Shown: positions 1 to 64,000 of the stretch, one piece after another | Numbering within the stretch: the first letter of the stretch is position 1 | How the letters are laid out: every line of letters starts with the position of its first letter | Source of the DNA: Falsiroseomonas oleicola | GTDB lineage: Bacteria > Pseudomonadota > Alphaproteobacteria > Acetobacterales > Acetobacteraceae | Reading direction: 5' to 3' | Length of the DNA stretch: 64,000 bases | Assembly (NCBI RefSeq): GCF_019029495.1 | Contig: NZ_JAERQM010000002.1 | Location: forward strand, 372,001-436,000 | Notes under the pieces: generated by a model | Seen by the model: only the letters and a program-made list of their open reading frames with translations | Databases searched by the model: none | What the model was told of the DNA's origin: nothing | Position numbers and translations under genes: made by a program

Positions 1-817
1 CGGCATTGATCCGATCCGCGATCTCCCGCGGCATGGCGCGGGGGCCCCAGACGCCGTACCAGGAATAGAATTCGAAGCCGGCCAGCCCGCCTTCGACTGC
101 CGTCGGCAGTTCCGGCGCCAGGGGTGTGCGGGTGGGGGTGGCGATGGCGAGCCCGCGCAACTGCCCGCCGCGCACCAGCGGCAGCGTGGACAGCACGGGG
201 TCGAACATCAACTGGGTATTGCCCGCCGCCACATCGGTCAGCGCCGGCGAACTGCCGCGATAGCCGACGATCTCGATATTGGCGCCGGTGACGCGGTTGA
301 ACTCGATGCTGGCCAGGTGCCCGGCGGCGCCGAGGCTGCTGGTGGCGAAGGTCCAGCGCGCCGGATCGCGCTTCGCCGCCTCCACCACCGCCGCGATCGT
401 GGTCTGCGGCAGGCGGGGGTTGGAGACCAGCACCAGCGGGCCGCGCGCGGTGCGGGCCAGGGGGATGAAATCCGCCACCGGGTCATAGGGCGCCGCCTTC
501 ATCACATGACGCGCCATCGGGTGGATCGAGGCGGAGGCCAGGATGGTATAGCCATCGGGCGCGGCCTGGAGCACCGCCTGGCTGCCGATAGCGCCATTGG
601 CCCCGGCGCGGTTTTCCACCACCACCGGGACGCCGAGCTTTTCCTGAAGTTTCTGGGCGGACAGCCGGGCCATGGCATCGGTCGCGGCGCCGGGTGTGTA
701 GGGGACGATCATGCGGATCGGACGCGCCGGCCAGGCCTGGGCCAGGACCCGGGGGGCCGCGAGGGAGGATGCCAGCAGACCACCGCCTGCCGCCAGAATG
801 CCACGCCTGTCGATCAT
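1..817 (-). CDS. Bug/TctC-family periplasmic binding protein, 3' end outside window
   Basis: Periplasmic solute-binding protein of the Bug family (tripartite tricarboxylate transporter receptor, TctC). About 272 residues are present; the C-terminus runs off the left edge. The start is MIDRRGILAAGG, a short basic n-region followed by a hydrophobic Ala/Gly/Leu segment ending in VLAQA, so a signal peptide cleaved near residue 27 is likely. Family landmarks are the R-I/M-IVPYTPG strand, VVVENRAGANG, the APDGYT loop and VGYRGSSPALTDVAAG. No TctA or TctB membrane subunits lie nearby, which is usual for Bug proteins. It is divergent from the DUF1194 gene across about 90 bases. The ligand, probably an organic acid, cannot be deduced. 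Confidence 0.88.
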   Translation of the reverse strand, partial: MIDRRGILAAGGGLLASSLAAPRVLAQAWPARPIRMIVPYTPGAATDAMARLSAQKLQEKLGVPVVVENRAGANGAIGSQAVLQAAPDGYTILASASIHPMARHVMKAAPYDPVADFIPLARTARGPLVLVSNPRLPQTTIAAVVEAAKRDPARWTFATSSLGAAGHLASIEFNRVTGANIEIVGYRGSSPALTDVAAGNTQLMFDPVLSTLPLVRGGQLRGLAIATPTRTPLAPELPTAVEGGLAGFEFYSWYGVWGPRAMPREIADRINA

Positions 818-905
818 CCTGCGCTCACCTGTCTTGTTCGTGAGGCATGCTGGCATCGGCCAGGCGGGGATGCAAACAGCTTCGTGGAACAGGATGGTTA
901 TACCG

Positions 906-1529
906 ATGGATGACGTGGATATCGCCCTCTGCCTCGCCATGGATGTCTCCGCGAGCGTCGATTTCGCCGAGTTCAACCTGATGGCCGGCGGTACCGCTGC
1001 CGCCTTCCGCGACCCCGATGTGCTGGCCGCCGCCACCGCCGGGCCGCGCGGCGCGGCGGCGGTGGCGCTGCTGCTGTGGTCCGGACCCGGGGCGCAGGAC
1101 CTGGCGGTGGGCTGGACCCGCATCGCCGATGCGGCGGGGGCGGAGGCTTTGGCCGTCGCCATCGAGAACTGCCCGCGCCTGCCCCGCCCCGGCGCCACCG
1201 CGCTGGGGGAGGGGATGGCCGCCGGCCTCGCCGTGCTGGCCCGCGCGCCGGGCGACCCCACGCGACTGGTGCTCGATGTCTCGGGCGACGGCCGCCACAA
1301 TGCCGGGCGGGCGCCCGGGCCGGTGCGGGACCTGGCGGTGGCAGCGGGGCTGACGGTGAACGGCCTCGCCATCCTGAACGAGGAGCCGGACCTGCTGGAC
1401 CATTATGTGGCGGAGGTGATCGGCGGCCCCGGCAGCTTCGCCATGCCCTGCGCCGACACCATCGATTTCGCGGACGCCATCCTGCGCAAGCTGCGCCGGG
1501 AATTGCTGGGTGGCACCTTGGTCGTATAG
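906..1529 (+). CDS. DUF1194 (von Willebrand A-like) protein
   Basis: A 207-residue protein that looks like the DUF1194 family, which has a von Willebrand factor A-like fold. The N-terminus carries a metal-ion-dependent adhesion motif, DVSASVD (DxSxS), followed by the typical EFNLMAGG continuation; later blocks VLDVSGDGRHN and NGLAILNEEPDLLDHY are characteristic. No signal peptide is seen from this start, although many relatives are exported. An in-frame ATG four codons upstream (894, MVIPMDD) is an alternative start. It lies 48 bases before the phnW-like gene and could be co-transcribed. Function is unknown for the family. Confidence 0.8.
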   Translation: MDDVDIALCLAMDVSASVDFAEFNLMAGGTAAAFRDPDVLAAATAGPRGAAAVALLLWSGPGAQDLAVGWTRIADAAGAEALAVAIENCPRLPRPGATALGEGMAAGLAVLARAPGDPTRLVLDVSGDGRHNAGRAPGPVRDLAVAAGLTVNGLAILNEEPDLLDHYVAEVIGGPGSFAMPCADTIDFADAILRKLRRELLGGTLVV

Positions 1530-1577
1530 CCGGGGGTGGTATAGCCGGGGGGCAATGCCTCAGACGGTGAAATCCCC

Positions 1578-2690
1578 ATGCTGCTGCTGATCCCCGGCCC
1601 CGTGCAGACCCGCCCCGAAGTCCGCGCCTGCATGGCCGAGGATATCGCCCCCTGGGACGAGGATTTCCGCGACGAATACGCCGCCATGCGGCCGCGCATC
1701 GTGCAGATCGCCGGTGGGGTGGAAGGGGTGCATGCCTCCATGCCGCTGCCGGGCTGCGGCCATATGATCATCGAGGCGGCGATCCGCACCTTCGTGCCCG
1801 CCGGCCGGAAGCTGCTGGTGGTGCGCAATGGCGGCTATGCCGAGCGTCTGGCACGGCTGGCGGAGACGGCGGGCCGGGTGGTGGTGGCGCTCGACGGGCC
1901 GGACGACGTGCCGATGTCGCCGGAGCGACTTGCCCAGGCATTGGCGGAGAACCCCGATTGCGGCCATGTCGCGCTGGTGGTCAGCGAGACCGGCACCGGC
2001 ATCATCAACGACCCGCAGATCCTGGGGCCGGTGATCGCGGCGGCGGGGCGGCGGATGATCTGCGACGCGGTCTCCGCCTTCGGCGCGCTGCCGTTCCGCA
2101 TGGACGCGCATCCGGAATGCGATGTCGTGGTCTTCACCTCCAACAAGTGCCTGGAGGGTCTGCCGGGCTTCGGCTTCGCCGTGGCGCCGATCGCGCGGCT
2201 GGAAGCCTGCCGTGGCCAGGCCGGATCCTGGGTGATGGATCTGTCGGACGTCTACGACCACGCCCTGAAGAACGGGTGGGGCAGCTTCCGCTTCACCCCG
2301 GCGGTGCAGGCGCTGCGGGCCTTCGGCAAGGCGATGGAGGTCTATGAGGCGGAGGGGGGTCAGCCGGCGCGCCTCGCGCGCTACAGCCGCAACCGGGACG
2401 TGATGTATGCGGGGCTGAAGGCGCTCGGCTTCACGCCCTATGTCGCGCCGGAGCATCAGGGGCCGATCATCGTCAACGTCTACCAGCCCAACGACCCGAA
2501 ATGGAGCCTGGAGGCCTTCCAGCGGGGCATGAAGGCGCGCGGCGTGATCCTTTCCGACTTCTCCTCGACCAAGGTGCCCAGCATGCGCTTCGGCTGCATC
2601 GGCGCGATCGACGAGAAGGACATCCGCTTCGCCCTGACGCAGGCCGAGGCGGTGTTGGCGGAGATGGGCGTGACGCAGCGCGGCGTCTGA
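1578..2690 (+). CDS. phnW: PhnW-like 2-aminoethylphosphonate:pyruvate aminotransferase (class V)
   Basis: A 370-residue PLP enzyme of aminotransferase class V. The N-terminus LLLIPGPVQTRPEV is the usual GP-T opening of the AGXT/PhnW group. DAVSAFG supplies the PLP-ring aspartate (D163), and TSNKCLEGLPGFGF contains the Schiff-base lysine (K190); the SNKC-x-x-G-x-PGF form is typical of PhnW rather than of serine:glyoxylate enzymes. PhnW converts 2-aminoethylphosphonate plus pyruvate to phosphonoacetaldehyde plus alanine. No phnX, phnA or phosphonate transporter is in the window, so this is an isolated copy and substrate assignment is moderately sure. Another alanine/serine:glyoxylate-type aminotransferase remains possible. 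Confidence 0.75.
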   Translation: MLLLIPGPVQTRPEVRACMAEDIAPWDEDFRDEYAAMRPRIVQIAGGVEGVHASMPLPGCGHMIIEAAIRTFVPAGRKLLVVRNGGYAERLARLAETAGRVVVALDGPDDVPMSPERLAQALAENPDCGHVALVVSETGTGIINDPQILGPVIAAAGRRMICDAVSAFGALPFRMDAHPECDVVVFTSNKCLEGLPGFGFAVAPIARLEACRGQAGSWVMDLSDVYDHALKNGWGSFRFTPAVQALRAFGKAMEVYEAEGGQPARLARYSRNRDVMYAGLKALGFTPYVAPEHQGPIIVNVYQPNDPKWSLEAFQRGMKARGVILSDFSSTKVPSMRFGCIGAIDEKDIRFALTQAEAVLAEMGVTQRGV

Positions 2691-2969
2691 CAACGCCGGG
2701 TCTGGCTGCGCCCTGTTGCTTGACACGACCAAGGTTTGTCGCGCTGTCGACACGACAGAATCACGTTTTTCTTCCCGCCGCGGGCAGTCGCCGGACCCGG
2801 CGCCGCATCCATTTCAACAGGCGCCGCCAGAAGGCCCGCGAGCGAAGGCGATTTACCGAAAGTTGTTTCTTGTAGAGAATGGAATCCGACGCCGACATTT
2901 TGTTGACTTTAGCAAAATCAATGGCTAACTGTAATCACGCGTCCATTTTTTTGGTTGGCCCGAAGAAAC
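2691..2969. promoter_or_regulatory. Intergenic region upstream of the cellulose operon, relatively AT-rich
   Basis: About 280 bases without a convincing gene, with runs of A/T (especially 2855-2965) that stand out from the GC-rich surroundings. It contains a consensus-like TTGACA at 2720-2725 and TTGACT at 2903-2908, but neither has a good -10 hexamer at normal spacing. GACACGAC occurs at 2722-2729 and again around 2751, next to the palindrome TGTCGACA. The region probably holds the promoter and regulatory sites of the bcs operon; no exact start site can be assigned. Confidence 0.4.
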
Positions 2970-3611
2970 ATGCAGCAACATATCGCGAGGCTCGTTTCTT
3001 CTTGCGGGCTTTCGCGATTCGACTACCGCGCATGGCCGGGCATCGAAGTCGTGGTCGCACAGCCCGCAGCGCGGGAGGATGCACCGCCCGCGCCGCGGGA
3101 GGACGAGGCGGCACCGCCTGCCGCCGATGAGGTGTCTGGCGCCGCTGCGGAGGATGCGGCGGCGGCGATGCCGCTCCAGGCGAGCCAGCCCCAGCCGGTG
3201 TTGCCCCAGCCAGCGCCGGCCAAGACGCAGCCGCCCGAGGCATCGCGGCCCGCGCCGTCCTCGCCCGACCCGCGTTCCGGCGACGAGGCGATGTCGAGGC
3301 CGCGCGCCAGGTCCTTGCTGGCGGGTCTTGCGAAGCTGATCGAATCACCGCCGCCACGGATCGTCATCGCGGAACCGCCTGTCGCGCCGATCGCGCCACC
3401 GGGTCTTGGTCGCCGGGCACAGGAGCGTCCACCCGGCCCGCCCCCTGGCTATGAAGCGCCCGTCCATGTCGGCTACCTGCCGGCACCGAAGGCGCCACAA
3501 ACGCCACGCGCGGCGGCGGCCCCGCGCCGCTTCGCGCTGCTCGACGAAATCGCCGTCGCCAGGCGGCGCGTTGACCCGCGCCGCGGCGCGTCGCATCTGC
3601 CCCCGGATTAA
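2970..3611 (+). CDS. Proline-rich BcsP/BcsR-like cellulose accessory protein
   Basis: A 213-residue Ala/Pro-rich, low-complexity protein directly before bcsQ (30-base gap). The first 25 residues, MQQHIARLVSSCGLSRFDYR, resemble the short N-terminal block of BcsR/BcsP proteins (a D/H-I-x-x-L...G...Y pattern). A second short block, ARSLLAGLAKLIESP, resembles a hydrophobic patch seen in BcsP-type proteins. The rest is Pro/Ala-rich linker. There is no signal peptide or transmembrane segment. I infer a cytoplasmic partner of BcsQ or BcsA from position and these weak similarities. The ATG at 2970 is preferred; a TTG at 2955 would add five residues. Both lack a strong ribosome-binding site. Confidence 0.5.
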   Translation: MQQHIARLVSSCGLSRFDYRAWPGIEVVVAQPAAREDAPPAPREDEAAPPAADEVSGAAAEDAAAAMPLQASQPQPVLPQPAPAKTQPPEASRPAPSSPDPRSGDEAMSRPRARSLLAGLAKLIESPPPRIVIAEPPVAPIAPPGLGRRAQERPPGPPPGYEAPVHVGYLPAPKAPQTPRAAAAPRRFALLDEIAVARRRVDPRRGASHLPPD

Positions 3612-3641
3612 TCCCACTCCAAATAGAGCACGCCCAGCATC

Positions 3642-4469
3642 ATGCCGCTCGTCGCATTCGTCTCGCCCAAGGGGGGCGTCGGCAAGACCACCCTCGCCGC
3701 CAATGTCGCCGCCGTGCTGGCGGCGCGGGGGCATGAGGTTGTGGGCCTCGACCTCGATCCGCAGAACGCGCTGCGCCTGCATCTCGGCGTGCCGATCGAT
3801 CACGATGACGGCTTCCTCGCGCAGCTCGGGCAGGAGCGCCCCTGGCGCGAAGGACTGCGCCAGACGCGGGCCAATGTCGCGCTGCTGCCGCATGGCTACA
3901 CCGAACCCCATGCCGCCCTGGCCCTGACCCGCCTGCTGCTGGAACAGCCGGAGGTGTTGGCCAACCAGGTGAAGGACATGCTGGCCGCGCCGCAGCGCGT
4001 CGTGGTGGTCGATGCCCCGCCGGGACCCTCGCCGGCGCTGTCAGCCGTCTTGCCGCTGGCGGATGTGATCTGCGTCGTGCTGCTCTCCGATTCCGGCTCG
4101 GCCTCCTTCATCCCCTCCATCGTCACCGGGCGCTTCCTGGGGCGCGGGACCCTGGCGGCGCGCTCGGCGCTGAAGGCCATGCTGGTGTTGAACCAGGTGG
4201 AGCTGGGCGCGCCGCTCTCCGATGCCGTGCTGGATTTCGCCCAGCAGGCCATGGGCGACCGCCCGGTGAGTGTCGTTGCGCGCGATCCCGCGGTGGCGGA
4301 AGCGCTGGCCGATCGCCGCCTGCCGGTGGAGGGCGCCGGCCCGGGCGCGGACGACCTGGTGCTGCTGGCGGAGCGGATCGAGGGTCTGCTGGCCCTGGCC
4401 GCGCCGCCGGACAGGGACAAGCCGCGCCCGGCCTTCTCCGCCCTGGCCTCCTGGGGGCACCGGCGTTGA
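3642..4469 (+). CDS. bcsQ: BcsQ, MinD/ParA-like ATPase of cellulose synthesis
   Basis: A 275-residue P-loop ATPase of the ParA/MinD superfamily, BcsQ (YhjQ) type. The deviant Walker A motif PKGGVGKTTLAANVA begins at residue 9, with signature lysine K10 and P-loop lysine K15. DLDPQNALRLHLG follows, and VVVVDAPPGPSPAL is the Walker B strand. In enterobacteria BcsQ helps localise or assemble the cellulose synthase at the inner membrane. The last base triplets overlap the TTG start of the synthase (TTGA, 4466-4469), indicating translational coupling. Confidence 0.9.
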   Translation: MPLVAFVSPKGGVGKTTLAANVAAVLAARGHEVVGLDLDPQNALRLHLGVPIDHDDGFLAQLGQERPWREGLRQTRANVALLPHGYTEPHAALALTRLLLEQPEVLANQVKDMLAAPQRVVVVDAPPGPSPALSAVLPLADVICVVLLSDSGSASFIPSIVTGRFLGRGTLAARSALKAMLVLNQVELGAPLSDAVLDFAQQAMGDRPVSVVARDPAVAEALADRRLPVEGAGPGADDLVLLAERIEGLLALAAPPDRDKPRPAFSALASWGHRR

Positions 4470-7400
4470 TCCGCGCCGCGACGGAGGGCAGGCTGCCGCT
4501 GCCCGGCCGTCTGCTGCGCGGCACCCTGGTGGGTCTCGGCCTGCTGGCGCTGGTCATCGTCGTCACGGTGCCGCTGCCGGGACCGGCGCAGGGCGTGCTG
4601 ACCCTGGCCGGCGCCGCCGCCTTCATCATCCTCAACCGTTTCCGCTCGCGGTTGGTGACCGTGGTGCTGGTGATGCTCTCGGTCGCCATCACCAGCCGCT
4701 ACCTGTTCTGGCGGGTGACCCAGACCCTGGAATTCGAAACCTTCCTGGGCGGCGTCCTCTCCATCGGCCTGATCCTGGCGGAGTTCTACGCGGCGACGCT
4801 GCTGTTCCTGTCCTATGTCCAGCTCACCTGGCCGCTGGAACGCAAGCCGGTGCCCCTGCCGGCGAACATGGACGAATGGCCGACCGTCGACATCTACGTC
4901 CCGTCCTACAACGAGGATCTGGAGATCGTCCGCCCCACCGTGCTGGCCGCGATGAACATCGACTGGCCGCGCGACAAGATGAACGTCTACATCCTGGATG
5001 ACGGGCGCCGCCCCGCCTTCCGGCAATTCGCCGAGGACATCGGCTGCGGCTACATCATCCGCCCGGACAACAAGGGCGCCAAGGCCGGCAATATCAACCA
5101 TGCGCTGAAGCACACCGATGGCGAATACATCGCCATCTTCGACTGCGACCACGCGCCGACCCGCGCCTTCCTGCAATTGACCGCCGGCTGGATGGTGCGG
5201 GACAGGCGCATCGCGCTGGTGCAGACGCCGCACTTCTTCTACTCGGCCGACCCCTTCGAGCGGAACCTGGCACGCCAGCGCCCGGTGCCGAATGAGGGCC
5301 TGCTGTTCTACGGCGCGATCCAGCCCGGCAACGACCTGTGGAACGCCGCCTTCTTCTGCGGCTCCTGCGCCCTGATCCGGCGCACGGCGCTGGAGGAGGT
5401 GGGCGGCGTGCCGCACCAGACGGTGACGGAGGACTGCCACTGTTCCTTCCTGATGCAGAAGAAGGGCTGGCACACCGCCTATATCCGCCTGCCGCTGGCC
5501 GCCGGCCTCGCCACCGAACGCCTGTCCATCCATATGGGCCAGCGCATGCGCTGGGCGCGCGGGATGATCCAGATCCTGCGCCAGGAAAACACGCCGATGG
5601 CGCGGGAGCTGACGGTGGCGCAGCGGCTTTGCTACACCACCGCGGGCTTCTCCTTCCTGTTCGCGCTGCCGCGCATCGTCTTCCTGACCTCGCCGCTGGC
5701 CTTCCTGTTCCTCGGCCAGAACATCATCGCCGCCTCGCCGCTGGCCATCATCGCCTATGCCGGCAGCCACATGATCCACGCCTTCGGCACCGCCGCGCGC
5801 CTGAACGGCAAGAACCGCCATTCCTTCTGGTCCGAAATCTATGAGGCGACGCTGGCCGGCCCGCTGGTGCGGGTCACCCTCGCCACGCTGTGGGACCCGT
5901 TGAAGGGCAAGTTCAACGTGACCGACAAGGGCGGCATGGTGGAGGAAGGCTATCTCGACGTGCGCGCCGTGCTGCCGACCATGATCATCCTCGGCCTGCT
6001 GCTGATCGGCGTTTCCATCGGCCTCTACGGGCTGTTCACCACGCCCACCGCCTCGCTGGAATTCCAGGCCTATGCCCTGAACACGCTCTGGGCCGTGCTC
6101 TGCCTGGTGCCGGTCTCGGCCGCCGTCGCCGTCGGCGTGGAGCGGGAGCAGATGCGCGCCCGCGCCCGGATCCAGACCGCCATCCCGGCGGAGGTGGTGC
6201 TGCCGGACGGGCGGCGCATGCCGGCCACGACCTCCGACCTGTCGCTGTCCGGCGCGCGGCTGCGGCTGGACCGGCCGCTGGGCGTGGCGGATGAGGAAAA
6301 CTGCCGCATCGCCCTTCATGTGGGGGGCGAGGTGCAGGAAGTGCCGGCGCAGCTTGTGCGCTGGGACGACAATGAGGCGATGGTGCGTTTCCAGCTCAAG
6401 GATGTCCGGGACGAAATGGCCTTGGTGCGTGTGTTCTTCGGCCGCCCGGATGCCTGGATCGAATGGGACAACTGGGCGCGCGACAAGCCGCTGCGGGCGC
6501 TGCGCGACGTGGTCGCGGCGACGCGCGACGCGGTCTTCGTGCGCTACCGCTTCCGCATCCGCGGCACGCCGGTGCGCACCCCGGCGGCGCTGATCGCCGC
6601 CTCCGAACGCAAGTCGGAGATGCTGCGCCCGCGTCAACCGCGCGCGGTCGCGCCGGCTCCGGCGCCGGTCCGGCTGCCTGATGTCGCCGCCGGCTTGCTG
6701 CTCGCGGCGATGCTGGGCCTCGCCGCGCCGGCCTTCGCCCAGGCGCCCCTGTTGGACCCGGGCGCGCTGATGGCGCAGCCGCTGCCCCCCGCGCTGCCAC
6801 CCGCGGCACCGACGCCCCTGGCCGCGCCGCCGCCGCTCGCCGCCGCGCCGCTGTCCTCGCCCTCGGTGCGTGAGCTGCGCTTCACCTTGCGGGAGCTGGG
6901 CCTGGCCGGCCCGATGCAGTTCCGCGGCACGGCGGATCTGCAGGGCGTGCTGTTCGGCTTTTCCCGCGACGAGGTGGTGACGGCGGCACGGCTGGTGGTG
7001 CAGGGCGGCTCCTCCGCCCAGCTCCTGCCCTCCCAGTCGCAGGTCGCGGTGACGCTGAACGAACAATTCGTCGGCAATATCCCGCTGGACCCGGCGCGCG
7101 GCGCCTTCGGGCCGGTCGGCTACGACCTGGACCCGGTGGCCTTCGCCGAGCTGAACCGGCTGAACTTCCGCTTCAGCGGCCGCTACACCACCGAATGCAA
7201 CGACCCGCTCTCCGGCCTGCTCTCGGCCAATGTGTCGGATCTCTCCACGCTGTCGCTGACCATCGAGCGGCTGATCCCCCAGCGCGATCTGGCGCGGCTG
7301 CCGGAGCCGTTGTTCGACCGCCGCAACCTGCGCCAGGCGCTGACGCTGCCGGTGGTCATGGCCTCCGAATCCGGGGCCACGGCGCTGCGCGCGGCGGCCA

Positions 7401-9016
7401 TCGCCACCTCCTACTTCGCGGTGGAGGCCGATTACCGGGGCGCCCGCTTCCCGGTCTTCCGGCAGATTCCGCAGACCGGCAATGCCATCGTCCTGGTGAC
7501 CAGCGAGGATGCCGTCCCCAACCTCCCACTGCCGCGCATCGCCGGGCCCACTTTGTCCCTGGTGCCGAACCCGACCGACCCCTTCGGCACGGTGCTGGTG
7601 ATCGCCGGCCGGTCGGAGGTCGAACTGGTGCAGGTGGCGACCACCCTGGCCGTGGCCGGCAACAGCTTCGGCGGCGAATCGGTGGAGGTCTCGGCGCCGC
7701 CCAGCCTGGCGCCGCGCCGGCCCTATGACGCGCCGCGCTGGGTCTCGGCCAGTGGGCCGGAGGAATTCGGCCGGCGGACCGATCGGAACGACCTCCAGGC
7801 CTATGGCTACACCCCCGGCACCATCCGCGTGCCGCTGCGCACGGCGCCGGACCTGCTGACCTGGGCCGGGCGCGGCATTCCGGTGGACATCGCCTTCCGC
7901 GCCCCGGCCGGGCAGGTGCTGGATGTCGCAGCGTCGCGGCTGGATGTCGCCGTCTCCGGCGCCTTCCTGAAATCGCTGCCGCTGGGCTCGGGCGAGCGCT
8001 GGTGGCTGCCCGGCTTCGCCACGAACTGGCTGACCGGCACGCTGCTGGACGATCCGGCGGTGCGGCGGGGCAGGGTGCTGGTGCCCACCTATCTGCTGGC
8101 GGGCCAGGACGAGCTTCAGATGCGCTTCGACATGCGCCCCCTGGCGCGGGGCGATTGCGCCGGCATCCCGGGCGACATCCGCGCCGCGATCGAGCCGGAT
8201 TCGACCATCGATATCTCGGGCGCCTGGCGCTATGCGCGCCTGCCCTCGCTCGGCTTCTTCGCCTCCTCGGGCTTCCCCTTCACCCGCATGGCGGACCTCT
8301 CCGCCACCACGGTGGTGCTGCCGGAGCAGCCGAACACGGTCGAGATCGGCGCCTTCCTCGACCTGGTCGGCACGCTGGCCCTGAAGGTCGGGCTGCCGGC
8401 GACCGGGCTCCAGGTCGTCTTCCCCAACGGGCTGTCCAGCATCGGGGACCGGGATGTGATCCTGCTCGGCACGCTCGCGCGCCAGCCGGCGGCGCCTGCG
8501 CTGCTGCGCGGCAGCGCGGTCCAGCTTGCGGACGGGCGCGTCAGCCTCGGCGCCTCCGACCGCCTGTCCTCGCTGCGCGCGCTGTTCCTGGGCGAGGGGG
8601 AGGAACGGCAGCGCGCCGCCGCCGCCTTGTCGGGGCTGGGCGACAACGTCGCGCTGATCGTCGGCACTGAATCCCCCAGCCATTCCGGCCGTTCCGTGGT
8701 CGCCATGCTGGGTGTCACGCCGCTGGCTTTGGCCAATGCCGTCACCACGCTGCGCGACCCGGCGACGGCGGGGCAGGTGCAGGGCGATCTCTCCGTGCTG
8801 AATGGCAACCGTGTCAGCGCCTTCAGCACCGGCCGCGGCTATACGGTCGGCGATCCGCCCCTCTGGCTGATGCCCTATCTGTGGATCGATGAGCAGCCCT
8901 GGGCGGTCGGCCTCCTCATGCTGGCGGCGGCCCTGTTGCTGGGCCTGCCCACCGCCTGGATGCTGCGCCGCCGTTCCGCCATGCGCCTGCGCGCGCGCAG
9001 CCCGAAAGGTCATTGA
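4466..9016 (+). CDS. bcsAB: Fused cellulose synthase BcsA-BcsB (AcsAB type)
   Basis: A 1516-residue fusion of catalytic BcsA and periplasmic BcsB in one polypeptide, as in Komagataeibacter AcsAB. Residues 1-540 hold inner-membrane helices and a family-2 glycosyltransferase with the processive motifs DDG (D178, D179), DCD (D226, D228), TED (D323) and QRMRW (359-363). It polymerises UDP-glucose into beta-1,4-glucan. A PilZ domain follows, with RxxxR at 560-564 and DxSxxG at 591-596, so activation by cyclic di-GMP is expected. From about residue 737 a hydrophobic segment ending AFAQA begins the BcsB part, which ends with a transmembrane helix near residues 1483-1505 and a basic tail. The TTG start overlaps the bcsQ stop; the first in-frame ATG would remove the first membrane segments. 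Confidence 0.95.
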   Translation: MIRAATEGRLPLPGRLLRGTLVGLGLLALVIVVTVPLPGPAQGVLTLAGAAAFIILNRFRSRLVTVVLVMLSVAITSRYLFWRVTQTLEFETFLGGVLSIGLILAEFYAATLLFLSYVQLTWPLERKPVPLPANMDEWPTVDIYVPSYNEDLEIVRPTVLAAMNIDWPRDKMNVYILDDGRRPAFRQFAEDIGCGYIIRPDNKGAKAGNINHALKHTDGEYIAIFDCDHAPTRAFLQLTAGWMVRDRRIALVQTPHFFYSADPFERNLARQRPVPNEGLLFYGAIQPGNDLWNAAFFCGSCALIRRTALEEVGGVPHQTVTEDCHCSFLMQKKGWHTAYIRLPLAAGLATERLSIHMGQRMRWARGMIQILRQENTPMARELTVAQRLCYTTAGFSFLFALPRIVFLTSPLAFLFLGQNIIAASPLAIIAYAGSHMIHAFGTAARLNGKNRHSFWSEIYEATLAGPLVRVTLATLWDPLKGKFNVTDKGGMVEEGYLDVRAVLPTMIILGLLLIGVSIGLYGLFTTPTASLEFQAYALNTLWAVLCLVPVSAAVAVGVEREQMRARARIQTAIPAEVVLPDGRRMPATTSDLSLSGARLRLDRPLGVADEENCRIALHVGGEVQEVPAQLVRWDDNEAMVRFQLKDVRDEMALVRVFFGRPDAWIEWDNWARDKPLRALRDVVAATRDAVFVRYRFRIRGTPVRTPAALIAASERKSEMLRPRQPRAVAPAPAPVRLPDVAAGLLLAAMLGLAAPAFAQAPLLDPGALMAQPLPPALPPAAPTPLAAPPPLAAAPLSSPSVRELRFTLRELGLAGPMQFRGTADLQGVLFGFSRDEVVTAARLVVQGGSSAQLLPSQSQVAVTLNEQFVGNIPLDPARGAFGPVGYDLDPVAFAELNRLNFRFSGRYTTECNDPLSGLLSANVSDLSTLSLTIERLIPQRDLARLPEPLFDRRNLRQALTLPVVMASESGATALRAAAIATSYFAVEADYRGARFPVFRQIPQTGNAIVLVTSEDAVPNLPLPRIAGPTLSLVPNPTDPFGTVLVIAGRSEVELVQVATTLAVAGNSFGGESVEVSAPPSLAPRRPYDAPRWVSASGPEEFGRRTDRNDLQAYGYTPGTIRVPLRTAPDLLTWAGRGIPVDIAFRAPAGQVLDVAASRLDVAVSGAFLKSLPLGSGERWWLPGFATNWLTGTLLDDPAVRRGRVLVPTYLLAGQDELQMRFDMRPLARGDCAGIPGDIRAAIEPDSTIDISGAWRYARLPSLGFFASSGFPFTRMADLSATTVVLPEQPNTVEIGAFLDLVGTLALKVGLPATGLQVVFPNGLSSIGDRDVILLGTLARQPAAPALLRGSAVQLADGRVSLGASDRLSSLRALFLGEGEERQRAAAALSGLGDNVALIVGTESPSHSGRSVVAMLGVTPLALANAVTTLRDPATAGQVQGDLSVLNGNRVSAFSTGRGYTVGDPPLWLMPYLWIDEQPWAVGLLMLAAALLLGLPTAWMLRRRSAMRLRARSPKGH

Positions 9017-9017
9017 G

Positions 9018-12000
9018 ATGGGACCGCGCCTTCCCCTGGCCCTGATCGCCACCCTGGCGGCCACCTCCGCATGGGCACAGGGGGAGGCGCCGGCCGCCGC
9101 GCCCGCACCAGCCGCCGCCGCGCCATCCGGCTCCCCCGCCATCACCATCCTGATCCGCCAGGCCGAGCGCCTGATCGCCCAGAACCAGCTCGCCTTGGCC
9201 TCCGCCGCGATCGAGCGCGCCTTGGCGGCGGAGCCCCAGAACCCCTCGGCGCTGGCCACGGCCGCGCGGCTGGAACTGGCGCGCGGCAATCGCGATGCCG
9301 CCGCCAGCTACCTCGCCCGCCTGCAGCGCACCGGCGCCGTGACGCAGCTCGCGGCGGTGGAGGACGCCGTGCGCGCCGCCACGCTGGACCGCAACGCCCT
9401 GGAGGAAGCCCGCCAACTGGCCCAGGACGGTCGCGCCGCGGCGGCGGTGCAGCGCTATCGCGCCGTCTTCGGCAACCGCCCGCCGCCCGAGGAATTCGCC
9501 ACCGAATACTACCAGGCCATGGCCGGTGCGCCGACGACACGGGCGGAGGGTCTGCGCAACCTCGGCCGCATCGCCGACCAGCCCGAGGCGGATGTCTGGG
9601 CGCGGCTCGCCTATGCGCAATCGCTCACCTTCGACCCCGCCACCCGACTCCAGGGCATCGAGCGTCTGCGCGCCTTGGCCGAGGTGCCGGCCGTCGCGGT
9701 GGATGCGCGGCGCGCCTGGTCCACCGCCATCGGCTTCGCCGCCGGCGACCCGGCGATGCGCCCCCAGGCCGAGGCCTTCCTGCGGCGCTTCCCCGGCGAC
9801 GCCGCCATGACGGAACGCCTGGCCGCGATGCGGGAGGCACCCGCCCCGGCCGCAGCCGACCCCGACGCCCTCGCCCGCCAGCAGGCCTTCCAGCGCCTGG
9901 AGGCCGGCGCGCTGGGCGACAGCGCGCAGCGCTTCGAGGCTCTGCTGCGCGACAATCCCCGCGACGCCGATGCGCTTGGCGGCCTCGGCATCATCCGGCT
10001 GCGGGAGGGCAATCAGGCCCAGGCGCGGGACCTGCTGGAACGCGCCATCGCCGCCAATCCGGCCGGCGCGGCGCAATGGCAGCGGGCGCTGGATGCGGCC
10101 AGTTTCGGGTCGGAGGTCGCCGCCGCCCGCGCCGCGCTGCGCCGTGGCGCGCTGGAGGAGGCGGGGATCGAGGGCCGCCGCGCCGCCCTGCGCGACGTGG
10201 AGGATCGCTCCGATGCCGAGGCGGTGCTGGGTGAGATCGCCCTGCGCCGGGGCGACGCGCCCGGTGCCGAGGCACGCTTCCGCGCAGCGCTCGCCCGCCG
10301 CCCGGGCCTGCCCTCCGCCCAGGCCGGGCTGAATGCGGCGCTGCGGGCGCAGAACCGGGGTGGCGAGGTGGTCGCCGCGCCGCGCCAGGAAGCCGTGCCC
10401 CGGGGCGAGCCCGCCGGCGGCACCGCCCCCGCGCCCGCCGCCGCCTCCCGCTTCCGCAACGAGGCCGCCCGGGCGGCCGACCCCGCCGCCGCCGCCGCTT
10501 TGCTGCGCAACGCCGTGGCCGCCGCGCCGGACGATCCCTGGATCCGCCTCGACCTCGCCCGCGCCCTGCGCCGCCAGGGCCGGGGCGCGGAGGGCCGCGC
10601 GCTGGTCGAGGAACTCGCCGGCCGCCTGATGACGCCGGACGCGACCTATGCCGCCGCCCTGATGGCGGAGGAGGATGGCCGCCCGGCCGATGCCGATGCC
10701 TTCCTGTCCCGCATCCCCGCCGCCCGGCGCAGCACCGACATGCAGCGTCTTGCGGTGCGCATCCGCAGCCAGCGGGATGTGGCGGCGGCGGTGGCGCTGA
10801 TGGCGGCCTCGCCGCTGGATGGCCGGACCCGGCTGCTGACCATCGCCGCGCGCCCCGACCCGACCGGGGCCACCGCCGCCGCCGTGATCCGCGCCTTCGG
10901 CGAGGCCGGGGACCGCCCCGGCGCCGGGGAGGCCGCGCGCGTCGCCGCCATCGCCAACCGCACCCAGACCCCGGCCCGCGTCGCCATCGCCGGCGCGCTG
11001 CTCTCCGCCGGGCTGGAGCCGGAGGCCGTGGCCCTGGCGGCGGAGATCGAGGCTGGCGGCGTCAGCCCGGCCGTGCAGCGGGACCTCGCCGCGCTGCGCG
11101 GAGGTGCCGCGATCCGCGCCGCCGACCGGCTGAACGAGGCCGGCGACCAGGCCGGCGCCTTCGAAAGGCTGCGCCCGGCCCTCGCCTCGGGCGACAATCC
11201 GGCGGCGCAGCTCGCCCTGGCACGCCTCTACATCACCGCGCGCCAGCCGGCGGAGGCGCTGCGCATCGCCGAGACCCTGCTGGCCCGCGACCCGCGCAAT
11301 GTGGAAACCCGCCGCGCCGCGATCGAGGCCGCCATCGCCGCCGGCGACCGCCAGCGCGCCGCGCAGCTTCTGGCGGAGGGGCGGACGGCGATGCCGGGCG
11401 ATGCCCGGATGCTGCTGCTGGAGGCGCGGGTGGCGCGCGATGCGGGCGATGGCGATGCGGCGCGGCGGGCGCTGGAATCGGCCTCCCGCCAGCGGGCCGT
11501 CGAGTTGGGCGTTGGCGGGCGCGGCTCGGCCGCGGCGACGCCCAGCGGCATGGCCAACCCCTTCGGCCCCAGCGCCGTGGCCCGCACCGGCGCACCGCCG
11601 GACCCGCTGGCCCGCGAGATCGAGCGGGAGCTGGCGGCGCTGCGTGACGATGTCGGGCCGAGCCTCGCCGCCGTCGCCCATGGCCGCATGCGCTCCGGCG
11701 ATGATGGCCTCGACAAGCTGAGCGAGCTGTCGACGCGGCTGGAGGGGGTGGCGGCGGTGCCTGCCGTGGGCGGCAGGCTGACCGCCTATGCCGAGCCGAC
11801 CACCATCGATGCCGGCTCCGTGGCCAATTCCCGCCAGGCGCGGCAGCGCTTCGGCACCAGCATATTGAACGGCGCGGGCACCCTGCCGGCGCCGACCGAC
11901 AGCGGCGCCTCCGGCGTCGCCGTGGGCCTTGCCTATCGGCGGGGCGACTGGCTGCGCTTCGATGTCGGCAGCACGCCGATCGGCTTCCAGACCTCCAACA

Positions 12001-12758
12001 TCGTCGGCGGCGCCGAGCTGGCGCCGGAGCTGACGGCGGGCGGGCTGCGCCTGCGCATGACCGCCGAGCGGCGCGGCATGAATGACAGCCTTCTGTCCTG
12101 GTCCGGCGTCACCGATCCGCGCACCGGCACGAGCTGGGGTCCGGTGCTGCGGACCGGCGGGCGGGCGCAGCTCGAATTCCCGATCGGCAATGGCTACGGC
12201 TATGTCGGCGGTGGCTATTCCATGCTCGATGGCAGCGGCGTCGTCTCCAACAGCCGGATCGAGGGCGGCGCGGGCGTGTCCATCCCGGTCTGGCGCCAGG
12301 GGGAGGGGGAGCTGCGGACGGGCCTCGACCTCGTCTACCTCGCCTATGAGCGGAACCTGCGCTACTTCACGCTCGGCCATGGCGGCTACTTCTCGCCGCA
12401 GCAATATACGGCGCTGAACATCCCGGTGGATTATCGCGGGCGCAGCGGCGACCTCTCCTACCGTGTCGGCGCAACCATCGGCTATGCCGCCTGGCGCGAG
12501 GATTCAGCCCCGGTCTTCCCGAATGATTCGAACCTGCAGGGCCAGCTCGCCTCGATGGCGGAGGCGACGGCCGGAACCGCGGATGCGGTGCTGGCCAATT
12601 ACCGCAGCCAGTCCTCGGCCGGCGCCGTGGGCGGCGTGCGGGCGGAGATGGATTACGCGCTGAACACCAATCTCTCGATCGGCGCCGGGCTGAACTACGA
12701 CAAGGCCTCCGACTTCGACGAGACGCGCTTCCAGTTGCGGCTGCGCAACCGGTTCTGA
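9018..12758 (+). CDS. bcsC: BcsC, TPR scaffold and outer-membrane cellulose export channel
   Basis: A 1246-residue exported protein starting one base after the bcsAB stop. MGPRLPLALIATLAATSAWAQ is a signal peptide. Residues from about 45 to 850 are Ala/Arg/Leu-rich helical TPR repeats, including repeated LLxxNPxxADAL-like pairs, broken by a Pro/Ala linker. The last 350 or so residues are rich in Gly, Tyr and alternating hydrophobics and end LRLRNRF with a terminal phenylalanine, as expected of an outer-membrane beta-barrel (BcsC C-terminal domain). It guides the nascent glucan through the periplasm and across the outer membrane. Length is in the usual 1150-1300 range. It closes the cellulose operon here; no bcsD follows. 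Confidence 0.92.
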   Translation: MGPRLPLALIATLAATSAWAQGEAPAAAPAPAAAAPSGSPAITILIRQAERLIAQNQLALASAAIERALAAEPQNPSALATAARLELARGNRDAAASYLARLQRTGAVTQLAAVEDAVRAATLDRNALEEARQLAQDGRAAAAVQRYRAVFGNRPPPEEFATEYYQAMAGAPTTRAEGLRNLGRIADQPEADVWARLAYAQSLTFDPATRLQGIERLRALAEVPAVAVDARRAWSTAIGFAAGDPAMRPQAEAFLRRFPGDAAMTERLAAMREAPAPAAADPDALARQQAFQRLEAGALGDSAQRFEALLRDNPRDADALGGLGIIRLREGNQAQARDLLERAIAANPAGAAQWQRALDAASFGSEVAAARAALRRGALEEAGIEGRRAALRDVEDRSDAEAVLGEIALRRGDAPGAEARFRAALARRPGLPSAQAGLNAALRAQNRGGEVVAAPRQEAVPRGEPAGGTAPAPAAASRFRNEAARAADPAAAAALLRNAVAAAPDDPWIRLDLARALRRQGRGAEGRALVEELAGRLMTPDATYAAALMAEEDGRPADADAFLSRIPAARRSTDMQRLAVRIRSQRDVAAAVALMAASPLDGRTRLLTIAARPDPTGATAAAVIRAFGEAGDRPGAGEAARVAAIANRTQTPARVAIAGALLSAGLEPEAVALAAEIEAGGVSPAVQRDLAALRGGAAIRAADRLNEAGDQAGAFERLRPALASGDNPAAQLALARLYITARQPAEALRIAETLLARDPRNVETRRAAIEAAIAAGDRQRAAQLLAEGRTAMPGDARMLLLEARVARDAGDGDAARRALESASRQRAVELGVGGRGSAAATPSGMANPFGPSAVARTGAPPDPLAREIERELAALRDDVGPSLAAVAHGRMRSGDDGLDKLSELSTRLEGVAAVPAVGGRLTAYAEPTTIDAGSVANSRQARQRFGTSILNGAGTLPAPTDSGASGVAVGLAYRRGDWLRFDVGSTPIGFQTSNIVGGAELAPELTAGGLRLRMTAERRGMNDSLLSWSGVTDPRTGTSWGPVLRTGGRAQLEFPIGNGYGYVGGGYSMLDGSGVVSNSRIEGGAGVSIPVWRQGEGELRTGLDLVYLAYERNLRYFTLGHGGYFSPQQYTALNIPVDYRGRSGDLSYRVGATIGYAAWREDSAPVFPNDSNLQGQLASMAEATAGTADAVLANYRSQSSAGAVGGVRAEMDYALNTNLSIGAGLNYDKASDFDETRFQLRLRNRF

Positions 12759-12760
12759 GC

Positions 12761-12781
12761 CCTGGCCCCGTCAGGGCCAGG
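12761..12781. terminator. Hairpin between convergent bcsC and phosphatase genes
   Basis: The octamer CCTGGCCC (12761-12768) pairs perfectly with GGGCCAGG (12774-12781) around a 5-base loop. It lies 2 bases after the bcsC stop and covers the stop codon of the convergent phosphatase gene. There is no T-tract on either side, so it is at best a weak bidirectional terminator or an RNA 3'-end stabiliser. Confidence 0.4.
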
Positions 12782-13184
12782 TGAAGCCGCGCGCCGTGGC
12801 TTCCTGGGCCGGGGTCTCGGCGGCGTGCGGCAGGTAGTGGGCACGCACATAGTCCAGCGGATCGCCCGCCACGCCCGCCGCCTTGACGAGGCAGGCCATG
12901 AACAGCCCGGTGCGGCCGACCCCGGCGCGGCAGCCGATATGCACGGGCCGGTCCGGCTCCGCTTCCAACTGGCGCAGCACCTCGCCCACCGCCGCGCGCA
13001 GCGCCGCCGGCTCCGGCAGGCCGAAATCGGCGGTGGGCAGCGGCACATCCGCCAGCCAGGCCTTCTGGGACTGCATCTCCAGGCAGACGCCGAAGGCGCC
13101 GTCGGGCAGGGAATCGAAGGGGCCGCCGGTGATGGTCACCGGCCGCCCGGCGACCGTCAGCGGCAGCCTGCCACGGATGGTCAT
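12771..13184 (-). CDS. Dual-specificity/tyrosine phosphatase-like protein
   Basis: A 137-residue protein with the cysteine-phosphatase P-loop C-R-A-G-V-G-R-T within HIGCRAGVGRTGLFMA (C-x5-R-T). That is enough to place it in the protein-tyrosine/dual-specificity phosphatase superfamily. It is short, so it is a minimal catalytic domain, with no signal peptide or membrane segment, and probably cytoplasmic. The ATGA overlap with the cytochrome gene upstream indicates one transcript. The substrate is unknown. It faces bcsC tail-to-tail with a 12-base gap, so there is no evidence of co-regulation with cellulose synthesis. Confidence 0.75.
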   Translation of the reverse strand: MTIRGRLPLTVAGRPVTITGGPFDSLPDGAFGVCLEMQSQKAWLADVPLPTADFGLPEPAALRAAVGEVLRQLEAEPDRPVHIGCRAGVGRTGLFMACLVKAAGVAGDPLDYVRAHYLPHAAETPAQEATARGFTWP

Positions 13185-14023
13185 GGCTGCACCGGCAGGC
13201 TGCGCAGATAGGCGACCAGGTCGCCCAACTCCTGCTGCGTCATGTTCGCATAGGCCCAGAAGGCCATGGGCGGGGCGAGCTGGCGGCCGCTACTGGACAC
13301 GCCCTTGGTGATCGCCTCGACGATCTGCGCATCGGTCCAGCCGCCCAGCCCGTTCGCATGCGGCGTCAGGTTGCGCGCCACGGAGACGCCCCAGGGGCCG
13401 CGGAATTCCATGCCGCCGGCCCCCAGCCGGGTCCGGTCGTTCTGCCCGGTGGGCAGCATCGGGGTGTGGCATTCCATGCAGTGGGCGACGGCATTGGCCA
13501 GGTATTCCCCGCGCGCCACGGGCGTGTCGGCCGGCGGCGCCACGCTGACGACGGGCGGGCCATAGGCCGGCGGCAAAGTGATGCGATAGACGCTGCGCTC
13601 CACCCGGTTCGCCACCGGCGGCACCGTGCGCAGATAGGCGACGATGGCGGCCAGGTCCTGGTCCGACAGGCCGCGATACAGCGTCATCGGCATCGGCGGG
13701 CCGATCAGGCTGCCATCGGGGCGGATGCCCTCCCGGATCGCGCGGGCGAGCTGCGCATCGGTCCAGCGGCCGATGCCGGTCTCCGGGTCGGGGGTGATAT
13801 TGGGGGCGACGGCGCGGAAGGGCGGCTCGTCGAACACCGTGCCGCCCGCCAGGATGCGACCCGCCACCGGCCCCTGCGGCCCCATCGGCGTGTGGCAATT
13901 GCCGCAGGCGCCGGTGACCTCCACCAGATGGCGGCCACGCTCCAGCAGCGCGGGCTGGGCAAGGGCGGAGGAGGCCAGGGCGGGCAGCAATGCCCCCAGG
14001 GCCAGGCCGATGATCCGGAACAT
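13181..14023 (-). CDS. Di-haem cytochrome c (alcohol-dehydrogenase cytochrome-subunit type)
   Basis: A 280-residue exported c-type cytochrome with two haem-attachment sites, CGNCH (C40, C43, H44) and CMECH (C182, C185, H186), each followed about 60 residues later by a methionine-bearing PPMPM/PPMAFW block as a probable sixth ligand. The start MFRIIGLALGALLP gives a signal peptide ending at ALAQ; an upstream ATG would add an Ala/Arg-rich extension that spoils it. Each half ends with the LAAIVAYLRTVP or LGDLVAYLRSLP helix. Such proteins carry electrons from periplasmic dehydrogenases to the oxidase; no dehydrogenase subunit is adjacent. It overlaps the phosphatase gene by 4 bases. Confidence 0.88.
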   Translation of the reverse strand: MFRIIGLALGALLPALASSALAQPALLERGRHLVEVTGACGNCHTPMGPQGPVAGRILAGGTVFDEPPFRAVAPNITPDPETGIGRWTDAQLARAIREGIRPDGSLIGPPMPMTLYRGLSDQDLAAIVAYLRTVPPVANRVERSVYRITLPPAYGPPVVSVAPPADTPVARGEYLANAVAHCMECHTPMLPTGQNDRTRLGAGGMEFRGPWGVSVARNLTPHANGLGGWTDAQIVEAITKGVSSSGRQLAPPMAFWAYANMTQQELGDLVAYLRSLPVQP

Positions 14024-14118
14024 GTTCGCGTTTCCCCAGGCTGCGGCAGCGCGCGCAGACTGGCGTCGCAACGTTACGTCCGCAAGGGCGGAGCGCGGCC
14101 CCTTCGCTTCACATCATG

Positions 14119-15012
14119 TCATGCGGTCGGGGTCTGCGCGGCCTCCGGCTCGATCAGCGACTCCGCCTCCCGCTTCAGGGTCACGTAGGACTTCAGCGAG
14201 AAGGGCAGCATGCCGAGATAGATCACGCCCGCCGCCGCCAGCGCGGCCCAGGGCTCCGCCACCAGGAAGGCCACATACAGCCCCGCGCCCAGCAGCAGCG
14301 GCAGCACCGCGGCGCGCGGAACCCGGAAGTTCTTGAAGGACCAGGTCGGCAGGGTGCTGACCATCAGCACGCCGACCGCGACCAGCACGACGCCCACCAG
14401 CACCGGATGGCGGATGGCATCCCCGGTGCCGACCCAGCCCCATTCGGAAAAGGCCAGGGCACCAAACAACGGGAACAGGGCGCAGCCGGCCCCGGCCGGC
14501 GCCGGGACGCCGGTGAAGAAGCTGTGGGCATAGGCGGGCTTGGGCGCCGGGCCGATATCCAGCGAGGCATTGAACCGCGCCAGCCGCAGGGCGGAGCAGA
14601 CGGCGAAGAGCAGGCAGGGCACGAAGCCCAGCGGCCCGACCGTCTGCATCGACCACAGATACAGCACCATGGCCGGCGCCACGCCGAAGGACAGAAAATC
14701 CGCCAGGCTGTCGAATTCCGCGCCGAAGCGGGATGTCGCCTTCAGCAGCCGCGCCAGCCGCCCGTCCAGCCCATCGATCACCGCCGCCACCACGATCAGC
14801 GCCGCGGCCAGGGCGAAGCGTCCCTCGATCGCGGCGCGGATGGCCACCAGCCCGGCGCAAAGGCCGAGCATGGTCAGGATGTTCGGGATCAGCCGGTTGA
14901 AGGACAGGCCCTCGAAGCGCGGCCGGGTGCGCCGGCGGAAGCGCCGCAGGCCGCGCAGGCGTTGTGCCTCCGGTGCCGCCTCACTCACGCGGGATTCGCC
15001 ATCGGCATTCAT
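14119..15012 (-). CDS. pssA: CDP-diacylglycerol-serine O-phosphatidyltransferase
   Basis: A 297-residue integral membrane enzyme that makes phosphatidylserine from CDP-diacylglycerol and serine. The CDP-alcohol phosphotransferase signature is complete: D83-G84-x2-A87-R88-x8-G97-x3-D101-x3-D105. Several hydrophobic helices follow, consistent with the type-II (Bacillus-like) integral PssA rather than the soluble E. coli form. The start overlaps the psd stop by 4 bases (ATGA), so psd and pssA form an operon for phosphatidylethanolamine synthesis. An Arg-rich N-terminal stretch (residues 19-33) is at the membrane face. Confidence 0.93.
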   Translation of the reverse strand: MNADGESRVSEAAPEAQRLRGLRRFRRRTRPRFEGLSFNRLIPNILTMLGLCAGLVAIRAAIEGRFALAAALIVVAAVIDGLDGRLARLLKATSRFGAEFDSLADFLSFGVAPAMVLYLWSMQTVGPLGFVPCLLFAVCSALRLARFNASLDIGPAPKPAYAHSFFTGVPAPAGAGCALFPLFGALAFSEWGWVGTGDAIRHPVLVGVVLVAVGVLMVSTLPTWSFKNFRVPRAAVLPLLLGAGLYVAFLVAEPWAALAAAGVIYLGMLPFSLKSYVTLKREAESLIEPEAAQTPTA

Positions 15013-15698
15013 GCCGGGTTGGCCATCGGCAGCAGCTCCGCCACCACCGTCTCGCCGCCGATCATGAGCTGGCCGACCGCGACCAGCGGCCGGGCGCCTT
15101 CCGGCAGGTACACGTCGGTGCGGCTGCCAAAGCGGATGATGCCGAAACGGTCGCCTGCCTGCACCTGATCCCCCTCCCGCACATGGCACAGGATGCGGCG
15201 GGCGATCAGCCCGGCAATCTGCACCACGGCCACGTCCCGCCCATCCGGCATGCGGATGGCGAGCGCATTACGCTCATTGTCCACGCTCGCCTTGTCCAGG
15301 CTGGCATTCAGGAAGGCGCCATGCCGGTAGGCGATCCTGGTGACAACGCCATCCACCGGCATGCGGTTCACATGCACGTCGAGGACCGAGAGGAAGATGC
15401 AGACGCGGTAGCGCGGCGCCGGGCCGAGGCCCAGCTCCTCCGGCGGCACGGCCGGGCCGGCCATCACCACGCGGCCATCCGCCGGGGCCAGCACCACCTG
15501 TCCCCGGGGCGGGGGCACCCGTTCCGGGTCGCGGAAGAAGTACAGGCAGAACAGCGTGAAGAGCACGCCGGGCCAGAACAGCCAGCCGCCGAGCAGCAGC
15601 CCGCCGATCACGGCGACGGCGAGGCCGCCATAGATGAAGGGACGCCCGGCCGGGTGCGGGCGGGAGAGGACGAGTCGAAGGCTGGAGATCAGGCTCAT
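15009..15698 (-). CDS. psd: Phosphatidylserine decarboxylase (short form)
   Basis: A 229-residue phosphatidylserine decarboxylase, which produces phosphatidylethanolamine. The proenzyme self-cleavage site is in IIRFGSRTDVY, between G191 and S192, where the serine becomes the pyruvoyl group. A pair of N-terminal membrane segments (about 21-55) precedes the conserved FFRDPER and VLAPADGRV blocks and the DVHVNRMPVDG block. The small size and FGSR site match the short alpha-proteobacterial/archaeal class rather than the E. coli enzyme (LGST). It is first in the psd-pssA operon. The ATG at 15698 is chosen because it begins directly before the conserved region. Confidence 0.93.
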   Translation of the reverse strand: MSLISSLRLVLSRPHPAGRPFIYGGLAVAVIGGLLLGGWLFWPGVLFTLFCLYFFRDPERVPPPRGQVVLAPADGRVVMAGPAVPPEELGLGPAPRYRVCIFLSVLDVHVNRMPVDGVVTRIAYRHGAFLNASLDKASVDNERNALAIRMPDGRDVAVVQIAGLIARRILCHVREGDQVQAGDRFGIIRFGSRTDVYLPEGARPLVAVGQLMIGGETVVAELLPMANPA

Positions 15699-15743
15699 GC
15701 GGTCGCTTATGGTATGTTCATCCTTCGCGGACAACATGCATCC

Positions 15744-16157
15744 ATGGACCCTACCCCGCATGGACCTTTCCTGGTCGCGCTTGACGGCCAGTTGACCCCG
15801 GTCGGCCGCCCCGCGCTGCGCTTCGCCTGGCGAGGGCGCGGCTGCGAGGCCGTGGTCAGCGCCGGCCATATCACCCTGGCGGCCCAGGCCGGTGCGGTGC
15901 CCTATACCATCGATCGCGCCGCGCTACGCCCGGCCGCCTTCGCGGCGCTGGAGGCTCTGCCGGCGGAACTGCCGGAAGGCTGGCGCCTGCGCCTGCTGCC
16001 CGACCATCGGGTGCGGCTGGAACATGCGATGGAGCTGGAGGGGACGACGACGGCGACCGCGCTGGTCAGCGCCATGGTGGGCTTCGCCCTGGCGCTGGAC
16101 CCCTATCTCGACCGGCTGGAATCGGCCGGGATGGAGGCCGGGATCGTGAAGACCTGA
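15744..16157 (+). CDS. Hypothetical protein
   Basis: A 137-residue ORF not recognised as any family. The start [15 protein letters not shown] is preferred; an ATG at 15714 would add ten residues. It is divergent from psd (45-base gap) and its last 55 bases overlap the 3' end of the convergent LysM gene. It has a leucine/alanine-rich composition, no signal peptide and one mildly hydrophobic stretch ([17 protein letters not shown]). Codon use is like that of its neighbours, which supports a real gene, but no function can be proposed. Confidence 0.55.
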
Positions 16158-18172
16158 CCGGGGAAGATCAGGTTCGGATTGCGGATCTGGTCCCGGTTGG
16201 CCTCGAAGATCACGGTGTAGCGGATGCCCTGGCCATAGGCGGCCCGCGCCAGGCGCCACAGGTTGTTGCCCGGCTGCACTACCACCCGTCCTTCCGCGAC
16301 GCTGCCGGGCGGCAATTGGTCGCGTTGGAAGGGCAGCTCGATCCGTGCCGCGACGGCGCCATTGGCCGCGACCTGGTCGAGCCGCAGGCGGTGCCGGCCG
16401 ATGGCGGGCGCTTCCGCCGGCGCCATGGTCCAGCGGCCCTGCGCATCGGCCTCCGCATCCCCGGCGTGGCTGTCGTTGACATAGATGCGGACGGAGGCGC
16501 CGGGCGCGGCCGTGCCGGCGAAGCGGATGCTGCCGGCATCGGTGTAGTCCACCACCTCCAGCCCCAAAGCGGGGCCGGCCGCCGGGGAGGTCCCCACCGT
16601 GGACAGCGCGGTTGTGCCCTGCAGCACGCGGGCAGGTCCAGCCTCGGCGGGCGGCAGCAGCACGACAAGGGGACGCGCCGGTGCGGGTGCCTGGACCGTG
16701 GCCGGGATCGGGGGCGATGTGGCGGCAGGTGCCTGTGCGGCGGCGCGGCGCTCGGCCTCGGCCTGGGCGATGGCGGCGATGCGGGCCTCGGCCTCGGCGC
16801 GCGCGATGGTGGCGGCGCGGCTCTCGGCCTCCGCGCGGGCGATGGCGGCGGCGCGGGCCTCGGCCTCCGCCACGGCCTTGGCGGCCGCCGCGGCTTCCGC
16901 GCGGGCGATGGCCGTGGCGCGGGCTTCGGCCTCGGCGAGGGCAAGGGCAGCCAGGCGCGCCTCGGCCTCGGCCTGCGCCAGGGCTTCGGCCGCGGCCCGT
17001 GCCTCGGCGATCGCCCGGGCTTCGCGCGCGGCGGCGTCAGCGCTGGCCTGGAGGCGCGCGGCCTCCGCATCACGCGCGGCTTCGGTCGCTTCCGCGGCGG
17101 CCACGGCCGCCTGTAGGGCGGCGTCGACGAGGCGGGTGGCCTCCGCCTGGGCCAGGTCATCGGTCCGCGCGGCGGCTTCGGCGCGGGCGGCTGCCGCGCG
17201 TGAGGATTGTTCCGCCTGGGCGGCGGCGAGCTGCTGGGCCTCCCGCAGCCTGCGGGCCGCGGTCTCTGCCTGCGCCAGACGTTCCGCCTCCGCGGTCGCT
17301 GCCGCCTGTGCGGCGGCCTCGGCCTGGGCGCGGCGCTGGGCCTGCGCGGCGGCTTCGGCCTCGGCGAGGCGTTGCGCCTGGGCGGCGGCTTCGGCCTGGG
17401 CGAGGCGTTGCGCCTGTGCGGCGGCTTCGGCCTCGGCGAGACGTTGCGCCTGTGCGGCGGCTTCGGCCTGGGCGAGGCGTTGGGCCTGTGCGGCGGCCTC
17501 GGCCTGGGCGAGGCGTTGGGCCTGTGCGGCGGCCTCGGCCTCGGCGAGGCGTTGGGCCTGTGCGGCAGCCTCGGCCTCCGGCCGCGGCGTCTCCGCCACC
17601 AGGACCGGCTCAGGCACCACCACGACGACAATATCGGGGCCGGCGATCTCGACGCCGCCGATCCGGGCGCGCAGCGAGAATTGCCGGCTGCCCGGGCGCA
17701 TCGGATCGGGGGGCAGGATCACCCATTCGCCGCGCGCATCCGCGCGGGCGCGGCCGATCTCCCGCCCATCCTCGAACAGGATCACCTCTGCCCCCGCGGC
17801 CGCACGGCCGGCGACCACAACTCCGCCACGGGCACCGACCCGCACCACGTCGAAGCGCGGCGGCTCGGGCGGCGGGGGTGCCGCGGCGGGGGCGGTGACG
17901 GTGGCGGTACCCTGCGGCACAGCCGGCGCGATGACGGCCGGTGCCGTCGCCGCAGGCGCCGGTGCTGTCACCGCAGGCGCCGGTATCGCCGGCACCGTCA
18001 CGCCTGGCGACGATGCGGCGGCCGGGGCGCTGGAGGGGGCCTGGGACACTGGACGCGACGGCGCATCCCCCGCCGGATCGTTCTTCACGAACCGGCTGGC
18101 GACAAACGTGGCGAGTCCCGAGGAGACCACGACCACGATCAGGAGGGCGCGCCCGCTGCTCGTCATGCCCAT
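16103..18172 (-). CDS. LysM protein with Ig-like domains and a long Ala/Glu/Gln repeat
   Basis: A 689-residue envelope protein. Order of parts: an N-terminal membrane anchor ([20 protein letters not shown], about 8-27); a Pro/Ala linker; a beta-rich Ig-like module (about 105-175, [19 protein letters not shown]); a long Ala/Glu/Gln/Arg helical stretch (about 199-490) that opens with eight tandem 12-residue units; a second Ig-like module (about 530-610, [17 protein letters not shown]); and a C-terminal LysM ([15 protein letters not shown] ... [14 protein letters not shown]). LysM binds peptidoglycan, so the protein probably spans the periplasm from inner membrane to wall, much as TolA does with its helical domain. 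The DNA repeat is prone to length variation. Function is not known. Confidence 0.78.
17291..17578 (-). repeat. Eight tandem 36-base coding repeats
   Basis: Eight in-frame 36-base units inside the LysM gene encode [13 protein letters not shown]; the unit nearest the 3' side is degenerate. Units differ by a few bases, mainly the first codon (Glu or Gln) and third positions. Further, more diverged units of the same 12-residue period follow in the protein at residues roughly 400-490. Spacer-free and in frame, so not a CRISPR array. Confidence 0.9.
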
Positions 18173-18272
18173 GTAACTAGGCCGTGATGCCCTGCGCGCA
18201 CAAGGGCTTAGGCGCCTTGCATTTCAGCCCTTCCGCACCCACCGGCGCCGAAATCCCCCCCCTGGCGCCCGG

Positions 18273-19244
18273 TCAGTTCGCCTGGGCGCCGGAGGCGGCG
18301 ACAACGCGGCCCCATTTGGCCCGCTCCTCCACCACGAAACGGCCGAAATCCGCGCCGAGCCGGGTGCCCGGCGTCGCGCCGCCCTGGGCGAAGCGGGCGC
18401 GCAGCCCGGCATCCGCCAGCGCCGCGCCGCAGGCCGCCTGAAGCCGCTGCAGCACCGCCTCCGGCGTGGCGGCGGGCGCCACCAGGCCGAACCAGGCCTC
18501 CGCCGCAAAACCCGGCACGCCCGATTCGGCCACCGTCGGCAGCTCGGGCAGGGCCTCGGCGCGGGCCGCCCCGGCCACCGCCAGGCCACGCACCTGGCCG
18601 CCACGCACCTGCGGCAGGGCGGCGGGCATGTTGTCGAACATCATCTGGATCTGCCCGCCCACCAGGTCCGTCATCGCCGGGGCCGCGCCGCGATAGGGCA
18701 CGTGGACGATGTCGATCCCCGCCATCGACTTGAACAACTCCCCGGCCAGGTGGTTGGTGCTGCCATTGCCGGAGGAGCCGAAGGCCAGCTTGCCCGGATC
18801 GCGCTTCGCCAGCGCCACCAGCTCCGCCACCGAGCGCACGGCCAGGCCGTTGGTGACCATCAGCACGATCGGCACGCTGGCCACCAGCGCGACCGGCGCG
18901 AAGTCCCGCTGCGGGACGAAGGGCATGTTGCGGAACAGGTGTTCGTTGATCGCCAGCGGCCCGGGCGCGGTCAGCAGCAGGCTGAGACCGTCTGGCGACG
19001 CCTTGGCGATGCTGTCGGCCCCGACATTGCCGCCGGCCCCGGCGCGGTTTTCCACGATCACCGGCTGGCCCAGCCGTTCGCGCAGCGCCTCGGCCAGTTG
19101 CCGGGCGATGATGTCGTTCGAGCCGCCGGGCGGGAAGGGCACGACGATGCGCAGCGGGCGATCGGGCCAGGCCTGGCTGAAGGCGGGCGCGGCGAGTCCG
19201 GTGGCGAAGGCGGCGGCCATCAGGCCGCGGCGGGGCAGGATCAT
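18273..19244 (-). CDS. Bug/TctC-family periplasmic binding protein
   Basis: A 323-residue solute-binding protein. The signal peptide reads MILPRRGLMAAAFATGLAAPAFSQA with a paired arginine. The Bug fold is marked by LRIVVPFPPGGSNDIIARQLA, VIVENRAGAGGNVGAD, SPDGLSLLL, VPYRGAAPAMTDLVGGQIQMMFDN and LPTVAESGVPGF. It stands alone: 100 bases separate it from the LysM gene and about 175 from the cold-shock gene, both on the same strand. No tctAB genes are present. Ligand unknown; carboxylates are usual for the family. Confidence 0.9.
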   Translation of the reverse strand: MILPRRGLMAAAFATGLAAPAFSQAWPDRPLRIVVPFPPGGSNDIIARQLAEALRERLGQPVIVENRAGAGGNVGADSIAKASPDGLSLLLTAPGPLAINEHLFRNMPFVPQRDFAPVALVASVPIVLMVTNGLAVRSVAELVALAKRDPGKLAFGSSGNGSTNHLAGELFKSMAGIDIVHVPYRGAAPAMTDLVGGQIQMMFDNMPAALPQVRGGQVRGLAVAGAARAEALPELPTVAESGVPGFAAEAWFGLVAPAATPEAVLQRLQAACGAALADAGLRARFAQGGATPGTRLGADFGRFVVEERAKWGRVVAASGAQAN

Positions 19245-19363
19245 GAGGACATTTCCCTTTCGGCGGCTCGGATGGCCGCCTGATGCCCTGTCCTTCTATC
19301 GCCGCATCGCGCTGCCCGGCAAACGGGCGCCTGTCCGGTGCCCCATGAAAAAGGGGGGCCACG

Positions 19364-19393
19364 AAAAAAGGCGGCAACCCCGCGGTTGCCGCC
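19364..19393 (-). terminator. Rho-independent terminator of the cold-shock gene
   Basis: On the minus strand a perfect 10-base stem GGCGGCAACC / GGTTGCCGCC (19393-19384 with 19379-19370) closes a 4-base loop and is followed at once by a run of six T. It begins 27 bases after the cold-shock protein stop codon. This is the clearest intrinsic terminator in the window. Confidence 0.9.
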
Positions 19394-19419
19394 CTGATCT
19401 CACCTTGGGATCGAAATCC

Positions 19420-20106
19420 TCAGGCGGCGGTGACGGAGGCCGCTTCCGGCCCCTTCTTGCCCTGCACCACGCGCAGCGTGACCGACTGACCTTCGGTCAA
19501 CGGGCGCAGGCCGCTGCGTTCCAGCGCCGTGGCGTGGACGAAGACGTCCTTGCCGCCATCGCTCGGCGTGACGAAGCCGAAGCCCTTCTCGGCACTGTAC
19601 CATTTCACCGTGCCCTGGACTTCCTCGCCCGCGCCGGGGGGGGGCGGGGCGCGGAAGCCGGCGCCACCCGAGGGCGGGCCACCCGGGCGCGGGCCGGCGC
19701 CGCGCGGCGGCGAGGCCGGAACCTCACCCACCTCGCCGACCTCCAGCACCTCGGTCACCTGCGGGCCGCGCTCGCCCTGGCCGACACGGATGCGCAGCTT
19801 GGTGCCGGGCAGCGCCGAATCGGCGCCGGCGCGCTGCAGCACGCTGATATGCAGGAAGGCGTCGCCGCCACCGCCATCGACCGCGACGAAGCCGAAGCCC
19901 CGTTCCGGATCGAAGCGCTTCACCACCGCGGCGACGTCCGGCCCCGAGGCCACGGGCCCGGAGGACCGGCGCGGTGCGCCGGCGGAGGAGGGCGAATAGC
20001 TCGGGGTGGGCGGAGGTGCCCACCCGCCCTCCTGCGGCATGTCGTCGTCGAAGCCTCGCTTGCTGCGGGCTTTGCGGTCTCGCCGCCAGTCGTGCGTGTT
20101 GGTCAT
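19420..20106 (-). CDS. Two-domain cold-shock protein
   Basis: A 228-residue protein with two cold-shock domains. Domain 1 (about residues 58-120) has VVKRFDPERGFGFVAVDG-GGDAFLHISVL; domain 2 (about 162-228) has GTVKWYSAEKGFGFVTPSDGGKDVFVHATALE. Both RNP1 (GFGFV) and RNP2 (FLHI, VFVHA) motifs are present, so each domain should bind single-stranded nucleic acid. Between them is a Pro/Gly-rich linker, and the N-terminus is charged (MTNTHDWRRDRKARSKRGFDDD) and Pro/Ser-rich. Dual-domain CSPs are common in alphaproteobacteria; roles as RNA chaperones are known for the family. Expressed as a single gene with its own terminator. Confidence 0.9.
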   Translation of the reverse strand: MTNTHDWRRDRKARSKRGFDDDMPQEGGWAPPPTPSYSPSSAGAPRRSSGPVASGPDVAAVVKRFDPERGFGFVAVDGGGGDAFLHISVLQRAGADSALPGTKLRIRVGQGERGPQVTEVLEVGEVGEVPASPPRGAGPRPGGPPSGGAGFRAPPPPGAGEEVQGTVKWYSAEKGFGFVTPSDGGKDVFVHATALERSGLRPLTEGQSVTLRVVQGKKGPEAASVTAA

Positions 20107-20350
20107 CTCTGGACTCGCCTGTTCGGCCGCGACCGCGTCCGGCCCCGCCGTCTCGTGGATTCGAGCCCGGGGAGGAGGAGCGGCCGCACCGGCCTGACCC
20201 GCAGTATAGGTCACCAGCGCCGTGCTTCAACGTATGAAGCGCAATGAAGCGCGGAAAGCTGCGGCGAATCTGGTCACGGCGACGCCAGAAGCCCGCCCTG
20301 CCTGCCTGGACGGCCTGGAAAGGCCCAGGAAGCGCCGCCATGATCCGCCC

Positions 20351-23300
20351 ATGGACCCGACGAACTCGTCCCTGCTGCTGCATGCGCTCAGCGATACGGT
20401 GCTGCGCCGCTCCTTCGGCGAGGCGGCGCTCCAGGCCGGCAGCGCCTATGCCAGCCAGGGGCGGGTGCGCCGGATGGAGATGGCGGCGAATGGCCAGATC
20501 CTGGCGCAGGTGCAGGGCACGGCCACGCGGCCCTATCGCCAGTCCATCACCCTGCTGCCGCGACCGACCGGCGGTATCGCGTTCCTGCACAGCTGCACCT
20601 GCCCGGTCGGCCTGCATTGCAAGCATGTGGCGGCGGTGCTGGTGCGGCTGCGCGCGGCGCCGGCGCAACTGGCCAGCCTGCAACACGCGCTTCGGCTGGC
20701 ACCCGCCCCCGCGGCGCCGGCCGTGCCGCCCGAGGTCGCGGCCTGGCTGTCCCGCCTTACCAGCGAGGCCACGCCACCCGCCCCGCCCCGCGACCAGCGA
20801 CAGGTGCTGTTCCTGTTCGACCTGCCGCCGATGCCGCCGGGCCAGACGGGTGGCCAGATGGGCCGCCTGACCGCGAAGCCGGTCACCGTGCAGATTCGCA
20901 AGGACGGCAGTATCGGTGCCGCGCGCAATCTCGGCTGGCGCGGCGTTCCGCCCCGGCCGGCCTATATCGAGGAGGCCGACGCGCCGCTGCTGCGCCGGCT
21001 GGATAACCTGCGCTGGAGCCATCACGAGCTGGGCCGTGATGAGGAGCCCGCTGAATTGCTGCGCCGCATCCTCGCCACCGGCCGGGCGCGATGGAGAACG
21101 GCGGAAGGCCCCACCCTGCGGGAGGGGCGGCCGCGGCCGGGCGACATTGCTTGGCAGGTGGAGGAGGATGGCGGGCAACGCCCCGTGCTGACCCTGCCGG
21201 CCGGCCTGCAGGGCTTCCTGCTGGACGGCTATCGCTACCTCGATCCCGCCAGGGGCGAGGTCGGGCCGGTCCGCACCGAACTGCCGCCGGCCCTGCTGCT
21301 GCCGCTGCTGACGGGGCCCCCGATCCCGCCCGACGCCGCGCCGCATGTCACGGAGGCCCTCGCCCGGCTGCTGCCCGGCACGCCGCCACCCGTGGCGCTG
21401 GACCCGCCGCAGCCGCTGGACGGCCCGCCGGCCCCGCTGCTGCGGCTGATCCGCACCACGCTGCCCTTCGACCCGGCGGCCCCCCGCAACCGCCGGCCCG
21501 CCTATGGCAAGCCCCTCGAATCCGAGGTGCCGGCGGCGCTGCCATCCTTCCGCTACGGCCCGCTGACGCTGCCGCCAGGCGGCGACATGGCGCCGCGCAC
21601 CCTGCGCCATGACGGCCGGCTGTATCGCCTGAACCGCGACGCCCAGGCGGAATGGCTGGCGCTGGACCGGCTCGTCGACGCCGGCCTCACCCCGGCCGGG
21701 GATCTGGCGCCGGCCTATCTGCCCTTCCGGTCGAAGGGCGAGTGGCTGCTGGCCGAGGACGCCGCCCTGGGCGGCTGGCTCGGCTTCCTGCTCGACCAGG
21801 TCCCCGCGCTCCAGGCCCAGGGCTGGCAGGTGGAGATCGCCGAGGACTTCCCGCTGCGCCTGGTGGAGCCCGCCGACGCGCCCAGCGCGACACTGCGCGA
21901 GGGCTCCGGCATCGACTGGTTCGAGTTGGAACTCGGCGTCACCGTGGATGGCGAAAGGCTCGACCTGGTGCCGCTGCTGCTGCGGATGATCGGCGGCGGG
22001 AAGGGGCAGGCCCTGCTGGCGGACCAGCCGGACGACAAGCCGCTGCTGCTGCCCATGGCGGATGGAAGGCTGCTGCGCCTGCCGATGGCGCGGCTGCGCC
22101 CGACGCTGCAGGCCCTGGACGAATTGCTGGCCGACGGGGCGCAGGACCCGGAGGCGGCGGGCATCGGCTTCTCCCGCCTCGATGCCCCCCGCCTCGCCGC
22201 CTTCGAAGCCGCCAGCCAGCTCCGCTTCGAGGGCGGGGAGGCGCTGCGCAGCCTCGGCCGGCAATTGCGCGAGGCCGGCGGCACGGTGCCGCCGGTGACC
22301 ATCCCGCCCGGCTTCCAGGCGGATCTCCGCCCCTATCAGGCGGAAGGCGTCGCCTGGCTGCAAATGTTGCGCGGCGCGGGCCTGGGTGGAATCCTCGCGG
22401 ATGACATGGGCCTGGGCAAGACGGTGCAGACCCTGGCGCATCTGGCCATCGAACAGGCGCAGGGGCGGCTCGATCGCCCGGCGCTGATCCTCTGCCCCAC
22501 CAGCCTGATCCCGAATTGGCGGCGGGAAGCGGCGCGTTTCGCGCCCGATCTGCGGCTGCTGGTGCTGCACGGCACCGCCCGCAAGGCCGCCTTCGGCGAG
22601 ATCGCGGGGCACCATCTGGTGCTGACCAGCTACCCGCTGCTGGGCCGCGACATCGAGACCCTGGCCGCCCAGGACTGGCGCATCCTGATCCTCGACGAGG
22701 CCCAGGCGATCCGCAATCCGAAGGCGGAAACCAGCCAGGCGGCGCGGCGGCTGAAGGCGGACCAGGTGCTGTGCCTGTCCGGCACGCCGCTGCAGAACCA
22801 CCTGGGCGACCTCTGGGCGCTGTTCGACCTGCTCGCCCCCGGCTTTCTCGGCAGCGAGAAAAGCTTCCGCAGCCGCTACCGCACCCCCGTCGAGAAGCGC
22901 GGCGACACGGCCCGCCAGGCCGCCCTGGTGCAAAGGGTGCGGCCCTTCCTGCTGCGGCGGACCAAGGCGGAGGTGGTGCGCGACCTGCCACCCAAGACCG
23001 AGATCGTCGAACCCGTCGAACTCGAAGCCGCCCAGCGCGCCATCTATGAAGGCATCCGCCTGGCGATGCATGAGAAGGTGAAGGCCGCCATCGCCAAGCG
23101 CGGCCTGGCACGCTCCGGCATCATCATCCTCGATGCGCTGCTCAAGCTGCGCCAGGCCTGCTGCGATCCGCGGCTGCTGAAGCTGCCCGTCGCGCGCAGC
23201 GCCAGACCAGGCTCCGCCAAGCTCGACCGGCTGATGGAGCTGCTGGAGACGCTGCTGGAGGAAGGCCGCCGCGTGCTGGTCTTCTCCCAGTTCACCAGCA

Positions 23301-23725
23301 TGCTGGCGCTGATCGAGGACAGGCTGCGCGCCGACGCCATCCCCCACCTGATCCTGACGGGCGACACCAGGGACCGCGACACGCCGGTGCGGCAGTTCCA
23401 GGACGGGGCGGTGCCGGTCTTCCTCATCGGCCTGAAGGCCGGCGGCGTCGGGCTGAACCTGACGGCGGCCGACACGGTCATCCATTACGACCCCTGGTGG
23501 AACCCCGCGGTGGAGGACCAGGCCACCGACCGCGCCCATCGGATCGGCCAGGACCGCCCGGTTTTCGTGCACCGCCTGGTCACCCTCGGCACCATCGAGG
23601 ACAAGATGGAAACGCTGAAAGCGCGCAAGCGCGAGCTGGTGGCCGGCGTGCTGGGCGGGGAGGAAGGCGCCGCGCTGAACTGGACCGAGGCGGATATCGA
23701 GGCGCTGTTCGCCCCGGGGGGATGA
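20351..23725 (+). CDS. SNF2-family helicase with N-terminal SWIM zinc finger
   Basis: A 1124-residue SWI2/SNF2 ATPase. A SWIM zinc finger C-x-C-x5-C-x-H lies at residues 82-92 (CTCPVGLHCKH). After a long middle region (about 120-640) come the SNF2 motor motifs: Walker A ADDMGLGKT with K690, the DEAQ box at 782-785, SGTPLQNHLGDLWAL near 810, and the helicase C-terminal half with VFSQFTSML, IGLKAGGVGLNLTAAD, DPWWNPAVEDQATDRAHRIGQ. Likely DNA translocase activity; the cellular role of bacterial SWIM-SNF2 proteins is not settled. The ATG at 20351 (MDPTNSSLLLHAL) is preferred; an in-frame start at 20222 would add a 43-residue basic leader without family features. Confidence 0.88.
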   Translation: MDPTNSSLLLHALSDTVLRRSFGEAALQAGSAYASQGRVRRMEMAANGQILAQVQGTATRPYRQSITLLPRPTGGIAFLHSCTCPVGLHCKHVAAVLVRLRAAPAQLASLQHALRLAPAPAAPAVPPEVAAWLSRLTSEATPPAPPRDQRQVLFLFDLPPMPPGQTGGQMGRLTAKPVTVQIRKDGSIGAARNLGWRGVPPRPAYIEEADAPLLRRLDNLRWSHHELGRDEEPAELLRRILATGRARWRTAEGPTLREGRPRPGDIAWQVEEDGGQRPVLTLPAGLQGFLLDGYRYLDPARGEVGPVRTELPPALLLPLLTGPPIPPDAAPHVTEALARLLPGTPPPVALDPPQPLDGPPAPLLRLIRTTLPFDPAAPRNRRPAYGKPLESEVPAALPSFRYGPLTLPPGGDMAPRTLRHDGRLYRLNRDAQAEWLALDRLVDAGLTPAGDLAPAYLPFRSKGEWLLAEDAALGGWLGFLLDQVPALQAQGWQVEIAEDFPLRLVEPADAPSATLREGSGIDWFELELGVTVDGERLDLVPLLLRMIGGGKGQALLADQPDDKPLLLPMADGRLLRLPMARLRPTLQALDELLADGAQDPEAAGIGFSRLDAPRLAAFEAASQLRFEGGEALRSLGRQLREAGGTVPPVTIPPGFQADLRPYQAEGVAWLQMLRGAGLGGILADDMGLGKTVQTLAHLAIEQAQGRLDRPALILCPTSLIPNWRREAARFAPDLRLLVLHGTARKAAFGEIAGHHLVLTSYPLLGRDIETLAAQDWRILILDEAQAIRNPKAETSQAARRLKADQVLCLSGTPLQNHLGDLWALFDLLAPGFLGSEKSFRSRYRTPVEKRGDTARQAALVQRVRPFLLRRTKAEVVRDLPPKTEIVEPVELEAAQRAIYEGIRLAMHEKVKAAIAKRGLARSGIIILDALLKLRQACCDPRLLKLPVARSARPGSAKLDRLMELLETLLEEGRRVLVFSQFTSMLALIEDRLRADAIPHLILTGDTRDRDTPVRQFQDGAVPVFLIGLKAGGVGLNLTAADTVIHYDPWWNPAVEDQATDRAHRIGQDRPVFVHRLVTLGTIEDKMETLKARKRELVAGVLGGEEGAALNWTEADIEALFAPGG

Positions 23726-23791
23726 GGCGGCCCTGGCACCGGTCTTGCTAGCTAAGGTCCGGACATTACCCGCATCTTCCGGAGGAATCGC

Positions 23792-24811
23792 ATGACCCTG
23801 GCCCGCCGCACCCTGCTCGGCGCCACAGCCGGCCTGCTCGCCGCGCCCGCCCTCGCCCAGGCGCCGGAGCGCATGCGCTTCGTGCTGAACTTCCGGCCCG
23901 ATGGCGGCACCGCCGGCTACCTGCTGGCCCTGTCGCGCGGCTACTACCGCGAAGCCGGGCTCGACGTGACCATCGACGGCTCCTCCGGCTCCGGCGACGC
24001 CATCACCCGCGTCGCCTCCGGCAACTACCAGATGGGCAGCGGCGATATCGCCACCCTCATCGAATTCCATGCCCGCAACCCCGCCGCCGCGCCGAAGGTG
24101 GTGATGTCCCTGCACGACTCATCGCCCCAGGCGATCATGAGCCTCGGCGCCACCCGCATCCTGAAGCCCGAGGACCTCGCCGGCCGCACCATCGGCCAAG
24201 GCCCCGCCGACGGCGCCTCCCGCATGTTCCCGGCCTTCTGCCGCATCAACAACATCCCGATGGAGCGGATGCGCCTCCAGCAGGTCACCCCGGCACTGCG
24301 CGACCAGATGCTGATGACCCGCCAGGTCGATGCGGTCACTGGCTTCGACTACACCGTCTTCTTCAACCTCAAGGCCAACGGCGCGAAACCCGAGGACATC
24401 CACACCCTTCGCTACGCCGACCACGGCATGGACTTCCCCGGCAACGCCATGCTCGCCAGCCGCAGCTTCATCGCCGAAAAACCCGACGCCGTCCGCCGCT
24501 TCCTCTCGGCCTCCACCCGCTGCTGGCACGACGTCATGGCCGACCCCGCCAAGGCCGCCTCCGAACTCAAGCGCCAATTCCCCCTGCTGGAAGAATCCAT
24601 CGAAGCCGAACGCATCATCTACCTGCGCGACCGCCTGATGATCACCCCCCGCACCCAAGCCGACGGCCTCGGCACCCTCTCCGACACCCGCCTTACCGAA
24701 ACCATCGCCCTCGTCAAAGACGGCTTCGGCCTGCCATCCGCCCCCCCCAACCCCGAAATCTACGACGGCCGCTTCCTGCCCAGCGCCGACGAGCGACGCC
24801 TGCGGGGGTAG
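23792..24811 (+). CDS. NMT1/SsuA-type ABC substrate-binding protein
   Basis: A 339-residue periplasmic binding protein of the NMT1/THI5-like (SsuA/TauA) group. MTLARRTLLGATAGLLAAPALAQA is a signal peptide with paired arginines. The conserved beginning LNFRPDGGTAGYLLALSRGYYREAGLDVTI, then GSGDAITRVASGNYQMGSGD and DLAGRTIGQGPADG, are typical for thiamine-precursor, sulfonate or nitrate-type receptors. No permease or ATPase gene is adjacent, so it is an orphan here. Third positions become strongly C-rich and G-poor along the last third of the gene, up to the repeat that follows. Confidence 0.85.
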   Translation: MTLARRTLLGATAGLLAAPALAQAPERMRFVLNFRPDGGTAGYLLALSRGYYREAGLDVTIDGSSGSGDAITRVASGNYQMGSGDIATLIEFHARNPAAAPKVVMSLHDSSPQAIMSLGATRILKPEDLAGRTIGQGPADGASRMFPAFCRINNIPMERMRLQQVTPALRDQMLMTRQVDAVTGFDYTVFFNLKANGAKPEDIHTLRYADHGMDFPGNAMLASRSFIAEKPDAVRRFLSASTRCWHDVMADPAKAASELKRQFPLLEESIEAERIIYLRDRLMITPRTQADGLGTLSDTRLTETIALVKDGFGLPSAPPNPEIYDGRFLPSADERRLRG

Positions 24812-24827
24812 GAGCGAGGGTCAGCGC

Positions 24828-25046
24828 GGGTGGTTTGCAAGGAGGGCTCTGCCCTCCCTGCACCCTCCCGCCAGGAGGCAGTGGCCTCCTGGACCTCAGG
24901 ACCTTGAACAGAAATGGAGAGGGGCCAGCAGGACCGCCGAACACGCGGTACCTCTGGCCCCTCTCCATTTCTGTTCATGAATCAAAGGGTTCCAAGGGTC
25001 CACTGACCCTTGGCAGGGGGTGCAGGGGGACAGCGTCCCCCTGCAA
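24828..25046. repeat. Multi-hairpin intergenic repeat, copy A
   Basis: Fills the gap between the convergent NMT1 and old-yellow-enzyme genes. Five hairpins in a row: GGAGGGC/GCCCTCC (24841-24857); CCAGGAGG/CCTCCTGG (24871-24892); a perfect 23-base inverted repeat (24906-24928 with 24954-24976) around a 25-base loop; CCAAGGGTC/GACCCTTGG (24992-25013); TGCAGGGGGA/TCCCCCTGCA (25021-25045). The core 24870-25046 matches 59130-59306 with one mismatch (24940 A, 59200 G); the left 40 bases match with small indels. No coding potential is convincing. It could act as a two-way terminator or be a mobile palindromic element. Confidence 0.92.
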
Positions 25047-25073
25047 TCACGCAGCGCTGTCCCCCTTCGCGCC

Positions 25074-26240
25074 CTACTCCGCAGCCGTCTCTTGTCCGGT
25101 GGGGAAGCGGCGGCGGACTTCGTCGCGGCGTTCGAGCCACCAGGCGTAGGAGGGGGGGAGGAGGGGGAGGGGGTTTTGGCCGAGGGTTTGGGCGGCGTGG
25201 GTGGGCCAGTTGGGGTTCCACATCATTTCGCGGGCCAGGGCGATGAGGTGGCAGGAACCGTCCTGCAGGTAGGATTCGGCCTGGTGGGGGTCGGTGATGA
25301 GGCCGACGGCCATGGTGGGGAGGCCGGTTTCGCGGAGGATCTCGGCGGCGAAGGGCACGTGGTAGCCGGGGGTGCGGGGGACGACGGCGAGGGTGAGGGG
25401 GCCTTCGATGCCGCCGGAGGAGCAGTCGACCAGGTCGATGCCGCGTGGTTTCAGGGCGTGGCAGAGGGCCAGCGTGTCTTCCATGTGCCAGCCGCCGCCG
25501 CGGCCGTCGACGCAGGACAGGCGGATGAGCAGGGGTTTGGTGGCGGGCCAGGCGGCGCGGACGGCCTCCACCAGTTCGAGGCCGAAGCGCATGCGTCCCT
25601 GCCGGTCGCCGCCGTAGGAGTCGGTGCGGTGGTTGGTGATGGGCGAGAGGAATTGCTGGATGATGTAGCCGTGCGCGGCGTGGATTTCGAGGATGTCGAA
25701 GCCGGCGTCATCGGCGCGGCGGGCGGCGTCGGCGTGGAGCTGGATGACGTGGCGGATGTCGTTGGCGTCCATTTCCTTCGGGATCATGGCGCCGGGCTTG
25801 AAGGGGATGGGGCTGGGCGCCAGGCCGGACCAGGGCGGGCGGCCGTTGGCGGCGTCTTCCTCGGTCAGTGGAGAAAAACCGTCCCAGGGGGCGCGGGTGG
25901 CGACCTTGCGGCCGGCATGGCCGATCTGCATGGCGCTGGCGCTGCCGTTCGCGCGCAGGAAGTCGGTGATGCGGCGCCAGGCGCGGGCCTGTTCGTCGGT
26001 GTAGATGCCGGGGCAGTCATAGGTCTTGCGGGAGCGTTCGGAGACGCTGGTTTCCTCGCAGAAGACCAGGCCGGCGCCGCCGAGGGCGAATTTGCCGAGA
26101 TGGACCAGGTGCCAGTCGCCAGGGATGCCGCCGGGGTCGGAGCGGTACTGCGACATCGGCGAGACGACGATGCGATTGCGCAGTGTCACGCCACGCAATG
26201 CGTAAGGGGTGAGCAGAAGGGGTGTGGCGGCGTCGGTCAT
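25074..26240 (-). CDS. Old-yellow-enzyme family NADH:flavin oxidoreductase (YqjM-like)
   Basis: A 388-residue FMN-dependent ene-reductase-type protein. Family blocks: LLTPYALRGVTLRNRIVVSPMSQY at the start, MQIGHAGRKV, the HAAHGYIIQQFLSPITNHRTDSYGG active-site region with the two ligand-binding histidines, and LARE near the C-terminus. The SPMSQY block and overall length fit the YqjM/xenobiotic reductase A branch. The start at 26240 is chosen because it begins directly at the conserved barrel; upstream ATGs would add a non-conserved leader into the divergent promoter region. It is divergent from the coxL gene (61 bases), so they may share control. The last part of the coding strand is unusually C/A-rich towards the repeat. 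Confidence 0.88.
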   Translation of the reverse strand: MTDAATPLLLTPYALRGVTLRNRIVVSPMSQYRSDPGGIPGDWHLVHLGKFALGGAGLVFCEETSVSERSRKTYDCPGIYTDEQARAWRRITDFLRANGSASAMQIGHAGRKVATRAPWDGFSPLTEEDAANGRPPWSGLAPSPIPFKPGAMIPKEMDANDIRHVIQLHADAARRADDAGFDILEIHAAHGYIIQQFLSPITNHRTDSYGGDRQGRMRFGLELVEAVRAAWPATKPLLIRLSCVDGRGGGWHMEDTLALCHALKPRGIDLVDCSSGGIEGPLTLAVVPRTPGYHVPFAAEILRETGLPTMAVGLITDPHQAESYLQDGSCHLIALAREMMWNPNWPTHAAQTLGQNPLPLLPPSYAWWLERRDEVRRRFPTGQETAAE

Positions 26241-26301
26241 CGGCAACTCCGGTCGTGCGGGCAGGTAGGCCCGGGCGGCTGTGGGATGCAAGATGGTGGC
26301 C

Positions 26302-28584
26302 ATGGATGCCAAGGGATGGATCGGCGCTTCGGTGCCGCGGCGGGAGGATGCGCGGCATCTGCTCGGCCAGGGGGTGTTTGCGGGGGATGTGACGGCGCCG
26401 GGGATGCTGGAGCTGGCCTTCTGGCGCAGCCCGGTGGCGCATGGGCGGATCGGCGCGGTGACGCGGCCGGCCGGCGTCTATGTGGCAGGCGAGATCGGGC
26501 CGGTGACGCTGCTGCCGGCGGGGCCGGACATGCCGGGTTTCCGGCAGGCGCCCTATCCGCCGCTGGCGGAGGAGGTGGTGCGCTTCGTCGGCCAGCCGGT
26601 GCTGGCGGCGCTGGCCGCGACGCGCGGCGCGGCGGAGGATTTGTGTGCGCGCTGCGAGGTGGAGATCGCGCCGCTGCCTGCTTTCGCCGATGTGCCTGCG
26701 GCCTTGGCGCCGGGGGCCGCGGTGCTGCATCCGGGCTGGGCTGACAACCGCTACGGGTCCGGCCATGTGAAGGCGGGCGATGTGGCGGGGCTGGATGCGC
26801 CCATCCGCATCCGCCGACAGCTCGGCCTCGGCCGGCAATCGGCGGCGCCGATGGAGCCCCGCGCGCTGATCGCCGTGCCGGACCGGCGCACCGGGGAGTT
26901 GGTGCTGCACATCTCCTCCCAGGGGCCGCATGTGCTGCGGCATGCGCTGGCGGCGATGCTCGGCCTGCCGGAATCGCGGCTGCGGGTGGTGGCGCCCGAT
27001 GTCGGCGGCGGGTTCGGCGCCAAGAACCGCCTGATGCCGGAGGAGGTGGTGGCCTGCGCCCTCGCCCTGAAGCTGGACCGCCCGATCCGCTGGGTGGAGG
27101 ACCGCCGCGAGCATCTGATGGCGGGGGCCCAGGCCCGCGAACATCTGTACGACCTGACCCTGCATGCGACGCGCGACGGCATCGCGCTGGGAATTGAAGG
27201 CGAGTTATGGGTCGATGCCGGCGCCTATGCGCTCTGGCCGACCGGCGCCTTCGCCGAGGCCGGCATGGCGGCGCGCAATCTCGGCGGGCCCTATGGCATC
27301 GCGCATCTGGATGTGCGGCACCATACGGTGGCGACCACCAAGCCGCCGATGGGCCCCTATCGCGGCGTCGGCCGCACCGGCGCCTGCTTCGCGATCGAGC
27401 GGCTGATGGATGCGCTGGCCGATGAGGTGGGGGTTTCGCGGTACGACATCCGCCGCCGCAACCTGATCGCCCAGCTGCCGCACACCACCGCGGCGGGCAT
27501 GACGCTGGATACCGGCGACTACCCGGCCGCGCTGGAAGCCTGTGCCGGCATGCTCGACCTGCCGGCACTGGAAGCGCGGCGCGCGGCGGGGGAGAAGGTG
27601 GGCGTCGGCTTCGCCATCTACACCGAGCAATCCGGCCACGGCACCACGGAATGGGCCGGGCGAAAGGCGCGCGTGGTGCCGGGGCACGAGACGGCGACGC
27701 TCCGCATGCACCCGGATGGCAGCCTTACGCTGCTGACCGCCATCCACAATCACGGCCAGGGGCTGGAGACGACGCTGGCGCAGATCGTGGCGGAGGAGCT
27801 GGGCCTGCACCCGGATGCCATCGCGGTGCGGCACGGCGATACTGGTCTTTCGCCATTCGGCTTCGGCACCTTCGCCTCCCGCTCCCTGGTCTTCGCGGGC
27901 GGCGCGGCCAAGGCGGCGGCCGAAATGTTGGGTGCGAAGCTGCGGCGCATCGCCGCGCATTTCCTGCAGGCGGATGTGACGCTGGTGGATCTGCGGGAGG
28001 GGCGCGCCTGGGCGGGCGCCGCTTCGATCCCGCTGGTCGACCTCGCCCATGCCGCCACCATGCGCCAGGAACGCCTGCCGCCCGGCGAGCCGCCGGGGCT
28101 GGAAGCGACCGCCGATTACTGCCCGCCCGAGGATGCCGGCGTCTTCTCCTACGGCGTGCACGCCGCCGTGGTGCGGGTGGATGCGGAGACCGGCGCGGTG
28201 GCGCTGGAGGATTACTGCGTCGCCGAGGATTGCGGCACCATGATCAACCCGATGGTCGTCGACGGCCAGGTGAAGGGCGGCGTGGTGCAGGGCATCGGCA
28301 CCGCGCTGACGGAAGAGCTGCGCTTCGATGCCGAGGCCCAGCCGCTGTCCACCACCTTTGCCGAGTATCGCCTGCCGGATGCGCCCAGCCTGCCGGAAAT
28401 CCGCGTGCTGCACCTGGTGACGCCGGCGCGCAGCACCGTGCATGGCGCGAAGGGCGTGGGGGAGGGTGGCGCCATCGCACCGCCGGCGGCCATCGCCTCT
28501 GCGGTCGAGCAGGCGCTCGGCCTCGGCATGGTGGTGACGCAGACGCCGGTGACGCCGCGCCGTGTTCTGGCGGTGCTGCCATGA
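26302..28584 (+). CDS. Molybdenum hydroxylase large subunit (CoxL/xanthine dehydrogenase family)
   Basis: A 760-residue molybdopterin-binding large subunit. The N-terminus GWIGASVPRREDARHLLGQGVF is typical. GGGFGAKNRLMPEE and GPYRGVGRTGACFAIERLMDAL are cofactor-binding blocks, and VHGAKGVGEGG near the C-terminus carries the catalytic glutamate. The AYxCSFR loop of true CO dehydrogenase is absent (PYRGVGR instead), so this is an aldehyde/N-heterocycle/xanthine-type hydroxylase of unknown substrate. It is first in an L-M-S operon, joined to the FAD subunit by a 4-base overlap. The ATG at 26302 is chosen; GTG 26281 and ATG 26293 are alternatives. Confidence 0.9.
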   Translation: MDAKGWIGASVPRREDARHLLGQGVFAGDVTAPGMLELAFWRSPVAHGRIGAVTRPAGVYVAGEIGPVTLLPAGPDMPGFRQAPYPPLAEEVVRFVGQPVLAALAATRGAAEDLCARCEVEIAPLPAFADVPAALAPGAAVLHPGWADNRYGSGHVKAGDVAGLDAPIRIRRQLGLGRQSAAPMEPRALIAVPDRRTGELVLHISSQGPHVLRHALAAMLGLPESRLRVVAPDVGGGFGAKNRLMPEEVVACALALKLDRPIRWVEDRREHLMAGAQAREHLYDLTLHATRDGIALGIEGELWVDAGAYALWPTGAFAEAGMAARNLGGPYGIAHLDVRHHTVATTKPPMGPYRGVGRTGACFAIERLMDALADEVGVSRYDIRRRNLIAQLPHTTAAGMTLDTGDYPAALEACAGMLDLPALEARRAAGEKVGVGFAIYTEQSGHGTTEWAGRKARVVPGHETATLRMHPDGSLTLLTAIHNHGQGLETTLAQIVAEELGLHPDAIAVRHGDTGLSPFGFGTFASRSLVFAGGAAKAAAEMLGAKLRRIAAHFLQADVTLVDLREGRAWAGAASIPLVDLAHAATMRQERLPPGEPPGLEATADYCPPEDAGVFSYGVHAAVVRVDAETGAVALEDYCVAEDCGTMINPMVVDGQVKGGVVQGIGTALTEELRFDAEAQPLSTTFAEYRLPDAPSLPEIRVLHLVTPARSTVHGAKGVGEGGAIAPPAAIASAVEQALGLGMVVTQTPVTPRRVLAVLP

Positions 28585-29306
28585 TCCCGGCCCCCTTCAC
28601 CCTGCGCCGCGCCGCGACCTGGCAGGCGCTGCCCGAACTGCTGGAAGACGCGCTGCCACTCGGCGGCGGCCAGTCGCTGATGCCGCTGCTGGCGCTGCGA
28701 CTGGCGGAGCCTACCGCCTTGGTGGCGCTGCGCGCGCTGCCCGGCTTTTCCGACATTGCGGAGCGCGACGGCGCGCTGTGGATCGGCGCCGGCGTCACCC
28801 ATGCGCGGATCGAGGACGGCATCGGCCCGGCCCCCTTGCGCGATTGGCTGTCGCAGGTGGCTGCCGGCATCGCCTATCGCCCCGTGCGCAACCTCGGCAC
28901 GATCGGCGGCAGCCTGGCGCTGCACGACCCGGCCGCGGATTGGCCGGTGGCGCTGCTGGCGCTGGGCGCGAGCGCCGTTCTGCGGCAGGGCGATACGCGG
29001 CGGGTGCTGCCGATGGCGCAATTCCTGACCGGCGCCTTCGCCACGGCGCTGCAACCCGGCGAGGTGATCGAGGCCGTGACCATCCCGATCCCCGCCCCCG
29101 GCACGCGCTTCGGCTGGTGCAAGCTCGCCCCCGCCCCGGGCGCCTTTGCGGATGCGCTGGCCGGCGTGTTTCGCGCGCCCGGCGCCGCGCCGCGCATCGC
29201 CGTGGCGAGCCCGGCGGGTGCGCGTTTGATGCCCGAGGCGCCGCCGCCTGACGACCCGCATCTGGCGCGGCTGCGCGCCGTCGCGATCCGGCGGGCCGGC
29301 GCATGA
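28581..29306 (+). CDS. Molybdenum hydroxylase FAD subunit (CoxM-like), short C-terminus
   Basis: A 241-residue FAD-binding subunit. GGGQSLMPLLALR and RNLGTIGGSLALHDPAADWP are the two FAD-contact motifs of the CoxM/CutM family. It passes electrons from the iron-sulfur subunit to the acceptor. The C-terminal CO-dehydrogenase-flavoprotein domain is much reduced: the paralogues in this window are 283 and 287 residues and continue with an ARRxGDF/IALGGVG region that is missing or unrecognisable here. Flanked by ATGA overlaps on both sides, so co-translated. It may be functional in a shortened form or decaying. Confidence 0.85.
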   Translation: MIPAPFTLRRAATWQALPELLEDALPLGGGQSLMPLLALRLAEPTALVALRALPGFSDIAERDGALWIGAGVTHARIEDGIGPAPLRDWLSQVAAGIAYRPVRNLGTIGGSLALHDPAADWPVALLALGASAVLRQGDTRRVLPMAQFLTGAFATALQPGEVIEAVTIPIPAPGTRFGWCKLAPAPGAFADALAGVFRAPGAAPRIAVASPAGARLMPEAPPPDDPHLARLRAVAIRRAGA

Positions 29307-29749
29307 CCCGGCTGTGTGTCAATGGCGAGACCCATGATGTCCGCTGCGAGGATCGCGATTCGCTGGCGCTGGTGCTGCGCGATGCCCTCGGCCTGACGGC
29401 GACGCGGATCGGCTGCCAGCACGGCAGTTGCGGCGCCTGCAATGTGCTGCTGGAGGATGTGCCCGTACGTGGCTGCCTGGTGCCGGCGGCACTCGCCGAG
29501 GGCCAGGCCGTCACCACCCTGGAAGGCCTGCGCGACGACGCCGTGATGATCCGCCTTCGCGCGGCTTTCACCGCGCATCACGCGCTGCAATGCGGCTATT
29601 GCACCGCCGGCATGCTGATCGCCGCGCGGGACCTGATCCTGCGCGGCCGCGCGGGATCCGCGGCGGAGGTGCGGGCCGGCCTTGCCGGGCAGCTCTGCCG
29701 CTGCACCGGCTATGACGGCATCGTCGCGGCGGTGCTCGCGGCTCAATAG
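29303..29749 (+). CDS. Molybdenum hydroxylase [2Fe-2S] subunit (CoxS-like)
   Basis: A 148-residue iron-sulfur subunit with both [2Fe-2S] clusters intact: C38, C43, C46 and C58 for the plant-ferredoxin-type cluster (CQHGSCGAC), and C97, C100, C132 and C134 for the second (CGYC ... CRC). It relays electrons from the molybdenum centre to FAD. Last gene of the L-M-S set; its final 7 bases overlap the 3' end of the convergent hydroxyacid dehydrogenase gene. Confidence 0.92.
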   Translation: MTRLCVNGETHDVRCEDRDSLALVLRDALGLTATRIGCQHGSCGACNVLLEDVPVRGCLVPAALAEGQAVTTLEGLRDDAVMIRLRAAFTAHHALQCGYCTAGMLIAARDLILRGRAGSAAEVRAGLAGQLCRCTGYDGIVAAVLAAQ

Positions 29750-30717
29750 CCCCGCGCGCGATCCACCACCTGATGCAGCGGTTGGCCGGCGCGGAAGCGC
29801 GCCAGGTTGGCGAAGAAGGCCTCCAGGCAGCGCGGGGCGTAGTCCGCCGGATCGTAAAGCCCGCAATGCGGCGTGATGACCAGGTTCGGCGTATCCCACA
29901 GCGGATGCTCCGGCGGCAGCGGTTCCTGCGGCAGCGCATCCAGCACCGCGCCGGCCAGCCGCCCCTCCGCCAGCCTTGCGGCCAGCGCCGCGGCGTCGAG
30001 GATTTCGCCCCGGCCGATATTCACCACGCCCGCATGACGCGGCAGCAGGTCCAGCTCCGCCGCGCCGATCAGGCCGTTGGTCGCCGGGGTCAGCGGCAGG
30101 GCGATGACGAGGAAATCCGCCTGCGGCAATTGCGCCCGGAAGCCATCGCCCCGGCTCATCTCCACGACATCCGGATGCGGCCGGCCCGACTGGCTGTTGC
30201 CCAGCACCCGCATGCCCTGCCGCGCCAGCGCCGTCGCGGCGGCCCCGCCGAGCGCCCCCATGCCAAGGATCAGCGCGGTCTTCCCCGTCACCGTGCCCCC
30301 GGGATTCGGCGCCCAGCGATGCGAGCGCTGCGCGGTGGCGAAGAAGGGGATCTGGTTGTTCAGCATCAGCACCGACAGCAGCGTGAATTCCGCCGCCTTC
30401 GGAATATGCGTGCCGCTGGCATTGGTCAGCACCACCGCCTCCGGCAGCCCGGCCTTCAGCAGCCATTCGACGCCGGCGCTGGTATAGCTGATCCAGCGCA
30501 GTTTCGGCGCACGCCGCGCCAGGTCGTGCAAGGGCGCGCCGCCGGCCAGCAGCAGCACCTCCGCCGTCGCCAGCCCCGCCTCCAGCGCCGCCGCCGTCTG
30601 GCCGAAGCTGAGTTCCACCGGCTGCCCCGCGGCGGCGGCGCGGAGACGCGGCTCGGAAAAGGCCTCCGCGATGGCGGAGGCCGGGTTCACCTGCACATGC
30701 AGTCGCGTGGGGGCCAC
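29743..30717 (-). CDS. D-2-hydroxyacid dehydrogenase, NAD(P)-dependent
   Basis: A 324-residue member of the D-isomer 2-hydroxyacid dehydrogenase family (glyoxylate/hydroxypyruvate reductase-like branch). The Rossmann motif is LILGMGALGGAAATAL (GxGxxG). Catalytic residues follow the family order: Arg in VNIGRGEIL, Glu in DALPQEPLP, and His in TPHCGLY. It reduces a 2-oxoacid to the D-hydroxyacid or the reverse; substrate not determinable. The GTG start at 30717 shares one base with the stop of the Bug gene upstream (TAGTG), suggesting coupling of binding protein and dehydrogenase. Confidence 0.88.
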   Translation of the reverse strand: MAPTRLHVQVNPASAIAEAFSEPRLRAAAAGQPVELSFGQTAAALEAGLATAEVLLLAGGAPLHDLARRAPKLRWISYTSAGVEWLLKAGLPEAVVLTNASGTHIPKAAEFTLLSVLMLNNQIPFFATAQRSHRWAPNPGGTVTGKTALILGMGALGGAAATALARQGMRVLGNSQSGRPHPDVVEMSRGDGFRAQLPQADFLVIALPLTPATNGLIGAAELDLLPRHAGVVNIGRGEILDAAALAARLAEGRLAGAVLDALPQEPLPPEHPLWDTPNLVITPHCGLYDPADYAPRCLEAFFANLARFRAGQPLHQVVDRARGY

Positions 30718-31688
30718 TATTCGATGCGGATGTTGTTGGCGCGGATGATGCGGCCGTAGCTTTCGGTCTGCTCCGTCAGGATGCGGCGGAAGGTGGCGGC
30801 GCCCTCGGCGCGGACCTCGCCGCCCAGCTCGCCGATGCGCCGCACGATGTTTGGCTCCTCCAGCACCTGCGCGATCTCCCGCTCCAGCCGCGCGATGACG
30901 GGTGCCGGTGTGTTGCCCTGGGTCAGGATGCCCTGCCAGGTACCGGAATCCGGCTCCGGCCAGCCGAGCTCGCGGAAGGTCGGCAGGTTGGGCAGGGCGG
31001 CCAGGCGCCTGGTGCCGGTCACGGCGATGCCGCGCATCTGGTTGTTCACCACGAAGGTCTGCGACTGCGTGGCGCCGGCCAGGGTGAAATTCGCCTCATT
31101 GGTGACCAGGGAGGTCAGCGCCGGGGCACCGCCGCGATAGGGCACATGCACCACATCGCCGCCCCAGCCATTGGCGAGCGAAGCGGCGACCAGGTGGCTG
31201 AGCGTGCCGGTGCCCGAATTGGCGGCGTTCAGCTTGCCCGGATTGGCCTTGGCATAGGCTGCGAGTTCCGCCGCGTTCTGCACCGGAAGCTGGTTGTTCA
31301 CCGCCAGGATATAGGGCGCGTAGACCACCATCTGCACCGGCGCCAGGTCGCGCAGGCTGTCGAAGGGCAGGCGCGGGAACAGATGCGGGTTGGTGGCGAG
31401 GACGGAGATGTCCAGCAGCACCATGGCATGCCCATCCGGGCGGCTTTTCGCCACCAGGTCGGCGCCGATATTGCCGCCCGCGCCGGCCCGGTTCTCCACC
31501 ACCACGGATTGCCCGATCTTCTGGCTGAGCGAGGGCGCGACCAGGCGCGCCAGGATGTCGCTGGTCCCGCCGGGATTGAAGGGCACGATCAGGCGGACGG
31601 TCTGGGTGAAGTCCTGGGCGCGCAGGATGCCGGGCGCGGCCAGCAGCGGCGCGGCGGCCAGGGTTTGCAGGATGGTGCGGCGTTGCAT
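30717..31688 (-). CDS. Bug/TctC-family periplasmic binding protein
   Basis: A 323-residue receptor with signal peptide MQRRTILQTLAAAPLLAAPGILRAQ. Landmarks: VRLIVPFNPGGTSDILARLVA, VVVENRAGAGGNIGADLVAKSRPDGHAM, VVHVPYRGGAPALTSLV. It is transcribed just before, and overlaps, the hydroxyacid dehydrogenase gene, so uptake of a hydroxy- or oxo-acid is a reasonable guess. About 220 bases separate it from a second, divergently transcribed Bug gene. Confidence 0.9.
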   Translation of the reverse strand: MQRRTILQTLAAAPLLAAPGILRAQDFTQTVRLIVPFNPGGTSDILARLVAPSLSQKIGQSVVVENRAGAGGNIGADLVAKSRPDGHAMVLLDISVLATNPHLFPRLPFDSLRDLAPVQMVVYAPYILAVNNQLPVQNAAELAAYAKANPGKLNAANSGTGTLSHLVAASLANGWGGDVVHVPYRGGAPALTSLVTNEANFTLAGATQSQTFVVNNQMRGIAVTGTRRLAALPNLPTFRELGWPEPDSGTWQGILTQGNTPAPVIARLEREIAQVLEEPNIVRRIGELGGEVRAEGAATFRRILTEQTESYGRIIRANNIRIE

Positions 31689-31911
31689 GGCGCGGGTCTC
31701 TCCCAGGTGCTGCGCCTCTCCGGGCGCGATCGGGCGGAGTTTCACGCCCGGTGGACGGCGCCACAAGGCCGCCGATGCGCGGCGGGGTGTCGTGACCGAT
31801 GACGTTCCGAATCGTGGCACGCGGATTGCTGCCCTCGCGGGACGCGAATTGCTGTTTTTCAGCATGTTCATCCGCGCCGGAAGCGTCATCCGGCCCCGAA
31901 TTGGAGTTCCC

Positions 31912-32874
31912 ATGCGCCGTCGCTCGCTGCTCGCCTTGCCCGCTCTGCTCGCCACCCCCGCCTTGGCCCAGGCGCCCGCCTGGCGCCCCAACGCCCCGGT
32001 TCGCTACGTCATCGGCTTCCCGCCCGGCTCCAGCTTCGACATGGTCGGCCGCATCGTGGCGGAGGGCGCGGCGCCGCTGCTCGGCCAGACCGTGGTGGTG
32101 GAGAACCGGCCCGGCGCCGGCACACTGGTGGCGGTGCAGTCGGTGAAGACCATGCCGGCCGATGGCCAGACCGTGCTGATGGTGGCCAACAGCTTCACCG
32201 TGAACCAGTCGCTGCACAAGCCGCAGCCCTATAGCGCGATCCGGGATTTCGACCCGCTGGCGCTGCTGGTCTACACGCCGCATGTGCTGGTCTGCCACCC
32301 GTCGCTGGCCGCAGATTTCGCCGGCTTCATGGCCAAGGCGAAGGCCGCGGGGCGCGGCCTGTCCTTCGGCACCAATGGCCAGGGCACCAGCCAGCATATG
32401 GGGCTGGAGCATCTGAAGATGCTGGCCGGGCTGAATGCGGAGCACATCCCCTATCGCGGCGTGGCGCCGATGCTGACCGATCTGCTGGCCGGCCGCGTCG
32501 ACTATTCCATCGGCAACCTGTCCGATGTGCTGCCGGCGGTGCGCGACAACCGGCTGGTGCCGCTCGGCATCGTCGCCGATGCGCGCCACCCGCTGCTGCC
32601 CGCGCTGCCGACGCTGACGGAGCTGGGCTTCCCGCAGCTTCTGTCCGACACCTGGTATGGCGTGGTGCTGCCGGCCGGGGCGCCGGAGCCGGTGAAGGCG
32701 GCGCTGTCCGGCGCCTTCCTCCAATCCATCGGCCGGCCGGAGGCGCGGGAGCGTCTGGCGGCGGTTGGCCTCGATGTGCTGGCGCGCGGGCCGACGGAAC
32801 TGCGCGACCGCATCCAGCGCGACACCACCACCTATGCCGAGATCATCCGCGCCGCGAATCTCACGGCGGGGTAA
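31912..32874 (+). CDS. Bug/TctC-family periplasmic binding protein
   Basis: A 320-residue receptor with signal peptide MRRRSLLALPALLATPALAQA. Family blocks: VRYVIGFPPGSSFDMVGRIVAEG, VVVENRPGAGTLVAVQSVK, IPYRGVAPMLTDLLAGRVDYSIGN. The PPGSS loop, in place of the common PPGG, is a small deviation in a ligand-contacting region. GGAG lies 8 bases before the ATG. It is divergent from another Bug gene and convergent with the atzE-like gene after a 16-base gap. Confidence 0.9.
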   Translation: MRRRSLLALPALLATPALAQAPAWRPNAPVRYVIGFPPGSSFDMVGRIVAEGAAPLLGQTVVVENRPGAGTLVAVQSVKTMPADGQTVLMVANSFTVNQSLHKPQPYSAIRDFDPLALLVYTPHVLVCHPSLAADFAGFMAKAKAAGRGLSFGTNGQGTSQHMGLEHLKMLAGLNAEHIPYRGVAPMLTDLLAGRVDYSIGNLSDVLPAVRDNRLVPLGIVADARHPLLPALPTLTELGFPQLLSDTWYGVVLPAGAPEPVKAALSGAFLQSIGRPEARERLAAVGLDVLARGPTELRDRIQRDTTTYAEIIRAANLTAG

Positions 32875-32890
32875 GCGCTTCGCCCGGGGC

Positions 32891-34285
32891 TCATCCCAGC
32901 GGCTGGGGCGCGCCGGCGATGCCGGCGCGTTCCAGCGCGGCGGCGACGCGAAACAGCACATCCTCGCGCCAGGGTGCCGCGATCAGTTGCACGCCGATCG
33001 GCAGGTTGTGCGGCGTGCCGGCGGCGGCGGGATCGGCCAGCGGCACCACCAGCACCGGCAGGCCGATGCAGGAAATCGGCTGGGTATGGACGCCGAGATT
33101 GGGACGGATCGGCAGGATGCGCCCATCCAGCTCCGTCATCGCCTGACCGAGCGGCGGCGCGACGAAGGGCGTCGCCGGGGCGAGGATGACATCCACGCTG
33201 TCGAACAGCGCCAGCACCGCCGCGCGATAGGCCGCGCGCATCCGCTGCGCCTGCACCACCCAGCCCGCCGGCAGCAATGCGCCGGCCAGGAAGCGGTCCC
33301 GCGTGCCGGGGTCGAAGTCCCCGGGCCGGTCGCGCAGATCGGGCAGGTGCAGCTGGCCACCCTCCGCCATGGTGATGAGGAAGGCCGCTGCCCGGCCACG
33401 CGCCGCCTCGGGGATGGTGACGCGCCGCGTGGCGCCCAAGGCCCGGGCCAGCACGGCGACGGCGGCGAAGGCCTCCGCATGGCCATTGCGCGCGAAATGG
33501 TCATCCGCCACCGCGATGCGCAGCCCGCCAGGTCCCGCTCCCAGCAGGCCCGACACCGGCTCGGCGTCGCGCCGCTGCTGCGCCGGGTCCTCCGCGTCAA
33601 AACCCTGCAGCGCGTCATAGGCCAGCGCCAGGTCGGCGATGTCCCGCGCGAAGGGACCCAGATGGTCCAGCGCGGCGACGAAGGGGTAGCTGCCCTGCCG
33701 CGACAGCCGGCCATAGCTCGGCTTCAGCCCATAGATGCCGCAGAGCGAGGCCGGCACGCGGATCGAGCCATTGGTGTCGCTGCCCAGCGCCAGCGGCACC
33801 AGCCCATCCGCCGCCGCCGCCGCCGAGCCGCCGGAGGACCCGCCGGCGATGCGCGTCAGGTCGTGCGGGTTGCGGCAATCGCCGTCATGCGCATTCTCCG
33901 TGGTGAAGCCATAGGCATATTCATCCATGTTGAGCGCGCCGAGGCAGACCGCCCCCGCCGCCCGCAGCCGCCGCACCAGGAAGGCGTCACGGGCGGCGGC
34001 GGGCCGGCCGCGCTCGATCTTCGCGCCGGCCCGGGTGGTGACGCCTTCCAGGTTGAACAGGTTCTTCACGGCATAGGGCACGCCGGCCAGCGGGCCGGGG
34101 TCCCGCCCCGCGGCGATGGTGGCATCCACCGCCGCGGCCTCCGCCCGGGCGCGGGCGGCGGTGACCTCGGTGAAGGCATGTGTGCGGGGGTTGCGCGCGG
34201 CGATGTCGGCCAGCGCCGCTTCCGTCACCTCCGCCGCGCGCAGCTGGCGGGACCGGATGGCGGCGGCGGTGGCGGCGGCGCTCAT
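32891..34285 (-). CDS. atzE: AtzE-like amidohydrolase (amidase signature family)
   Basis: A 464-residue amidase-signature enzyme. The Ser-cisSer-Lys triad is intact: K74 (VPYAVKNLF), S150 (GGSSGGS) and S174 (SDTNGSIRVP). The blocks AGAKIERGRPAAARDAFLV, GALNMDEYAYGFTTEN and LKPSYGRLSRQGSYPFV match AtzE, the 1-carboxybiuret hydrolase of cyanurate catabolism, closely. The small partner gene directly upstream (DUF4089, AtzG-like) overlaps by 4 bases, which supports the AtzE assignment over a GatA-type transamidase. No cyanuric acid hydrolase (AtzD) or allophanate hydrolase (AtzF) is in the window, so the real substrate may be another carboxamide. Confidence 0.8.
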   Translation of the reverse strand: MSAAATAAAIRSRQLRAAEVTEAALADIAARNPRTHAFTEVTAARARAEAAAVDATIAAGRDPGPLAGVPYAVKNLFNLEGVTTRAGAKIERGRPAAARDAFLVRRLRAAGAVCLGALNMDEYAYGFTTENAHDGDCRNPHDLTRIAGGSSGGSAAAAADGLVPLALGSDTNGSIRVPASLCGIYGLKPSYGRLSRQGSYPFVAALDHLGPFARDIADLALAYDALQGFDAEDPAQQRRDAEPVSGLLGAGPGGLRIAVADDHFARNGHAEAFAAVAVLARALGATRRVTIPEAARGRAAAFLITMAEGGQLHLPDLRDRPGDFDPGTRDRFLAGALLPAGWVVQAQRMRAAYRAAVLALFDSVDVILAPATPFVAPPLGQAMTELDGRILPIRPNLGVHTQPISCIGLPVLVVPLADPAAAGTPHNLPIGVQLIAAPWREDVLFRVAAALERAGIAGAPQPLG

Positions 34286-34503
34286 CGGGCGACGAAGACC
34301 GGTGCCGGTTCATCGGTGATGTCGAGCGGCCAGCCCTGCACCAGGGCGGCCATCTGCGCCGCGAGCTGGAGGTTGGCGACGACGCCCGGCAGATGCGCCG
34401 GCGCGATCTCCAGCCCGATCAGCCGGGCCGTCTCGCGGGCATGCGCCGCCGCATCGAAGGCGGGACCCTGGGGTGGGCCGGCGGCGGGCGCGCTGGGGGC
34501 CAT
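34282..34503 (-). CDS. atzG: AtzG-like small subunit (DUF4089)
   Basis: A 73-residue protein whose stop overlaps the atzE start (ATGA). The C-terminal core ETARLIGLEIAPAHLPGVVANLQLAAQMAALV, followed by an acidic tail ending in a P-A-P-V-F pattern, matches DUF4089/AtzG, a short helical subunit that binds and stabilises AtzE. Size fits the family (about 65-75 residues). The first 18 residues are Ala/Pro-rich and may be a non-conserved extension. Divergent from the FAD oxidoreductase gene with 105 bases between the starts. Confidence 0.72.
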   Translation of the reverse strand: MAPSAPAAGPPQGPAFDAAAHARETARLIGLEIAPAHLPGVVANLQLAAQMAALVQGWPLDITDEPAPVFVAR

Positions 34504-34608
34504 GGCGTCTCTCGCATGCGGGGCTGGACAGGCGGAACGGCGCCGATAAGGCTGCGTGCTGCGGCGGGGGCACAGCAAGGCCCGTGCCACCCGCAACCGG
34601 AGAAGCCC

Positions 34609-36012
34609 GTGTCCCTGGATCTGCTTGAGGCCCGCCTGCGCCAGGATCTGGCGATGCTGAACCTGCCGTCCGCCAATTGGGTGCCGCCGCGCCCGGATGG
34701 GGCGCTGGATGTGCTGGTGCTGGGCGGCGGCATGCTCGGCCTGTCCGCCAGCTTCGCGCTGCAACGCCTGGGCATCGCCCGGCACCGGGTGCTGGAAGCG
34801 GCGCCGGCGGGGCAGGAGGGACCCTGGGTGACCTATGCCCGCATGCTGACCCTGCGCTCGCCGAAGCATCTGGTCGGCCCGGCGCAGGACCTGCCGAGCC
34901 TGACCTTCCGCGCTTGGCACACCGCCCAGCATGGCGAGGCGGGGTGGGAGGCGCTGGGCAAGATCCCCCGCGCGATGTGGATGGACTATCTGGTCTGGCT
35001 GCGCCGCGTGCTGGCGCTGCCGGTCACCAATGGCATCACCGCCACCCGCATCCGCCCCGGCCGCGACGGGGTGGTGGCGGTGCAGACGGATCGGGAAGGT
35101 CTGATCCTGACGCGCCGCCTGGTGCTCGCCACCGGGCGGGACGGGCTCGGCGGGCCGCGCCTGCCGGACTGGATGCCGGCCAGGCAGGGGCCGCGCATCC
35201 GCCACAGCAAGGACCCGATCGATTTCGCCGCGCTGGCCGGCCAGGTGGTCGCCGTGGTGGGCGCCAGCGCCTCCGCCGTCGACAATGCCGCGACGGCGCT
35301 GGAACACGGCGCGGCGGAGGTGCATCTGCTGGTGCGCCGCGCGGCGCTGCCGGTGCTCAACCGCTTCAAGTCCATGGTGCATGCGGGCTTCACCCATGGC
35401 ATGCCGGGGCTGGACGACGCCACGCGCCTCGCCATCCTGATGGCGGCCTTCGAGGGTTCGGTCGCGCCGCCGCGCGAATCGCTGCTGCGCCTCGCCGCCC
35501 ATCCCGGCTTCCGGCTGCACCTCGCCACCCCGGTGCTGGGGGTGGCGGAGGAGGCTGCAGGCGTGACGCTGACCCTGCCGGGCGGGCCGATGCGGGTGGC
35601 GATGCTGATCCTCGGCACCGGCTTCGCCATCGACCTGTCGCGCCGCCCCGAACTGGCGGATCTCGCGCCGCATGTGCGGCTCTGGGCCGATGCGGTGGAG
35701 GTGCCGGGCGGGCTCGGCGAATTCGCCACCTACCCCTATCTCGGCCCGGGCTTCGAGTTCCAGCCGCGCGGCGGCGCCCGCACCGGCTGGGTCGGGCGGG
35801 TGCATGCCTTCAACATCAGCGCCATCGCCAGCCTCGGCCTCATCAGCGGCGACATCCCCGGCGTCGGCGACGGCGCGCGACGGCTGGCGGAGTCGATCGC
35901 ACGGTCGCTGTTCGTGGAGGATGCGGCGCATCACCTGGCGGCCGTGCGCGGCTATTCCGACAGGGAGCTTCTGGGGGATGAAATTCCACCCGCGGCACTC
36001 GTGGGGGGATGA
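34609..36012 (+). CDS. FAD-dependent oxidoreductase (flavin monooxygenase-like)
   Basis: A 467-residue two-dinucleotide-binding flavoprotein. FAD site: VLVLGGGMLGLSASFAL (GxGxxG). The second nucleotide motif, VVAVVGASASAVDNAATAL, is the GxSxSA form of NADPH-binding class B monooxygenases. LVLATGRDG and LILGTGFAIDLS are the ATG-type hinge segments. It looks like an NAD(P)H-dependent FAD monooxygenase/oxidoreductase; substrate unknown. The GTG start at 34609 has GGAG 9 bases upstream and is preferred. Ninety bases separate it from the Liv-type transporter genes, which it probably joins in an operon. Confidence 0.8.
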   Translation: MSLDLLEARLRQDLAMLNLPSANWVPPRPDGALDVLVLGGGMLGLSASFALQRLGIARHRVLEAAPAGQEGPWVTYARMLTLRSPKHLVGPAQDLPSLTFRAWHTAQHGEAGWEALGKIPRAMWMDYLVWLRRVLALPVTNGITATRIRPGRDGVVAVQTDREGLILTRRLVLATGRDGLGGPRLPDWMPARQGPRIRHSKDPIDFAALAGQVVAVVGASASAVDNAATALEHGAAEVHLLVRRAALPVLNRFKSMVHAGFTHGMPGLDDATRLAILMAAFEGSVAPPRESLLRLAAHPGFRLHLATPVLGVAEEAAGVTLTLPGGPMRVAMLILGTGFAIDLSRRPELADLAPHVRLWADAVEVPGGLGEFATYPYLGPGFEFQPRGGARTGWVGRVHAFNISAIASLGLISGDIPGVGDGARRLAESIARSLFVEDAAHHLAAVRGYSDRELLGDEIPPAALVGG

Positions 36013-36101
36013 TCTGCCATTCGGAGGCATGACACTTGCATGGGCGGGATCGAGCTTTACGCTCGCCGGACCTCCACCATGAATCCTTGGGGCATCGCGC
36101 C

Positions 36102-37229
36102 ATGATCCAACGTCGCAGCTTGATGGGTGGCCTCGCCGGCCTGGGCGCCGTGGCGCTGATGCCGGATCGGGTCGTCGCCCAGGGCAATACCGTGAAGTTC
36201 GGCTTCTTCGGCCCCTTCACCGGCAATTTCGCCGCCAATGGCCAGCGCTTCCGTGAGGCCGGGGAGCTGTTCCTGGAACAGACCAACGCCGCCGGCGGCC
36301 TCGCCGGGCGGCGGCTGGTGGTGGATTTCCAGGATGATCGCGGTGACCCGCTGCAATCCACCAACATCGCCCAGCGCTTCGTGGCGGATGCCGAGGTGGT
36401 GGCCGCCATCGGCAGCTTCACCAGCACATCCTCGATGGCCGCGGGGCAGATCTTCGCCCAGGCGAGGATGCCGCAGGTCAGCCCGACCTCCTCGCATCCC
36501 GACTACACCAAGATCAGCCCCTATCAGTTCCGCATGCCCAATACGCAGGACATCGTGGCGGAGCTGAATGCGGAGCTGATGGTCAACCGGCTGGGCACCA
36601 AGCGCATCGCGCTGCCCTATTTCCAGGACGACTGGGGCATCTTCGTCGCCCAGGCCACCAAGGCGGAGATCGAGAAGCGCGGCGGGGAGGTGATCCTCTC
36701 CGAGGCAATGACCCAGCAGGCGCGCGACTTCCGCGCCATGATCACCAAGATCCGCGCCGCCCGCGCCGATGGCATCTTCATCGCCAGCCATTACGCGCCC
36801 TCCGCCATCTTCATGCAGCAGTTGCGCCAGGCCGGCATCACCGTGCCGGTGGGTGGCGCCGATCCGCTGTACAATCCGGAATTCCTGCGCCTGGCCGGCG
36901 CGGCGGCGGAAGGGGTGATCTGCACCACCTATTTCTTCCCCTCCGACCCCTCCAAGGCCGCCTTCACCGAGGGCTACAAGGCGAAGTATGGGCGGGAGCC
37001 GGATCAATGGGCCGCCTTCGCCTATGACGCCATCGCCATCGCGGCGGAAGGCGCCAAGGCGCTGATCACCGCCGGCCGCCCGGTGACGCGGGAGGCGCTG
37101 CGCGACGCCATCGACGCGCTGCCGCCCTATGACGGCGCCAGCGGCGTGACCGAATTCGTCAATGGCAGCCCGCGCAAGCCGATGACCTTGCTGGTGATCC
37201 GCAACGGCAGGTACGAGCTCTATAGCTGA
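36102..37229 (+). CDS. Liv-type ABC transporter substrate-binding protein
   Basis: A 375-residue periplasmic binding protein of the branched-chain amino acid/amide class (LivK/AmiC fold). MIQRRSLMGGLAGLGAVALMPDRVVAQG is the signal peptide. Then VKFGFFGPFTGNFAANGQRFREAGELFLEQTNAAGG and VVAAIGSFTSTSSMAAGQIF are typical. First gene of a complete transporter (binding protein, fused permease, two ATPases), 16 bases before the permease. Possible ligands include amino acids, amides, urea-like or aromatic compounds. Confidence 0.9.
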   Translation: MIQRRSLMGGLAGLGAVALMPDRVVAQGNTVKFGFFGPFTGNFAANGQRFREAGELFLEQTNAAGGLAGRRLVVDFQDDRGDPLQSTNIAQRFVADAEVVAAIGSFTSTSSMAAGQIFAQARMPQVSPTSSHPDYTKISPYQFRMPNTQDIVAELNAELMVNRLGTKRIALPYFQDDWGIFVAQATKAEIEKRGGEVILSEAMTQQARDFRAMITKIRAARADGIFIASHYAPSAIFMQQLRQAGITVPVGGADPLYNPEFLRLAGAAAEGVICTTYFFPSDPSKAAFTEGYKAKYGREPDQWAAFAYDAIAIAAEGAKALITAGRPVTREALRDAIDALPPYDGASGVTEFVNGSPRKPMTLLVIRNGRYELYS

Positions 37230-37245
37230 GGACTGAGACTTTCTG

Positions 37246-39117
37246 ATGATCGAGCTGTTCCTCAGCCAGTTGCTGAACGGGCTGGTGATCGGCTCGGTCT
37301 ATGCGCTGATCGCGCTGGGCTTCTCGCTGGTCTTCGGCGTCGCCAACCTGATCAACTTCGCCCAGGGCGCGCTGCTGATGCTGGGCGCCTTCTTCGCCTT
37401 CACGCTGATCCAGTGGGGCCTGCCGATCGTGGTGGCGGGCCTCCTCTCCGTGCTCGCCACGGCGGCGGTGGGGATGCTGGTGGAACGGCTGGCACTGCGG
37501 CCGCTGCGCAATGCGCCGGCCATCGCGCCGCTGCTGTCGACCCTCGCCATCGCCGTCATCGCCGATGCGGGGGCGGAGCTGATCTGGTCCGCGGAATCGC
37601 AGCCCTTCCCGAGCCCGCTGCAATCCTTCGTCGTCTTCGTCGGCGGCGCCTTCCTGACCGGCGTGGACATCGCGACCTTCATCGTCTCGCTGGCCGTGAT
37701 GGGCGGGCTGATGATCTTCCTCTCGCGCTCCTGGACCGGCCGCGCCTTGCGCGCCACGGCGCAGGACCCGGAAGCGGCGGCGCAGATGGGCATCGACGTG
37801 GCATTGATGCGGCAGATCGCCTTCGGCCTGGCCGGCGCGCTGGGGGCGCTCGCGGGCATATTGGTCGCGATGTACTACCAGTCCGTCTTCCCGCAGATGG
37901 GCGTGCCCTTCGGCATCAAGGGCTTTGCCGCGGCGCTGCTGGGCGGCCTCGCCAGCATTCCGGGCGCGGTGCTGGGCGGCTTCCTGCTCGGCATCTTCGA
38001 GAATCTCGCCAGCGGCTATGTGGGCGAGGGCTCGCGCGACCTGATCGCCTATTCGCTGCTGATCCTGGTGCTGATGGTCCGCCCGCAGGGGCTGCTGGGC
38101 ACCGGGAAGCTGGAGGCGCTGGGCGGCGTCGGCGGGGCCTCCGGCGCCATTCCCACCACCTCCATCATCGCCAGCCTCGGCGGCGCCACGGCGCGGACGC
38201 GCAACTGGGTGCTGCGGCCGAAACTCTGGATGATGCTGGCGGCGATCGCGCTGGCGGCGGTGCTGCCCTGGCTGGGCTCGGCCTATATCGTGCAGGTGGC
38301 GGCGGGCTGCGCGGTCTTCGCCATGCTGGCGCTGAGCCTGACGCTACTCTCGGGCTCCGCCGGCATCATCTCCATCGGCCATGCGGCGCTGTTCGGCTTC
38401 GGCGCCTATCTCTGCGCCATCCTCGGCCGCAACCATGGCTGGCCGGTGGAGGGCATCCTGGCCGCCGCCGCCTTCGGCACCGCGCTGATGGCGGCGGTGG
38501 CGACGCTGCCGGCGATCCGCCTGACCGGCCATGCGGTGGCGCTGGCGACTCTGGCGGTGGGACAGGTGGGCTATCTGCTGTTCCTGAACTGGATCGAGCT
38601 GACGCGCGGCCCCATGGGCATCGCCGGCATTTCGCGCGGCACGCTGCTGGGCATCCCGATGCAGCCGCTGGATCGGCAATACTGGCTGGCCCTGCTGCTG
38701 CTGGCGGTCTGCTACGTCATCGCCCATCGCCTGCTGGAGTCGCCCATCGGCCGAAGCTGGCGCGCGATCCGGGAGGATCGGCCGGCCGCCCATGCGGCGG
38801 GCGTGCCGGTGCGGCGCTACCTGGTGCTGGCGGCCGCGACCTCCGGCCTGATCGCGGGGCTGGCCGGCGCGCAATTCGCCTGGCTCCAGGCCTTCGTCAG
38901 CCCGGATTCCTTCGTGCTGGAAACCAGCATCGTGCTGATCTCCATGGTGGTGCTGGGCGGCATGGGGAATATCGCCGGCGCCGTCATCGCCGGCGTGCTG
39001 CTGGCCATATTGCCGGAGGCGCTGCGTGCCTTCGACGACTGGCGGATGATCGTCTACGGCCTGATCCTGCTGGCCCTGCTGCGCTTCCGCCCGCAGGGGC
39101 TGGGCGGCGTGCGATGA
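37246..39117 (+). CDS. Fused Liv-type permease (LivH-LivM)
   Basis: A 623-residue membrane protein joining both permeases of a branched-chain-type ABC transporter. Residues 1-290 are LivH-like (LLNGLVIGSVYALIALGFSLVFG, GAFFAFTLI, LGGLASIPGAVLGG). After a loop of about 35 residues, residues 325-623 are LivM-like (LTLLSGSAGIISIGHAALFGFGAYLCAIL; SPIGRSWRAIREDRPAAHAAGVPV is the LivM coupling region). Normally these are separate genes, so the heterodimer is here one chain. It overlaps livG by 4 bases. Confidence 0.9.
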   Translation: MIELFLSQLLNGLVIGSVYALIALGFSLVFGVANLINFAQGALLMLGAFFAFTLIQWGLPIVVAGLLSVLATAAVGMLVERLALRPLRNAPAIAPLLSTLAIAVIADAGAELIWSAESQPFPSPLQSFVVFVGGAFLTGVDIATFIVSLAVMGGLMIFLSRSWTGRALRATAQDPEAAAQMGIDVALMRQIAFGLAGALGALAGILVAMYYQSVFPQMGVPFGIKGFAAALLGGLASIPGAVLGGFLLGIFENLASGYVGEGSRDLIAYSLLILVLMVRPQGLLGTGKLEALGGVGGASGAIPTTSIIASLGGATARTRNWVLRPKLWMMLAAIALAAVLPWLGSAYIVQVAAGCAVFAMLALSLTLLSGSAGIISIGHAALFGFGAYLCAILGRNHGWPVEGILAAAAFGTALMAAVATLPAIRLTGHAVALATLAVGQVGYLLFLNWIELTRGPMGIAGISRGTLLGIPMQPLDRQYWLALLLLAVCYVIAHRLLESPIGRSWRAIREDRPAAHAAGVPVRRYLVLAAATSGLIAGLAGAQFAWLQAFVSPDSFVLETSIVLISMVVLGGMGNIAGAVIAGVLLAILPEALRAFDDWRMIVYGLILLALLRFRPQGLGGVR

Positions 39118-39983
39118 GCGCGGCGCTGACCCAGGCCCTGGCCGCGCATCGCCATCCCGGTGCGCTGGTGCTGGAAGGCGTCACGCGCCGATTCGGCGGG
39201 CTGGTCGCCACCAATGAGGTCACCTTCACCGTGCCCGGCGGCGAACTTCTGGCCATCGTCGGCCCCAACGGCGCGGGCAAATCCACGCTGGTGCAGCTCA
39301 TCACCGGCTTCGTGCGGCCGGATGCGGGGCGCATCCGCCTTGGCCCGCATGACCTGACGCGGCTGCCGCCGGAACGCATCAGCGCGCTCGGCGTGGCGCG
39401 CAGCTTCCAGACCAGCCGGGTCTTTCCCGGCCTGACCGTGCTGGAAAGCGTGCTGGTCGGCACCCAGGTGCAGCTGATCGGCGGCGGCCGCCTGCCGCGC
39501 GCCTTCAACACTTTGGCCGAGACCGCCTCCGTCCTGTTCGGCCTGCCCGCCTATGCGGCGCGCCGCCGCCTGCTGGAGGACCGCGCGGAGGCGACCCTGA
39601 AGCTGTTCGGCGACCGCCTCTGGCCGCGCCGGGACGCGCCGGCCTTCAGCCTGTCCTACGCCAATCGCCGCCGACTGGAGATCGCCCGCGCCTTGGTGGC
39701 GGAGCCCGACCTGCTGCTGCTGGATGAGCCCACCGCCGGCATGAACCCCACCGAGACCGGCGAACTCGCGGACCTCATCGCCCAGCTCCATGCCGACCGC
39801 CCGGCGCTGACCATCGTGATGATCGAGCACAAGCTCCAGGTGGTGCGGCAGCTCGCCTCCCGCGTCATCGTCATGAACCATGGCAGCGTGCTGGTGGATG
39901 CGACGCCGGAGGAGGCCCTGGCCGATCCGCGCGTCGTCACCGCCTATCTCGGCCGCGCCGAGACGAGCCACGCCCATGGCTGA
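39114..39983 (+). CDS. livG: Liv-type ABC transporter ATPase (LivG-like)
   Basis: A 289-residue ATP-binding subunit. Walker A GPNGAGKST (K56), Walker B LLLLDEPTAGMNP, and H-loop IVMIEHKL. The signature is degenerate, SLSYANRRRLEIARAL, close to the LSYGQQR form normal for LivG rather than LSGGQ. An N-terminal extension of about 18 residues precedes the usual start. It overlaps the fused permease upstream (ATGA) and livF downstream by 8 bases. Confidence 0.92.
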   Translation: MSAALTQALAAHRHPGALVLEGVTRRFGGLVATNEVTFTVPGGELLAIVGPNGAGKSTLVQLITGFVRPDAGRIRLGPHDLTRLPPERISALGVARSFQTSRVFPGLTVLESVLVGTQVQLIGGGRLPRAFNTLAETASVLFGLPAYAARRRLLEDRAEATLKLFGDRLWPRRDAPAFSLSYANRRRLEIARALVAEPDLLLLDEPTAGMNPTETGELADLIAQLHADRPALTIVMIEHKLQVVRQLASRVIVMNHGSVLVDATPEEALADPRVVTAYLGRAETSHAHG

Positions 39984-40698
39984 GCCCTATCTCTCCATCG
40001 ACAGCATCGACGTCTTCTACGGCCCGGTGCAGGCGCTGTTCGGCGTGACCGTGACGGTCGGGCGGGGGGAGGTGGTGGCGGTGCTCGGCGGCAATGCCAG
40101 CGGCAAATCCACCACGGTGAAGGCGGCGCTCGGCCTGGTGCGGCCGCGCGGCGGGCGGATCACCCTGGCGGGCCAGCGCATCGACGGGCTGGACCCGCAC
40201 CAGATCATCGGCCGCGGCGTCGGCTCGATCCCCGAGGGCCGCCGCGTCTTTGCCGAGATGAGCGTGGAGGAGAATCTGCGCCTCGGCGCCTATGCGCGGC
40301 GCGGCGAGCCCCCCGCCAGCCTTCAGGCGGATCTGCAAGAGGCCTTCGCGCTGTTCCCGCGCCTGGCGGAGCGCCGCCGCCAGGCCGCCGGCACGCTGTC
40401 GGGCGGCGAACAGCAGATGCTGGCCATGGCCCGCGCATGGATGCGCCGGCCGGAGCTGCTCTGCATCGACGAGCCCTCCATGGGCCTCTCGCCACTGTTC
40501 GTGGATCATGTCTATGAGGTGCTGGCCCGCTGGAAGGCGGCCGGCCTGACCATCCTGATGGTGGAGCAGAACGCCAATATGGCCCTGCAACTGGCCGATC
40601 GTGCCTATGTGCTGCGCAACGGTGCCATCGTGGTGCAGGGCGCGGCGGCGGAGCTGGCGGGGGACCCGGAATTGCGCAAGGCCTATCTCGGTGGCTGA
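39976..40698 (+). CDS. livF: Liv-type ABC transporter ATPase (LivF-like)
   Basis: A 240-residue ATP-binding subunit pairing with LivG. Walker A is GGNASGKST, with Asn-Ala-Ser replacing the usual Asn-Gly-Ala before Gly-Lys-Ser; the lysine is kept. The signature LSGGEQQMLAMARA, Walker B LLCIDEPSMGLSP and H-loop ILMVEQN are intact. GVGSIPEGRRVFAEMSVEENLRLGA is the LivF-specific segment. It overlaps livG by 8 bases and may couple to the hydrolase downstream. Confidence 0.92.
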   Translation: MAEPYLSIDSIDVFYGPVQALFGVTVTVGRGEVVAVLGGNASGKSTTVKAALGLVRPRGGRITLAGQRIDGLDPHQIIGRGVGSIPEGRRVFAEMSVEENLRLGAYARRGEPPASLQADLQEAFALFPRLAERRRQAAGTLSGGEQQMLAMARAWMRRPELLCIDEPSMGLSPLFVDHVYEVLARWKAAGLTILMVEQNANMALQLADRAYVLRNGAIVVQGAAAELAGDPELRKAYLGG

Positions 40699-40717
40699 TT
40701 TGTTGGGCGGCGCGACG

Positions 40718-41542
40718 ATGCGCCAGGTGGTGGGCGCCGGGGGCGTGCGGCTGGCGGCGGTGGAAGAGGGCAACCCCGATGGCCCGCCCATCCTGTTCAT
40801 CCACGGCTTTTCGCAGGCCGCTTTGTGCTGGACCCGACAGTTCACCGGCGAATTGGCGCGGGATTTTCGCCTGATCGGCTTCGACCTGCGCGGGCATGGG
40901 CACTCGGACAAACCGGAGGACCCGGCCGCCTATCAATCCCCCGAGTTATGGGCCGATGACGTGGCGGCGGTGATCGCGGCCTTCGGGCTGGAGCGCCCGG
41001 TGCTCGCCGGCTGGTCCTTCGGCGGTCGGGTGCTGGGCGCGGTGGCGCGGCGGCATGGCACGGCGGGGCTGGGTGGCCTCGCCTTCGTCGGCGCCATCAG
41101 CAAGGGCGGCGTGCCGGATGCCCAGCGTTTTCGCGGCATCACCGGCCCCTTCCAGGCGGCGATGGGCTCGGCGGATATGGCCGAGGCGGCGGCGGGCACG
41201 CTGCGCTTCATCCAGGCCTGCACCGCCGCGCCGCTGCCGCCCGATCTGCAACGGCTGATGGACCTGACCAATGGCATGACGCCGCCCTGGGTGCGCCGCG
41301 CCATGATGGGCTGGCAGGTGGACCATGACGACCTGCTGCCGACCCTGCGGGTGCCCGCCCTGGTGATCCATGGCGCCCAGGACCAGGTGCTGCTGCCCAG
41401 CGCCGGACACCATATCGCCGCCCTGCTGCCCGGCGCCGAGCTGCGCATCTACGAGGCCAGCGGCCATGCGCCCTTCCTGGAGGAGCCGGCGCGCTTCGAC
41501 GCCGATCTCGCCGACTTCGCCCGCCGCGTCAGGGCTGGCTGA
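40718..41542 (+). CDS. Alpha/beta-fold hydrolase
   Basis: A 274-residue alpha/beta hydrolase. ILFIHGFSQAALCW gives the oxyanion-hole HG, GFDLRGHGHSDKP the RGHG-x-S block, GWSFGGR the nucleophile elbow (G-x-S-x-G-G), and EASGHAPFLEEP the catalytic histidine; the acid is probably in IHGAQDQVLLP. It could cleave an ester, amide or C-C bond. It is the last gene of the transporter operon. A GTG at 40691 overlapping the livF stop, with AAGG about 9 bases upstream, is an alternative start adding 9 residues. Its 3' end overlaps the convergent DUF4392 gene by 14 bases. Confidence 0.85.
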   Translation: MRQVVGAGGVRLAAVEEGNPDGPPILFIHGFSQAALCWTRQFTGELARDFRLIGFDLRGHGHSDKPEDPAAYQSPELWADDVAAVIAAFGLERPVLAGWSFGGRVLGAVARRHGTAGLGGLAFVGAISKGGVPDAQRFRGITGPFQAAMGSADMAEAAAGTLRFIQACTAAPLPPDLQRLMDLTNGMTPPWVRRAMMGWQVDHDDLLPTLRVPALVIHGAQDQVLLPSAGHHIAALLPGAELRIYEASGHAPFLEEPARFDADLADFARRVRAG

Positions 41543-42662
41543 AGAAGGCCTCCTCCTCCGCCGCCAGGTGCTTCGCCCACATCGCGACGGTCGCCTCTGC
41601 CTTGCCGGTTTCCTGCCAGCGGCGGCCGAAGCCGGACATGCCGTGCGGCCGGCGCTTGCGGTCCAGCCGCAGCTCCACCATGCAGCGCAGCAGTTCCAGG
41701 ATGGACTCGCCCGCGATGGGCGGCGTGCCATCCACCCAGCCATGCGCCATGCCGCTGGTCGGGTCGATGAAGCCGGCGCGGGAGGCCGCATCGGCGACGC
41801 GCCGTTCCACATCCAGCGAATGCAGGGCTTCCGGCAGATGCAGCGCGGCGGCGAGGCAGGCCTCGATGGCGTAGCTGCCCCAATTGGCGATGGTGGCGAC
41901 CATCAGGATGTCGGTTTCGACCTTGGTGCCGATCAGCCGGCCGGTCGGCACGACATCCCGCACCGCCTCCGGAATCCGGCCCATGCCGACCTCGTTGCCG
42001 CCATCGCCGATGCCGATGGTCAGCACGCCGCGGCGCTTCGCCTCATCGATATAGAGCTCCACCTTGCCGACCACGTCGGTGACGTCGAGGCCCGGGCCGG
42101 TATGGGTGGTGCCGTTGAAGTTGGGCGCTGGCTTCTCGATGCTGACCATCGCCCTGGCCTTGGTGGTCTCGAAGCAGCGCACGGCCTCCACCGCCGCGCG
42201 GGCGGGGTCGATGGGCAGGGCCAGGATGGCGGCCTTGAAGGGGGTGGTGACGGCCATCTCCAGGCCGATCACGTCGAGGCCGGTGGCGCGGACCAGCGCC
42301 TCCATCCGCGCGATATTGGTGACTTCGGTGAGGAAGACCGGCGTGGCATCCAGCGCCACCGCCACGGCGCGGCCGAGCAGTGCGGCGCCGACCGGGCCAT
42401 CGGCTTCCGAGATCATCGCCGGCGGGTCGAAGAAGCCGGCACAGATCAGCACCACGTCGCGCGGCTGCACCCGCTCCACCAGTGCGCGCGCGGCGAGCGA
42501 GGACAGCGGCGCGCCCTGCAGCGCGCGGGCGGCCTCATACAGCTCCTTGGTGATGTTGCGGTTGGTGATGTCGGCGCCACCGCCCGACATGAAGACCTGG
42601 GCCGAGACCAGCCGGTCGGCGGATTCGCCGACGACCTGGCAGAGATCGAAATCCGGTTCCAT
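41529..42662 (-). CDS. DUF4392 / D-glutamate cyclase-like protein
   Basis: A 377-residue protein recognised as DUF4392 (glutamate cyclase-like C-terminal domain) by IGIGDGGNEVGMGRI, THTGPGLDVT and GLEMAVTTPFK-type blocks. The mammalian relative acts on D-glutamate, but bacterial members are uncharacterised. It is third in a minus-strand operon after the acyl-CoA ligase and quinone oxidoreductase (14-base gap). Soluble, with no signal peptide. Whether it works in the same pathway as the ligase is not shown. Confidence 0.75.
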   Translation of the reverse strand: MEPDFDLCQVVGESADRLVSAQVFMSGGGADITNRNITKELYEAARALQGAPLSSLAARALVERVQPRDVVLICAGFFDPPAMISEADGPVGAALLGRAVAVALDATPVFLTEVTNIARMEALVRATGLDVIGLEMAVTTPFKAAILALPIDPARAAVEAVRCFETTKARAMVSIEKPAPNFNGTTHTGPGLDVTDVVGKVELYIDEAKRRGVLTIGIGDGGNEVGMGRIPEAVRDVVPTGRLIGTKVETDILMVATIANWGSYAIEACLAAALHLPEALHSLDVERRVADAASRAGFIDPTSGMAHGWVDGTPPIAGESILELLRCMVELRLDRKRRPHGMSGFGRRWQETGKAEATVAMWAKHLAAEEEAFFSQP

Positions 42663-42676
42663 CTTTGGGCGTCTCC

Positions 42677-43657
42677 TCAGGGCGTCAGCACGATGCGGCC
42701 ATTCACGGCGCGATCCCGCAACATCGCAAGGGCTTGCGCCACATCGTCCAGCTTCATGACGGTCGCCGGCGCCGGCTTCACCAACCCGCGTTCATACAGG
42801 GAAAAAATCTCGGCGAAGCAGGCGGCGACGTCCTGGGGCACGCGCTTGCGGTAGTCGCTGATCTGAAGCCCGCTGACCTCGATGTTCTTCACCAGCAGGT
42901 AGTTGGCCTTCAGCGTCGGGATGTTCCCCGCCGCGAAGCCCACCACCACCAGCCGCCCCTTCCAGGCGAGGGCGCGCAGCGCGGCCTCGAAATAGATATC
43001 GCCGAGGGGATCGATGACGATGTCAACGGCCCCGGCCACTTCCTTCACCTGCGCGCGCAGGCTTTCGCGGATGTCCGGCTGCGACAGGTCGATGATCGCA
43101 TCCGCCCCCGCATCAAGCGCGAGCTGCGCCTTGGATGCGGAGGACACACCCGCCAGCACGCGGCCACCCAAGGCCTTCGCCAACGCCACGGCGGCGAGAC
43201 CCACCGCACCGGTCGCGCCCAGCACCAGCACCGTCTCGCCCGGCTGGAACCGCGCGCGTTCGCGCAGCGCGAACCAGGCGGTGTCATAGGCCAGCGCCAT
43301 GGAGGCCGCCTCGGTGAAGGGCATCGCTGCCGGCAGGCGGTAGCACTGGTTGGCGGGGGCGAGCGTGTATTCTGCATAGCTGCCGATTTCCGCCATCGCC
43401 AGCACGCGATCGCCCGGCGCCCATGCGGTGACGCCCTCGCCCACCGCCTCGATGATGCCGGCCGGACCCTTGCCGGGCGTGAAGGGCAAAGGCGGCACGA
43501 ACTGATAGCGCCCGGCGATCACCACCAGGTCCACATAATTGACGGACACCGCCTGCACGCGGACCAGCACCTCGCCCGGCCCTGGCGCCGGGCGCGGAAC
43601 CTCGGTGACGATCACCGCCTCCGGCCCGCCAAAGGCGGTGACCTGCGCCGCCCTCAT
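42677..43657 (-). CDS. Zinc-free MDR oxidoreductase (quinone oxidoreductase type)
   Basis: A 326-residue medium-chain dehydrogenase/reductase. The N-terminus MRAAQVTAFGGPEAVIVTEVPRP and the VNYVDLVVIAGRY and FTPGKGPAGIIEAVGEGV blocks are those of the NADPH:quinone oxidoreductase/enoyl reductase branch, which lacks the zinc ligands. The nucleotide motif is VLVLGATGAVGLAAVALAKALG, a GxTGxVG form. It could reduce an enoyl-CoA or quinone. It overlaps the acyl-CoA ligase by 4 bases, so it is likely the second step on the same CoA-bound or derived substrate. Confidence 0.88.
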   Translation of the reverse strand: MRAAQVTAFGGPEAVIVTEVPRPAPGPGEVLVRVQAVSVNYVDLVVIAGRYQFVPPLPFTPGKGPAGIIEAVGEGVTAWAPGDRVLAMAEIGSYAEYTLAPANQCYRLPAAMPFTEAASMALAYDTAWFALRERARFQPGETVLVLGATGAVGLAAVALAKALGGRVLAGVSSASKAQLALDAGADAIIDLSQPDIRESLRAQVKEVAGAVDIVIDPLGDIYFEAALRALAWKGRLVVVGFAAGNIPTLKANYLLVKNIEVSGLQISDYRKRVPQDVAACFAEIFSLYERGLVKPAPATVMKLDDVAQALAMLRDRAVNGRIVLTP

Positions 43658-45309
43658 GCCGGCGCGCTCCAGCGCACCGGCACCGGCACCAGCCGCCCGG
43701 CCTCGACCTCCGCCGCCACGCCGCGCTTCAGGATCTTGCCGCTGGCCGTCAAGGGAATCTCCGGCAGGTCGAGGAAGAATTCCGGCATGTCGTAGCGCGA
43801 CAGGCCAGCGGCATCGAGATGCGCGAGCAGCGCCTCCGCCGTCACCTCCTGCCCTGGCCTGCGCATCACCGCGAGGCACACCTTCTCCCCCAGCCGCGCA
43901 TCCGCCACCGGCAGCGCGGCGGCGCGGGCGATGGCGGGGTGCTGCATGGCCAGCGTCTCGATCTTCGCGGGGAAGATGTTGTGGCCACCGCGGATGATCA
44001 CATCCTTCTTGCGGCCGGTGATGCGGATGTAACCGCCCTCGTCCACCCAGCCGAGATCGCCGGTCAGGAACCAGCCCGCGCGATTGAAGCTGTCCTCGGT
44101 CGAGGCCTGGTCGTCGAAATAGCCGAGCATCAGGCTGGTGCCGCGCCCGGCGATCTGGCCGACCTCGCCCGGCGGCAGCGCCTGATCCGGATCGTCGCGG
44201 GAGACGACCTGAATCTCATAGCCCGGCGCCGGGCGGCCGGAACTGCCAGTGATCAGCGCGGGATCGTCGCCGGGCAGGGTGTAGTGGGTGGAGCAGGCCT
44301 CCGTCATGCCATAGCCCGATTGCGGCGTGACGCCATGCGCCAGCAGATCCGCCACCACCTGCGGCGGCGCCGCGGCGCCGGAGATGCGGAAGCCGCGCAG
44401 CGCGCCGATGCGGGTCGCGTTGCGGCGCTTCAACTCCGAGAGCAGGTCGATCGCATGGGTCGGCACGCCGACAAGGAAGGTGGTGCCGGTCTCCACCAGC
44501 CGGTCGAGCAGCGATCCGCCACGCGGCAGGTCGGGCAGCACCAGCTCGCAACCCGCTTCCACCGCCATCACCATGCAGCCGAAGCCGAGATTGTGGCTGA
44601 GCGGGCTCAAGGTCGCGATCACGTCGCGCGCATCCAGCGACCAGTCGGCGAGGATGGCACGCGCATTGGCCAGCACGGTGTTGTCGCTGTGCATCACGCC
44701 CTTCGGCGCCGCCGTGGTGCCGGAGGTGAAGGCCAGATAGAGCACGCCGTCCGGATGCCCCACAGGCGCTGCCTCCGTCGCGGTTGCCAAGGCCGGCCCC
44801 GCCCAGGCCTGCCGCGCATCCGGCGACAGTTTGGCCATTTGGTGCACCCGCTTCAACGAGGGGATGTCGCGGATACGCGCGAAAATGTCGTGCCGGGACG
44901 CATCGGCGCCGTAGCCTTCCTCCGCGATCAGCGCGGCGGCGCGCATGCGGGACAGCAGTTCCACCACTTCGCCGACCGTGTGGTCGCGATGCAGGGAAGG
45001 GCAGCAGACCAGCCCGTCGCGCGAACAGGCCAGCAGCGCCACCAGCGTCTCGATCCGGCTCGGCAGCCAAACGGCGACGCGCTGGCCCGGGCGCAGCCCC
45101 GCCGCGCGCAGATCGGCGGCCAGCGCATCCGCCGCATCCACCATCGCGCGCCAGGTGATGGCGCGCTGGCGATCGCGCATGGCGATGGAGTCCGGCGCGC
45201 GCGCGGCCTGCGCCACGGCCCTGGCATGCAAGCTGTGTGGTTGCCAGAAACCCGTGTCATAGCCTTGCCGCAGGCGTTCCGGGCTGAGCGTGGTCAACAG
45301 ACTTGTCAT
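43654..45309 (-). CDS. AMP-forming acyl-CoA ligase
   Basis: A 551-residue adenylate-forming enzyme that activates a carboxylic acid with ATP and CoA. Core motifs are intact: YLAFTSGTTAAPKGVMHSD (P-loop), GYGMTEACSTH, GWFLTGDLGWVDEGGYIRITGRKKDVIIRGG, and the C-terminal lysine motif PLTASGKILK. The N-terminus YDTGFWQPHSLHARAVAQAA is common in fatty- or aryl-acid ligases of this group. First gene of a three-gene minus operon, divergent from the GntR regulator with a 164-base shared control region containing the proposed operator. Confidence 0.9.
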   Translation of the reverse strand: MTSLLTTLSPERLRQGYDTGFWQPHSLHARAVAQAARAPDSIAMRDRQRAITWRAMVDAADALAADLRAAGLRPGQRVAVWLPSRIETLVALLACSRDGLVCCPSLHRDHTVGEVVELLSRMRAAALIAEEGYGADASRHDIFARIRDIPSLKRVHQMAKLSPDARQAWAGPALATATEAAPVGHPDGVLYLAFTSGTTAAPKGVMHSDNTVLANARAILADWSLDARDVIATLSPLSHNLGFGCMVMAVEAGCELVLPDLPRGGSLLDRLVETGTTFLVGVPTHAIDLLSELKRRNATRIGALRGFRISGAAAPPQVVADLLAHGVTPQSGYGMTEACSTHYTLPGDDPALITGSSGRPAPGYEIQVVSRDDPDQALPPGEVGQIAGRGTSLMLGYFDDQASTEDSFNRAGWFLTGDLGWVDEGGYIRITGRKKDVIIRGGHNIFPAKIETLAMQHPAIARAAALPVADARLGEKVCLAVMRRPGQEVTAEALLAHLDAAGLSRYDMPEFFLDLPEIPLTASGKILKRGVAAEVEAGRLVPVPVRWSAPA

Positions 45310-45365
45310 CAGGAATGGATGCCGGATGTGCGCGGCGCGAGGGGTGCGGGGCGCTGGGTGAAGGA

Positions 45366-45379
45366 ATTATCCTGACATT
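45366..45379 (+). promoter_or_regulatory. Candidate operator, regulator/ligase intergenic region
   Basis: The 14-mer ATTATCCTGACATT matches ATTGTCAGGACATT upstream of the ThDP-enzyme gene at 11 of 14 positions, in the same orientation. The centre is a TNTC-N2-GACA near-palindrome, a plausible site for a dimeric GntR-family repressor. It lies between the divergent ligase and regulator genes, so it could control both. Confidence 0.45.
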
Positions 45380-45473
45380 TAACCATGTCGTTGCGGCCGC
45401 CTGTCAACCATCTTCCCCCCATGTTGCGGCGCAGCTAATCTCGACCACAGGATACGACAGGAGTCTGTGGTCC

Positions 45474-46331
45474 GTGAGCTCTCCCGCCCGACGCAACCCG
45501 TCCGCGATGCCGGCGCCCGCCGCCGCGCCGCCAACCCCGTCGCCGGGCAGTCGGGGTACGGCGCGCGCTTTCGTGCTGGGTCGCGTCGCGCCGTTGAATC
45601 CCGCCCATGCCATGCCGCTCTACATGCAGCTTGCCGAACGTTTCGTAGCCCTGGTGTCGCAGGGACAGGATGCGCTGGTGGGGCAGTCGCTGCCGACCGA
45701 AAGCGAATGCATGGCGCATTTCGGCATCAGCCGGCCAACCGTGCGCCAGGCCATGGCGCATCTGGCGAATCTCGGCCTCATCACCCGTGGTCGCGGCCGC
45801 GGCACCTTCGTCGCGCCGCGCCGTCTCGACCATGACCTCAGCCTGGCCTTCGAGGATGAGGCGCGCAACGCGCGCAAACGTGTTTCCTTCCAGGTGCTGG
45901 ACCGCCGCACCGTGCTGGCCCCCGCAACGGTGCGCGCGGCGCTCGACCTGCCCGCCGGGGCGGAGGTGGAGATGGTGGAGCGGTTGCGGTTGCTGGATGG
46001 CGAGGTCTTCGGCCATGAGCTGCGCTACCTGCCGACCGCCATCGCCCGCCATGTGACGGCGCGCATGCTGGAGCGCCAGGCGGTGAACACGCTGCTGCGC
46101 GCGGCGGTGGGGGAGGCGCCGAAGCGCATGCGCCTGGTTGTCCGCAGCGTGCCGGCGGATACGCGCATCGCCCGCCTGCTCGGCGTGAAGCGCGGCATGC
46201 CGCTGCTGGAAAGCGAGCATGTCTACCGGCTTGCCTCGGGCGCGCCGGTGCTGTGCGGCTTCGTGCGCTTCCACGGCGACCGCTTCCAGTTCATCGCGGA
46301 GGCCGAGATCCGCAGCGAGGCGCAGCTCTGA
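45474..46331 (+). CDS. GntR-family regulator with UTRA ligand domain (HutC subfamily)
   Basis: A 285-residue repressor-type regulator. The winged helix-turn-helix (about residues 40-110) includes PLYMQLAERFVALV, LPTESECMAHFGISRPTVRQAM and GLITRGRGRGTFV. The UTRA effector-binding domain follows (about 125-280), with PAGAEVEMVERLRLLDGEVFGHELRYL and MPLLESEHVYRLASGAPV. Start: GTG at 45474 is preceded by AGGAG 10 bases upstream and is preferred over ATG 45507. It probably controls the ThDP/molybdenum-hydroxylase operon downstream and perhaps the divergent ligase operon, through the 14-base motif found in both control regions. Confidence 0.88.
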   Translation: MSSPARRNPSAMPAPAAAPPTPSPGSRGTARAFVLGRVAPLNPAHAMPLYMQLAERFVALVSQGQDALVGQSLPTESECMAHFGISRPTVRQAMAHLANLGLITRGRGRGTFVAPRRLDHDLSLAFEDEARNARKRVSFQVLDRRTVLAPATVRAALDLPAGAEVEMVERLRLLDGEVFGHELRYLPTAIARHVTARMLERQAVNTLLRAAVGEAPKRMRLVVRSVPADTRIARLLGVKRGMPLLESEHVYRLASGAPVLCGFVRFHGDRFQFIAEAEIRSEAQL

Positions 46332-46366
46332 TCCCGCCTGCGCCGCCTGCCTGACATCATCGCCCC

Positions 46367-46397
46367 TTGACGCCGCCGCCCTGCGCCGTCCTATTGT
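46367..46397 (+). promoter_or_regulatory. Candidate promoter of the ThDP/hydroxylase operon
   Basis: TTGACG (46367-46372), 19 bases, TATTGT (46392-46397). The spacing is on the long side and the -10 matches consensus at 4 of 6 positions. The -10 overlaps the candidate operator, as expected for repression. Weak evidence on its own. Confidence 0.35.
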
Positions 46398-46406
46398 CAG
46401 GACATT
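46393..46406 (+). promoter_or_regulatory. Candidate operator upstream of the ThDP-enzyme gene
   Basis: ATTGTCAGGACATT contains the perfect palindrome TGTC-AG-GACA (46395-46404), 24 bases before the ATG. It shares 11 of 14 bases with the site at 45366-45379. The heptamer CTGACAT of that site recurs at 46351-46357, a possible extra half-site. Confidence 0.5.
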
Positions 46407-46430
46407 CACGCAACAGGCGCGGGACAGGGC

Positions 46431-48248
46431 ATGCCGCCGGACAGCAGGATACCGAATGCGCTGCCGAATGACGGGCCGGGGGCGATCGACCGCCCGGCGC
46501 CGCTGACCCAGCCGGAGACGGCCTGGGGCAGCGATGCTGTGGCCGACATGCTGCGCGCGCTGGGCGTGCCCTATGTGCCGCTGAACCCGGGGGCGTCGTT
46601 CCGCGGGCTGCATGACAGCCTGGTCAACCACCTGGGCAACCGCGACCCCCAGATGCTGCTCTGCCTGCATGAGGAACATGCGGTGTCCATCGCGCATGGC
46701 TGGGCGAAGGTGACGGGCAACCCGCTGGCGGTGGTGCTGCACAGCAATGTCGGGCTGATGCATGGCAGCATGGCGATCTTCAACGCCTGGTGCGACCGCG
46801 TGCCGATGATCGTGCTGGGCGCCACCGGCCCGGTGGATGCGGCGCGGCGGCGGCCCTGGATCGACTGGATCCACACCGCGCAGGACCAGGGCGCGCTGGT
46901 GCGCAATTTCTGCAAATGGGACGACCAGCCGGCCTCCGTGCCCGCCGCCGTCGAGTCCCTGCTGCGCGCCAACCAGATCGCGACGACCGCGCCGCAGGGG
47001 CCGGTCTATATCAACCTCGACGTTTCCTTGCAGGAGGAAGCGGCGCCGGCGCCGCTGGTGGTGCCGCCCGTCGCCCGCTACCGCGCGCCGGAATCGCCGG
47101 TGCCGTCCCCGAAGCTGGTTGCGGAAGCCGCGGCGCTGCTGCGGGGCGCGCAGCGGCCCGTGATCCTGATGGGCCGTGTCTCCCGCAACCAGGACGACTG
47201 GGACCGGCGCGTAGCCCTGGCGGAAAGGCTGGGCGCGACCGTGGTGACGGACCTGAAGGCCGGCGCCGCCTTCCCCAGCACCCATCCGCTGCACGGCCCG
47301 CCACCGAGCGGCTTCCTGACGCCCGCCAATGCCGCCGTGCTGCGGGACGCCGATGTGATCCTGGCGCTGGACTGCATCGACCTGGCCGGCACCTGCAAGC
47401 TGGTCTGGGACGGGCAGCCGCCGCCGGCGAAGATCATTCGGGCCTCGGTGGACCAGTTGATCCACAATGCCTGGTCGATGGACTACCAGGGCCTGCCGCC
47501 GGCCGATGTCTATCTGCTCTGTGAGCCGGATGCCGCGGTCGCGGCGCTGCTCGATGCCCTGGCCGATCTTTCGGCGCGCGCGCTGCCGGCGGCCGTCGCA
47601 CGCCCCTGGCCGGCGCCGACGGCGGACAATGAGATCGGCCTGCCAGAGCTGGCCAGCGCCCTGCGCGCCGCGCTGGGGGAGACACCGACGACGCTGGTGC
47701 GCGTCACCATCTCCTGGCCCGGCACGCTGTGGGATTTCGGTGGGCCGCTGGATTTCCTCGGCGGCGATGGCGGGGCGGGGCTGGGCTCCGGGCCGGGGCT
47801 GGCCATCGGCGCGGCGCTGGCCCTGCGGGGCAGCGGGCGGGTGCCGGTGGCGGTGCTGGGCGATGGCGACTTCATGATGGGCGCGACGGCGCTGTGGACC
47901 GCCGCGCGTTACCGCATTCCCGGGCTGATCGTGGTTGCCAACAACCGTTCCAATTTCAATGACGAGCTGCACCAGGAACGCGTGGCGCTGACGCGCGGCC
48001 GGCCGGTGGAAAACCGTAGCATCGGCCAGGCGATCGCCGGGCCGGATATCGACATCGCCGCGCTGGTGCGCGCGCAGGGCGCCGTGGGGCTCGGCCCGGT
48101 GAGCGATCCGGCGGCGCTGGAGGGCGTGTTCCGGGACGCGCTGGCACAGGTGGCGGAAGGCCATTTCGTCGTCGTCGATGTGCGCATCCGCCCGGGCTAC
48201 GAGGTCGCCACCGCCAGCGGCATGATGCAGCGCGGCGCCAAGGCATGA
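46431..48248 (+). CDS. ThDP-dependent decarboxylase/acetolactate synthase-like enzyme
   Basis: A 605-residue three-domain thiamine-diphosphate enzyme. LHEEHAVSIAHGWA holds the activating glutamate (E81 by alignment with benzoylformate decarboxylase). The ThDP motif GDG (477-479) ... NN (504-505) has the normal spacing. SWPGTLWDFGGPLDFLGGDGGAGLGSGPG precedes it. The group includes benzoylformate decarboxylase, oxalyl-CoA decarboxylase and acetolactate synthase; the family cannot give the substrate. It heads the operon, with a 4-base overlap into the first FAD subunit. A 2-oxoacid decarboxylase making an aldehyde that the hydroxylases oxidise is one possible scheme. Confidence 0.85.
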   Translation: MPPDSRIPNALPNDGPGAIDRPAPLTQPETAWGSDAVADMLRALGVPYVPLNPGASFRGLHDSLVNHLGNRDPQMLLCLHEEHAVSIAHGWAKVTGNPLAVVLHSNVGLMHGSMAIFNAWCDRVPMIVLGATGPVDAARRRPWIDWIHTAQDQGALVRNFCKWDDQPASVPAAVESLLRANQIATTAPQGPVYINLDVSLQEEAAPAPLVVPPVARYRAPESPVPSPKLVAEAAALLRGAQRPVILMGRVSRNQDDWDRRVALAERLGATVVTDLKAGAAFPSTHPLHGPPPSGFLTPANAAVLRDADVILALDCIDLAGTCKLVWDGQPPPAKIIRASVDQLIHNAWSMDYQGLPPADVYLLCEPDAAVAALLDALADLSARALPAAVARPWPAPTADNEIGLPELASALRAALGETPTTLVRVTISWPGTLWDFGGPLDFLGGDGGAGLGSGPGLAIGAALALRGSGRVPVAVLGDGDFMMGATALWTAARYRIPGLIVVANNRSNFNDELHQERVALTRGRPVENRSIGQAIAGPDIDIAALVRAQGAVGLGPVSDPAALEGVFRDALAQVAEGHFVVVDVRIRPGYEVATASGMMQRGAKA

Positions 48249-49096
48249 AGCCCGCGCCCTTCGACTGGCACGCGCCCACCACGCTGGCGGAGGCCGCTTC
48301 CCTGCTGGCGCGGCTGGCGCCGGAGGATGGACGCGTGCTGGCCGGCGGGCAGAGCCTGCTGCCGGCGATGGCGTTGCGCGTGGCGCGGCCGCCGCATCTT
48401 GTGGACATCAACCGCGTCGCCGGCCTGGACGTTCTGGCGGTGGAGGGCGGGTTGCTGCGCATCGGCGCGGTGGTGCGCCATGTGGCCTTCGAGAAGCCGG
48501 TCGCGCCGGGGCCGCTGGGCGCCCTGCTGGCGGAGGTGGTGCGCCACATCGCCCATTGGCCGATCCGCCAGCGCGGCACCTTCTGTGGCAGCCTGTGCCA
48601 TGCCGATCCCGCCGCCGAATGGCCGCTGGTGGCGGTGGTGCTCGAGGCGGTGATGCTGGCGCATTCGCTGCGTGGCGACCGGCGCATCGCGGCAGTGGAT
48701 TTTCTGCGCGGGTTGCTGGACACGGCGCTGGCACCGGATGAACTGCTGCGCGGCGTCGAGATTCCATTGCTGCCGCAGGATGCGTGCTGGGGCTTTGTCG
48801 AGGTCAGCCGCCGCGCCGGCGACTTCGCCCAGGCCATGGCACTGGTGGTGCTGCGCCTGGACGCGCAGGGGCGCATTGTGACGCCGCGCGTGGGGATTGG
48901 CGGGGTGGAGGCGGTGCCGCGCCGCCTGGCGGTCGTTGAAGCCGTGTTGGAAGGCCAGACGCCCTCCGCCGCGCTATTCGCCGCGGCGGCGGAGGCCGCG
49001 GCCGGGGCAGTCGATCCGATGGAGGATGCGGCGTATCGCCGCGCCTTGACCCGCACCGTGACGTTGCGCGCGCTGCATCAGGCCTGCCCGGCATGA
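48245..49096 (+). CDS. Molybdenum hydroxylase FAD subunit, set 1
   Basis: A 283-residue CoxM-type FAD subunit. The motifs are LAGGQSLLPAMALRVARPPHLVDIN and RQRGTFCGSLCHADPAAEWPL; the second deviates from the common TIGGS form with TFCGS. The C-terminal domain is complete (RRAGDFAQAMALVVLRL, GIGGVEAVPRR). Overlaps by 4 bases on both sides show it is translated in series with the ThDP enzyme and the iron-sulfur subunit. It belongs with the S and L subunits that follow. Confidence 0.9.
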   Translation: MKPAPFDWHAPTTLAEAASLLARLAPEDGRVLAGGQSLLPAMALRVARPPHLVDINRVAGLDVLAVEGGLLRIGAVVRHVAFEKPVAPGPLGALLAEVVRHIAHWPIRQRGTFCGSLCHADPAAEWPLVAVVLEAVMLAHSLRGDRRIAAVDFLRGLLDTALAPDELLRGVEIPLLPQDACWGFVEVSRRAGDFAQAMALVVLRLDAQGRIVTPRVGIGGVEAVPRRLAVVEAVLEGQTPSAALFAAAAEAAAGAVDPMEDAAYRRALTRTVTLRALHQACPA

Positions 49097-49563
49097 AGGA
49101 CCATGCCCTGACCCTGACGGTGAATGGCGCGGCCCATCGCATCACCGTCCCCGCGCGCCGCAGCCTGGCCGATGCGCTGCGCGAGGATTGCGGGCTGACC
49201 GGAACACATCTGGGTTGCGAGCATGGCGTCTGCGGTGCCTGCACCGTGCTGGTGGATGGCGCGCCGATCCGTGCCTGTCTGATGCTCGCGGTGCAGGCGG
49301 AGGGCGCGGAAATCCGCACCGTGGAGGGACTGGCCTCCGGCGGCACGCTGAACCCCTTGCAACAGGCCTTCACCGACCACCACGCGCTGCAATGCGGTTT
49401 CTGCACGCCGGGCTTCCTGATGCTCGCCACCGCGATGCTGGAGGAGAATCCGGCGATGGAGGAGGCGGAGATGGTGGACCGGCTTTCCGCGAACCTCTGC
49501 CGCTGCACCGGCTACACCAATATCCTGAGGGCGGTTCAGGCCGTCGCGGCGGCGCGGCGATGA
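49093..49563 (+). CDS. Molybdenum hydroxylase [2Fe-2S] subunit, set 1
   Basis: A 156-residue CoxS-type subunit with the two cluster sites CEHGVCGACTVLVDGAPIRAC and CGFCTPGF ... NLCRCTGY. The sequence is close to that of the set-2 subunit at 52717, especially RRSLADALREDCGLTGTHLGCEHG, suggesting that the two sets arose by duplication or by joint recruitment from one subfamily. ATGA overlaps at both ends. Confidence 0.93.
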   Translation: MKDHALTLTVNGAAHRITVPARRSLADALREDCGLTGTHLGCEHGVCGACTVLVDGAPIRACLMLAVQAEGAEIRTVEGLASGGTLNPLQQAFTDHHALQCGFCTPGFLMLATAMLEENPAMEEAEMVDRLSANLCRCTGYTNILRAVQAVAAARR

Positions 49564-51860
49564 GCGTCTTCGGGCAAAGCGTGATGCGGCTGGAGGATGC
49601 GCCGCTGCTGCGCGGCGAGGGCGCCTTCGCGGCCGATATCGACTTCCCTCGCCAGATCCATATGCGCGTGGTGCGGGCGGAAATGGCGCATGCGCGGTTG
49701 GTCTCGGTCGATGTCACGCCGGCGCTCGATCTACCGGGCGTGATCGCGGCCTGGTCGGCCGCGGACGTGGCGGAGGTGCCGCCGATTCCCTTCCGCGCCA
49801 CCAAGGTGCGCGGGCTGGAACCCTATTGCCAGCCGATCCTCGCCCAGGGCCGCGTGCGCTATGTAGGCGAGCCGGTGGCGGTGATCTTTGCCGAGGATGC
49901 GGCGGTGGCGGAGGATGCCGCCGACCTCGTTCTGGTGGAGCTGGAGGAACTGCCGGCGCTGCTGGACGCCGCGGCCGAGCCCACTGATTTCGACGCGACG
50001 CGGAACACTGAACCCACCATCGTCCGCAAATCCTATGGCGAGCTCGACGCTGCCTTTCGTGACGCGCATGTGGTGGTGGCGCTGGACCTCGCCATCGGGC
50101 GGCATTCCGGCGTGCCGATGGAAACGCGCGGCGCCATCGCCCGCTACGATGCGGCGCAGGATGTGCTGGAACTGCATGGTACGGCGAAGAAGCAGCATTG
50201 GAACCGCGACGAGATCGCCCGCCTGCTCGGCCGGGCGCCGTCCTCCGTGCATCTCTTCGAGGGCCATGTCGGCGGTGGCTTCGGTGTGCGGGGGGAGCTG
50301 TATCCCGAGGACCTGTTGGTATGCCTCGCGGCGCTGCGTCTGCGCCGGCCGGTGAAGTGGATCGAGGACCGGCGGGAACATCTGGTCGCGACGAATCATT
50401 CGCGGGAACAGCGGCACCGGATTCGCGCGGCGGTGGATGCGGAGGGGCGCATCCTTGCCATCGACAATGTCTTCTTCCACGACCAGGGCGCCTATATCCG
50501 AACCCATGGCGCGCGGGTGGCGGATATGTCCGCCGGGCTGCTGCTCGGCCCGTATCGCGTGCCGGCCTATCGTGCCACCGGCCATTTTCGCCTGACCAAC
50601 AAGACGCCCGCGGCGACCTACCGTTCCCCCGGCCGCTTCGAAGGCAGCTTTGTGCGGGAACGGCTGATGGATGCCATCGCTGCACGCTGCGGCTTGGACC
50701 GTGTTGAGGTGCGGCGACGCAATTTTGTCGATGTGTCGGAGATGCCCTATGCGCGGCCACTGGATGCGCTGGGCACGGATGTGGTGCTGGATTCCGGCGA
50801 CTATGCGCTGCTGCTGGACAAGGCGCTGGCACGTTTCGGATGGGATGCGCGGGTGGCCGATGTGGCGCGGCGGCGCGCGGCTGGCGAGTCCGTCGGGCTC
50901 GGGCTGGGCGTATTCGTGGAGAAAAGCGGGCTCGGTCCTTCGGACGGCGTGCGCATGACGGTGGATGCGACCGGTGCGGTGGAGCTGGTGACGGGCGCGG
51001 CTTCGGTCGGGCAGGGGGTGGAGACGGCGCTGGCGCAGATCGCGGCGGCGGCGCTCGGTGTGGATTACCGGCGTGTGCGCGTGGTGCGCGGTCGCACGGA
51101 TCGCATCGAGTTCGGCAGCGGCGCCCATGCCTCCCGCGTCACCGTCATGTCCGGCTCCGCGACGCATCAGGCGGGGCTGGCGTTGGCGGCGCTGGCGAAG
51201 CAGACGGCGGCGGCGTTGTTGCAGACGCCGGAAGATGCGCTGGAGATTGTCGATGGCGTGGTGCGCCGTGTTGATACGCCGGAGGGTGCCTCCGTCACGC
51301 TGGGCGAAGTCGCGCGCGCCCTGGCGCCAGGAACAAAGCTGTCGCGCGACCGTGCGACGCCGGGGCTGACGGTGGAGAGTTGGTTCCACAGCGATCACAT
51401 GGCCTATCCCTATGGCGTGCATCTGGCGCAGGTGGCGCTGGATCGTGGTACCGGGCAGGTGAAGGTGGAGCATTACCTGGTGGGTTATGATGTCGGCCGC
51501 GCGGTGAATCCGATGCTGGTCGAAGGCCAGATCGCCGGCGGCTTTGCGCAGGGTCTCGGCGGCGCGCTCTATGAGGAATTCCGCTACGACGAACGCGGCC
51601 AGCCGCTCTCCACCACCTTCGCGGATTACCTGATGCCGACCATCGCGGAGATGCCGCCGCTGGACATCCTGGTGACGGAGGATGCGCCGAGCCCGCTGAA
51701 CCCGATCGGCGTGAAGGGCGCGGGGGAGGGTGGCACCAACGCCGTCGGCGCCGCCATCGCCTCCGCCGTCGATGATGCGCTGGGTGGTCGCGGCCAGGTC
51801 ACGCAGCTTCCGATCATGCCGCGCGACGTGCTGCGCTTCCTGGCGGAGGGTGCGGCATGA
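49560..51860 (+). CDS. Molybdenum hydroxylase large subunit, set 1
   Basis: A 766-residue molybdopterin subunit. MSVFGQSVMRLEDAPLLRGEGAFAADI is a normal start. GGGFGVRGELYPED and ATYRSPGRFEGSFVRERLMDAIA are cofactor contacts, and GVKGAGEGGTNAVGAA carries the catalytic glutamate. TYRSPGR replaces the AYxCSFR loop of CO dehydrogenase, so it is not a CO-oxidising enzyme. It overlaps the set-2 FAD gene by 4 bases, so both sets are on one transcript. The chemistry is probably hydroxylation of an N-heterocycle or oxidation of an aldehyde. Confidence 0.92.
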   Translation: MSVFGQSVMRLEDAPLLRGEGAFAADIDFPRQIHMRVVRAEMAHARLVSVDVTPALDLPGVIAAWSAADVAEVPPIPFRATKVRGLEPYCQPILAQGRVRYVGEPVAVIFAEDAAVAEDAADLVLVELEELPALLDAAAEPTDFDATRNTEPTIVRKSYGELDAAFRDAHVVVALDLAIGRHSGVPMETRGAIARYDAAQDVLELHGTAKKQHWNRDEIARLLGRAPSSVHLFEGHVGGGFGVRGELYPEDLLVCLAALRLRRPVKWIEDRREHLVATNHSREQRHRIRAAVDAEGRILAIDNVFFHDQGAYIRTHGARVADMSAGLLLGPYRVPAYRATGHFRLTNKTPAATYRSPGRFEGSFVRERLMDAIAARCGLDRVEVRRRNFVDVSEMPYARPLDALGTDVVLDSGDYALLLDKALARFGWDARVADVARRRAAGESVGLGLGVFVEKSGLGPSDGVRMTVDATGAVELVTGAASVGQGVETALAQIAAAALGVDYRRVRVVRGRTDRIEFGSGAHASRVTVMSGSATHQAGLALAALAKQTAAALLQTPEDALEIVDGVVRRVDTPEGASVTLGEVARALAPGTKLSRDRATPGLTVESWFHSDHMAYPYGVHLAQVALDRGTGQVKVEHYLVGYDVGRAVNPMLVEGQIAGGFAQGLGGALYEEFRYDERGQPLSTTFADYLMPTIAEMPPLDILVTEDAPSPLNPIGVKGAGEGGTNAVGAAIASAVDDALGGRGQVTQLPIMPRDVLRFLAEGAA

Positions 51861-52720
51861 AGGCGCCGGCCTTCGAATATCACGATCCGACGACGCTGGC
51901 GGAGGCGATCGCCCTGCTCTGTCGGCTGGAGAATGCGCGGCCGCTGGCCGGCGGGCAGTCGCTGATGCCGATGCTGAACATGCGCTTCGTACAGCCGGAC
52001 CATGTGGTCGATCTCAACCGCATCGCCGAGCTATCGGGCATTCGCGTGCTGCCCGATGGCGCGCTGGAGATCGGCGCGATGACGCGGCAGCGCGACATCG
52101 AACGTGATGCGCGCGTCGCCCAGGCCTGCCCGCTGATGGTGGAGGCGCTGGCGCAGGTCGGCCATAGGCAGACGCGCAATCGCGGCACCATCGGCGGATC
52201 GCTCTGCCACATGGACCCGGCGGCGGAACTGCCGCTGGTCTGCGCGGCGGTGGATGCGGTCGTGCGGATCGCCGGGCCGGGCGGCGAAAGGGAGATTCCC
52301 TTCGCCGAATTTCCGCTGGGCTACATGACTCCCGCGGTGGGGCCTGACGAGTTGCTGGTCGGTCTGCATGTGCCGGCGGCGCCGAAGGGGCAGGGGCATG
52401 CCTTCCTGGAATTCGCACGTCGGCACGGCGACTTCGCCATCGTCGCCGTGGCGGTGCTGCTGGACCCCGGGCCGGATGGGCGCGTGGCGCGCGCCTCCGT
52501 CGCGCTCGGCGGTGTCGGCCCGGCGCCACTGCGGCTCGCGGAGGCGGAGGCGCTGCTGCGCGGCACGGCGGTGGAGGACGACGCCATCGCCCGCGCCCTG
52601 GCCACCACAGCATCGCTCGATCCGATGGAGGATGCGCTGGTGCCCGGCTGGTATCGCCGCCACCTGGCCGGCGTGCTGCTCGGCCGCGCGCTGGGCATCG
52701 CCCGGGAGCGCATGGCATGA
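51857..52720 (+). CDS. Molybdenum hydroxylase FAD subunit, set 2
   Basis: A 287-residue CoxM-type subunit, the most canonical in the window: LAGGQSLMPMLNMRFVQPDHVVDLNRI, RNRGTIGGSLCHMDPAAELPL, then FARRHGDFAIVAVAVLLDPG and ASVALGGVGPAPLRLAEAEALLRG. The C-terminal helix ends YRRHLAGVLLGRAL. It begins in the last codon of set-1 large subunit and ends in the first codon of its own iron-sulfur subunit. Confidence 0.93.
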   Translation: MKAPAFEYHDPTTLAEAIALLCRLENARPLAGGQSLMPMLNMRFVQPDHVVDLNRIAELSGIRVLPDGALEIGAMTRQRDIERDARVAQACPLMVEALAQVGHRQTRNRGTIGGSLCHMDPAAELPLVCAAVDAVVRIAGPGGEREIPFAEFPLGYMTPAVGPDELLVGLHVPAAPKGQGHAFLEFARRHGDFAIVAVAVLLDPGPDGRVARASVALGGVGPAPLRLAEAEALLRGTAVEDDAIARALATTASLDPMEDALVPGWYRRHLAGVLLGRALGIARERMA

Positions 52721-53202
52721 GCGAGCGGCGGATCACGCTGGCGGTCAACGGCCAGCGCCACGACATCACCGTGCCGGTGCGCCGCAGCCTGGCCGATGCG
52801 CTGCGCCAGGATTGCGGGCTGACCGGCACGCATCTGGGCTGCGAGCATGGCGTCTGCGGTGCCTGCACCGTGTTGGTCGATGGCCGTTCCGCCCGCGCCT
52901 GCCTGATGCTGGCGGTGCAGGCCGAAAATCTGGCCATCACCACCGTGGAAGGGTTGGCGCCGGACGCAGCGATGCTCCATCCCTTGCAGCAGGCTTTTGC
53001 CAACAACCACGCGCTGCAATGCGGCTTCTGCACGCCGGGCATGCTGACCACGCTGGTGGAGCTGCTGGCCGAGAACCCTTCGCCGAGTGCGGCGGAGGTT
53101 CGCGTCGCCATCTCCGGCAACCTCTGCCGCTGCACGGGCTATGAGACGATCGTCGCTGCGACACTGGAAGCCGCCGCCGTGATGCGGGGGGAGGCGGCAT
53201 GA
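52717..53202 (+). CDS. Molybdenum hydroxylase [2Fe-2S] subunit, set 2
   Basis: A 161-residue CoxS-type subunit with CEHGVCGACTVLVDGRSARAC and CGFCTPGM ... NLCRCTGYETI. All eight cysteines are present. Its first 55 residues are very close to the set-1 subunit and much less close to the subunit at 29303. Coupled by 4-base overlaps to the FAD and large subunits. Confidence 0.93.
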   Translation: MSERRITLAVNGQRHDITVPVRRSLADALRQDCGLTGTHLGCEHGVCGACTVLVDGRSARACLMLAVQAENLAITTVEGLAPDAAMLHPLQQAFANNHALQCGFCTPGMLTTLVELLAENPSPSAAEVRVAISGNLCRCTGYETIVAATLEAAAVMRGEAA

Positions 53203-55532
53203 CGCGGATCGTCGGCCGTGACGTGAAGCGCATCGAGGATCCCGCGCTTCTGCGTGGGCGGGGCCGCTTCGTCGATGACATCGCGCCGCCCGGCCTGCTG
53301 CACGTCGCATTCCTGCGCAGCCCGCATGCCCATGCTGCAATCCTGTCCGTCGATTGCAGCGCGGCCCGCGCCATGCCCGGTGTTCATGCCGTGCTGAGCT
53401 ATGCGGATATCGCCCCGCTGCTGGCGGAGCCGCGCCTGCGCGTGGCCCTGCCGAGCCCCGCCTACCGCCAGACGCTGGACCGCCCGATCCTCGCGATGGA
53501 TGAGGTGGTGCATGTCGGCGAGCCCGTGGCCATTGTCGTCGCGACGGATCGCGCCATCGCCGAGGACGCCGCCGCGTTGATCGAGGTGGAGTATGACCTG
53601 CTCGATCCGGTAGCCGATGCGGTGGCGGCGCTGGAGCCCGATGCGCCGCGCGCGCATCGCACGGCGCCGCACAATCTGCTCGCTGAATTCACCCTGGCCT
53701 ATGGCGATGTCGACGCCGCCTTCGCCGCCGCGCCGCATGTGCTGCGCGAAAGCCTGGATCAGCATCGCGGTGGCAGCCATTCCATGGAATGTCGCGGTTG
53801 CGTTGCGATTCCCGATGCGGTGGAGGACCGGCTGACGCTGTGGTCTTCCACCCAGACGCCCCATGTCGCGCGCCGCATGCTCTGCGACATGCTCGGCCTG
53901 GCGGAAGACCGTATCCGCGTCGCGACCCCCGATGTCGGCGGCGGCTTTGGCCCAAAACTGGTCTTCTATCCGGAGGATGCGGCGGTGGCCGTCGCCGCGC
54001 GGCTGCTGAAGTGCCCCGTCAAATGGATCGAGGACCGGCGCGAACATTTCGTCGCCACCACGCAGGAACGCGACCAGCGCTGGGATGTGGAGATCGCCTT
54101 CGACGATACGGGCCGCATCCTCGGAGTGCGCGGCGAGGTGATTCACGACCACGGCGCCTATACCGCACGCGGCATCAACGTCGCCTACGGCGCCGTCTCC
54201 GCCATGCCGCTGGCCTATGTCGTGCCGGCCTATGCCATGCGTTGCCGATCCGCCGTCACCAACAAGGTGCCGGTCACGCCGGTGCGCGGCGCGGGGCAGC
54301 CGCAGGGCGTCTTCGCGATGGAGCGCTTGCTGGACGCGGCGGCGCGCAAGCTGGGGCTGGATCGCGCGGAGATTCGCCGCCGCAATCTCGTGCCCGGCGA
54401 TGCCATGCCCTATGCGACGCCGCTGCGTACCCGCGGCGGGATGCAGGTTGTGCTCGACAGCGGCGACTATCCGCGCTGCCTGCAGGCGGCACTGGATCGC
54501 GCGGAATGGGATGGCTTCGCGGCACGTCAGGCGGCGGCGCGGGCGCAGGGGCGTTATCTCGGCATCGGTCTCGCGAATTATGTCGAGGGCACGGGGCGCG
54601 GGCCCTACGAACATGTCTCGGTCCGCATCGAGGCCTCCGGCCGCATCTTCGTCGCCACGGGTGCGGCAGCGATGGGGCAGTCCACGCACACCATGCTGGC
54701 GCAGATCGTCGCCGAACAACTCGGCTTCGACATGGCGAATATCGAGGTGGTGGCCGGCGACACCGCCGCCGCACCACTCGGCCTTGGTGGCTTCAACAGC
54801 CGGCAGGCGGTGCTGGCCGGCACCTCCGCCCATGTCGCGGCGCTGAAGGTGCGGGAACGCGTGCTGCGCGTGGCGGCGACGCTGCTGGAAGCCGCGGAGG
54901 CCGATCTGGAGATCGAAGGCCGCGCCGTGCAGGTGAAGGGCGTGCCCGCCATGCGCGTGACCTTGGCGGAAGTTGCGCGCGCCGCCGCCGGCCTGCCGGG
55001 CTTCAGCATTCCGGGCGGTGCCGGCCCGGGCCTCGCGGCCTCGGAGGAAGTGGTCATCGACCCGATGAGCTACGCCAATGGCAGTTGCGTGGCGGAGGTG
55101 GAGGTGGATGAGGCCACCGGCGCCGTCACCCTCCGCCGCATCAGCTTCGTGCATGATTGCGGCCGTGCCTTGCATCCGCGCATCGTCGATGGCCAGGTGC
55201 TCGGCGGCATCGCGCATGGCATCGGCAATGCGCTGTATGAATGGATGGGCTATGACGAGCAGGCGCAGCCCGTCACCACCACCCTGGCGGAATATCTGCT
55301 GGTGACCTCCACCGAGATGCCGGCGGAGATCTCCATCGGGCATATCGAAAGCCCCACGCCGTTGAACCCTCTGGGCATCAAGGGTGTCGGCGAATCCGGC
55401 GTCATTCCCGTGGCGGCGGCCATCGCCTCCGCCATCGAGGATGCGCTGTCGCCCTTCAACGTCCACATCACGCGCGTCCCGGTGATGCCGCAGCATCTGG
55501 TCGCGCAGATTTCGCCGGAGGCGGTGCGATGA
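53199..55532 (+). CDS. Molybdenum hydroxylase large subunit, set 2
   Basis: A 777-residue molybdopterin subunit. RIVGRDVKRIEDPALLRGRGRFVDDI opens the protein. GGGFGPKLVFYPED, PVTPVRGAGQPQGVFAMERLLDAAA (a VRGAGQP loop, as in quinoline/isoquinoline- and aldehyde-type enzymes rather than CO dehydrogenase) and GIKGVGESGVIPVAAAIA with the catalytic glutamate are present. The different substrate loop from set 1 (TYRSPGR) suggests the two enzymes act on different intermediates. It overlaps the CoxG gene by 4 bases. Confidence 0.92.
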   Translation: MTRIVGRDVKRIEDPALLRGRGRFVDDIAPPGLLHVAFLRSPHAHAAILSVDCSAARAMPGVHAVLSYADIAPLLAEPRLRVALPSPAYRQTLDRPILAMDEVVHVGEPVAIVVATDRAIAEDAAALIEVEYDLLDPVADAVAALEPDAPRAHRTAPHNLLAEFTLAYGDVDAAFAAAPHVLRESLDQHRGGSHSMECRGCVAIPDAVEDRLTLWSSTQTPHVARRMLCDMLGLAEDRIRVATPDVGGGFGPKLVFYPEDAAVAVAARLLKCPVKWIEDRREHFVATTQERDQRWDVEIAFDDTGRILGVRGEVIHDHGAYTARGINVAYGAVSAMPLAYVVPAYAMRCRSAVTNKVPVTPVRGAGQPQGVFAMERLLDAAARKLGLDRAEIRRRNLVPGDAMPYATPLRTRGGMQVVLDSGDYPRCLQAALDRAEWDGFAARQAAARAQGRYLGIGLANYVEGTGRGPYEHVSVRIEASGRIFVATGAAAMGQSTHTMLAQIVAEQLGFDMANIEVVAGDTAAAPLGLGGFNSRQAVLAGTSAHVAALKVRERVLRVAATLLEAAEADLEIEGRAVQVKGVPAMRVTLAEVARAAAGLPGFSIPGGAGPGLAASEEVVIDPMSYANGSCVAEVEVDEATGAVTLRRISFVHDCGRALHPRIVDGQVLGGIAHGIGNALYEWMGYDEQAQPVTTTLAEYLLVTSTEMPAEISIGHIESPTPLNPLGIKGVGESGVIPVAAAIASAIEDALSPFNVHITRVPVMPQHLVAQISPEAVR

Positions 55533-56107
55533 AATTCACCAATCACTTCGAAGTGCCGCTGCCACCGGATGAGGCCTGGGCGCTGCTGCTGGATGTGCAG
55601 CGCATCGCGCCCTGCGTGCCCGGTGCCGAACTGACGGAGGTGATCGACGAGCGCAGCTTCAAGGGCCGCGTCTCCGTCAAGCTCGGCCCGGTCGCGCTGA
55701 CCTTCGCCGGCACCGCGCGTTTCGAGACCATCGACGAGGCCGCGCGCAGCGCGACGGTGAAGGCACAGGGCACGGATGCGAAGGGCCGCGGCGGTGCCAA
55801 TGCGGTTGCCACTTTCGCACTGTCGCCCATCGAAACCGGCACGCGCGTGGACATCGCCACTGACCTGAACCTCTCCGGCTCCGTCGCGCAATATGGCCGT
55901 GGCGCCGGCATGATCCAGGAAGTCGCCTCGCAGATCATCCGGCAATTCGCCGAGGCCCTGCGCGCCGATATCGCCCGCCGCAGCCCGGCACCCGCCGCCG
56001 CGGATGCACCACCCCCGCCGCCACCACCACCCGCCGCCCCCATCGGTGGCTTCGGCCTGCTCTGGCGCGCCTTCCTCGCCTGGCTGCGCCGCGCGACGGG
56101 GCGCTGA
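55529..56107 (+). CDS. CoxG-like SRPBCC protein
   Basis: A 192-residue CO-dehydrogenase subunit G (CoxG) family protein of the START/SRPBCC superfamily. MKFTNHFEVPLPPDEAWALLLDVQRIAPCVPGAEL and the YGRGAGMIQEVASQIIRQFAEAL helix are typical. A Pro/Ala linker leads to a hydrophobic, basic C-terminal helix (GGFGLLWRAFLAWLRRATGR) that probably tethers it to the membrane. CoxG recruits CO dehydrogenase to the membrane in known systems; here it probably does so for the set-2 or both hydroxylases, linking them to the quinone pool. Confidence 0.88.
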   Translation: MKFTNHFEVPLPPDEAWALLLDVQRIAPCVPGAELTEVIDERSFKGRVSVKLGPVALTFAGTARFETIDEAARSATVKAQGTDAKGRGGANAVATFALSPIETGTRVDIATDLNLSGSVAQYGRGAGMIQEVASQIIRQFAEALRADIARRSPAPAAADAPPPPPPPPAAPIGGFGLLWRAFLAWLRRATGR

Positions 56108-56109
56108 GC

Positions 56110-57099
56110 ATGAAGCGCCTCACCCTCAGCCTGTCCTGCCCCGCCTATGATCGCACCCGGGCACTGTTCGACGGGCGGGTGAGCATCGAGGGCTGCGACA
56201 TCATCCCCGTGGCGATGTCGCCGGAAGAAGCCTTCCACCGCGCCTTCCGCCACCAGGAATTCGACATCTCCGAACTCTCGATGTCGAGCACCATGGTGCA
56301 GATCGCCGAGGGCCGTTGCGCCTATGTGCCGATCCCGGTCTTCCCCTCCCGACTGTTTCGTCATTCCGCCATCTACATCCGCGCCGATCGTGGCATCGCG
56401 CGGCCGGAGGATCTGCGCGGCCGCATCGTCGGCGTGCCCGAATACCAGATGACCGCGGCGCTCTGGTTGCGCGGCATCCTCCAGGACGAATATGGCGTCG
56501 CGCCTGCCGAGATGCGTTGGCGCAGCGGCGGTTTGGAAGAGTCGGGTCGCGGCCAGGTGGTCGCGTTGAACCTGCCGACCGATGTCGAGTTGCAGGCGAT
56601 TGGCGCCGAGGAAACCCTCTCCGCCCTGCTCGACGAAGGTCGCATCGACGCGCTGCTGACCGCCCGCGCCCCCTCCTGCTTCGGCCGCAACCCGAACGTC
56701 GTGCGGCTGTTCCCCGATTATCGCGCGGCCGAGGAAGACTATTTCCGCCGCACCGGCATCTTCCCGATCATGCATCTGGTCGGCATCCGTCGCAGCCTGG
56801 TCGAGCAATTCCCCTGGCTGCCGGTCAATGTCTTCATGGCCTTCGAACGCGCGAAGCAGCTCTGCTACACGGACCTCGCGAAGATCGGCCATCTGTTCAC
56901 CACGCTGCCCTGGGCCGTGGAAGAATTGGCGCGCACCCGCGCGTTGATGGGAGAGGATTTCTGGGCCTACGGCGTGCACAAGAACACGCGGGTGATCCAG
57001 GCGATGGCACGCTACGCGGCGGAACAGGGACTGACCCGGCGACACCTGTCGGTGGAGGACCTGTTTCCCGCATCGGTCATCGACCTCGCCAAAGTCTGA
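56110..57099 (+). CDS. 4,5-dihydroxyphthalate decarboxylase-like / periplasmic-binding-fold protein
   Basis: A 329-residue protein of the group that contains 4,5-dihydroxyphthalate decarboxylase (Pht5), which has a type-II periplasmic-binding fold. Typical blocks are EEAFHRAFRHQEFDISELSMSSTMV, PIPVFPSRLFRHSAIYI, GRIVGVPEYQMTAALWLRG and FPIMHLVGIRRSLVEQFPWLPVNVF. It has no signal peptide, so it is cytoplasmic, which favours an enzyme over a transport receptor. Two bases after the CoxG stop, in the same operon. It would remove a carboxylate from a hydroxylated aromatic ring if it keeps the Pht5 function. Confidence 0.8.
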   Translation: MKRLTLSLSCPAYDRTRALFDGRVSIEGCDIIPVAMSPEEAFHRAFRHQEFDISELSMSSTMVQIAEGRCAYVPIPVFPSRLFRHSAIYIRADRGIARPEDLRGRIVGVPEYQMTAALWLRGILQDEYGVAPAEMRWRSGGLEESGRGQVVALNLPTDVELQAIGAEETLSALLDEGRIDALLTARAPSCFGRNPNVVRLFPDYRAAEEDYFRRTGIFPIMHLVGIRRSLVEQFPWLPVNVFMAFERAKQLCYTDLAKIGHLFTTLPWAVEELARTRALMGEDFWAYGVHKNTRVIQAMARYAAEQGLTRRHLSVEDLFPASVIDLAKV

Positions 57100-57131
57100 C
57101 GGCATCTGAACCATCGTCTGGGGGCTTCAAC

Positions 57132-58106
57132 ATGACCGCACCGAACATCACACGTGCCGCATTCCTGTCCGGCGCCGCCGCGCTGGCCTTCGCCGGTGGC
57201 CGCAGCGCCCAGGCGCAGGGACGACCGCTGCGCATCGTACTGCCCTACGCGCCCGGCGGCGTGGTGGACACGCTGGGCCGCGTGCTGGCGCAGGGCATGA
57301 CGGATGCCATGGGCGTGCCCGTGGTCGCCGACAACCGCCCGGGCGCCGGCGGCATGATCGGCTCCGACCACGTCGCGAAAGCCACGCCGGATGGCACCAC
57401 CGCGCTGGTGATGGACCCGGCCATCATCATCAACCCCTCGCTGCAGGCCAGCGTGCCCTACGACGTCTTCCGCGACCTCAAGCCCGTCTCCATCTTCAGC
57501 TCCTCCCCGCTGGTCTGCGTCGTCTCGCCGACCCTGCCGGTGACCACACTGATGGAACTCGTGGAATACGGCCGCGCGCATCGTGGTGAGCTCAGCTACG
57601 CCTCCGCCGGCGTCGGCACCACGCCGCATCTGGCGGGCGAGATGCTGAACCAGCGCACGGGCATCGAGGCGACGCATATCCCCTATCGCGGCATCGCCAC
57701 CTCCTTCGCCGATATCATGTCCGGCAAGGTCCACTTCGCCTTCAGCAGCATCGCCGGCGCGCGTGGCCTGGTGCTGGATGGGCGCATGCGCGGCCTGGCC
57801 ACCACCGGCGCCGCCCGCCCACCCGCGCTGCCCGACCTGCCCACCGCCGTGGAAGCCGGCCTGCCGAACTTCGTCATCGACCTCTGGCTCGGCGTCTTCG
57901 TGCCCAGCGCGACACCGGACGCCACCATCGCCACCATGCACCGCGCCATCCAGGCGGCACTCGCCAAGCCCGAGACCGCGGCCGCCTTCCTGCGCGCCGG
58001 CGCGCAAGTCCGCCACACCTCGCCCGCCGAGGCCGCCGAGATCCTGCGCACCGAGCACGCGATGTGGCGGGAGCTGATCACCACCGCCAAGATCACCCTG
58101 GGCTGA
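57132..58106 (+). CDS. Bug/TctC-family periplasmic binding protein
   Basis: A 324-residue receptor with signal peptide ending GGRSAQAQG. Family blocks: LRIVLPYAPGGVVDTLGRVLAQG, VVADNRPGAGGMIGSDHVAKATPDG, IPYRGIATSFADIMSGKVHFAFSS. It follows the decarboxylase-like gene by 32 bases and is likely the uptake receptor for the pathway substrate. The VVADN variant of the usual VVENR block is notable. Confidence 0.9.
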   Translation: MTAPNITRAAFLSGAAALAFAGGRSAQAQGRPLRIVLPYAPGGVVDTLGRVLAQGMTDAMGVPVVADNRPGAGGMIGSDHVAKATPDGTTALVMDPAIIINPSLQASVPYDVFRDLKPVSIFSSSPLVCVVSPTLPVTTLMELVEYGRAHRGELSYASAGVGTTPHLAGEMLNQRTGIEATHIPYRGIATSFADIMSGKVHFAFSSIAGARGLVLDGRMRGLATTGAARPPALPDLPTAVEAGLPNFVIDLWLGVFVPSATPDATIATMHRAIQAALAKPETAAAFLRAGAQVRHTSPAEAAEILRTEHAMWRELITTAKITLG

Positions 58107-58116
58107 GGGCCGCACC

Positions 58117-59067
58117 ATGACCCTCACACGCCGCGCCACCCTGGCGCTGCCCTTCCTCGCCGCGCCGGCACTTGCCCAGGCGCGGCCGGTCCGCCTGCTG
58201 GTGGGCTTCGCCCCCGGCGGGGCGGCGGATACCATCGCCCGGCTGGTCAGCGCCCGCATGGGCGAACATCTCGGCCAGACCGTCGTCGTGGAAAACCGCA
58301 GCGGCGCCAGCGGCACCATCGCCGCCGCACAGGTCGCGCAATCCGCGCCCGATGGCACATCCCTGCTCTTCGCCACGCTGACCCACGCGACCAACCCCTT
58401 CCTGTTCCAGGGCCTGCCCTTCGACTACGCCACCGCCTTCGCCCCGGTCAGCCAGGTGGTGATCTGGCCGCAGATCCTGGCGGTGAAGAACGACTTCCCC
58501 GCCCAGTCCTTCGCCGAATTCCTGGCCCTGGCGCGTGCCCGCCCCGCCACCATCAGCTACGGCACCCCCGGCAACGCCACCGCCCAACACCTGATCGGCG
58601 AAATGCTGCAACGCCAGGCCGATATCCGCCTGGTCCACGTGCCCTATCGCGGCGGCGCCGACGCCGCGCGCGACCTCTCGGCCGGCGTCATCGACGCGGC
58701 CTTCATGACCACCTCCACCGCCTTGCCCATCCTCTCCGGCAACCGCGCGCGCCTGCTGGCCGCCGCCACCACCACCCGCCTGCGCGCCTACCCAAACACC
58801 GCCACCATCGCCGAATCCGGCATCCCCGGCTTCGAACTCAACGACTGGTGCGCCATCTTCGCCCCCGCCGGGACCGCCACAGCAACCCTGACCCGAACCC
58901 ACGCCGCCCTGACCCACGCTTTGGCGAACCCCGACGTGCAAACCCGCCTGCGCGACCTCAGCACCGAACCCGTCGGCAGCACCCCCGAAGCCTTCACCCA
59001 ACACCTGGCCCGCGAATCCACCCGCCTCGGCACCCTGATCCGGGACGCGAATATCCGGATCGGGTGA
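58117..59067 (+). CDS. Bug/TctC-family periplasmic binding protein
   Basis: A 316-residue receptor with signal peptide MTLTRRATLALPFLAAPALAQA. Blocks: VRLLVGFAPGGAADTIARLV, VVVENRSGASGTIAAAQVA, VHVPYRGGADAARDLSAG. It lies 10 bases after the preceding Bug gene and ends the operon just before the second multi-hairpin repeat. Third positions shift to strongly C-rich, G-poor codons over the last 200 bases. Confidence 0.9.
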   Translation: MTLTRRATLALPFLAAPALAQARPVRLLVGFAPGGAADTIARLVSARMGEHLGQTVVVENRSGASGTIAAAQVAQSAPDGTSLLFATLTHATNPFLFQGLPFDYATAFAPVSQVVIWPQILAVKNDFPAQSFAEFLALARARPATISYGTPGNATAQHLIGEMLQRQADIRLVHVPYRGGADAARDLSAGVIDAAFMTTSTALPILSGNRARLLAAATTTRLRAYPNTATIAESGIPGFELNDWCAIFAPAGTATATLTRTHAALTHALANPDVQTRLRDLSTEPVGSTPEAFTQHLARESTRLGTLIRDANIRIG

Positions 59068-59085
59068 TCCTGGAGTGGCGGCGCT

Positions 59086-59306
59086 GGGTGGCTTTGCAGG
59101 AGGGGCTCTGCCCCTCCCGCACCCTCCCCGCCAGGAGGCAGTGGCCTCCTGGACCTCAGGACCTTGAACAGAAATGGAGAGGGGCCAGCAGGACCGCCGG
59201 ACACGCGGTACCTCTGGCCCCTCTCCATTTCTGTTCATGAATCAAAGGGTTCCAAGGGTCCACTGACCCTTGGCAGGGGGTGCAGGGGGACAGCGTCCCC
59301 CTGCAA
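59086..59306. repeat. Multi-hairpin intergenic repeat, copy B
   Basis: Second copy of the element at 24828-25046, in the same orientation. The core 59130-59306 differs from copy A at one base. The left part has the same first hairpin with longer arms (GGAGGGGC/GCCCCTCC). It lies between the 3' end of a Bug gene and the 3' end of the convergent deacetylase gene, the same gene arrangement as copy A. The 23-base inverted repeat arms are at 59166-59188 and 59214-59236. Confidence 0.92.
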
Positions 59307-59311
59307 ATCGC

Positions 59312-60226
59312 TCAGCGTGCCTCTCCCAGCATTTCCGACCCGGGTATCGTGCCTTGGGGCAGGTTGGTCGCGTAGGTGGCGAGGTCGCCGGGGCGGGTCA
59401 GCCAGATGTCGTCGCGGTGGGTCAGGATGTGGCGCAGGGCGTTGCGCAGGGGGCGCAGGCGGAAGGGTTGGCCGACGACGAAGGTGTGCAGGACGATGCT
59501 GCAGACCAGGGGGCGTTTTTTGGATTGTTCGAGCATTTCGTCGAACTGGTCGGTGATCATGTCGGCGAATTCGCGTCCGCTGTGTTGGCGGAAGACCATG
59601 GCGGGGCTGTCGTTCAGCTCGATGGAGTAGGGGACGGAGAGGATGGGGCCGGCGCGGGTGGCCATCCAGAAGGGTTGGTCGTCGGCGGGCAGGTCCATCA
59701 TGTAGCGGAAGCCTTCTTCGCGCAGCAGGTCGAGGGTGACGTTGCTTTGCGCGAGGTAGGGGCCGAGCCAGCCGGTGGGTGGCGCGCCGGCGTGGCGGGT
59801 GATGGCGTCGCGGGTTTCGACGATCAGACGGCGTTCGTCGTCTTCCCAGAGGGTGTCCTGGCGTTCGGCGTTGCTGCGGCCGTGGCCGATGAATTCGTCG
59901 CCGCGTTTCAGAAGGGCGGGCGCGATTTCGGGCATGTAGTCGAGGGCGGCGCTGTTGACGTTGTGGGCGGAGGGGATTTCCAGCTCGTCCAGCATGTCCA
60001 GCATGTTCCACAACCCGACGCGGTTGCCGTAGTCGCGCCAGGCGTAGTTGCGCGCGGATTGCGGGGCGTTGACCTGGGCGCTGTCGCTGCCCATGCCGGC
60101 GCGGAAGGCGAAGTGTTCGATGTTGTTGCAGACGATGACGGCGAGCTTGGCGCCGTTCGGCCAGGTGTAGGTGGGGCGCGTGGGGATGGCGCTGGGCGCG
60201 TAGCGGCTGTGGCTCGGCAGCTTCAT
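59312..60226 (-). CDS. Polysaccharide deacetylase-family protein (PuuE-like)
   Basis: A 304-residue NodB-fold hydrolase of the PuuE/allantoinase-like group. Blocks: TYTWPNGAKLAVIVCNNIEHF, RDYGNRVGLWNMLDMLDEL, GDEFIGHGRSNAERQDTL, GWLGPYLAQSNVTLDLL and YSIELNDSPAM. These relatives act on allantoin or other cyclic amides or on sugars; substrate here unknown. It starts at the ATG directly before the conserved N-terminus. The 3' half of the coding strand is C/A-rich as it approaches the repeat. A 60-base gap separates it from the DUF4189 gene on the same strand. Confidence 0.82.
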   Translation of the reverse strand: MKLPSHSRYAPSAIPTRPTYTWPNGAKLAVIVCNNIEHFAFRAGMGSDSAQVNAPQSARNYAWRDYGNRVGLWNMLDMLDELEIPSAHNVNSAALDYMPEIAPALLKRGDEFIGHGRSNAERQDTLWEDDERRLIVETRDAITRHAGAPPTGWLGPYLAQSNVTLDLLREEGFRYMMDLPADDQPFWMATRAGPILSVPYSIELNDSPAMVFRQHSGREFADMITDQFDEMLEQSKKRPLVCSIVLHTFVVGQPFRLRPLRNALRHILTHRDDIWLTRPGDLATYATNLPQGTIPGSEMLGEAR

Positions 60227-60285
60227 AATGTCAGGTCCTTTGCAGGTTGTGCTGACGCTATGGCGCAAGGACGCCGCCGGCAACC

Positions 60286-61062
60286 TCAGCCGCGGCAGGC
60301 GGCGGCGGTGATGCGGCAGACGGCCATCGGGTCGCGGGACCGGCATTCGGCGATGGCCTGCTGCTCGGCGCGCTGCTGCGTCGGCCCGCTGCCGGCGGAG
60401 AGCGAGGTGACGACGTAGGAATTGGGGTCGGAGGTCATGAACAGCGCCCATTGGCTGCGCTTCACGCCATGCGCCGCGGCGCCGCAGGCCTCGGTGAATT
60501 CGGCCAGCGGCCGGCAGCCGGGGCCGCTGGCGGTGCAGGCGCGTTCGGCCAGGCGGTGCGCGGCCATCCGGTCCCGCTCCCCCACCACCAGGCCGAAGCC
60601 GGCGGAGGGGGTGCGGGCGCCGTAGATCACGCCGTGGCTGACGCTGGGGCGCGCGCCGGCGGGGACGGCGATCGGGATGGCGGCCGGGGCGGCGGGCTGG
60701 ACCACGGGGCGCGGCGCCGGGGCGGCCGCGCGATGCGACACGCGCTGGGCGGCCGGCGGCGTGGCGTTGCGCGGCGCCGATGTGGTGCGGGCCGGTTGGG
60801 CGCTGCCGGGGGTGCGGCCGCGGCCGGTGGCTTCCGCGCTGCCGCGATGGGACTGGCTGGCGAGGTAGGCCATCGACGCGTCGCAGCGGATGGTGCAGGC
60901 CTGGGCGGTGCGGGCGCGGTTGGCGCCGAGCTGGGCGTTGCCCTCCGCATTGCAGCTCGCGCGGCACATGGCGGCGGCCTCCGGGTGCAGCCGCTGCTGC
61001 GCCATGGCGAGGCCGGGCAGGGACAGGAAGGCGAGGCTGGCGGCGATCAGAGCGGGGCGCAT
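60286..61062 (-). CDS. DUF4189 exported protein
   Basis: A 258-residue exported protein. MRPALIAASLAFLSLPGLAMAQ is a signal peptide, and GAGG lies 8 bases before this ATG, favouring it over one at 61083. The N-terminal part has four cysteines (CRASC ... CTIRC) that could form disulfides, then a Pro/Ala/Arg linker. The C-terminal domain, YGARTPSAGFGLVVGERDRMAAHRLAERAC and WALFMTSD ... AEQQAIAECR, matches DUF4189. No function is known. Divergent from hrpB. Confidence 0.78.
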   Translation of the reverse strand: MRPALIAASLAFLSLPGLAMAQQRLHPEAAAMCRASCNAEGNAQLGANRARTAQACTIRCDASMAYLASQSHRGSAEATGRGRTPGSAQPARTTSAPRNATPPAAQRVSHRAAAPAPRPVVQPAAPAAIPIAVPAGARPSVSHGVIYGARTPSAGFGLVVGERDRMAAHRLAERACTASGPGCRPLAEFTEACGAAAHGVKRSQWALFMTSDPNSYVVTSLSAGSGPTQQRAEQQAIAECRSRDPMAVCRITAAACRG

Positions 61063-61248
61063 GATGATGTCCTCGGAAGCCATGCCCCGGGGCAGAGCCT
61101 GGGGCGTCGTGGTGGCGTCCTTTTGCGCGCCTGACCTTGCCGCGCGATGTCGCGCTTGTGATGCAGAACCTTAGGGTGTTTCGCCGCGTGAGATCAGTGT
61201 GACATGCGATGTGACATCTGTTTCACGGCGGCGTAGGCAGGCGCGGCC

Positions 61249-63723
61249 ATGACCCTGCCCGACCTGCCTGAACTGCCCGTTTCCGAAGCCCTGCCCCGCC
61301 TGACGGCGGCGTTGCGCGTCGGCGCCAATGCCGTCCTGGTGGCGCCGCCGGGCGCCGGCAAGACCACGCTGGCGCCGCTGGCCCTGATGGCGGAGCCCTG
61401 GGCGCAGGGTGGGAAGATCCTGGTGCTGGAACCGCGGCGGGTCGCTGCGCGCGCGGCGGCGCGGCGGATGGCGGAGCTGATCGGGGAGGGTGCGCCGGGC
61501 GGCACCATCGGCCTTTCCACCCGGCTCGACCGCATGGTCTCCGACCGCACGCGGGTGGAGGTGGTGACGGAGGGGCTGCTGGTGCGCCGGCTGCAATCCG
61601 ATCCGGGGCTGGAGGGCGTGGCCGCGGTGCTGTTCGACGAGGCGCATGAGCGCAACCTCGACACCGACCTGGCGCTGGCCTTCTGCCTCGACCTGCAAAG
61701 GGCGCTGCGGCCGGAACTGCGGCTGCTGGCGATGTCCGCCACCCTCGATGTCGCGCGCTTTGTCGGCTTGCTGGGCGATTGCCCGGTCATCGAATCCCTC
61801 GGCCGTGCCTATCCGGTCAAAGTTGAGCATAGGCTGCGGGACATTAAGGAATCGCGTGAATTGCCGGAGGCGATGGCGAGCGCGATCCGCGACGCGCTGC
61901 GGGCGCATCCGGGCGATGTGCTCGCCTTCCTGCCCGGCTGGGGCGAAATCCGCCGCACGGCGGAGCGGCTTTCGGGGATCGAGGCGGAGGTGCTGCCGCT
62001 GCACGGCGAAATGCCGCCGGCCGAGCAGGACCGCGCGCTGAATCCCTCCGACCGGCGAAAGGTGGTGCTGGCGACCTCCATCGCCGAAACCTCGCTGACG
62101 GTGCCGGGGGTGCGGATCGTGGTGGATGGCGGATTCCGCCGCACGCCGCGGCTGGACCCGGCTTCGGGCCTGGCGCGGCTGGCGACGGTGCGGATCAGCC
62201 GGGCGGCGGCGGAACAGCGCGCCGGCCGCGCCGGCCGCACCGCGCCGGGGGTGGCGATACGCCTGTGGACGGAGGCGGCGCATCGCGGCATGGCGGTGCA
62301 GGACCGGCCCGAGATCCTGGAGGCGGAGCTGTCCGGCCTCGCTTTGGACTGTGCCGCCTGGGGCGCGGCGCCGGCCGATCTCGCCTTCCTCGACCCGCCA
62401 CCGGCGGGCGCCCTGGCGGCGGCGCGGGCGCTGCTGCGGGATCTGGATGCGCTGGACGGGGAAGGGCGCATCACCGCCATGGGGCGGGGCATGGCGCGCA
62501 TGGGCACGCATCCGCGCCTGGCGCGCATGCTGCTGGCGGCGGTGGATGAGGGGGAGAAGGCGCTGGCCGCCGACCTCGCCGCGCTGCTGGAGGAACGGGA
62601 CCCGCTGCGCGGCCGCGACCAGCCGGCCAATATCAACCTGCGGCTGGAACTGCTGCATGGCGGCGACCATGCGGATGCGGATCGCGCGACGGTCCAGCGC
62701 ATCCGCCGCGCCGGGGCGCTGCATCGCCGCCGGCTGCGGCTGCATGGCACGGCGCTGCCGGGGGGCGAGGCCGGGCCGCTGCTGGCGGCGGGGTTTCCGG
62801 ATCGCATCGCGGCCAAGCGCGGCGGCATGGATGGCGCCTTCCGCCTCGCCTCCGGCCAGGGCGCCCGGCTCGGCGCCACCGACCCTCTGTCCCGCGCGCC
62901 GCTGCTGGCCGTGGCGGACCTGGAATTGCTGGGGACGGAGGCGCGCATCCGCATGGCCGCGCCGCTGGACCGCGCCGCGCTGGAGGCGCGCTTCCCGGAA
63001 CGGCTGCGCTGGGTGGAGGGCGCGGCCTTCGACGCCCGCGCCGGCGCCGTGCTGGCCCGCCGCCGGCTGATGTTCGGCCCTCTGGTGCTGGAGGATCACG
63101 CGCTGCCCAGCGCCGACCCCGCCACCATCGCCGCCGCCCTGGCCCAGGGCATCGCGGAGCGCGGCCTGCGCGACCTCGACTGGTCCAATGCCGCGAAGCA
63201 GACCCGCGCCCGCATCGGCTGGATGCGGCGGGCAGAGGGGGAGGCCTGGCCCGACCTGTCGGACGAGGCCCTGGCCGCGACCGCCGCCGACTGGCTGGCG
63301 CCGCATCTGCATGGGCGGACCAAACTGGCGGAGGCCAAGGCGCTCGACATGGTCGCGGTGCTGCGCGGCCTGCTGCCCTGGGACCAGCAGCGGCGGCTGG
63401 ATGCGGCGCTGCCGGCGCGACTCGACCTGCCCGCCGGGCGTTCCGCCGCGATCGACTATGACCGGGACGTGCCGACGCTGGAGGCCCGCGCCCAGCATCT
63501 GTTCGGCCTGGAACGCCTGCCGCCGCTGGCCCAGGGCCAGGTGCCGCTTCAGGTGGCGCTGCTGTCGCCGGCCGGGCGGCCGGTGGCGATCACCGGGGAC
63601 CTCGCCGGCTTCTGGCGCGGCGCCTGGGCCGATGTGCGGCGCGACATGCGCGGCCGCTATCCCCGCCATCCCTGGCCGGAGGAGCCCTGGGCCGCGCAAC
63701 CGCCGCCGCCGCGCGCATCTTGA
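61249..63723 (+). CDS. hrpB: ATP-dependent helicase HrpB
   Basis: An 824-residue DEAH-box helicase of the HrpB family. Walker A VAPPGAGKTTLAPLAL (K38), DEAH box at D130 (LFDEAHERNLD), SATLD, LPGWGEIRRTAERL, the LATSIAETSLTVPGV motif and QRAGRAGRTAPG give the full set of helicase motifs. The C-terminal HrpB domain runs to the end and includes PWDQQRRLDAALPARLDLPAGR. Full length for the family. The cellular role in most bacteria is unresolved. Confidence 0.95.
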   Translation: MTLPDLPELPVSEALPRLTAALRVGANAVLVAPPGAGKTTLAPLALMAEPWAQGGKILVLEPRRVAARAAARRMAELIGEGAPGGTIGLSTRLDRMVSDRTRVEVVTEGLLVRRLQSDPGLEGVAAVLFDEAHERNLDTDLALAFCLDLQRALRPELRLLAMSATLDVARFVGLLGDCPVIESLGRAYPVKVEHRLRDIKESRELPEAMASAIRDALRAHPGDVLAFLPGWGEIRRTAERLSGIEAEVLPLHGEMPPAEQDRALNPSDRRKVVLATSIAETSLTVPGVRIVVDGGFRRTPRLDPASGLARLATVRISRAAAEQRAGRAGRTAPGVAIRLWTEAAHRGMAVQDRPEILEAELSGLALDCAAWGAAPADLAFLDPPPAGALAAARALLRDLDALDGEGRITAMGRGMARMGTHPRLARMLLAAVDEGEKALAADLAALLEERDPLRGRDQPANINLRLELLHGGDHADADRATVQRIRRAGALHRRRLRLHGTALPGGEAGPLLAAGFPDRIAAKRGGMDGAFRLASGQGARLGATDPLSRAPLLAVADLELLGTEARIRMAAPLDRAALEARFPERLRWVEGAAFDARAGAVLARRRLMFGPLVLEDHALPSADPATIAAALAQGIAERGLRDLDWSNAAKQTRARIGWMRRAEGEAWPDLSDEALAATAADWLAPHLHGRTKLAEAKALDMVAVLRGLLPWDQQRRLDAALPARLDLPAGRSAAIDYDRDVPTLEARAQHLFGLERLPPLAQGQVPLQVALLSPAGRPVAITGDLAGFWRGAWADVRRDMRGRYPRHPWPEEPWAAQPPPPRAS

Positions 63724-63801
63724 CCGTTTGGCAGTCATGGCGCCCGCTTGATGCAAACCCATATCCCCATCTGCCCCGTGCCCTTTCGCCCCGGAGTCCG
63801 C

Positions 63802-64000
63802 ATGTCCCAAGCATTGTCCCGACAGGGCCTGTCCCGCCGCGCCTTCGCCGGCCTCGCCCTGCTGCCCGTGGTCGGCTGCGCCGCGCCGCCCGCCCAGGCG
63901 CAGCGCGGCGCGCTGCTGGCCCTGCCGGACTTCGCCGACCTGGCGGAGCGGGTGCTGCCGGCGGTGGTCAGCATCTCCGTCACCTCCGAGGCGCGCACCG
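63802..64000 (+). CDS. DegP/Do-family serine protease, 5' end only
   Basis: The first 66 codons of a probable HtrA/DegP-type protease. SRRAFAGLALLPVVGCA combines a twin-arginine-like start with a lipobox-like L-x-x-GC, so export with or without lipidation is possible. LPDFADLAERVLPAVVSISVTSE is the characteristic mature N-terminus of Do/DegP/MucD proteins. The catalytic triad and PDZ domains lie outside the window. Confidence 0.7.
   Translation, partial: MSQALSRQGLSRRAFAGLALLPVVGCAAPPAQAQRGALLALPDFADLAERVLPAVVSISVTSEART

Follow-up and report, generated by a model that had tools for sequence, protein, structure and literature searches.

A candidate pyridine carboxylic acid catabolic cluster around two molybdenum hydroxylases in Falsiroseomonas oleicola

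The window, a 64-kb stretch of the Falsiroseomonas oleicola genome, contained 48 called genes, 40 of which were covered by the Pfam scan. Open reading frame calls and Pfam domains, which exceed the curated cut-offs for every product except the Pht5-like protein, bore out the gene content given in the initial annotation: 12 plus-strand genes run from a GntR regulator through the second TctC protein (Table 1). The 4-base overlaps described between genes were present at seven of the 11 junctions, the wider ones being GntR/ThDP (+99), CoxG/Pht5 (+2), Pht5/Bug1 (+32), and Bug1/Bug2 (+10). For the regulator, the former start of the unit (45366) lies too far upstream; its likely start is 45573 (GTG, 252 aa), and the protein has the same length in the sister species. 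The system extends beyond both ends of 45366-59067; an acyl-CoA ligase, an MDR reductase, and a PuuE/cyclic-imidase-like hydrolase lie outside, and in relatives these are among the partners of the hydroxylases. The first reading had missed the minus-strand ligase/reductase operon, the downstream cyclic-imidase-like gene, and a link to tricarballylate dehydrogenase.

Table 1. Genes and candidate operators of the cluster and its surroundings (percentages are for relatives of the encoded protein).
Feature	Coordinates	Strand	Evidence
AtzE-family amidohydrolase, candidate pathway amidase, weakly linked	32891..34285	-	NCBIfam AtzE 678 vs cut-off 461
Branched-chain-type ABC transporter	36123..40698	+	Pfam Peripla_BP_6, two BPD_transp_2, ABC_tran twice
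Alpha/beta hydrolase, candidate thioesterase or other	40718..41542	+	Pfam Abhydrolase_1; sister species 82%
D-glutamate-cyclase-like protein, gene 3 of minus-strand operon	41529..42662	-	Pfam GLUCM-like_C; sister species 91%
MDR reductase (NADPH:quinone oxidoreductase / acryloyl-CoA reductase type)	42677..43657	-	Pfam ADH_N, ADH_zinc_N
Acyl-CoA ligase	43654..45309	-	Pfam AMP-binding, AMP-binding_C
Candidate GntR operator TGTCAGGATA	45368..45377	-	Between ligase operon and gntR
GntR/UTRA regulator	45573..46331	+	Pfam GntR, UTRA; sister species 85%, G568 cluster 54%
Candidate GntR operator TGTCAGGACA	46395..46404	+	Upstream of ThDP gene
ThDP-dependent enzyme, benzoylformate-decarboxylase-like	46431..48248	+	Pfam TPP_enzyme N/M/C; 4q9d E 2.5e-26
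Hydroxylase 1 FAD (M) subunit	48245..49096	+	Pfam FAD_binding_5, CO_deh_flav_C
Hydroxylase 1 2x[2Fe-2S] (S) subunit	49093..49563	+	Pfam Fer2, Fer2_2
Hydroxylase 1 molybdenum (L1) subunit, 6-hydroxypseudooxynicotine-dehydrogenase-like	49560..51860	+	Pfam; 7dqx E 2e-180
Hydroxylase 2 FAD (M) subunit	51857..52720	+	Pfam FAD_binding_5, CO_deh_flav_C
Hydroxylase 2 2x[2Fe-2S] (S) subunit	52717..53202	+	Pfam Fer2, Fer2_2
Hydroxylase 2 molybdenum (L2) subunit	53199..55532	+	Pfam; GIKGVGE motif
CoxG-family protein, hydroxylase accessory	55529..56107	+	Pfam COXG 63.5 bits
Pht5-family decarboxylase, clade from hydroxylase-bearing genomes	56110..57099	+	9jp7 E 3e-96; tree 99/95
TctC/Bug solute-binding protein (Bug1)	57132..58106	+	Pfam TctC; sister species 76%
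TctC/Bug solute-binding protein (Bug2)	58117..59067	+	Pfam TctC; sister species 77%
NodB-fold hydrolase, PuuE allantoinase / cyclic-imidase kind	59312..60226	-	Polysacc_deac_1; 3cl6, 3qbu matches

Conservation of the gene order was looked for and found. The unit is retained in Falsiroseomonas selenitidurans, although without M2-S2-L2-CoxG, and the order M1-S1-L1-M2-S2-L2 is repeated in two further genomes (G473 and G010), which together rule out a chance arrangement. The pattern TGTCAGGAYA, picked after its sites had been seen, occurs twice in the 64 kb, where the expected number is 0.06. The site upstream of the ThDP gene lies within 17 bases (CCTATTGTCAGGACATT) identical in the sister species, and the other is degenerate there. 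GntR probably controls both divergent operons, each of which is preceded by a candidate operator.

Both hydroxylases carry the M, S, and L Pfam domains and the catalytic-Glu motif of three-subunit enzymes of the xanthine oxidase family. L1 and L2 (41% identity) each contain Ald_Xan_dh_C, MoCoBD_1, and MoCoBD_2 over the curated cut-offs, and their motifs (GVKGAGE and GIKGVGE, respectively) aligned with the GxKGxGE of 7dqx and 1t3q, that of L2 also with 8uem. The proposed role as ring hydroxylases held up: the solved structure nearest to L1 is 6-hydroxypseudooxynicotine dehydrogenase (KDH, 7dqx), a pyridine-ring hydroxylase of the nicotine pathway, at 605 bits against 415 for quinoline 2-oxidoreductase. 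L1 relatives were found in 11 plasmid records; those annotated are kdhC (41-42% identity), with neighbours different from those here, and an unannotated Neorhizobium match reached 46%. For L1 and L2 alike, azaarene hydroxylases outscored the aldehyde oxidoreductases among the matches listed. Aerobic CO dehydrogenase was rejected for both, as the loops TYRSPGR and PVRGAGQ stand in place of AYRCSFR, the active-site loop motif of that enzyme, and the TIGR02416 scores were 372 and 506 against a cut-off of 991. CoxG matches (38-64%) were present in cluster contigs of G473, G010, G568, G326, G258, G303, G413, G577, G502, and G072.

The Pht5-family assignment was confirmed by near full-length homology, with residues 1-324 of 329 aligned to residues 21-344 of the solved 4,5-dihydroxyphthalate decarboxylase 9jp7 (E 3e-96). 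No Pfam family exceeded its cut-off (PF12974, 21.5 vs 27 bits), and no NCBIfam model matched at E 0.001. In a 65-row tree, the window protein fell within a 15-row clade (99/95), all rows of which come from hydroxylase-bearing genomes, and the Pht5 genes of loci L129 and L124 fell in another clade of 26 rows (100/99). Grouping with Pht5 genes that have phthalate dioxygenase, reductase, and dihydrodiol dehydrogenase as neighbours was thus rejected for the window gene, beside which no phthalate genes were found. The two clades share 44 invariant columns; two columns are fully switched (P185A and F268W), and the phthalate-type R139 and K150 are not conserved in the window clade. In nine of the 11 class contigs read, a gene of this clade and an L2-family gene (49-74%) stood no more than 10 kb apart, a nearness that arises more easily by chance in G302, G407, and G496, which have 5-6 L2 paralogues each. 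Pht5-clade and L1 genes were neighbours in only three of 11 class genomes having both (G473, G568, and G326). G010 showed only an 83-aa Pht5 fragment, and UbiD genes replace or accompany Pht5 in some clusters.

The ThDP-dependent enzyme was the part of the initial functional reading that did not stand: the regulated catabolic unit, the ring hydroxylases, and the Pht5-family decarboxylase were upheld, whereas a core role for the ThDP enzyme was not, since genes for the hydroxylases, Pht5, the ligase, the reductase, and the imidase-like protein can be present together without a ThDP match. Such a match was absent from the stretches read of G568, G326, and G473 (the ligase and reductase of the last being on another contig), and G010 has the same gene set, with Pht5 as a fragment and a remote ThDP relative (29%). 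The best solved relative is benzoylformate decarboxylase MdlC (4q9d), with an alignment ending at residue 505 of 605. The two have in common the order of the TPP N/M/C domains and the active-site Glu and His; E81, H104, and the GDG...NN motif were invariant in six aligned sequences, the window enzyme included. The relationship is distant: the position aligned with Ser26 of benzoylformate decarboxylase is Ala in the window enzyme, and curated benzoylformate decarboxylase was rejected (PRK07092, 158 vs cut-off 493), the top curated model being PRK08327 (223 vs 456).

Among 80 loci of the ThDP family, ALDH was found in 27 (within 400 bp in 21), a Pht5-family gene in 19, and a phthalate-type Rieske oxygenase in 18. 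These counts and the pairing of ThDP with Pht5 favour a carbocyclic route, in which 2-carboxybenzoylformate would be converted via phthalaldehydate and phthalate to dihydroxyphthalate and then decarboxylated by the Pht5 relative; phthalate-type genes also occurred in four of eight plasmid regions opened, two of these with pca genes. We consider this route very unlikely because Rieske oxygenase, dihydrodiol dehydrogenase, and pca genes were absent among the 40 scanned window genes, the window Pht5 is outside the phthalate-type clade, L1 is of azaarene type, and the links to NodB, ligase, and Tcu genes would be left unexplained. The proximity of ALDH would also suit a ThDP enzyme that yields a ring aldehyde, with one molybdenum enzyme acting as an aldehyde oxidoreductase in place of the ALDH of relatives. 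In G303, ALDH adjoins ThDP and an L2-type hydroxylase is present too, no ALDH was detected among the 40 scanned genes, and NCBIfam glyceraldehyde dehydrogenase subunit models matched all five scanned hydroxylase subunits, below their cut-offs. It is nevertheless improbable, given the higher azaarene hydroxylase scores of both enzymes and the co-occurrence of both hydroxylases without a nearby ThDP match in G473, G568, and G326.

The same three clusters, and the wide occurrence of the ThDP family in Proteobacteria outside such clusters, would fit the ThDP enzyme and both Bug proteins being co-transcribed passengers that serve another pathway. This appears unlikely, as the ThDP gene overlaps M1 within a single gene run in two species, and in the family sample ThDP at 56% or more was found in 12 of 199 genomes but in four of the six that are L1-positive (P = 1e-4, inflated by kinship among genomes). 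Two of the four Falsiroseomonas genomes in that sample lack both ThDP and L1. ThDP also lies beside Pht5, L2, and CoxG in G303 (46%), where L1 and NodB matches are absent, and in G413 (53%) it is separated from M1-S1-L1 by about 5 kb. The enzyme appears to be an addition recruited from aryl-glyoxylate/phthalate clusters, where its relatives often sit, and may channel a side-chain 2-oxoacid into the route.

On the minus strand, the reductase matched NCBIfam PIG3 at 225 bits, under the cut-off of 296.8, and reductases of 55-64% identity adjoin the ligase in G010, G473, G568, G258, and G326. The D-glutamate-cyclase-like protein had no match in the other 30 of 31 contig groups (tblastn, E 1e-12, 30% coverage). 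The ABC transporter, made up of a binding protein (36123-37229), a fused permease (37246-39117), and two ATPases (39114-39983 and 39976-40698), is kept adjoining the unit in F. selenitidurans, and similar transporters lie near ligase/reductase genes in G010, G473 (contig C21), and plasmid pDP3; it is possibly the uptake system of the cluster.

Adjoining the unit downstream, the NodB-fold hydrolase is a candidate for imide opening, with matches to 3cl6 (E 3e-25) and 3qbu (E 6e-11); PuuE allantoinase itself was rejected (TIGR03212, 115 bits vs cut-off 424.6). NodB genes (46-87%) were located about 30 kb or less from L1 in the sister species, G010, G473, G326, G568, G302, G407, and G496, and a match was absent from L1-bearing G413, G577, G502, and G019. 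According to PMC9304392, the Aspergillus nidulans nicotinate pathway provides a precedent: the cyclic imidase HxnM, a relative of PuuE and 3qbu, opens a hydroxypiperidine-2,6-dione and the amidase HxnN follows. That pathway differs in being fungal and proceeding via 2,3,6-trihydroxypyridine, and the parts of PMC9304392 drawn on here describe no CoA ligase or Tcu step. The AtzE-scoring amidase is 9 kb away from the unit, and amidases 30-42% like it occur in clusters of G326, G473, G568, G258, G577, and pDP3. A search run without a positive control found no PaaI-type thioesterase in the genome or in the sister species.

In a class sample of 384 other genomes (thresholds of at least 53% for L1 and 56% for the ligase), L1 was found in 16, the Pht5 clade in 12, and both in 11 (P = 9e-17); by genus (276), the counts were 11, nine, and eight (P = 2e-12); and the ligase was found in four genomes, each L1-positive (P = 2e-6), all P values, by-genus ones included, being inflated by kinship. 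The Pht5 clade was missing from five and the ligase from 12 of the 16 L1-positive genomes, G413 having no ligase even at E 1e-120; five other class genomes had a ligase at 46-49% and L1 below threshold. The own locus, G568, G326, and G010 each unite two ring hydroxylases with the CoA ligase and the reductase in a single cluster, and G473 has this set over two contigs. The alphaproteobacterial locus at 250-298 kb of G326 contig C9 holds Pht5, L2, CoA ligase, reductase, CoxG, M1, L1, M2, S2, amidase, NodB, TcuA, and TcuB, and S1 was likewise matched.

Tcu genes were in or beside the cluster in four lineages: G473, G326, Alicycliphilus denitrificans DP3 (pDP3), and Arthrobacter crystallopoietes DSM 20117 (pLDW-10). 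Against a cut-off of 369, TcuA scored 771 in pDP3, 551 in pLDW-10 (277 vs 373 with a second TcuA model), and 635 in the own genome. A tricarballylate dehydrogenase within the own cluster was rejected, as this TcuA is on another contig; TcuAB is likewise unlinked to the cluster in G010. In pDP3 and pLDW-10, whose records annotate the genes singly, identities were 60 and 56% for the ligase, 60 and 53% for the reductase, and 51 and 35% for the NodB protein, and both bear CoxG/SRPBCC, amidase or asparaginase, and molybdenum hydroxylase genes. They differ from the F. oleicola cluster in having PaaI thioesterase and tcu genes close by, in the absence of Pht5, ThDP, and UbiD matches from the whole of pDP3 and a 29.6-kb stretch of pLDW-10, and in their hydroxylases (two on pDP3, 36 and 31% identical to L2; one on pLDW-10, 31%), so the common module does not prove a common substrate.

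From the family, conservation, co-location, co-occurrence, and clade membership of these genes, we infer that 45366-59067 may form the central part of a more extensive catabolic cluster, which would run from about 42.7 kb, or perhaps 36.1 kb, to about 60.2 kb, with a pyridine carboxylic acid as substrate, a view for and against which we see about equal weight. The proposed breakdown via a citrazinate-like product to tricarballylate is an even call as well. The two hydroxylases, both served by CoxG, would oxygenate both ring carbons flanking the nitrogen. The Pht5-family enzyme would remove a carboxyl ortho to another, as Pht5 does on dihydroxyphthalate, to give 2,6-dihydroxypyridine-4-carboxylate. 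The CoA ligase would activate the remaining carboxyl, and the MDR reductase would saturate the activated ring to a 2,6-dioxopiperidine, a cyclic imide. The NodB/PuuE-type hydrolase would then open the imide, an amidase would release ammonia to yield tricarballylate, and TcuA/TcuB, encoded elsewhere in the genome, would convert this to cis-aconitate for the TCA cycle. The ThDP enzyme would most likely decarboxylate a ring-glyoxylate precursor.

In Mycobacterium sp. INA1, Kretzer et al. in 1993 reportedly described isonicotinate conversion via 2-hydroxyisonicotinate, citrazinate, citrazinyl-CoA, and 2,6-dioxopiperidine-4-carboxylate to tricarballylate. The route proposed here would resemble it in two molybdenum hydroxylations, CoA ligation, ring reduction, imide opening, and tricarballylate as a late intermediate; the Pht5-family decarboxylase and ThDP enzyme are extra in the Falsiroseomonas cluster. 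Our best guess for the substrate is pyridine-3,4-dicarboxylate (cinchomeronate). We tentatively suggest a modular route in which cinchomeronate and its ring-glyoxylate precursor would pass through double hydroxylation and Pht5-clade decarboxylation to citrazinate, and then through a CoA-dependent module to tricarballylate; it is equally tentative that this module spans Alpha- and Betaproteobacteria to Actinomycetota.

The same module might instead serve another azaarene acid as entry substrate (an isonicotinate derivative, nicotinate, or an acid derived from quinoline or isoquinoline). The Pht5 relative would then take some other ortho-substituted intermediate, or just one of the hydroxylases would act on the ring. 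By general chemistry, tricarballylate best fits a carboxyl on ring position 4, and nicotinate-type rings would not yield it, so we regard this as possible yet rather doubtful. It is favoured by the resemblance of L1 to KDH, which acts on a 3-acyl pyridine, by the module in pDP3 and Arthrobacter with different hydroxylases and no Pht5 match, and by the ability of Bug proteins to bind quinolinate (PMC11452294).

Because parts of the gene set recur in distant bacteria, the pyridine carboxylic acid route is open to experiment. If true, it would supply candidate genes for most of the steps leading from a pyridine acid into the TCA cycle and would account for the association of tricarballylate genes with molybdenum hydroxylases on two catabolic plasmids. 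The family labelled 4,5-dihydroxyphthalate decarboxylase or "ABC transporter substrate-binding protein" would then gain a second group, probably acting on azaarenes.

All twelve genes of the plus-strand operon (a GntR regulator, the ThDP enzyme, M1-S1-L1, M2-S2-L2, CoxG, the Pht5-like protein, and two Bug/TctC proteins) were borne out by translation and Pfam. The initial annotation had described almost all of them as joined by 4-base overlaps; such overlaps were found at seven of the 11 junctions, and the other four are arranged otherwise. A minus-strand operon of ligase and reductase diverges from gntR, and Bug2 is followed by the NodB gene; both lie beyond the limits originally assigned to the operon. 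The genome is 5.6 Mb, and the nearest named relative found was Falsiroseomonas selenitidurans BU-1 (the sister species), whose ThDP enzyme is 84% identical. The D-glutamate-cyclase-like protein encoded within the ligase operon has a 91% identical copy in the sister species and no match in the other 30 contig groups compared; it could be a lactam-handling enzyme.

Coordinates and remarks for features of the window
Feature	Coordinates	Strand	Remarks
Cellulose synthase genes	4466-12758		BcsAB fusion (1516 aa) and BcsC
Third molybdenum hydroxylase	26293-29749		Gene order L-M-S; M of 241 aa matches the FAD domain only, without CO_deh_flav_C; OYE-type oxidoreductase, 2-hydroxyacid dehydrogenase, and TctC proteins nearby
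D-glutamate-cyclase-like protein	41529-42662		
MDR reductase	42677-43657	-	
CoA ligase	43654-45309	-	
ThDP enzyme	46431-48248	+	
L1, large subunit of hydroxylase 1	49560-51860	+	
L2, large subunit of hydroxylase 2	53199-55532	+	
NodB/PuuE-type imidase-like hydrolase	59312-60226	-	

With the own genome counted in each sample, the L1 search was positive in 18 of the 385 genomes from the class and in 11 of the 200 from the family. Near L1, a recurrent set was observed, comprising M1S1L1, M2S2L2, CoxG, Pht5, CoA ligase, MDR reductase, and NodB-type hydrolase, often accompanied by an amidase and an XRE regulator. The search for conserved gene order succeeded, as M1-S1-L1-M2-S2-L2 stands in the same order in genomes G473 and G010. 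The set is complete or nearly complete in these two and in G326 and G568, and the other L1 genomes hold parts of it; in G473 a second contig holds the ligase, reductase, and amidase, G010 retains Pht5 as an 83-aa fragment only, and G326 combines the set with TcuA and TcuB in a single locus (contig C9, 250-298 kb). Locus counts rest on tblastn, because self-trained gene prediction went wrong at several GC-rich loci. Some hydroxylase clusters are without a NodB match, or carry UbiD in place of or alongside Pht5. At six loci (L181, L180, L194, L177, L174, and L262), a UbiD-family decarboxylase adjoins L1- or L2-type hydroxylases together with a more distant Pht5-family gene (35-38%). The searched genomes G568, G413, G577, G302, and G258, in which TcuA itself gave no match, have a flavoprotein with about 38% identity to it near their hydroxylase genes (L176, L174, L262, L281, and L171); this protein may play a similar part.

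L1 and L2 are 41% identical, and both keep the catalytic Glu motif. Their identity as CO dehydrogenases was rejected on the model cut-offs and on the active-site loop, which departs from the CO dehydrogenase motif. The best solved relative of L1 is 6-hydroxypseudooxynicotine dehydrogenase (605 bits; quinoline 2-oxidoreductase, 415 bits). For L2, the scores of 6-hydroxypseudooxynicotine dehydrogenase (490), quinoline 2-oxidoreductase (485), and a CoxL (473) are nearly equal, and its substrate class is thus less clear than that of L1. The sister species keeps the neighbourhood without M2-S2-L2-CoxG between L1 and Pht5, which might be taken as an insertion in the window's species. This is countered by the six-gene order in G473 and G010 and by an L2 (72%) with its own S and M genes on a different contig of the sister; loss or separation in the sister is the better reading.

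The pattern TGTCAGGAYA occurs twice in the 64 kb (0.06 expected), once before each divergent operon, at 45368-45377 and at 46395-46404; two sites were reached in 0 of 100 shuffles, a number that overstates the case because the pattern was picked after the sites had been seen. The candidate site before the ThDP gene lies within 17 bases that are identical in the sister, where the other site is degenerate and only one exact match exists. G568 has matches with one mismatch only, at chance level. For the XRE regulator found in the other clusters, the own genome offers only a 37% relative, on a different contig.

The downstream module was also found on plasmids. On pDP3 of Alicycliphilus denitrificans, two three-subunit hydroxylases and a transporter are accompanied by CoxG, ligase, PaaI thioesterase, reductase, NodB hydrolase, amidase, tcuA, and tcuB. 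pLDW-10 of Arthrobacter crystallopoietes has a single three-subunit hydroxylase together with GntR, thioesterase, NodB hydrolase, asparaginase, SRPBCC, ligase, reductase, and tcuA (about 4 kb before GntR). No Pht5, ThDP, or UbiD match was obtained at E 1e-3 in the whole of pDP3 or a 29.6-kb stretch of pLDW-10. The hydroxylases of both plasmids are at most 36% identical to those of the window, while the ligase (60% in pDP3 and 56% in pLDW-10), reductase (60% and 53%), and NodB protein (51% and 35%) persist, which indicates that the entry enzymes were swapped. TcuA scored above the curated model NF006130 in G473, both plasmids, and the own genome; that of pLDW-10 fell below a second TcuA model (277 vs 373). 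Four of 13 ligase plasmid records were inspected, two of which hold the module; in the other two, the ligases (49% and 45%) belong to other CoA pathways, as does the match in the one L2 plasmid record inspected of two. The deposited pDP3 (L293) contains a long repeated segment, in which many catabolic genes occur twice with identical protein accessions.

Co-occurrence was evaluated with the own genome left out (384 other class genomes), at class cut-offs of at least 53% for L1 and 56% for the ligase and family cut-offs of at least 56% for ThDP and 60% for L1; G491 (L1 42%) and Pht5 matches outside the tree clade were excluded. L1 was present in 16 class genomes, the Pht5 clade in 12, and both in 11 (P 9e-17). 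By genus, the counts were 11, 9, and 8 of 276 (P 2e-12), a figure still containing deeper relatedness. The ligase occurred in four class genomes, all L1-positive (P 2e-6), and was missing from 12 of the 16 L1 genomes. A Pht5-clade gene and L1 share one neighbourhood in 3 of the 11 class genomes having both. Nine of 11 class contigs read (G573's contig not among them) place a Pht5-clade gene no more than 10 kb from an L2-family gene (49-74%), the two others being only 9 and 11 kb long; G302, G407, and G496 hold 5-6 L2 paralogues each, so that such proximity arises more easily by chance there. The Pht5 clade is bound more tightly to L2 than to L1.

The Pht5-like protein aligns across residues 1-324 of its 329 with a 4,5-dihydroxyphthalate decarboxylase of solved structure. 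In a tree of 65 rows covering part of the paralogues found, it falls in a 15-row clade (support 99/95; G473 twice), apart from a 26-row phthalate-type clade (100/99), and all 15 rows come from genomes with L1- or L2-type hydroxylases. A comparison of the clades (14 vs 26 sequences) gave 44 columns without variation in either and two with a complete switch, and the window's clade does not retain R139 and K150 of the phthalate type; the protein is thus the same kind of enzyme, probably acting on another substrate. Among the 4 of 80 Pht5 plasmid records inspected, the Cupriavidus record has neither a molybdenum hydroxylase nor a Rieske gene. In Variovorax WDL1 (L286), a Pht5-family gene, Rieske oxygenase, VanB-type reductase, and Gfo/Idh dehydrogenase adjoin a 2,5-dihydroxypyridine dioxygenase gene, again hinting that pyridine dicarboxylates may be substrates of Pht5 relatives. 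Plasmids of Roseomonas marmotae and R. haemaphysalidis (L285 and L287) show TctC-TctC-S-L-Pht5, with a two-subunit molybdenum hydroxylase immediately before the Pht5-family gene.

The initial annotation had made the ThDP enzyme a core step, a view that we abandoned: the parts read of G473, G568, and G326, which carry the recurrent set, gave no ThDP match, and G010 has a relative of 29% far away and a ThDP gene of 60% on a different contig. At the family level, ThDP was found in 4 of 6 L1 genomes vs 12 of 199 overall (P 1e-4); both are absent from two of the four genomes of the genus in the sample. In G413, about 5 kb separate a ThDP gene from M1-S1-L1, and G303 has a second ThDP/Pht5/L2/CoxG assembly plus an aldehyde dehydrogenase. 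Among the best 80 of at least 569 confirmed candidates from named genomes (52 loci of at least 15 kb), aldehyde dehydrogenase was found at 27 loci (within 400 bp of the ThDP gene at 21), a Pht5-family gene at 19, a phthalate-type Rieske oxygenase at 18, a molybdenum large subunit at 10, and a nadC-like (quinolinate phosphoribosyltransferase family) gene at 7; Pht5 and a molybdenum subunit occur together at one, in the sister species. Eight of 43 plasmid records were inspected; four regions have a Rieske oxygenase and further phthalate-type genes (pca genes in two of them), and four an aldehyde dehydrogenase adjacent to the ThDP gene or in its vicinity. From these neighbours, the family probably decarboxylates aryl-glyoxylates to aldehydes. 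Taken alone, the ThDP relatives point toward phthalate-type clusters. In clusters of marine Rhodobacterales that also contain phthalate-type genes (L126, L130, and L097), the nadC-like gene directly precedes that for the ThDP enzyme. Distant relatives (37-44%) at L042, L023, and L043 directly adjoin a small secreted CxxCH protein, a c-type cytochrome by eye, which at L042 is followed by a Pht5-family gene.

Judged from gene content, the chances are about even that the window cluster encodes an overall route from a pyridine acid to tricarballylate; that the acid is cinchomeronate seems rather unlikely, and quinolinate was rejected on general chemistry, as the ligase, imidase, and Tcu links fit it poorly. 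The isonicotinate route of Mycobacterium INA1, reportedly described by Kretzer, is said to have a CoA ligase, a reductase, an imide hydrolase, and tricarballylate as a late intermediate, which fits the same elements of the module. According to PMC9304392, Aspergillus HxnM, a PuuE-related imidase, opens a piperidine-2,6-dione and the amidase HxnN acts next, a precedent for these two proposed steps. Rhodococcus phthalate 3,4-dioxygenase acts on quinolinate and cinchomeronate according to the review PMC13040137, which shows how closely pyridine dicarboxylates resemble o-phthalate. In the own genome, the amidase is not adjacent to the operon and Tcu is unlinked; a thioesterase was not found there or in the sister by a search without a positive control. 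None of the titles listed in a literature survey outside the subscription journals links these genes with an isonicotinate or citrazinate route, so such an assignment is quite possibly in print elsewhere. The cluster looks modular, with a core that would lead from citrazinate to tricarballylate and a peripheral part (L1, L2, and the Pht5 relative) that would supply the core with its substrate from a pyridine acid bearing carboxyls on adjacent positions. In the window's lineage, the added ThDP enzyme would admit a ring-glyoxylate.
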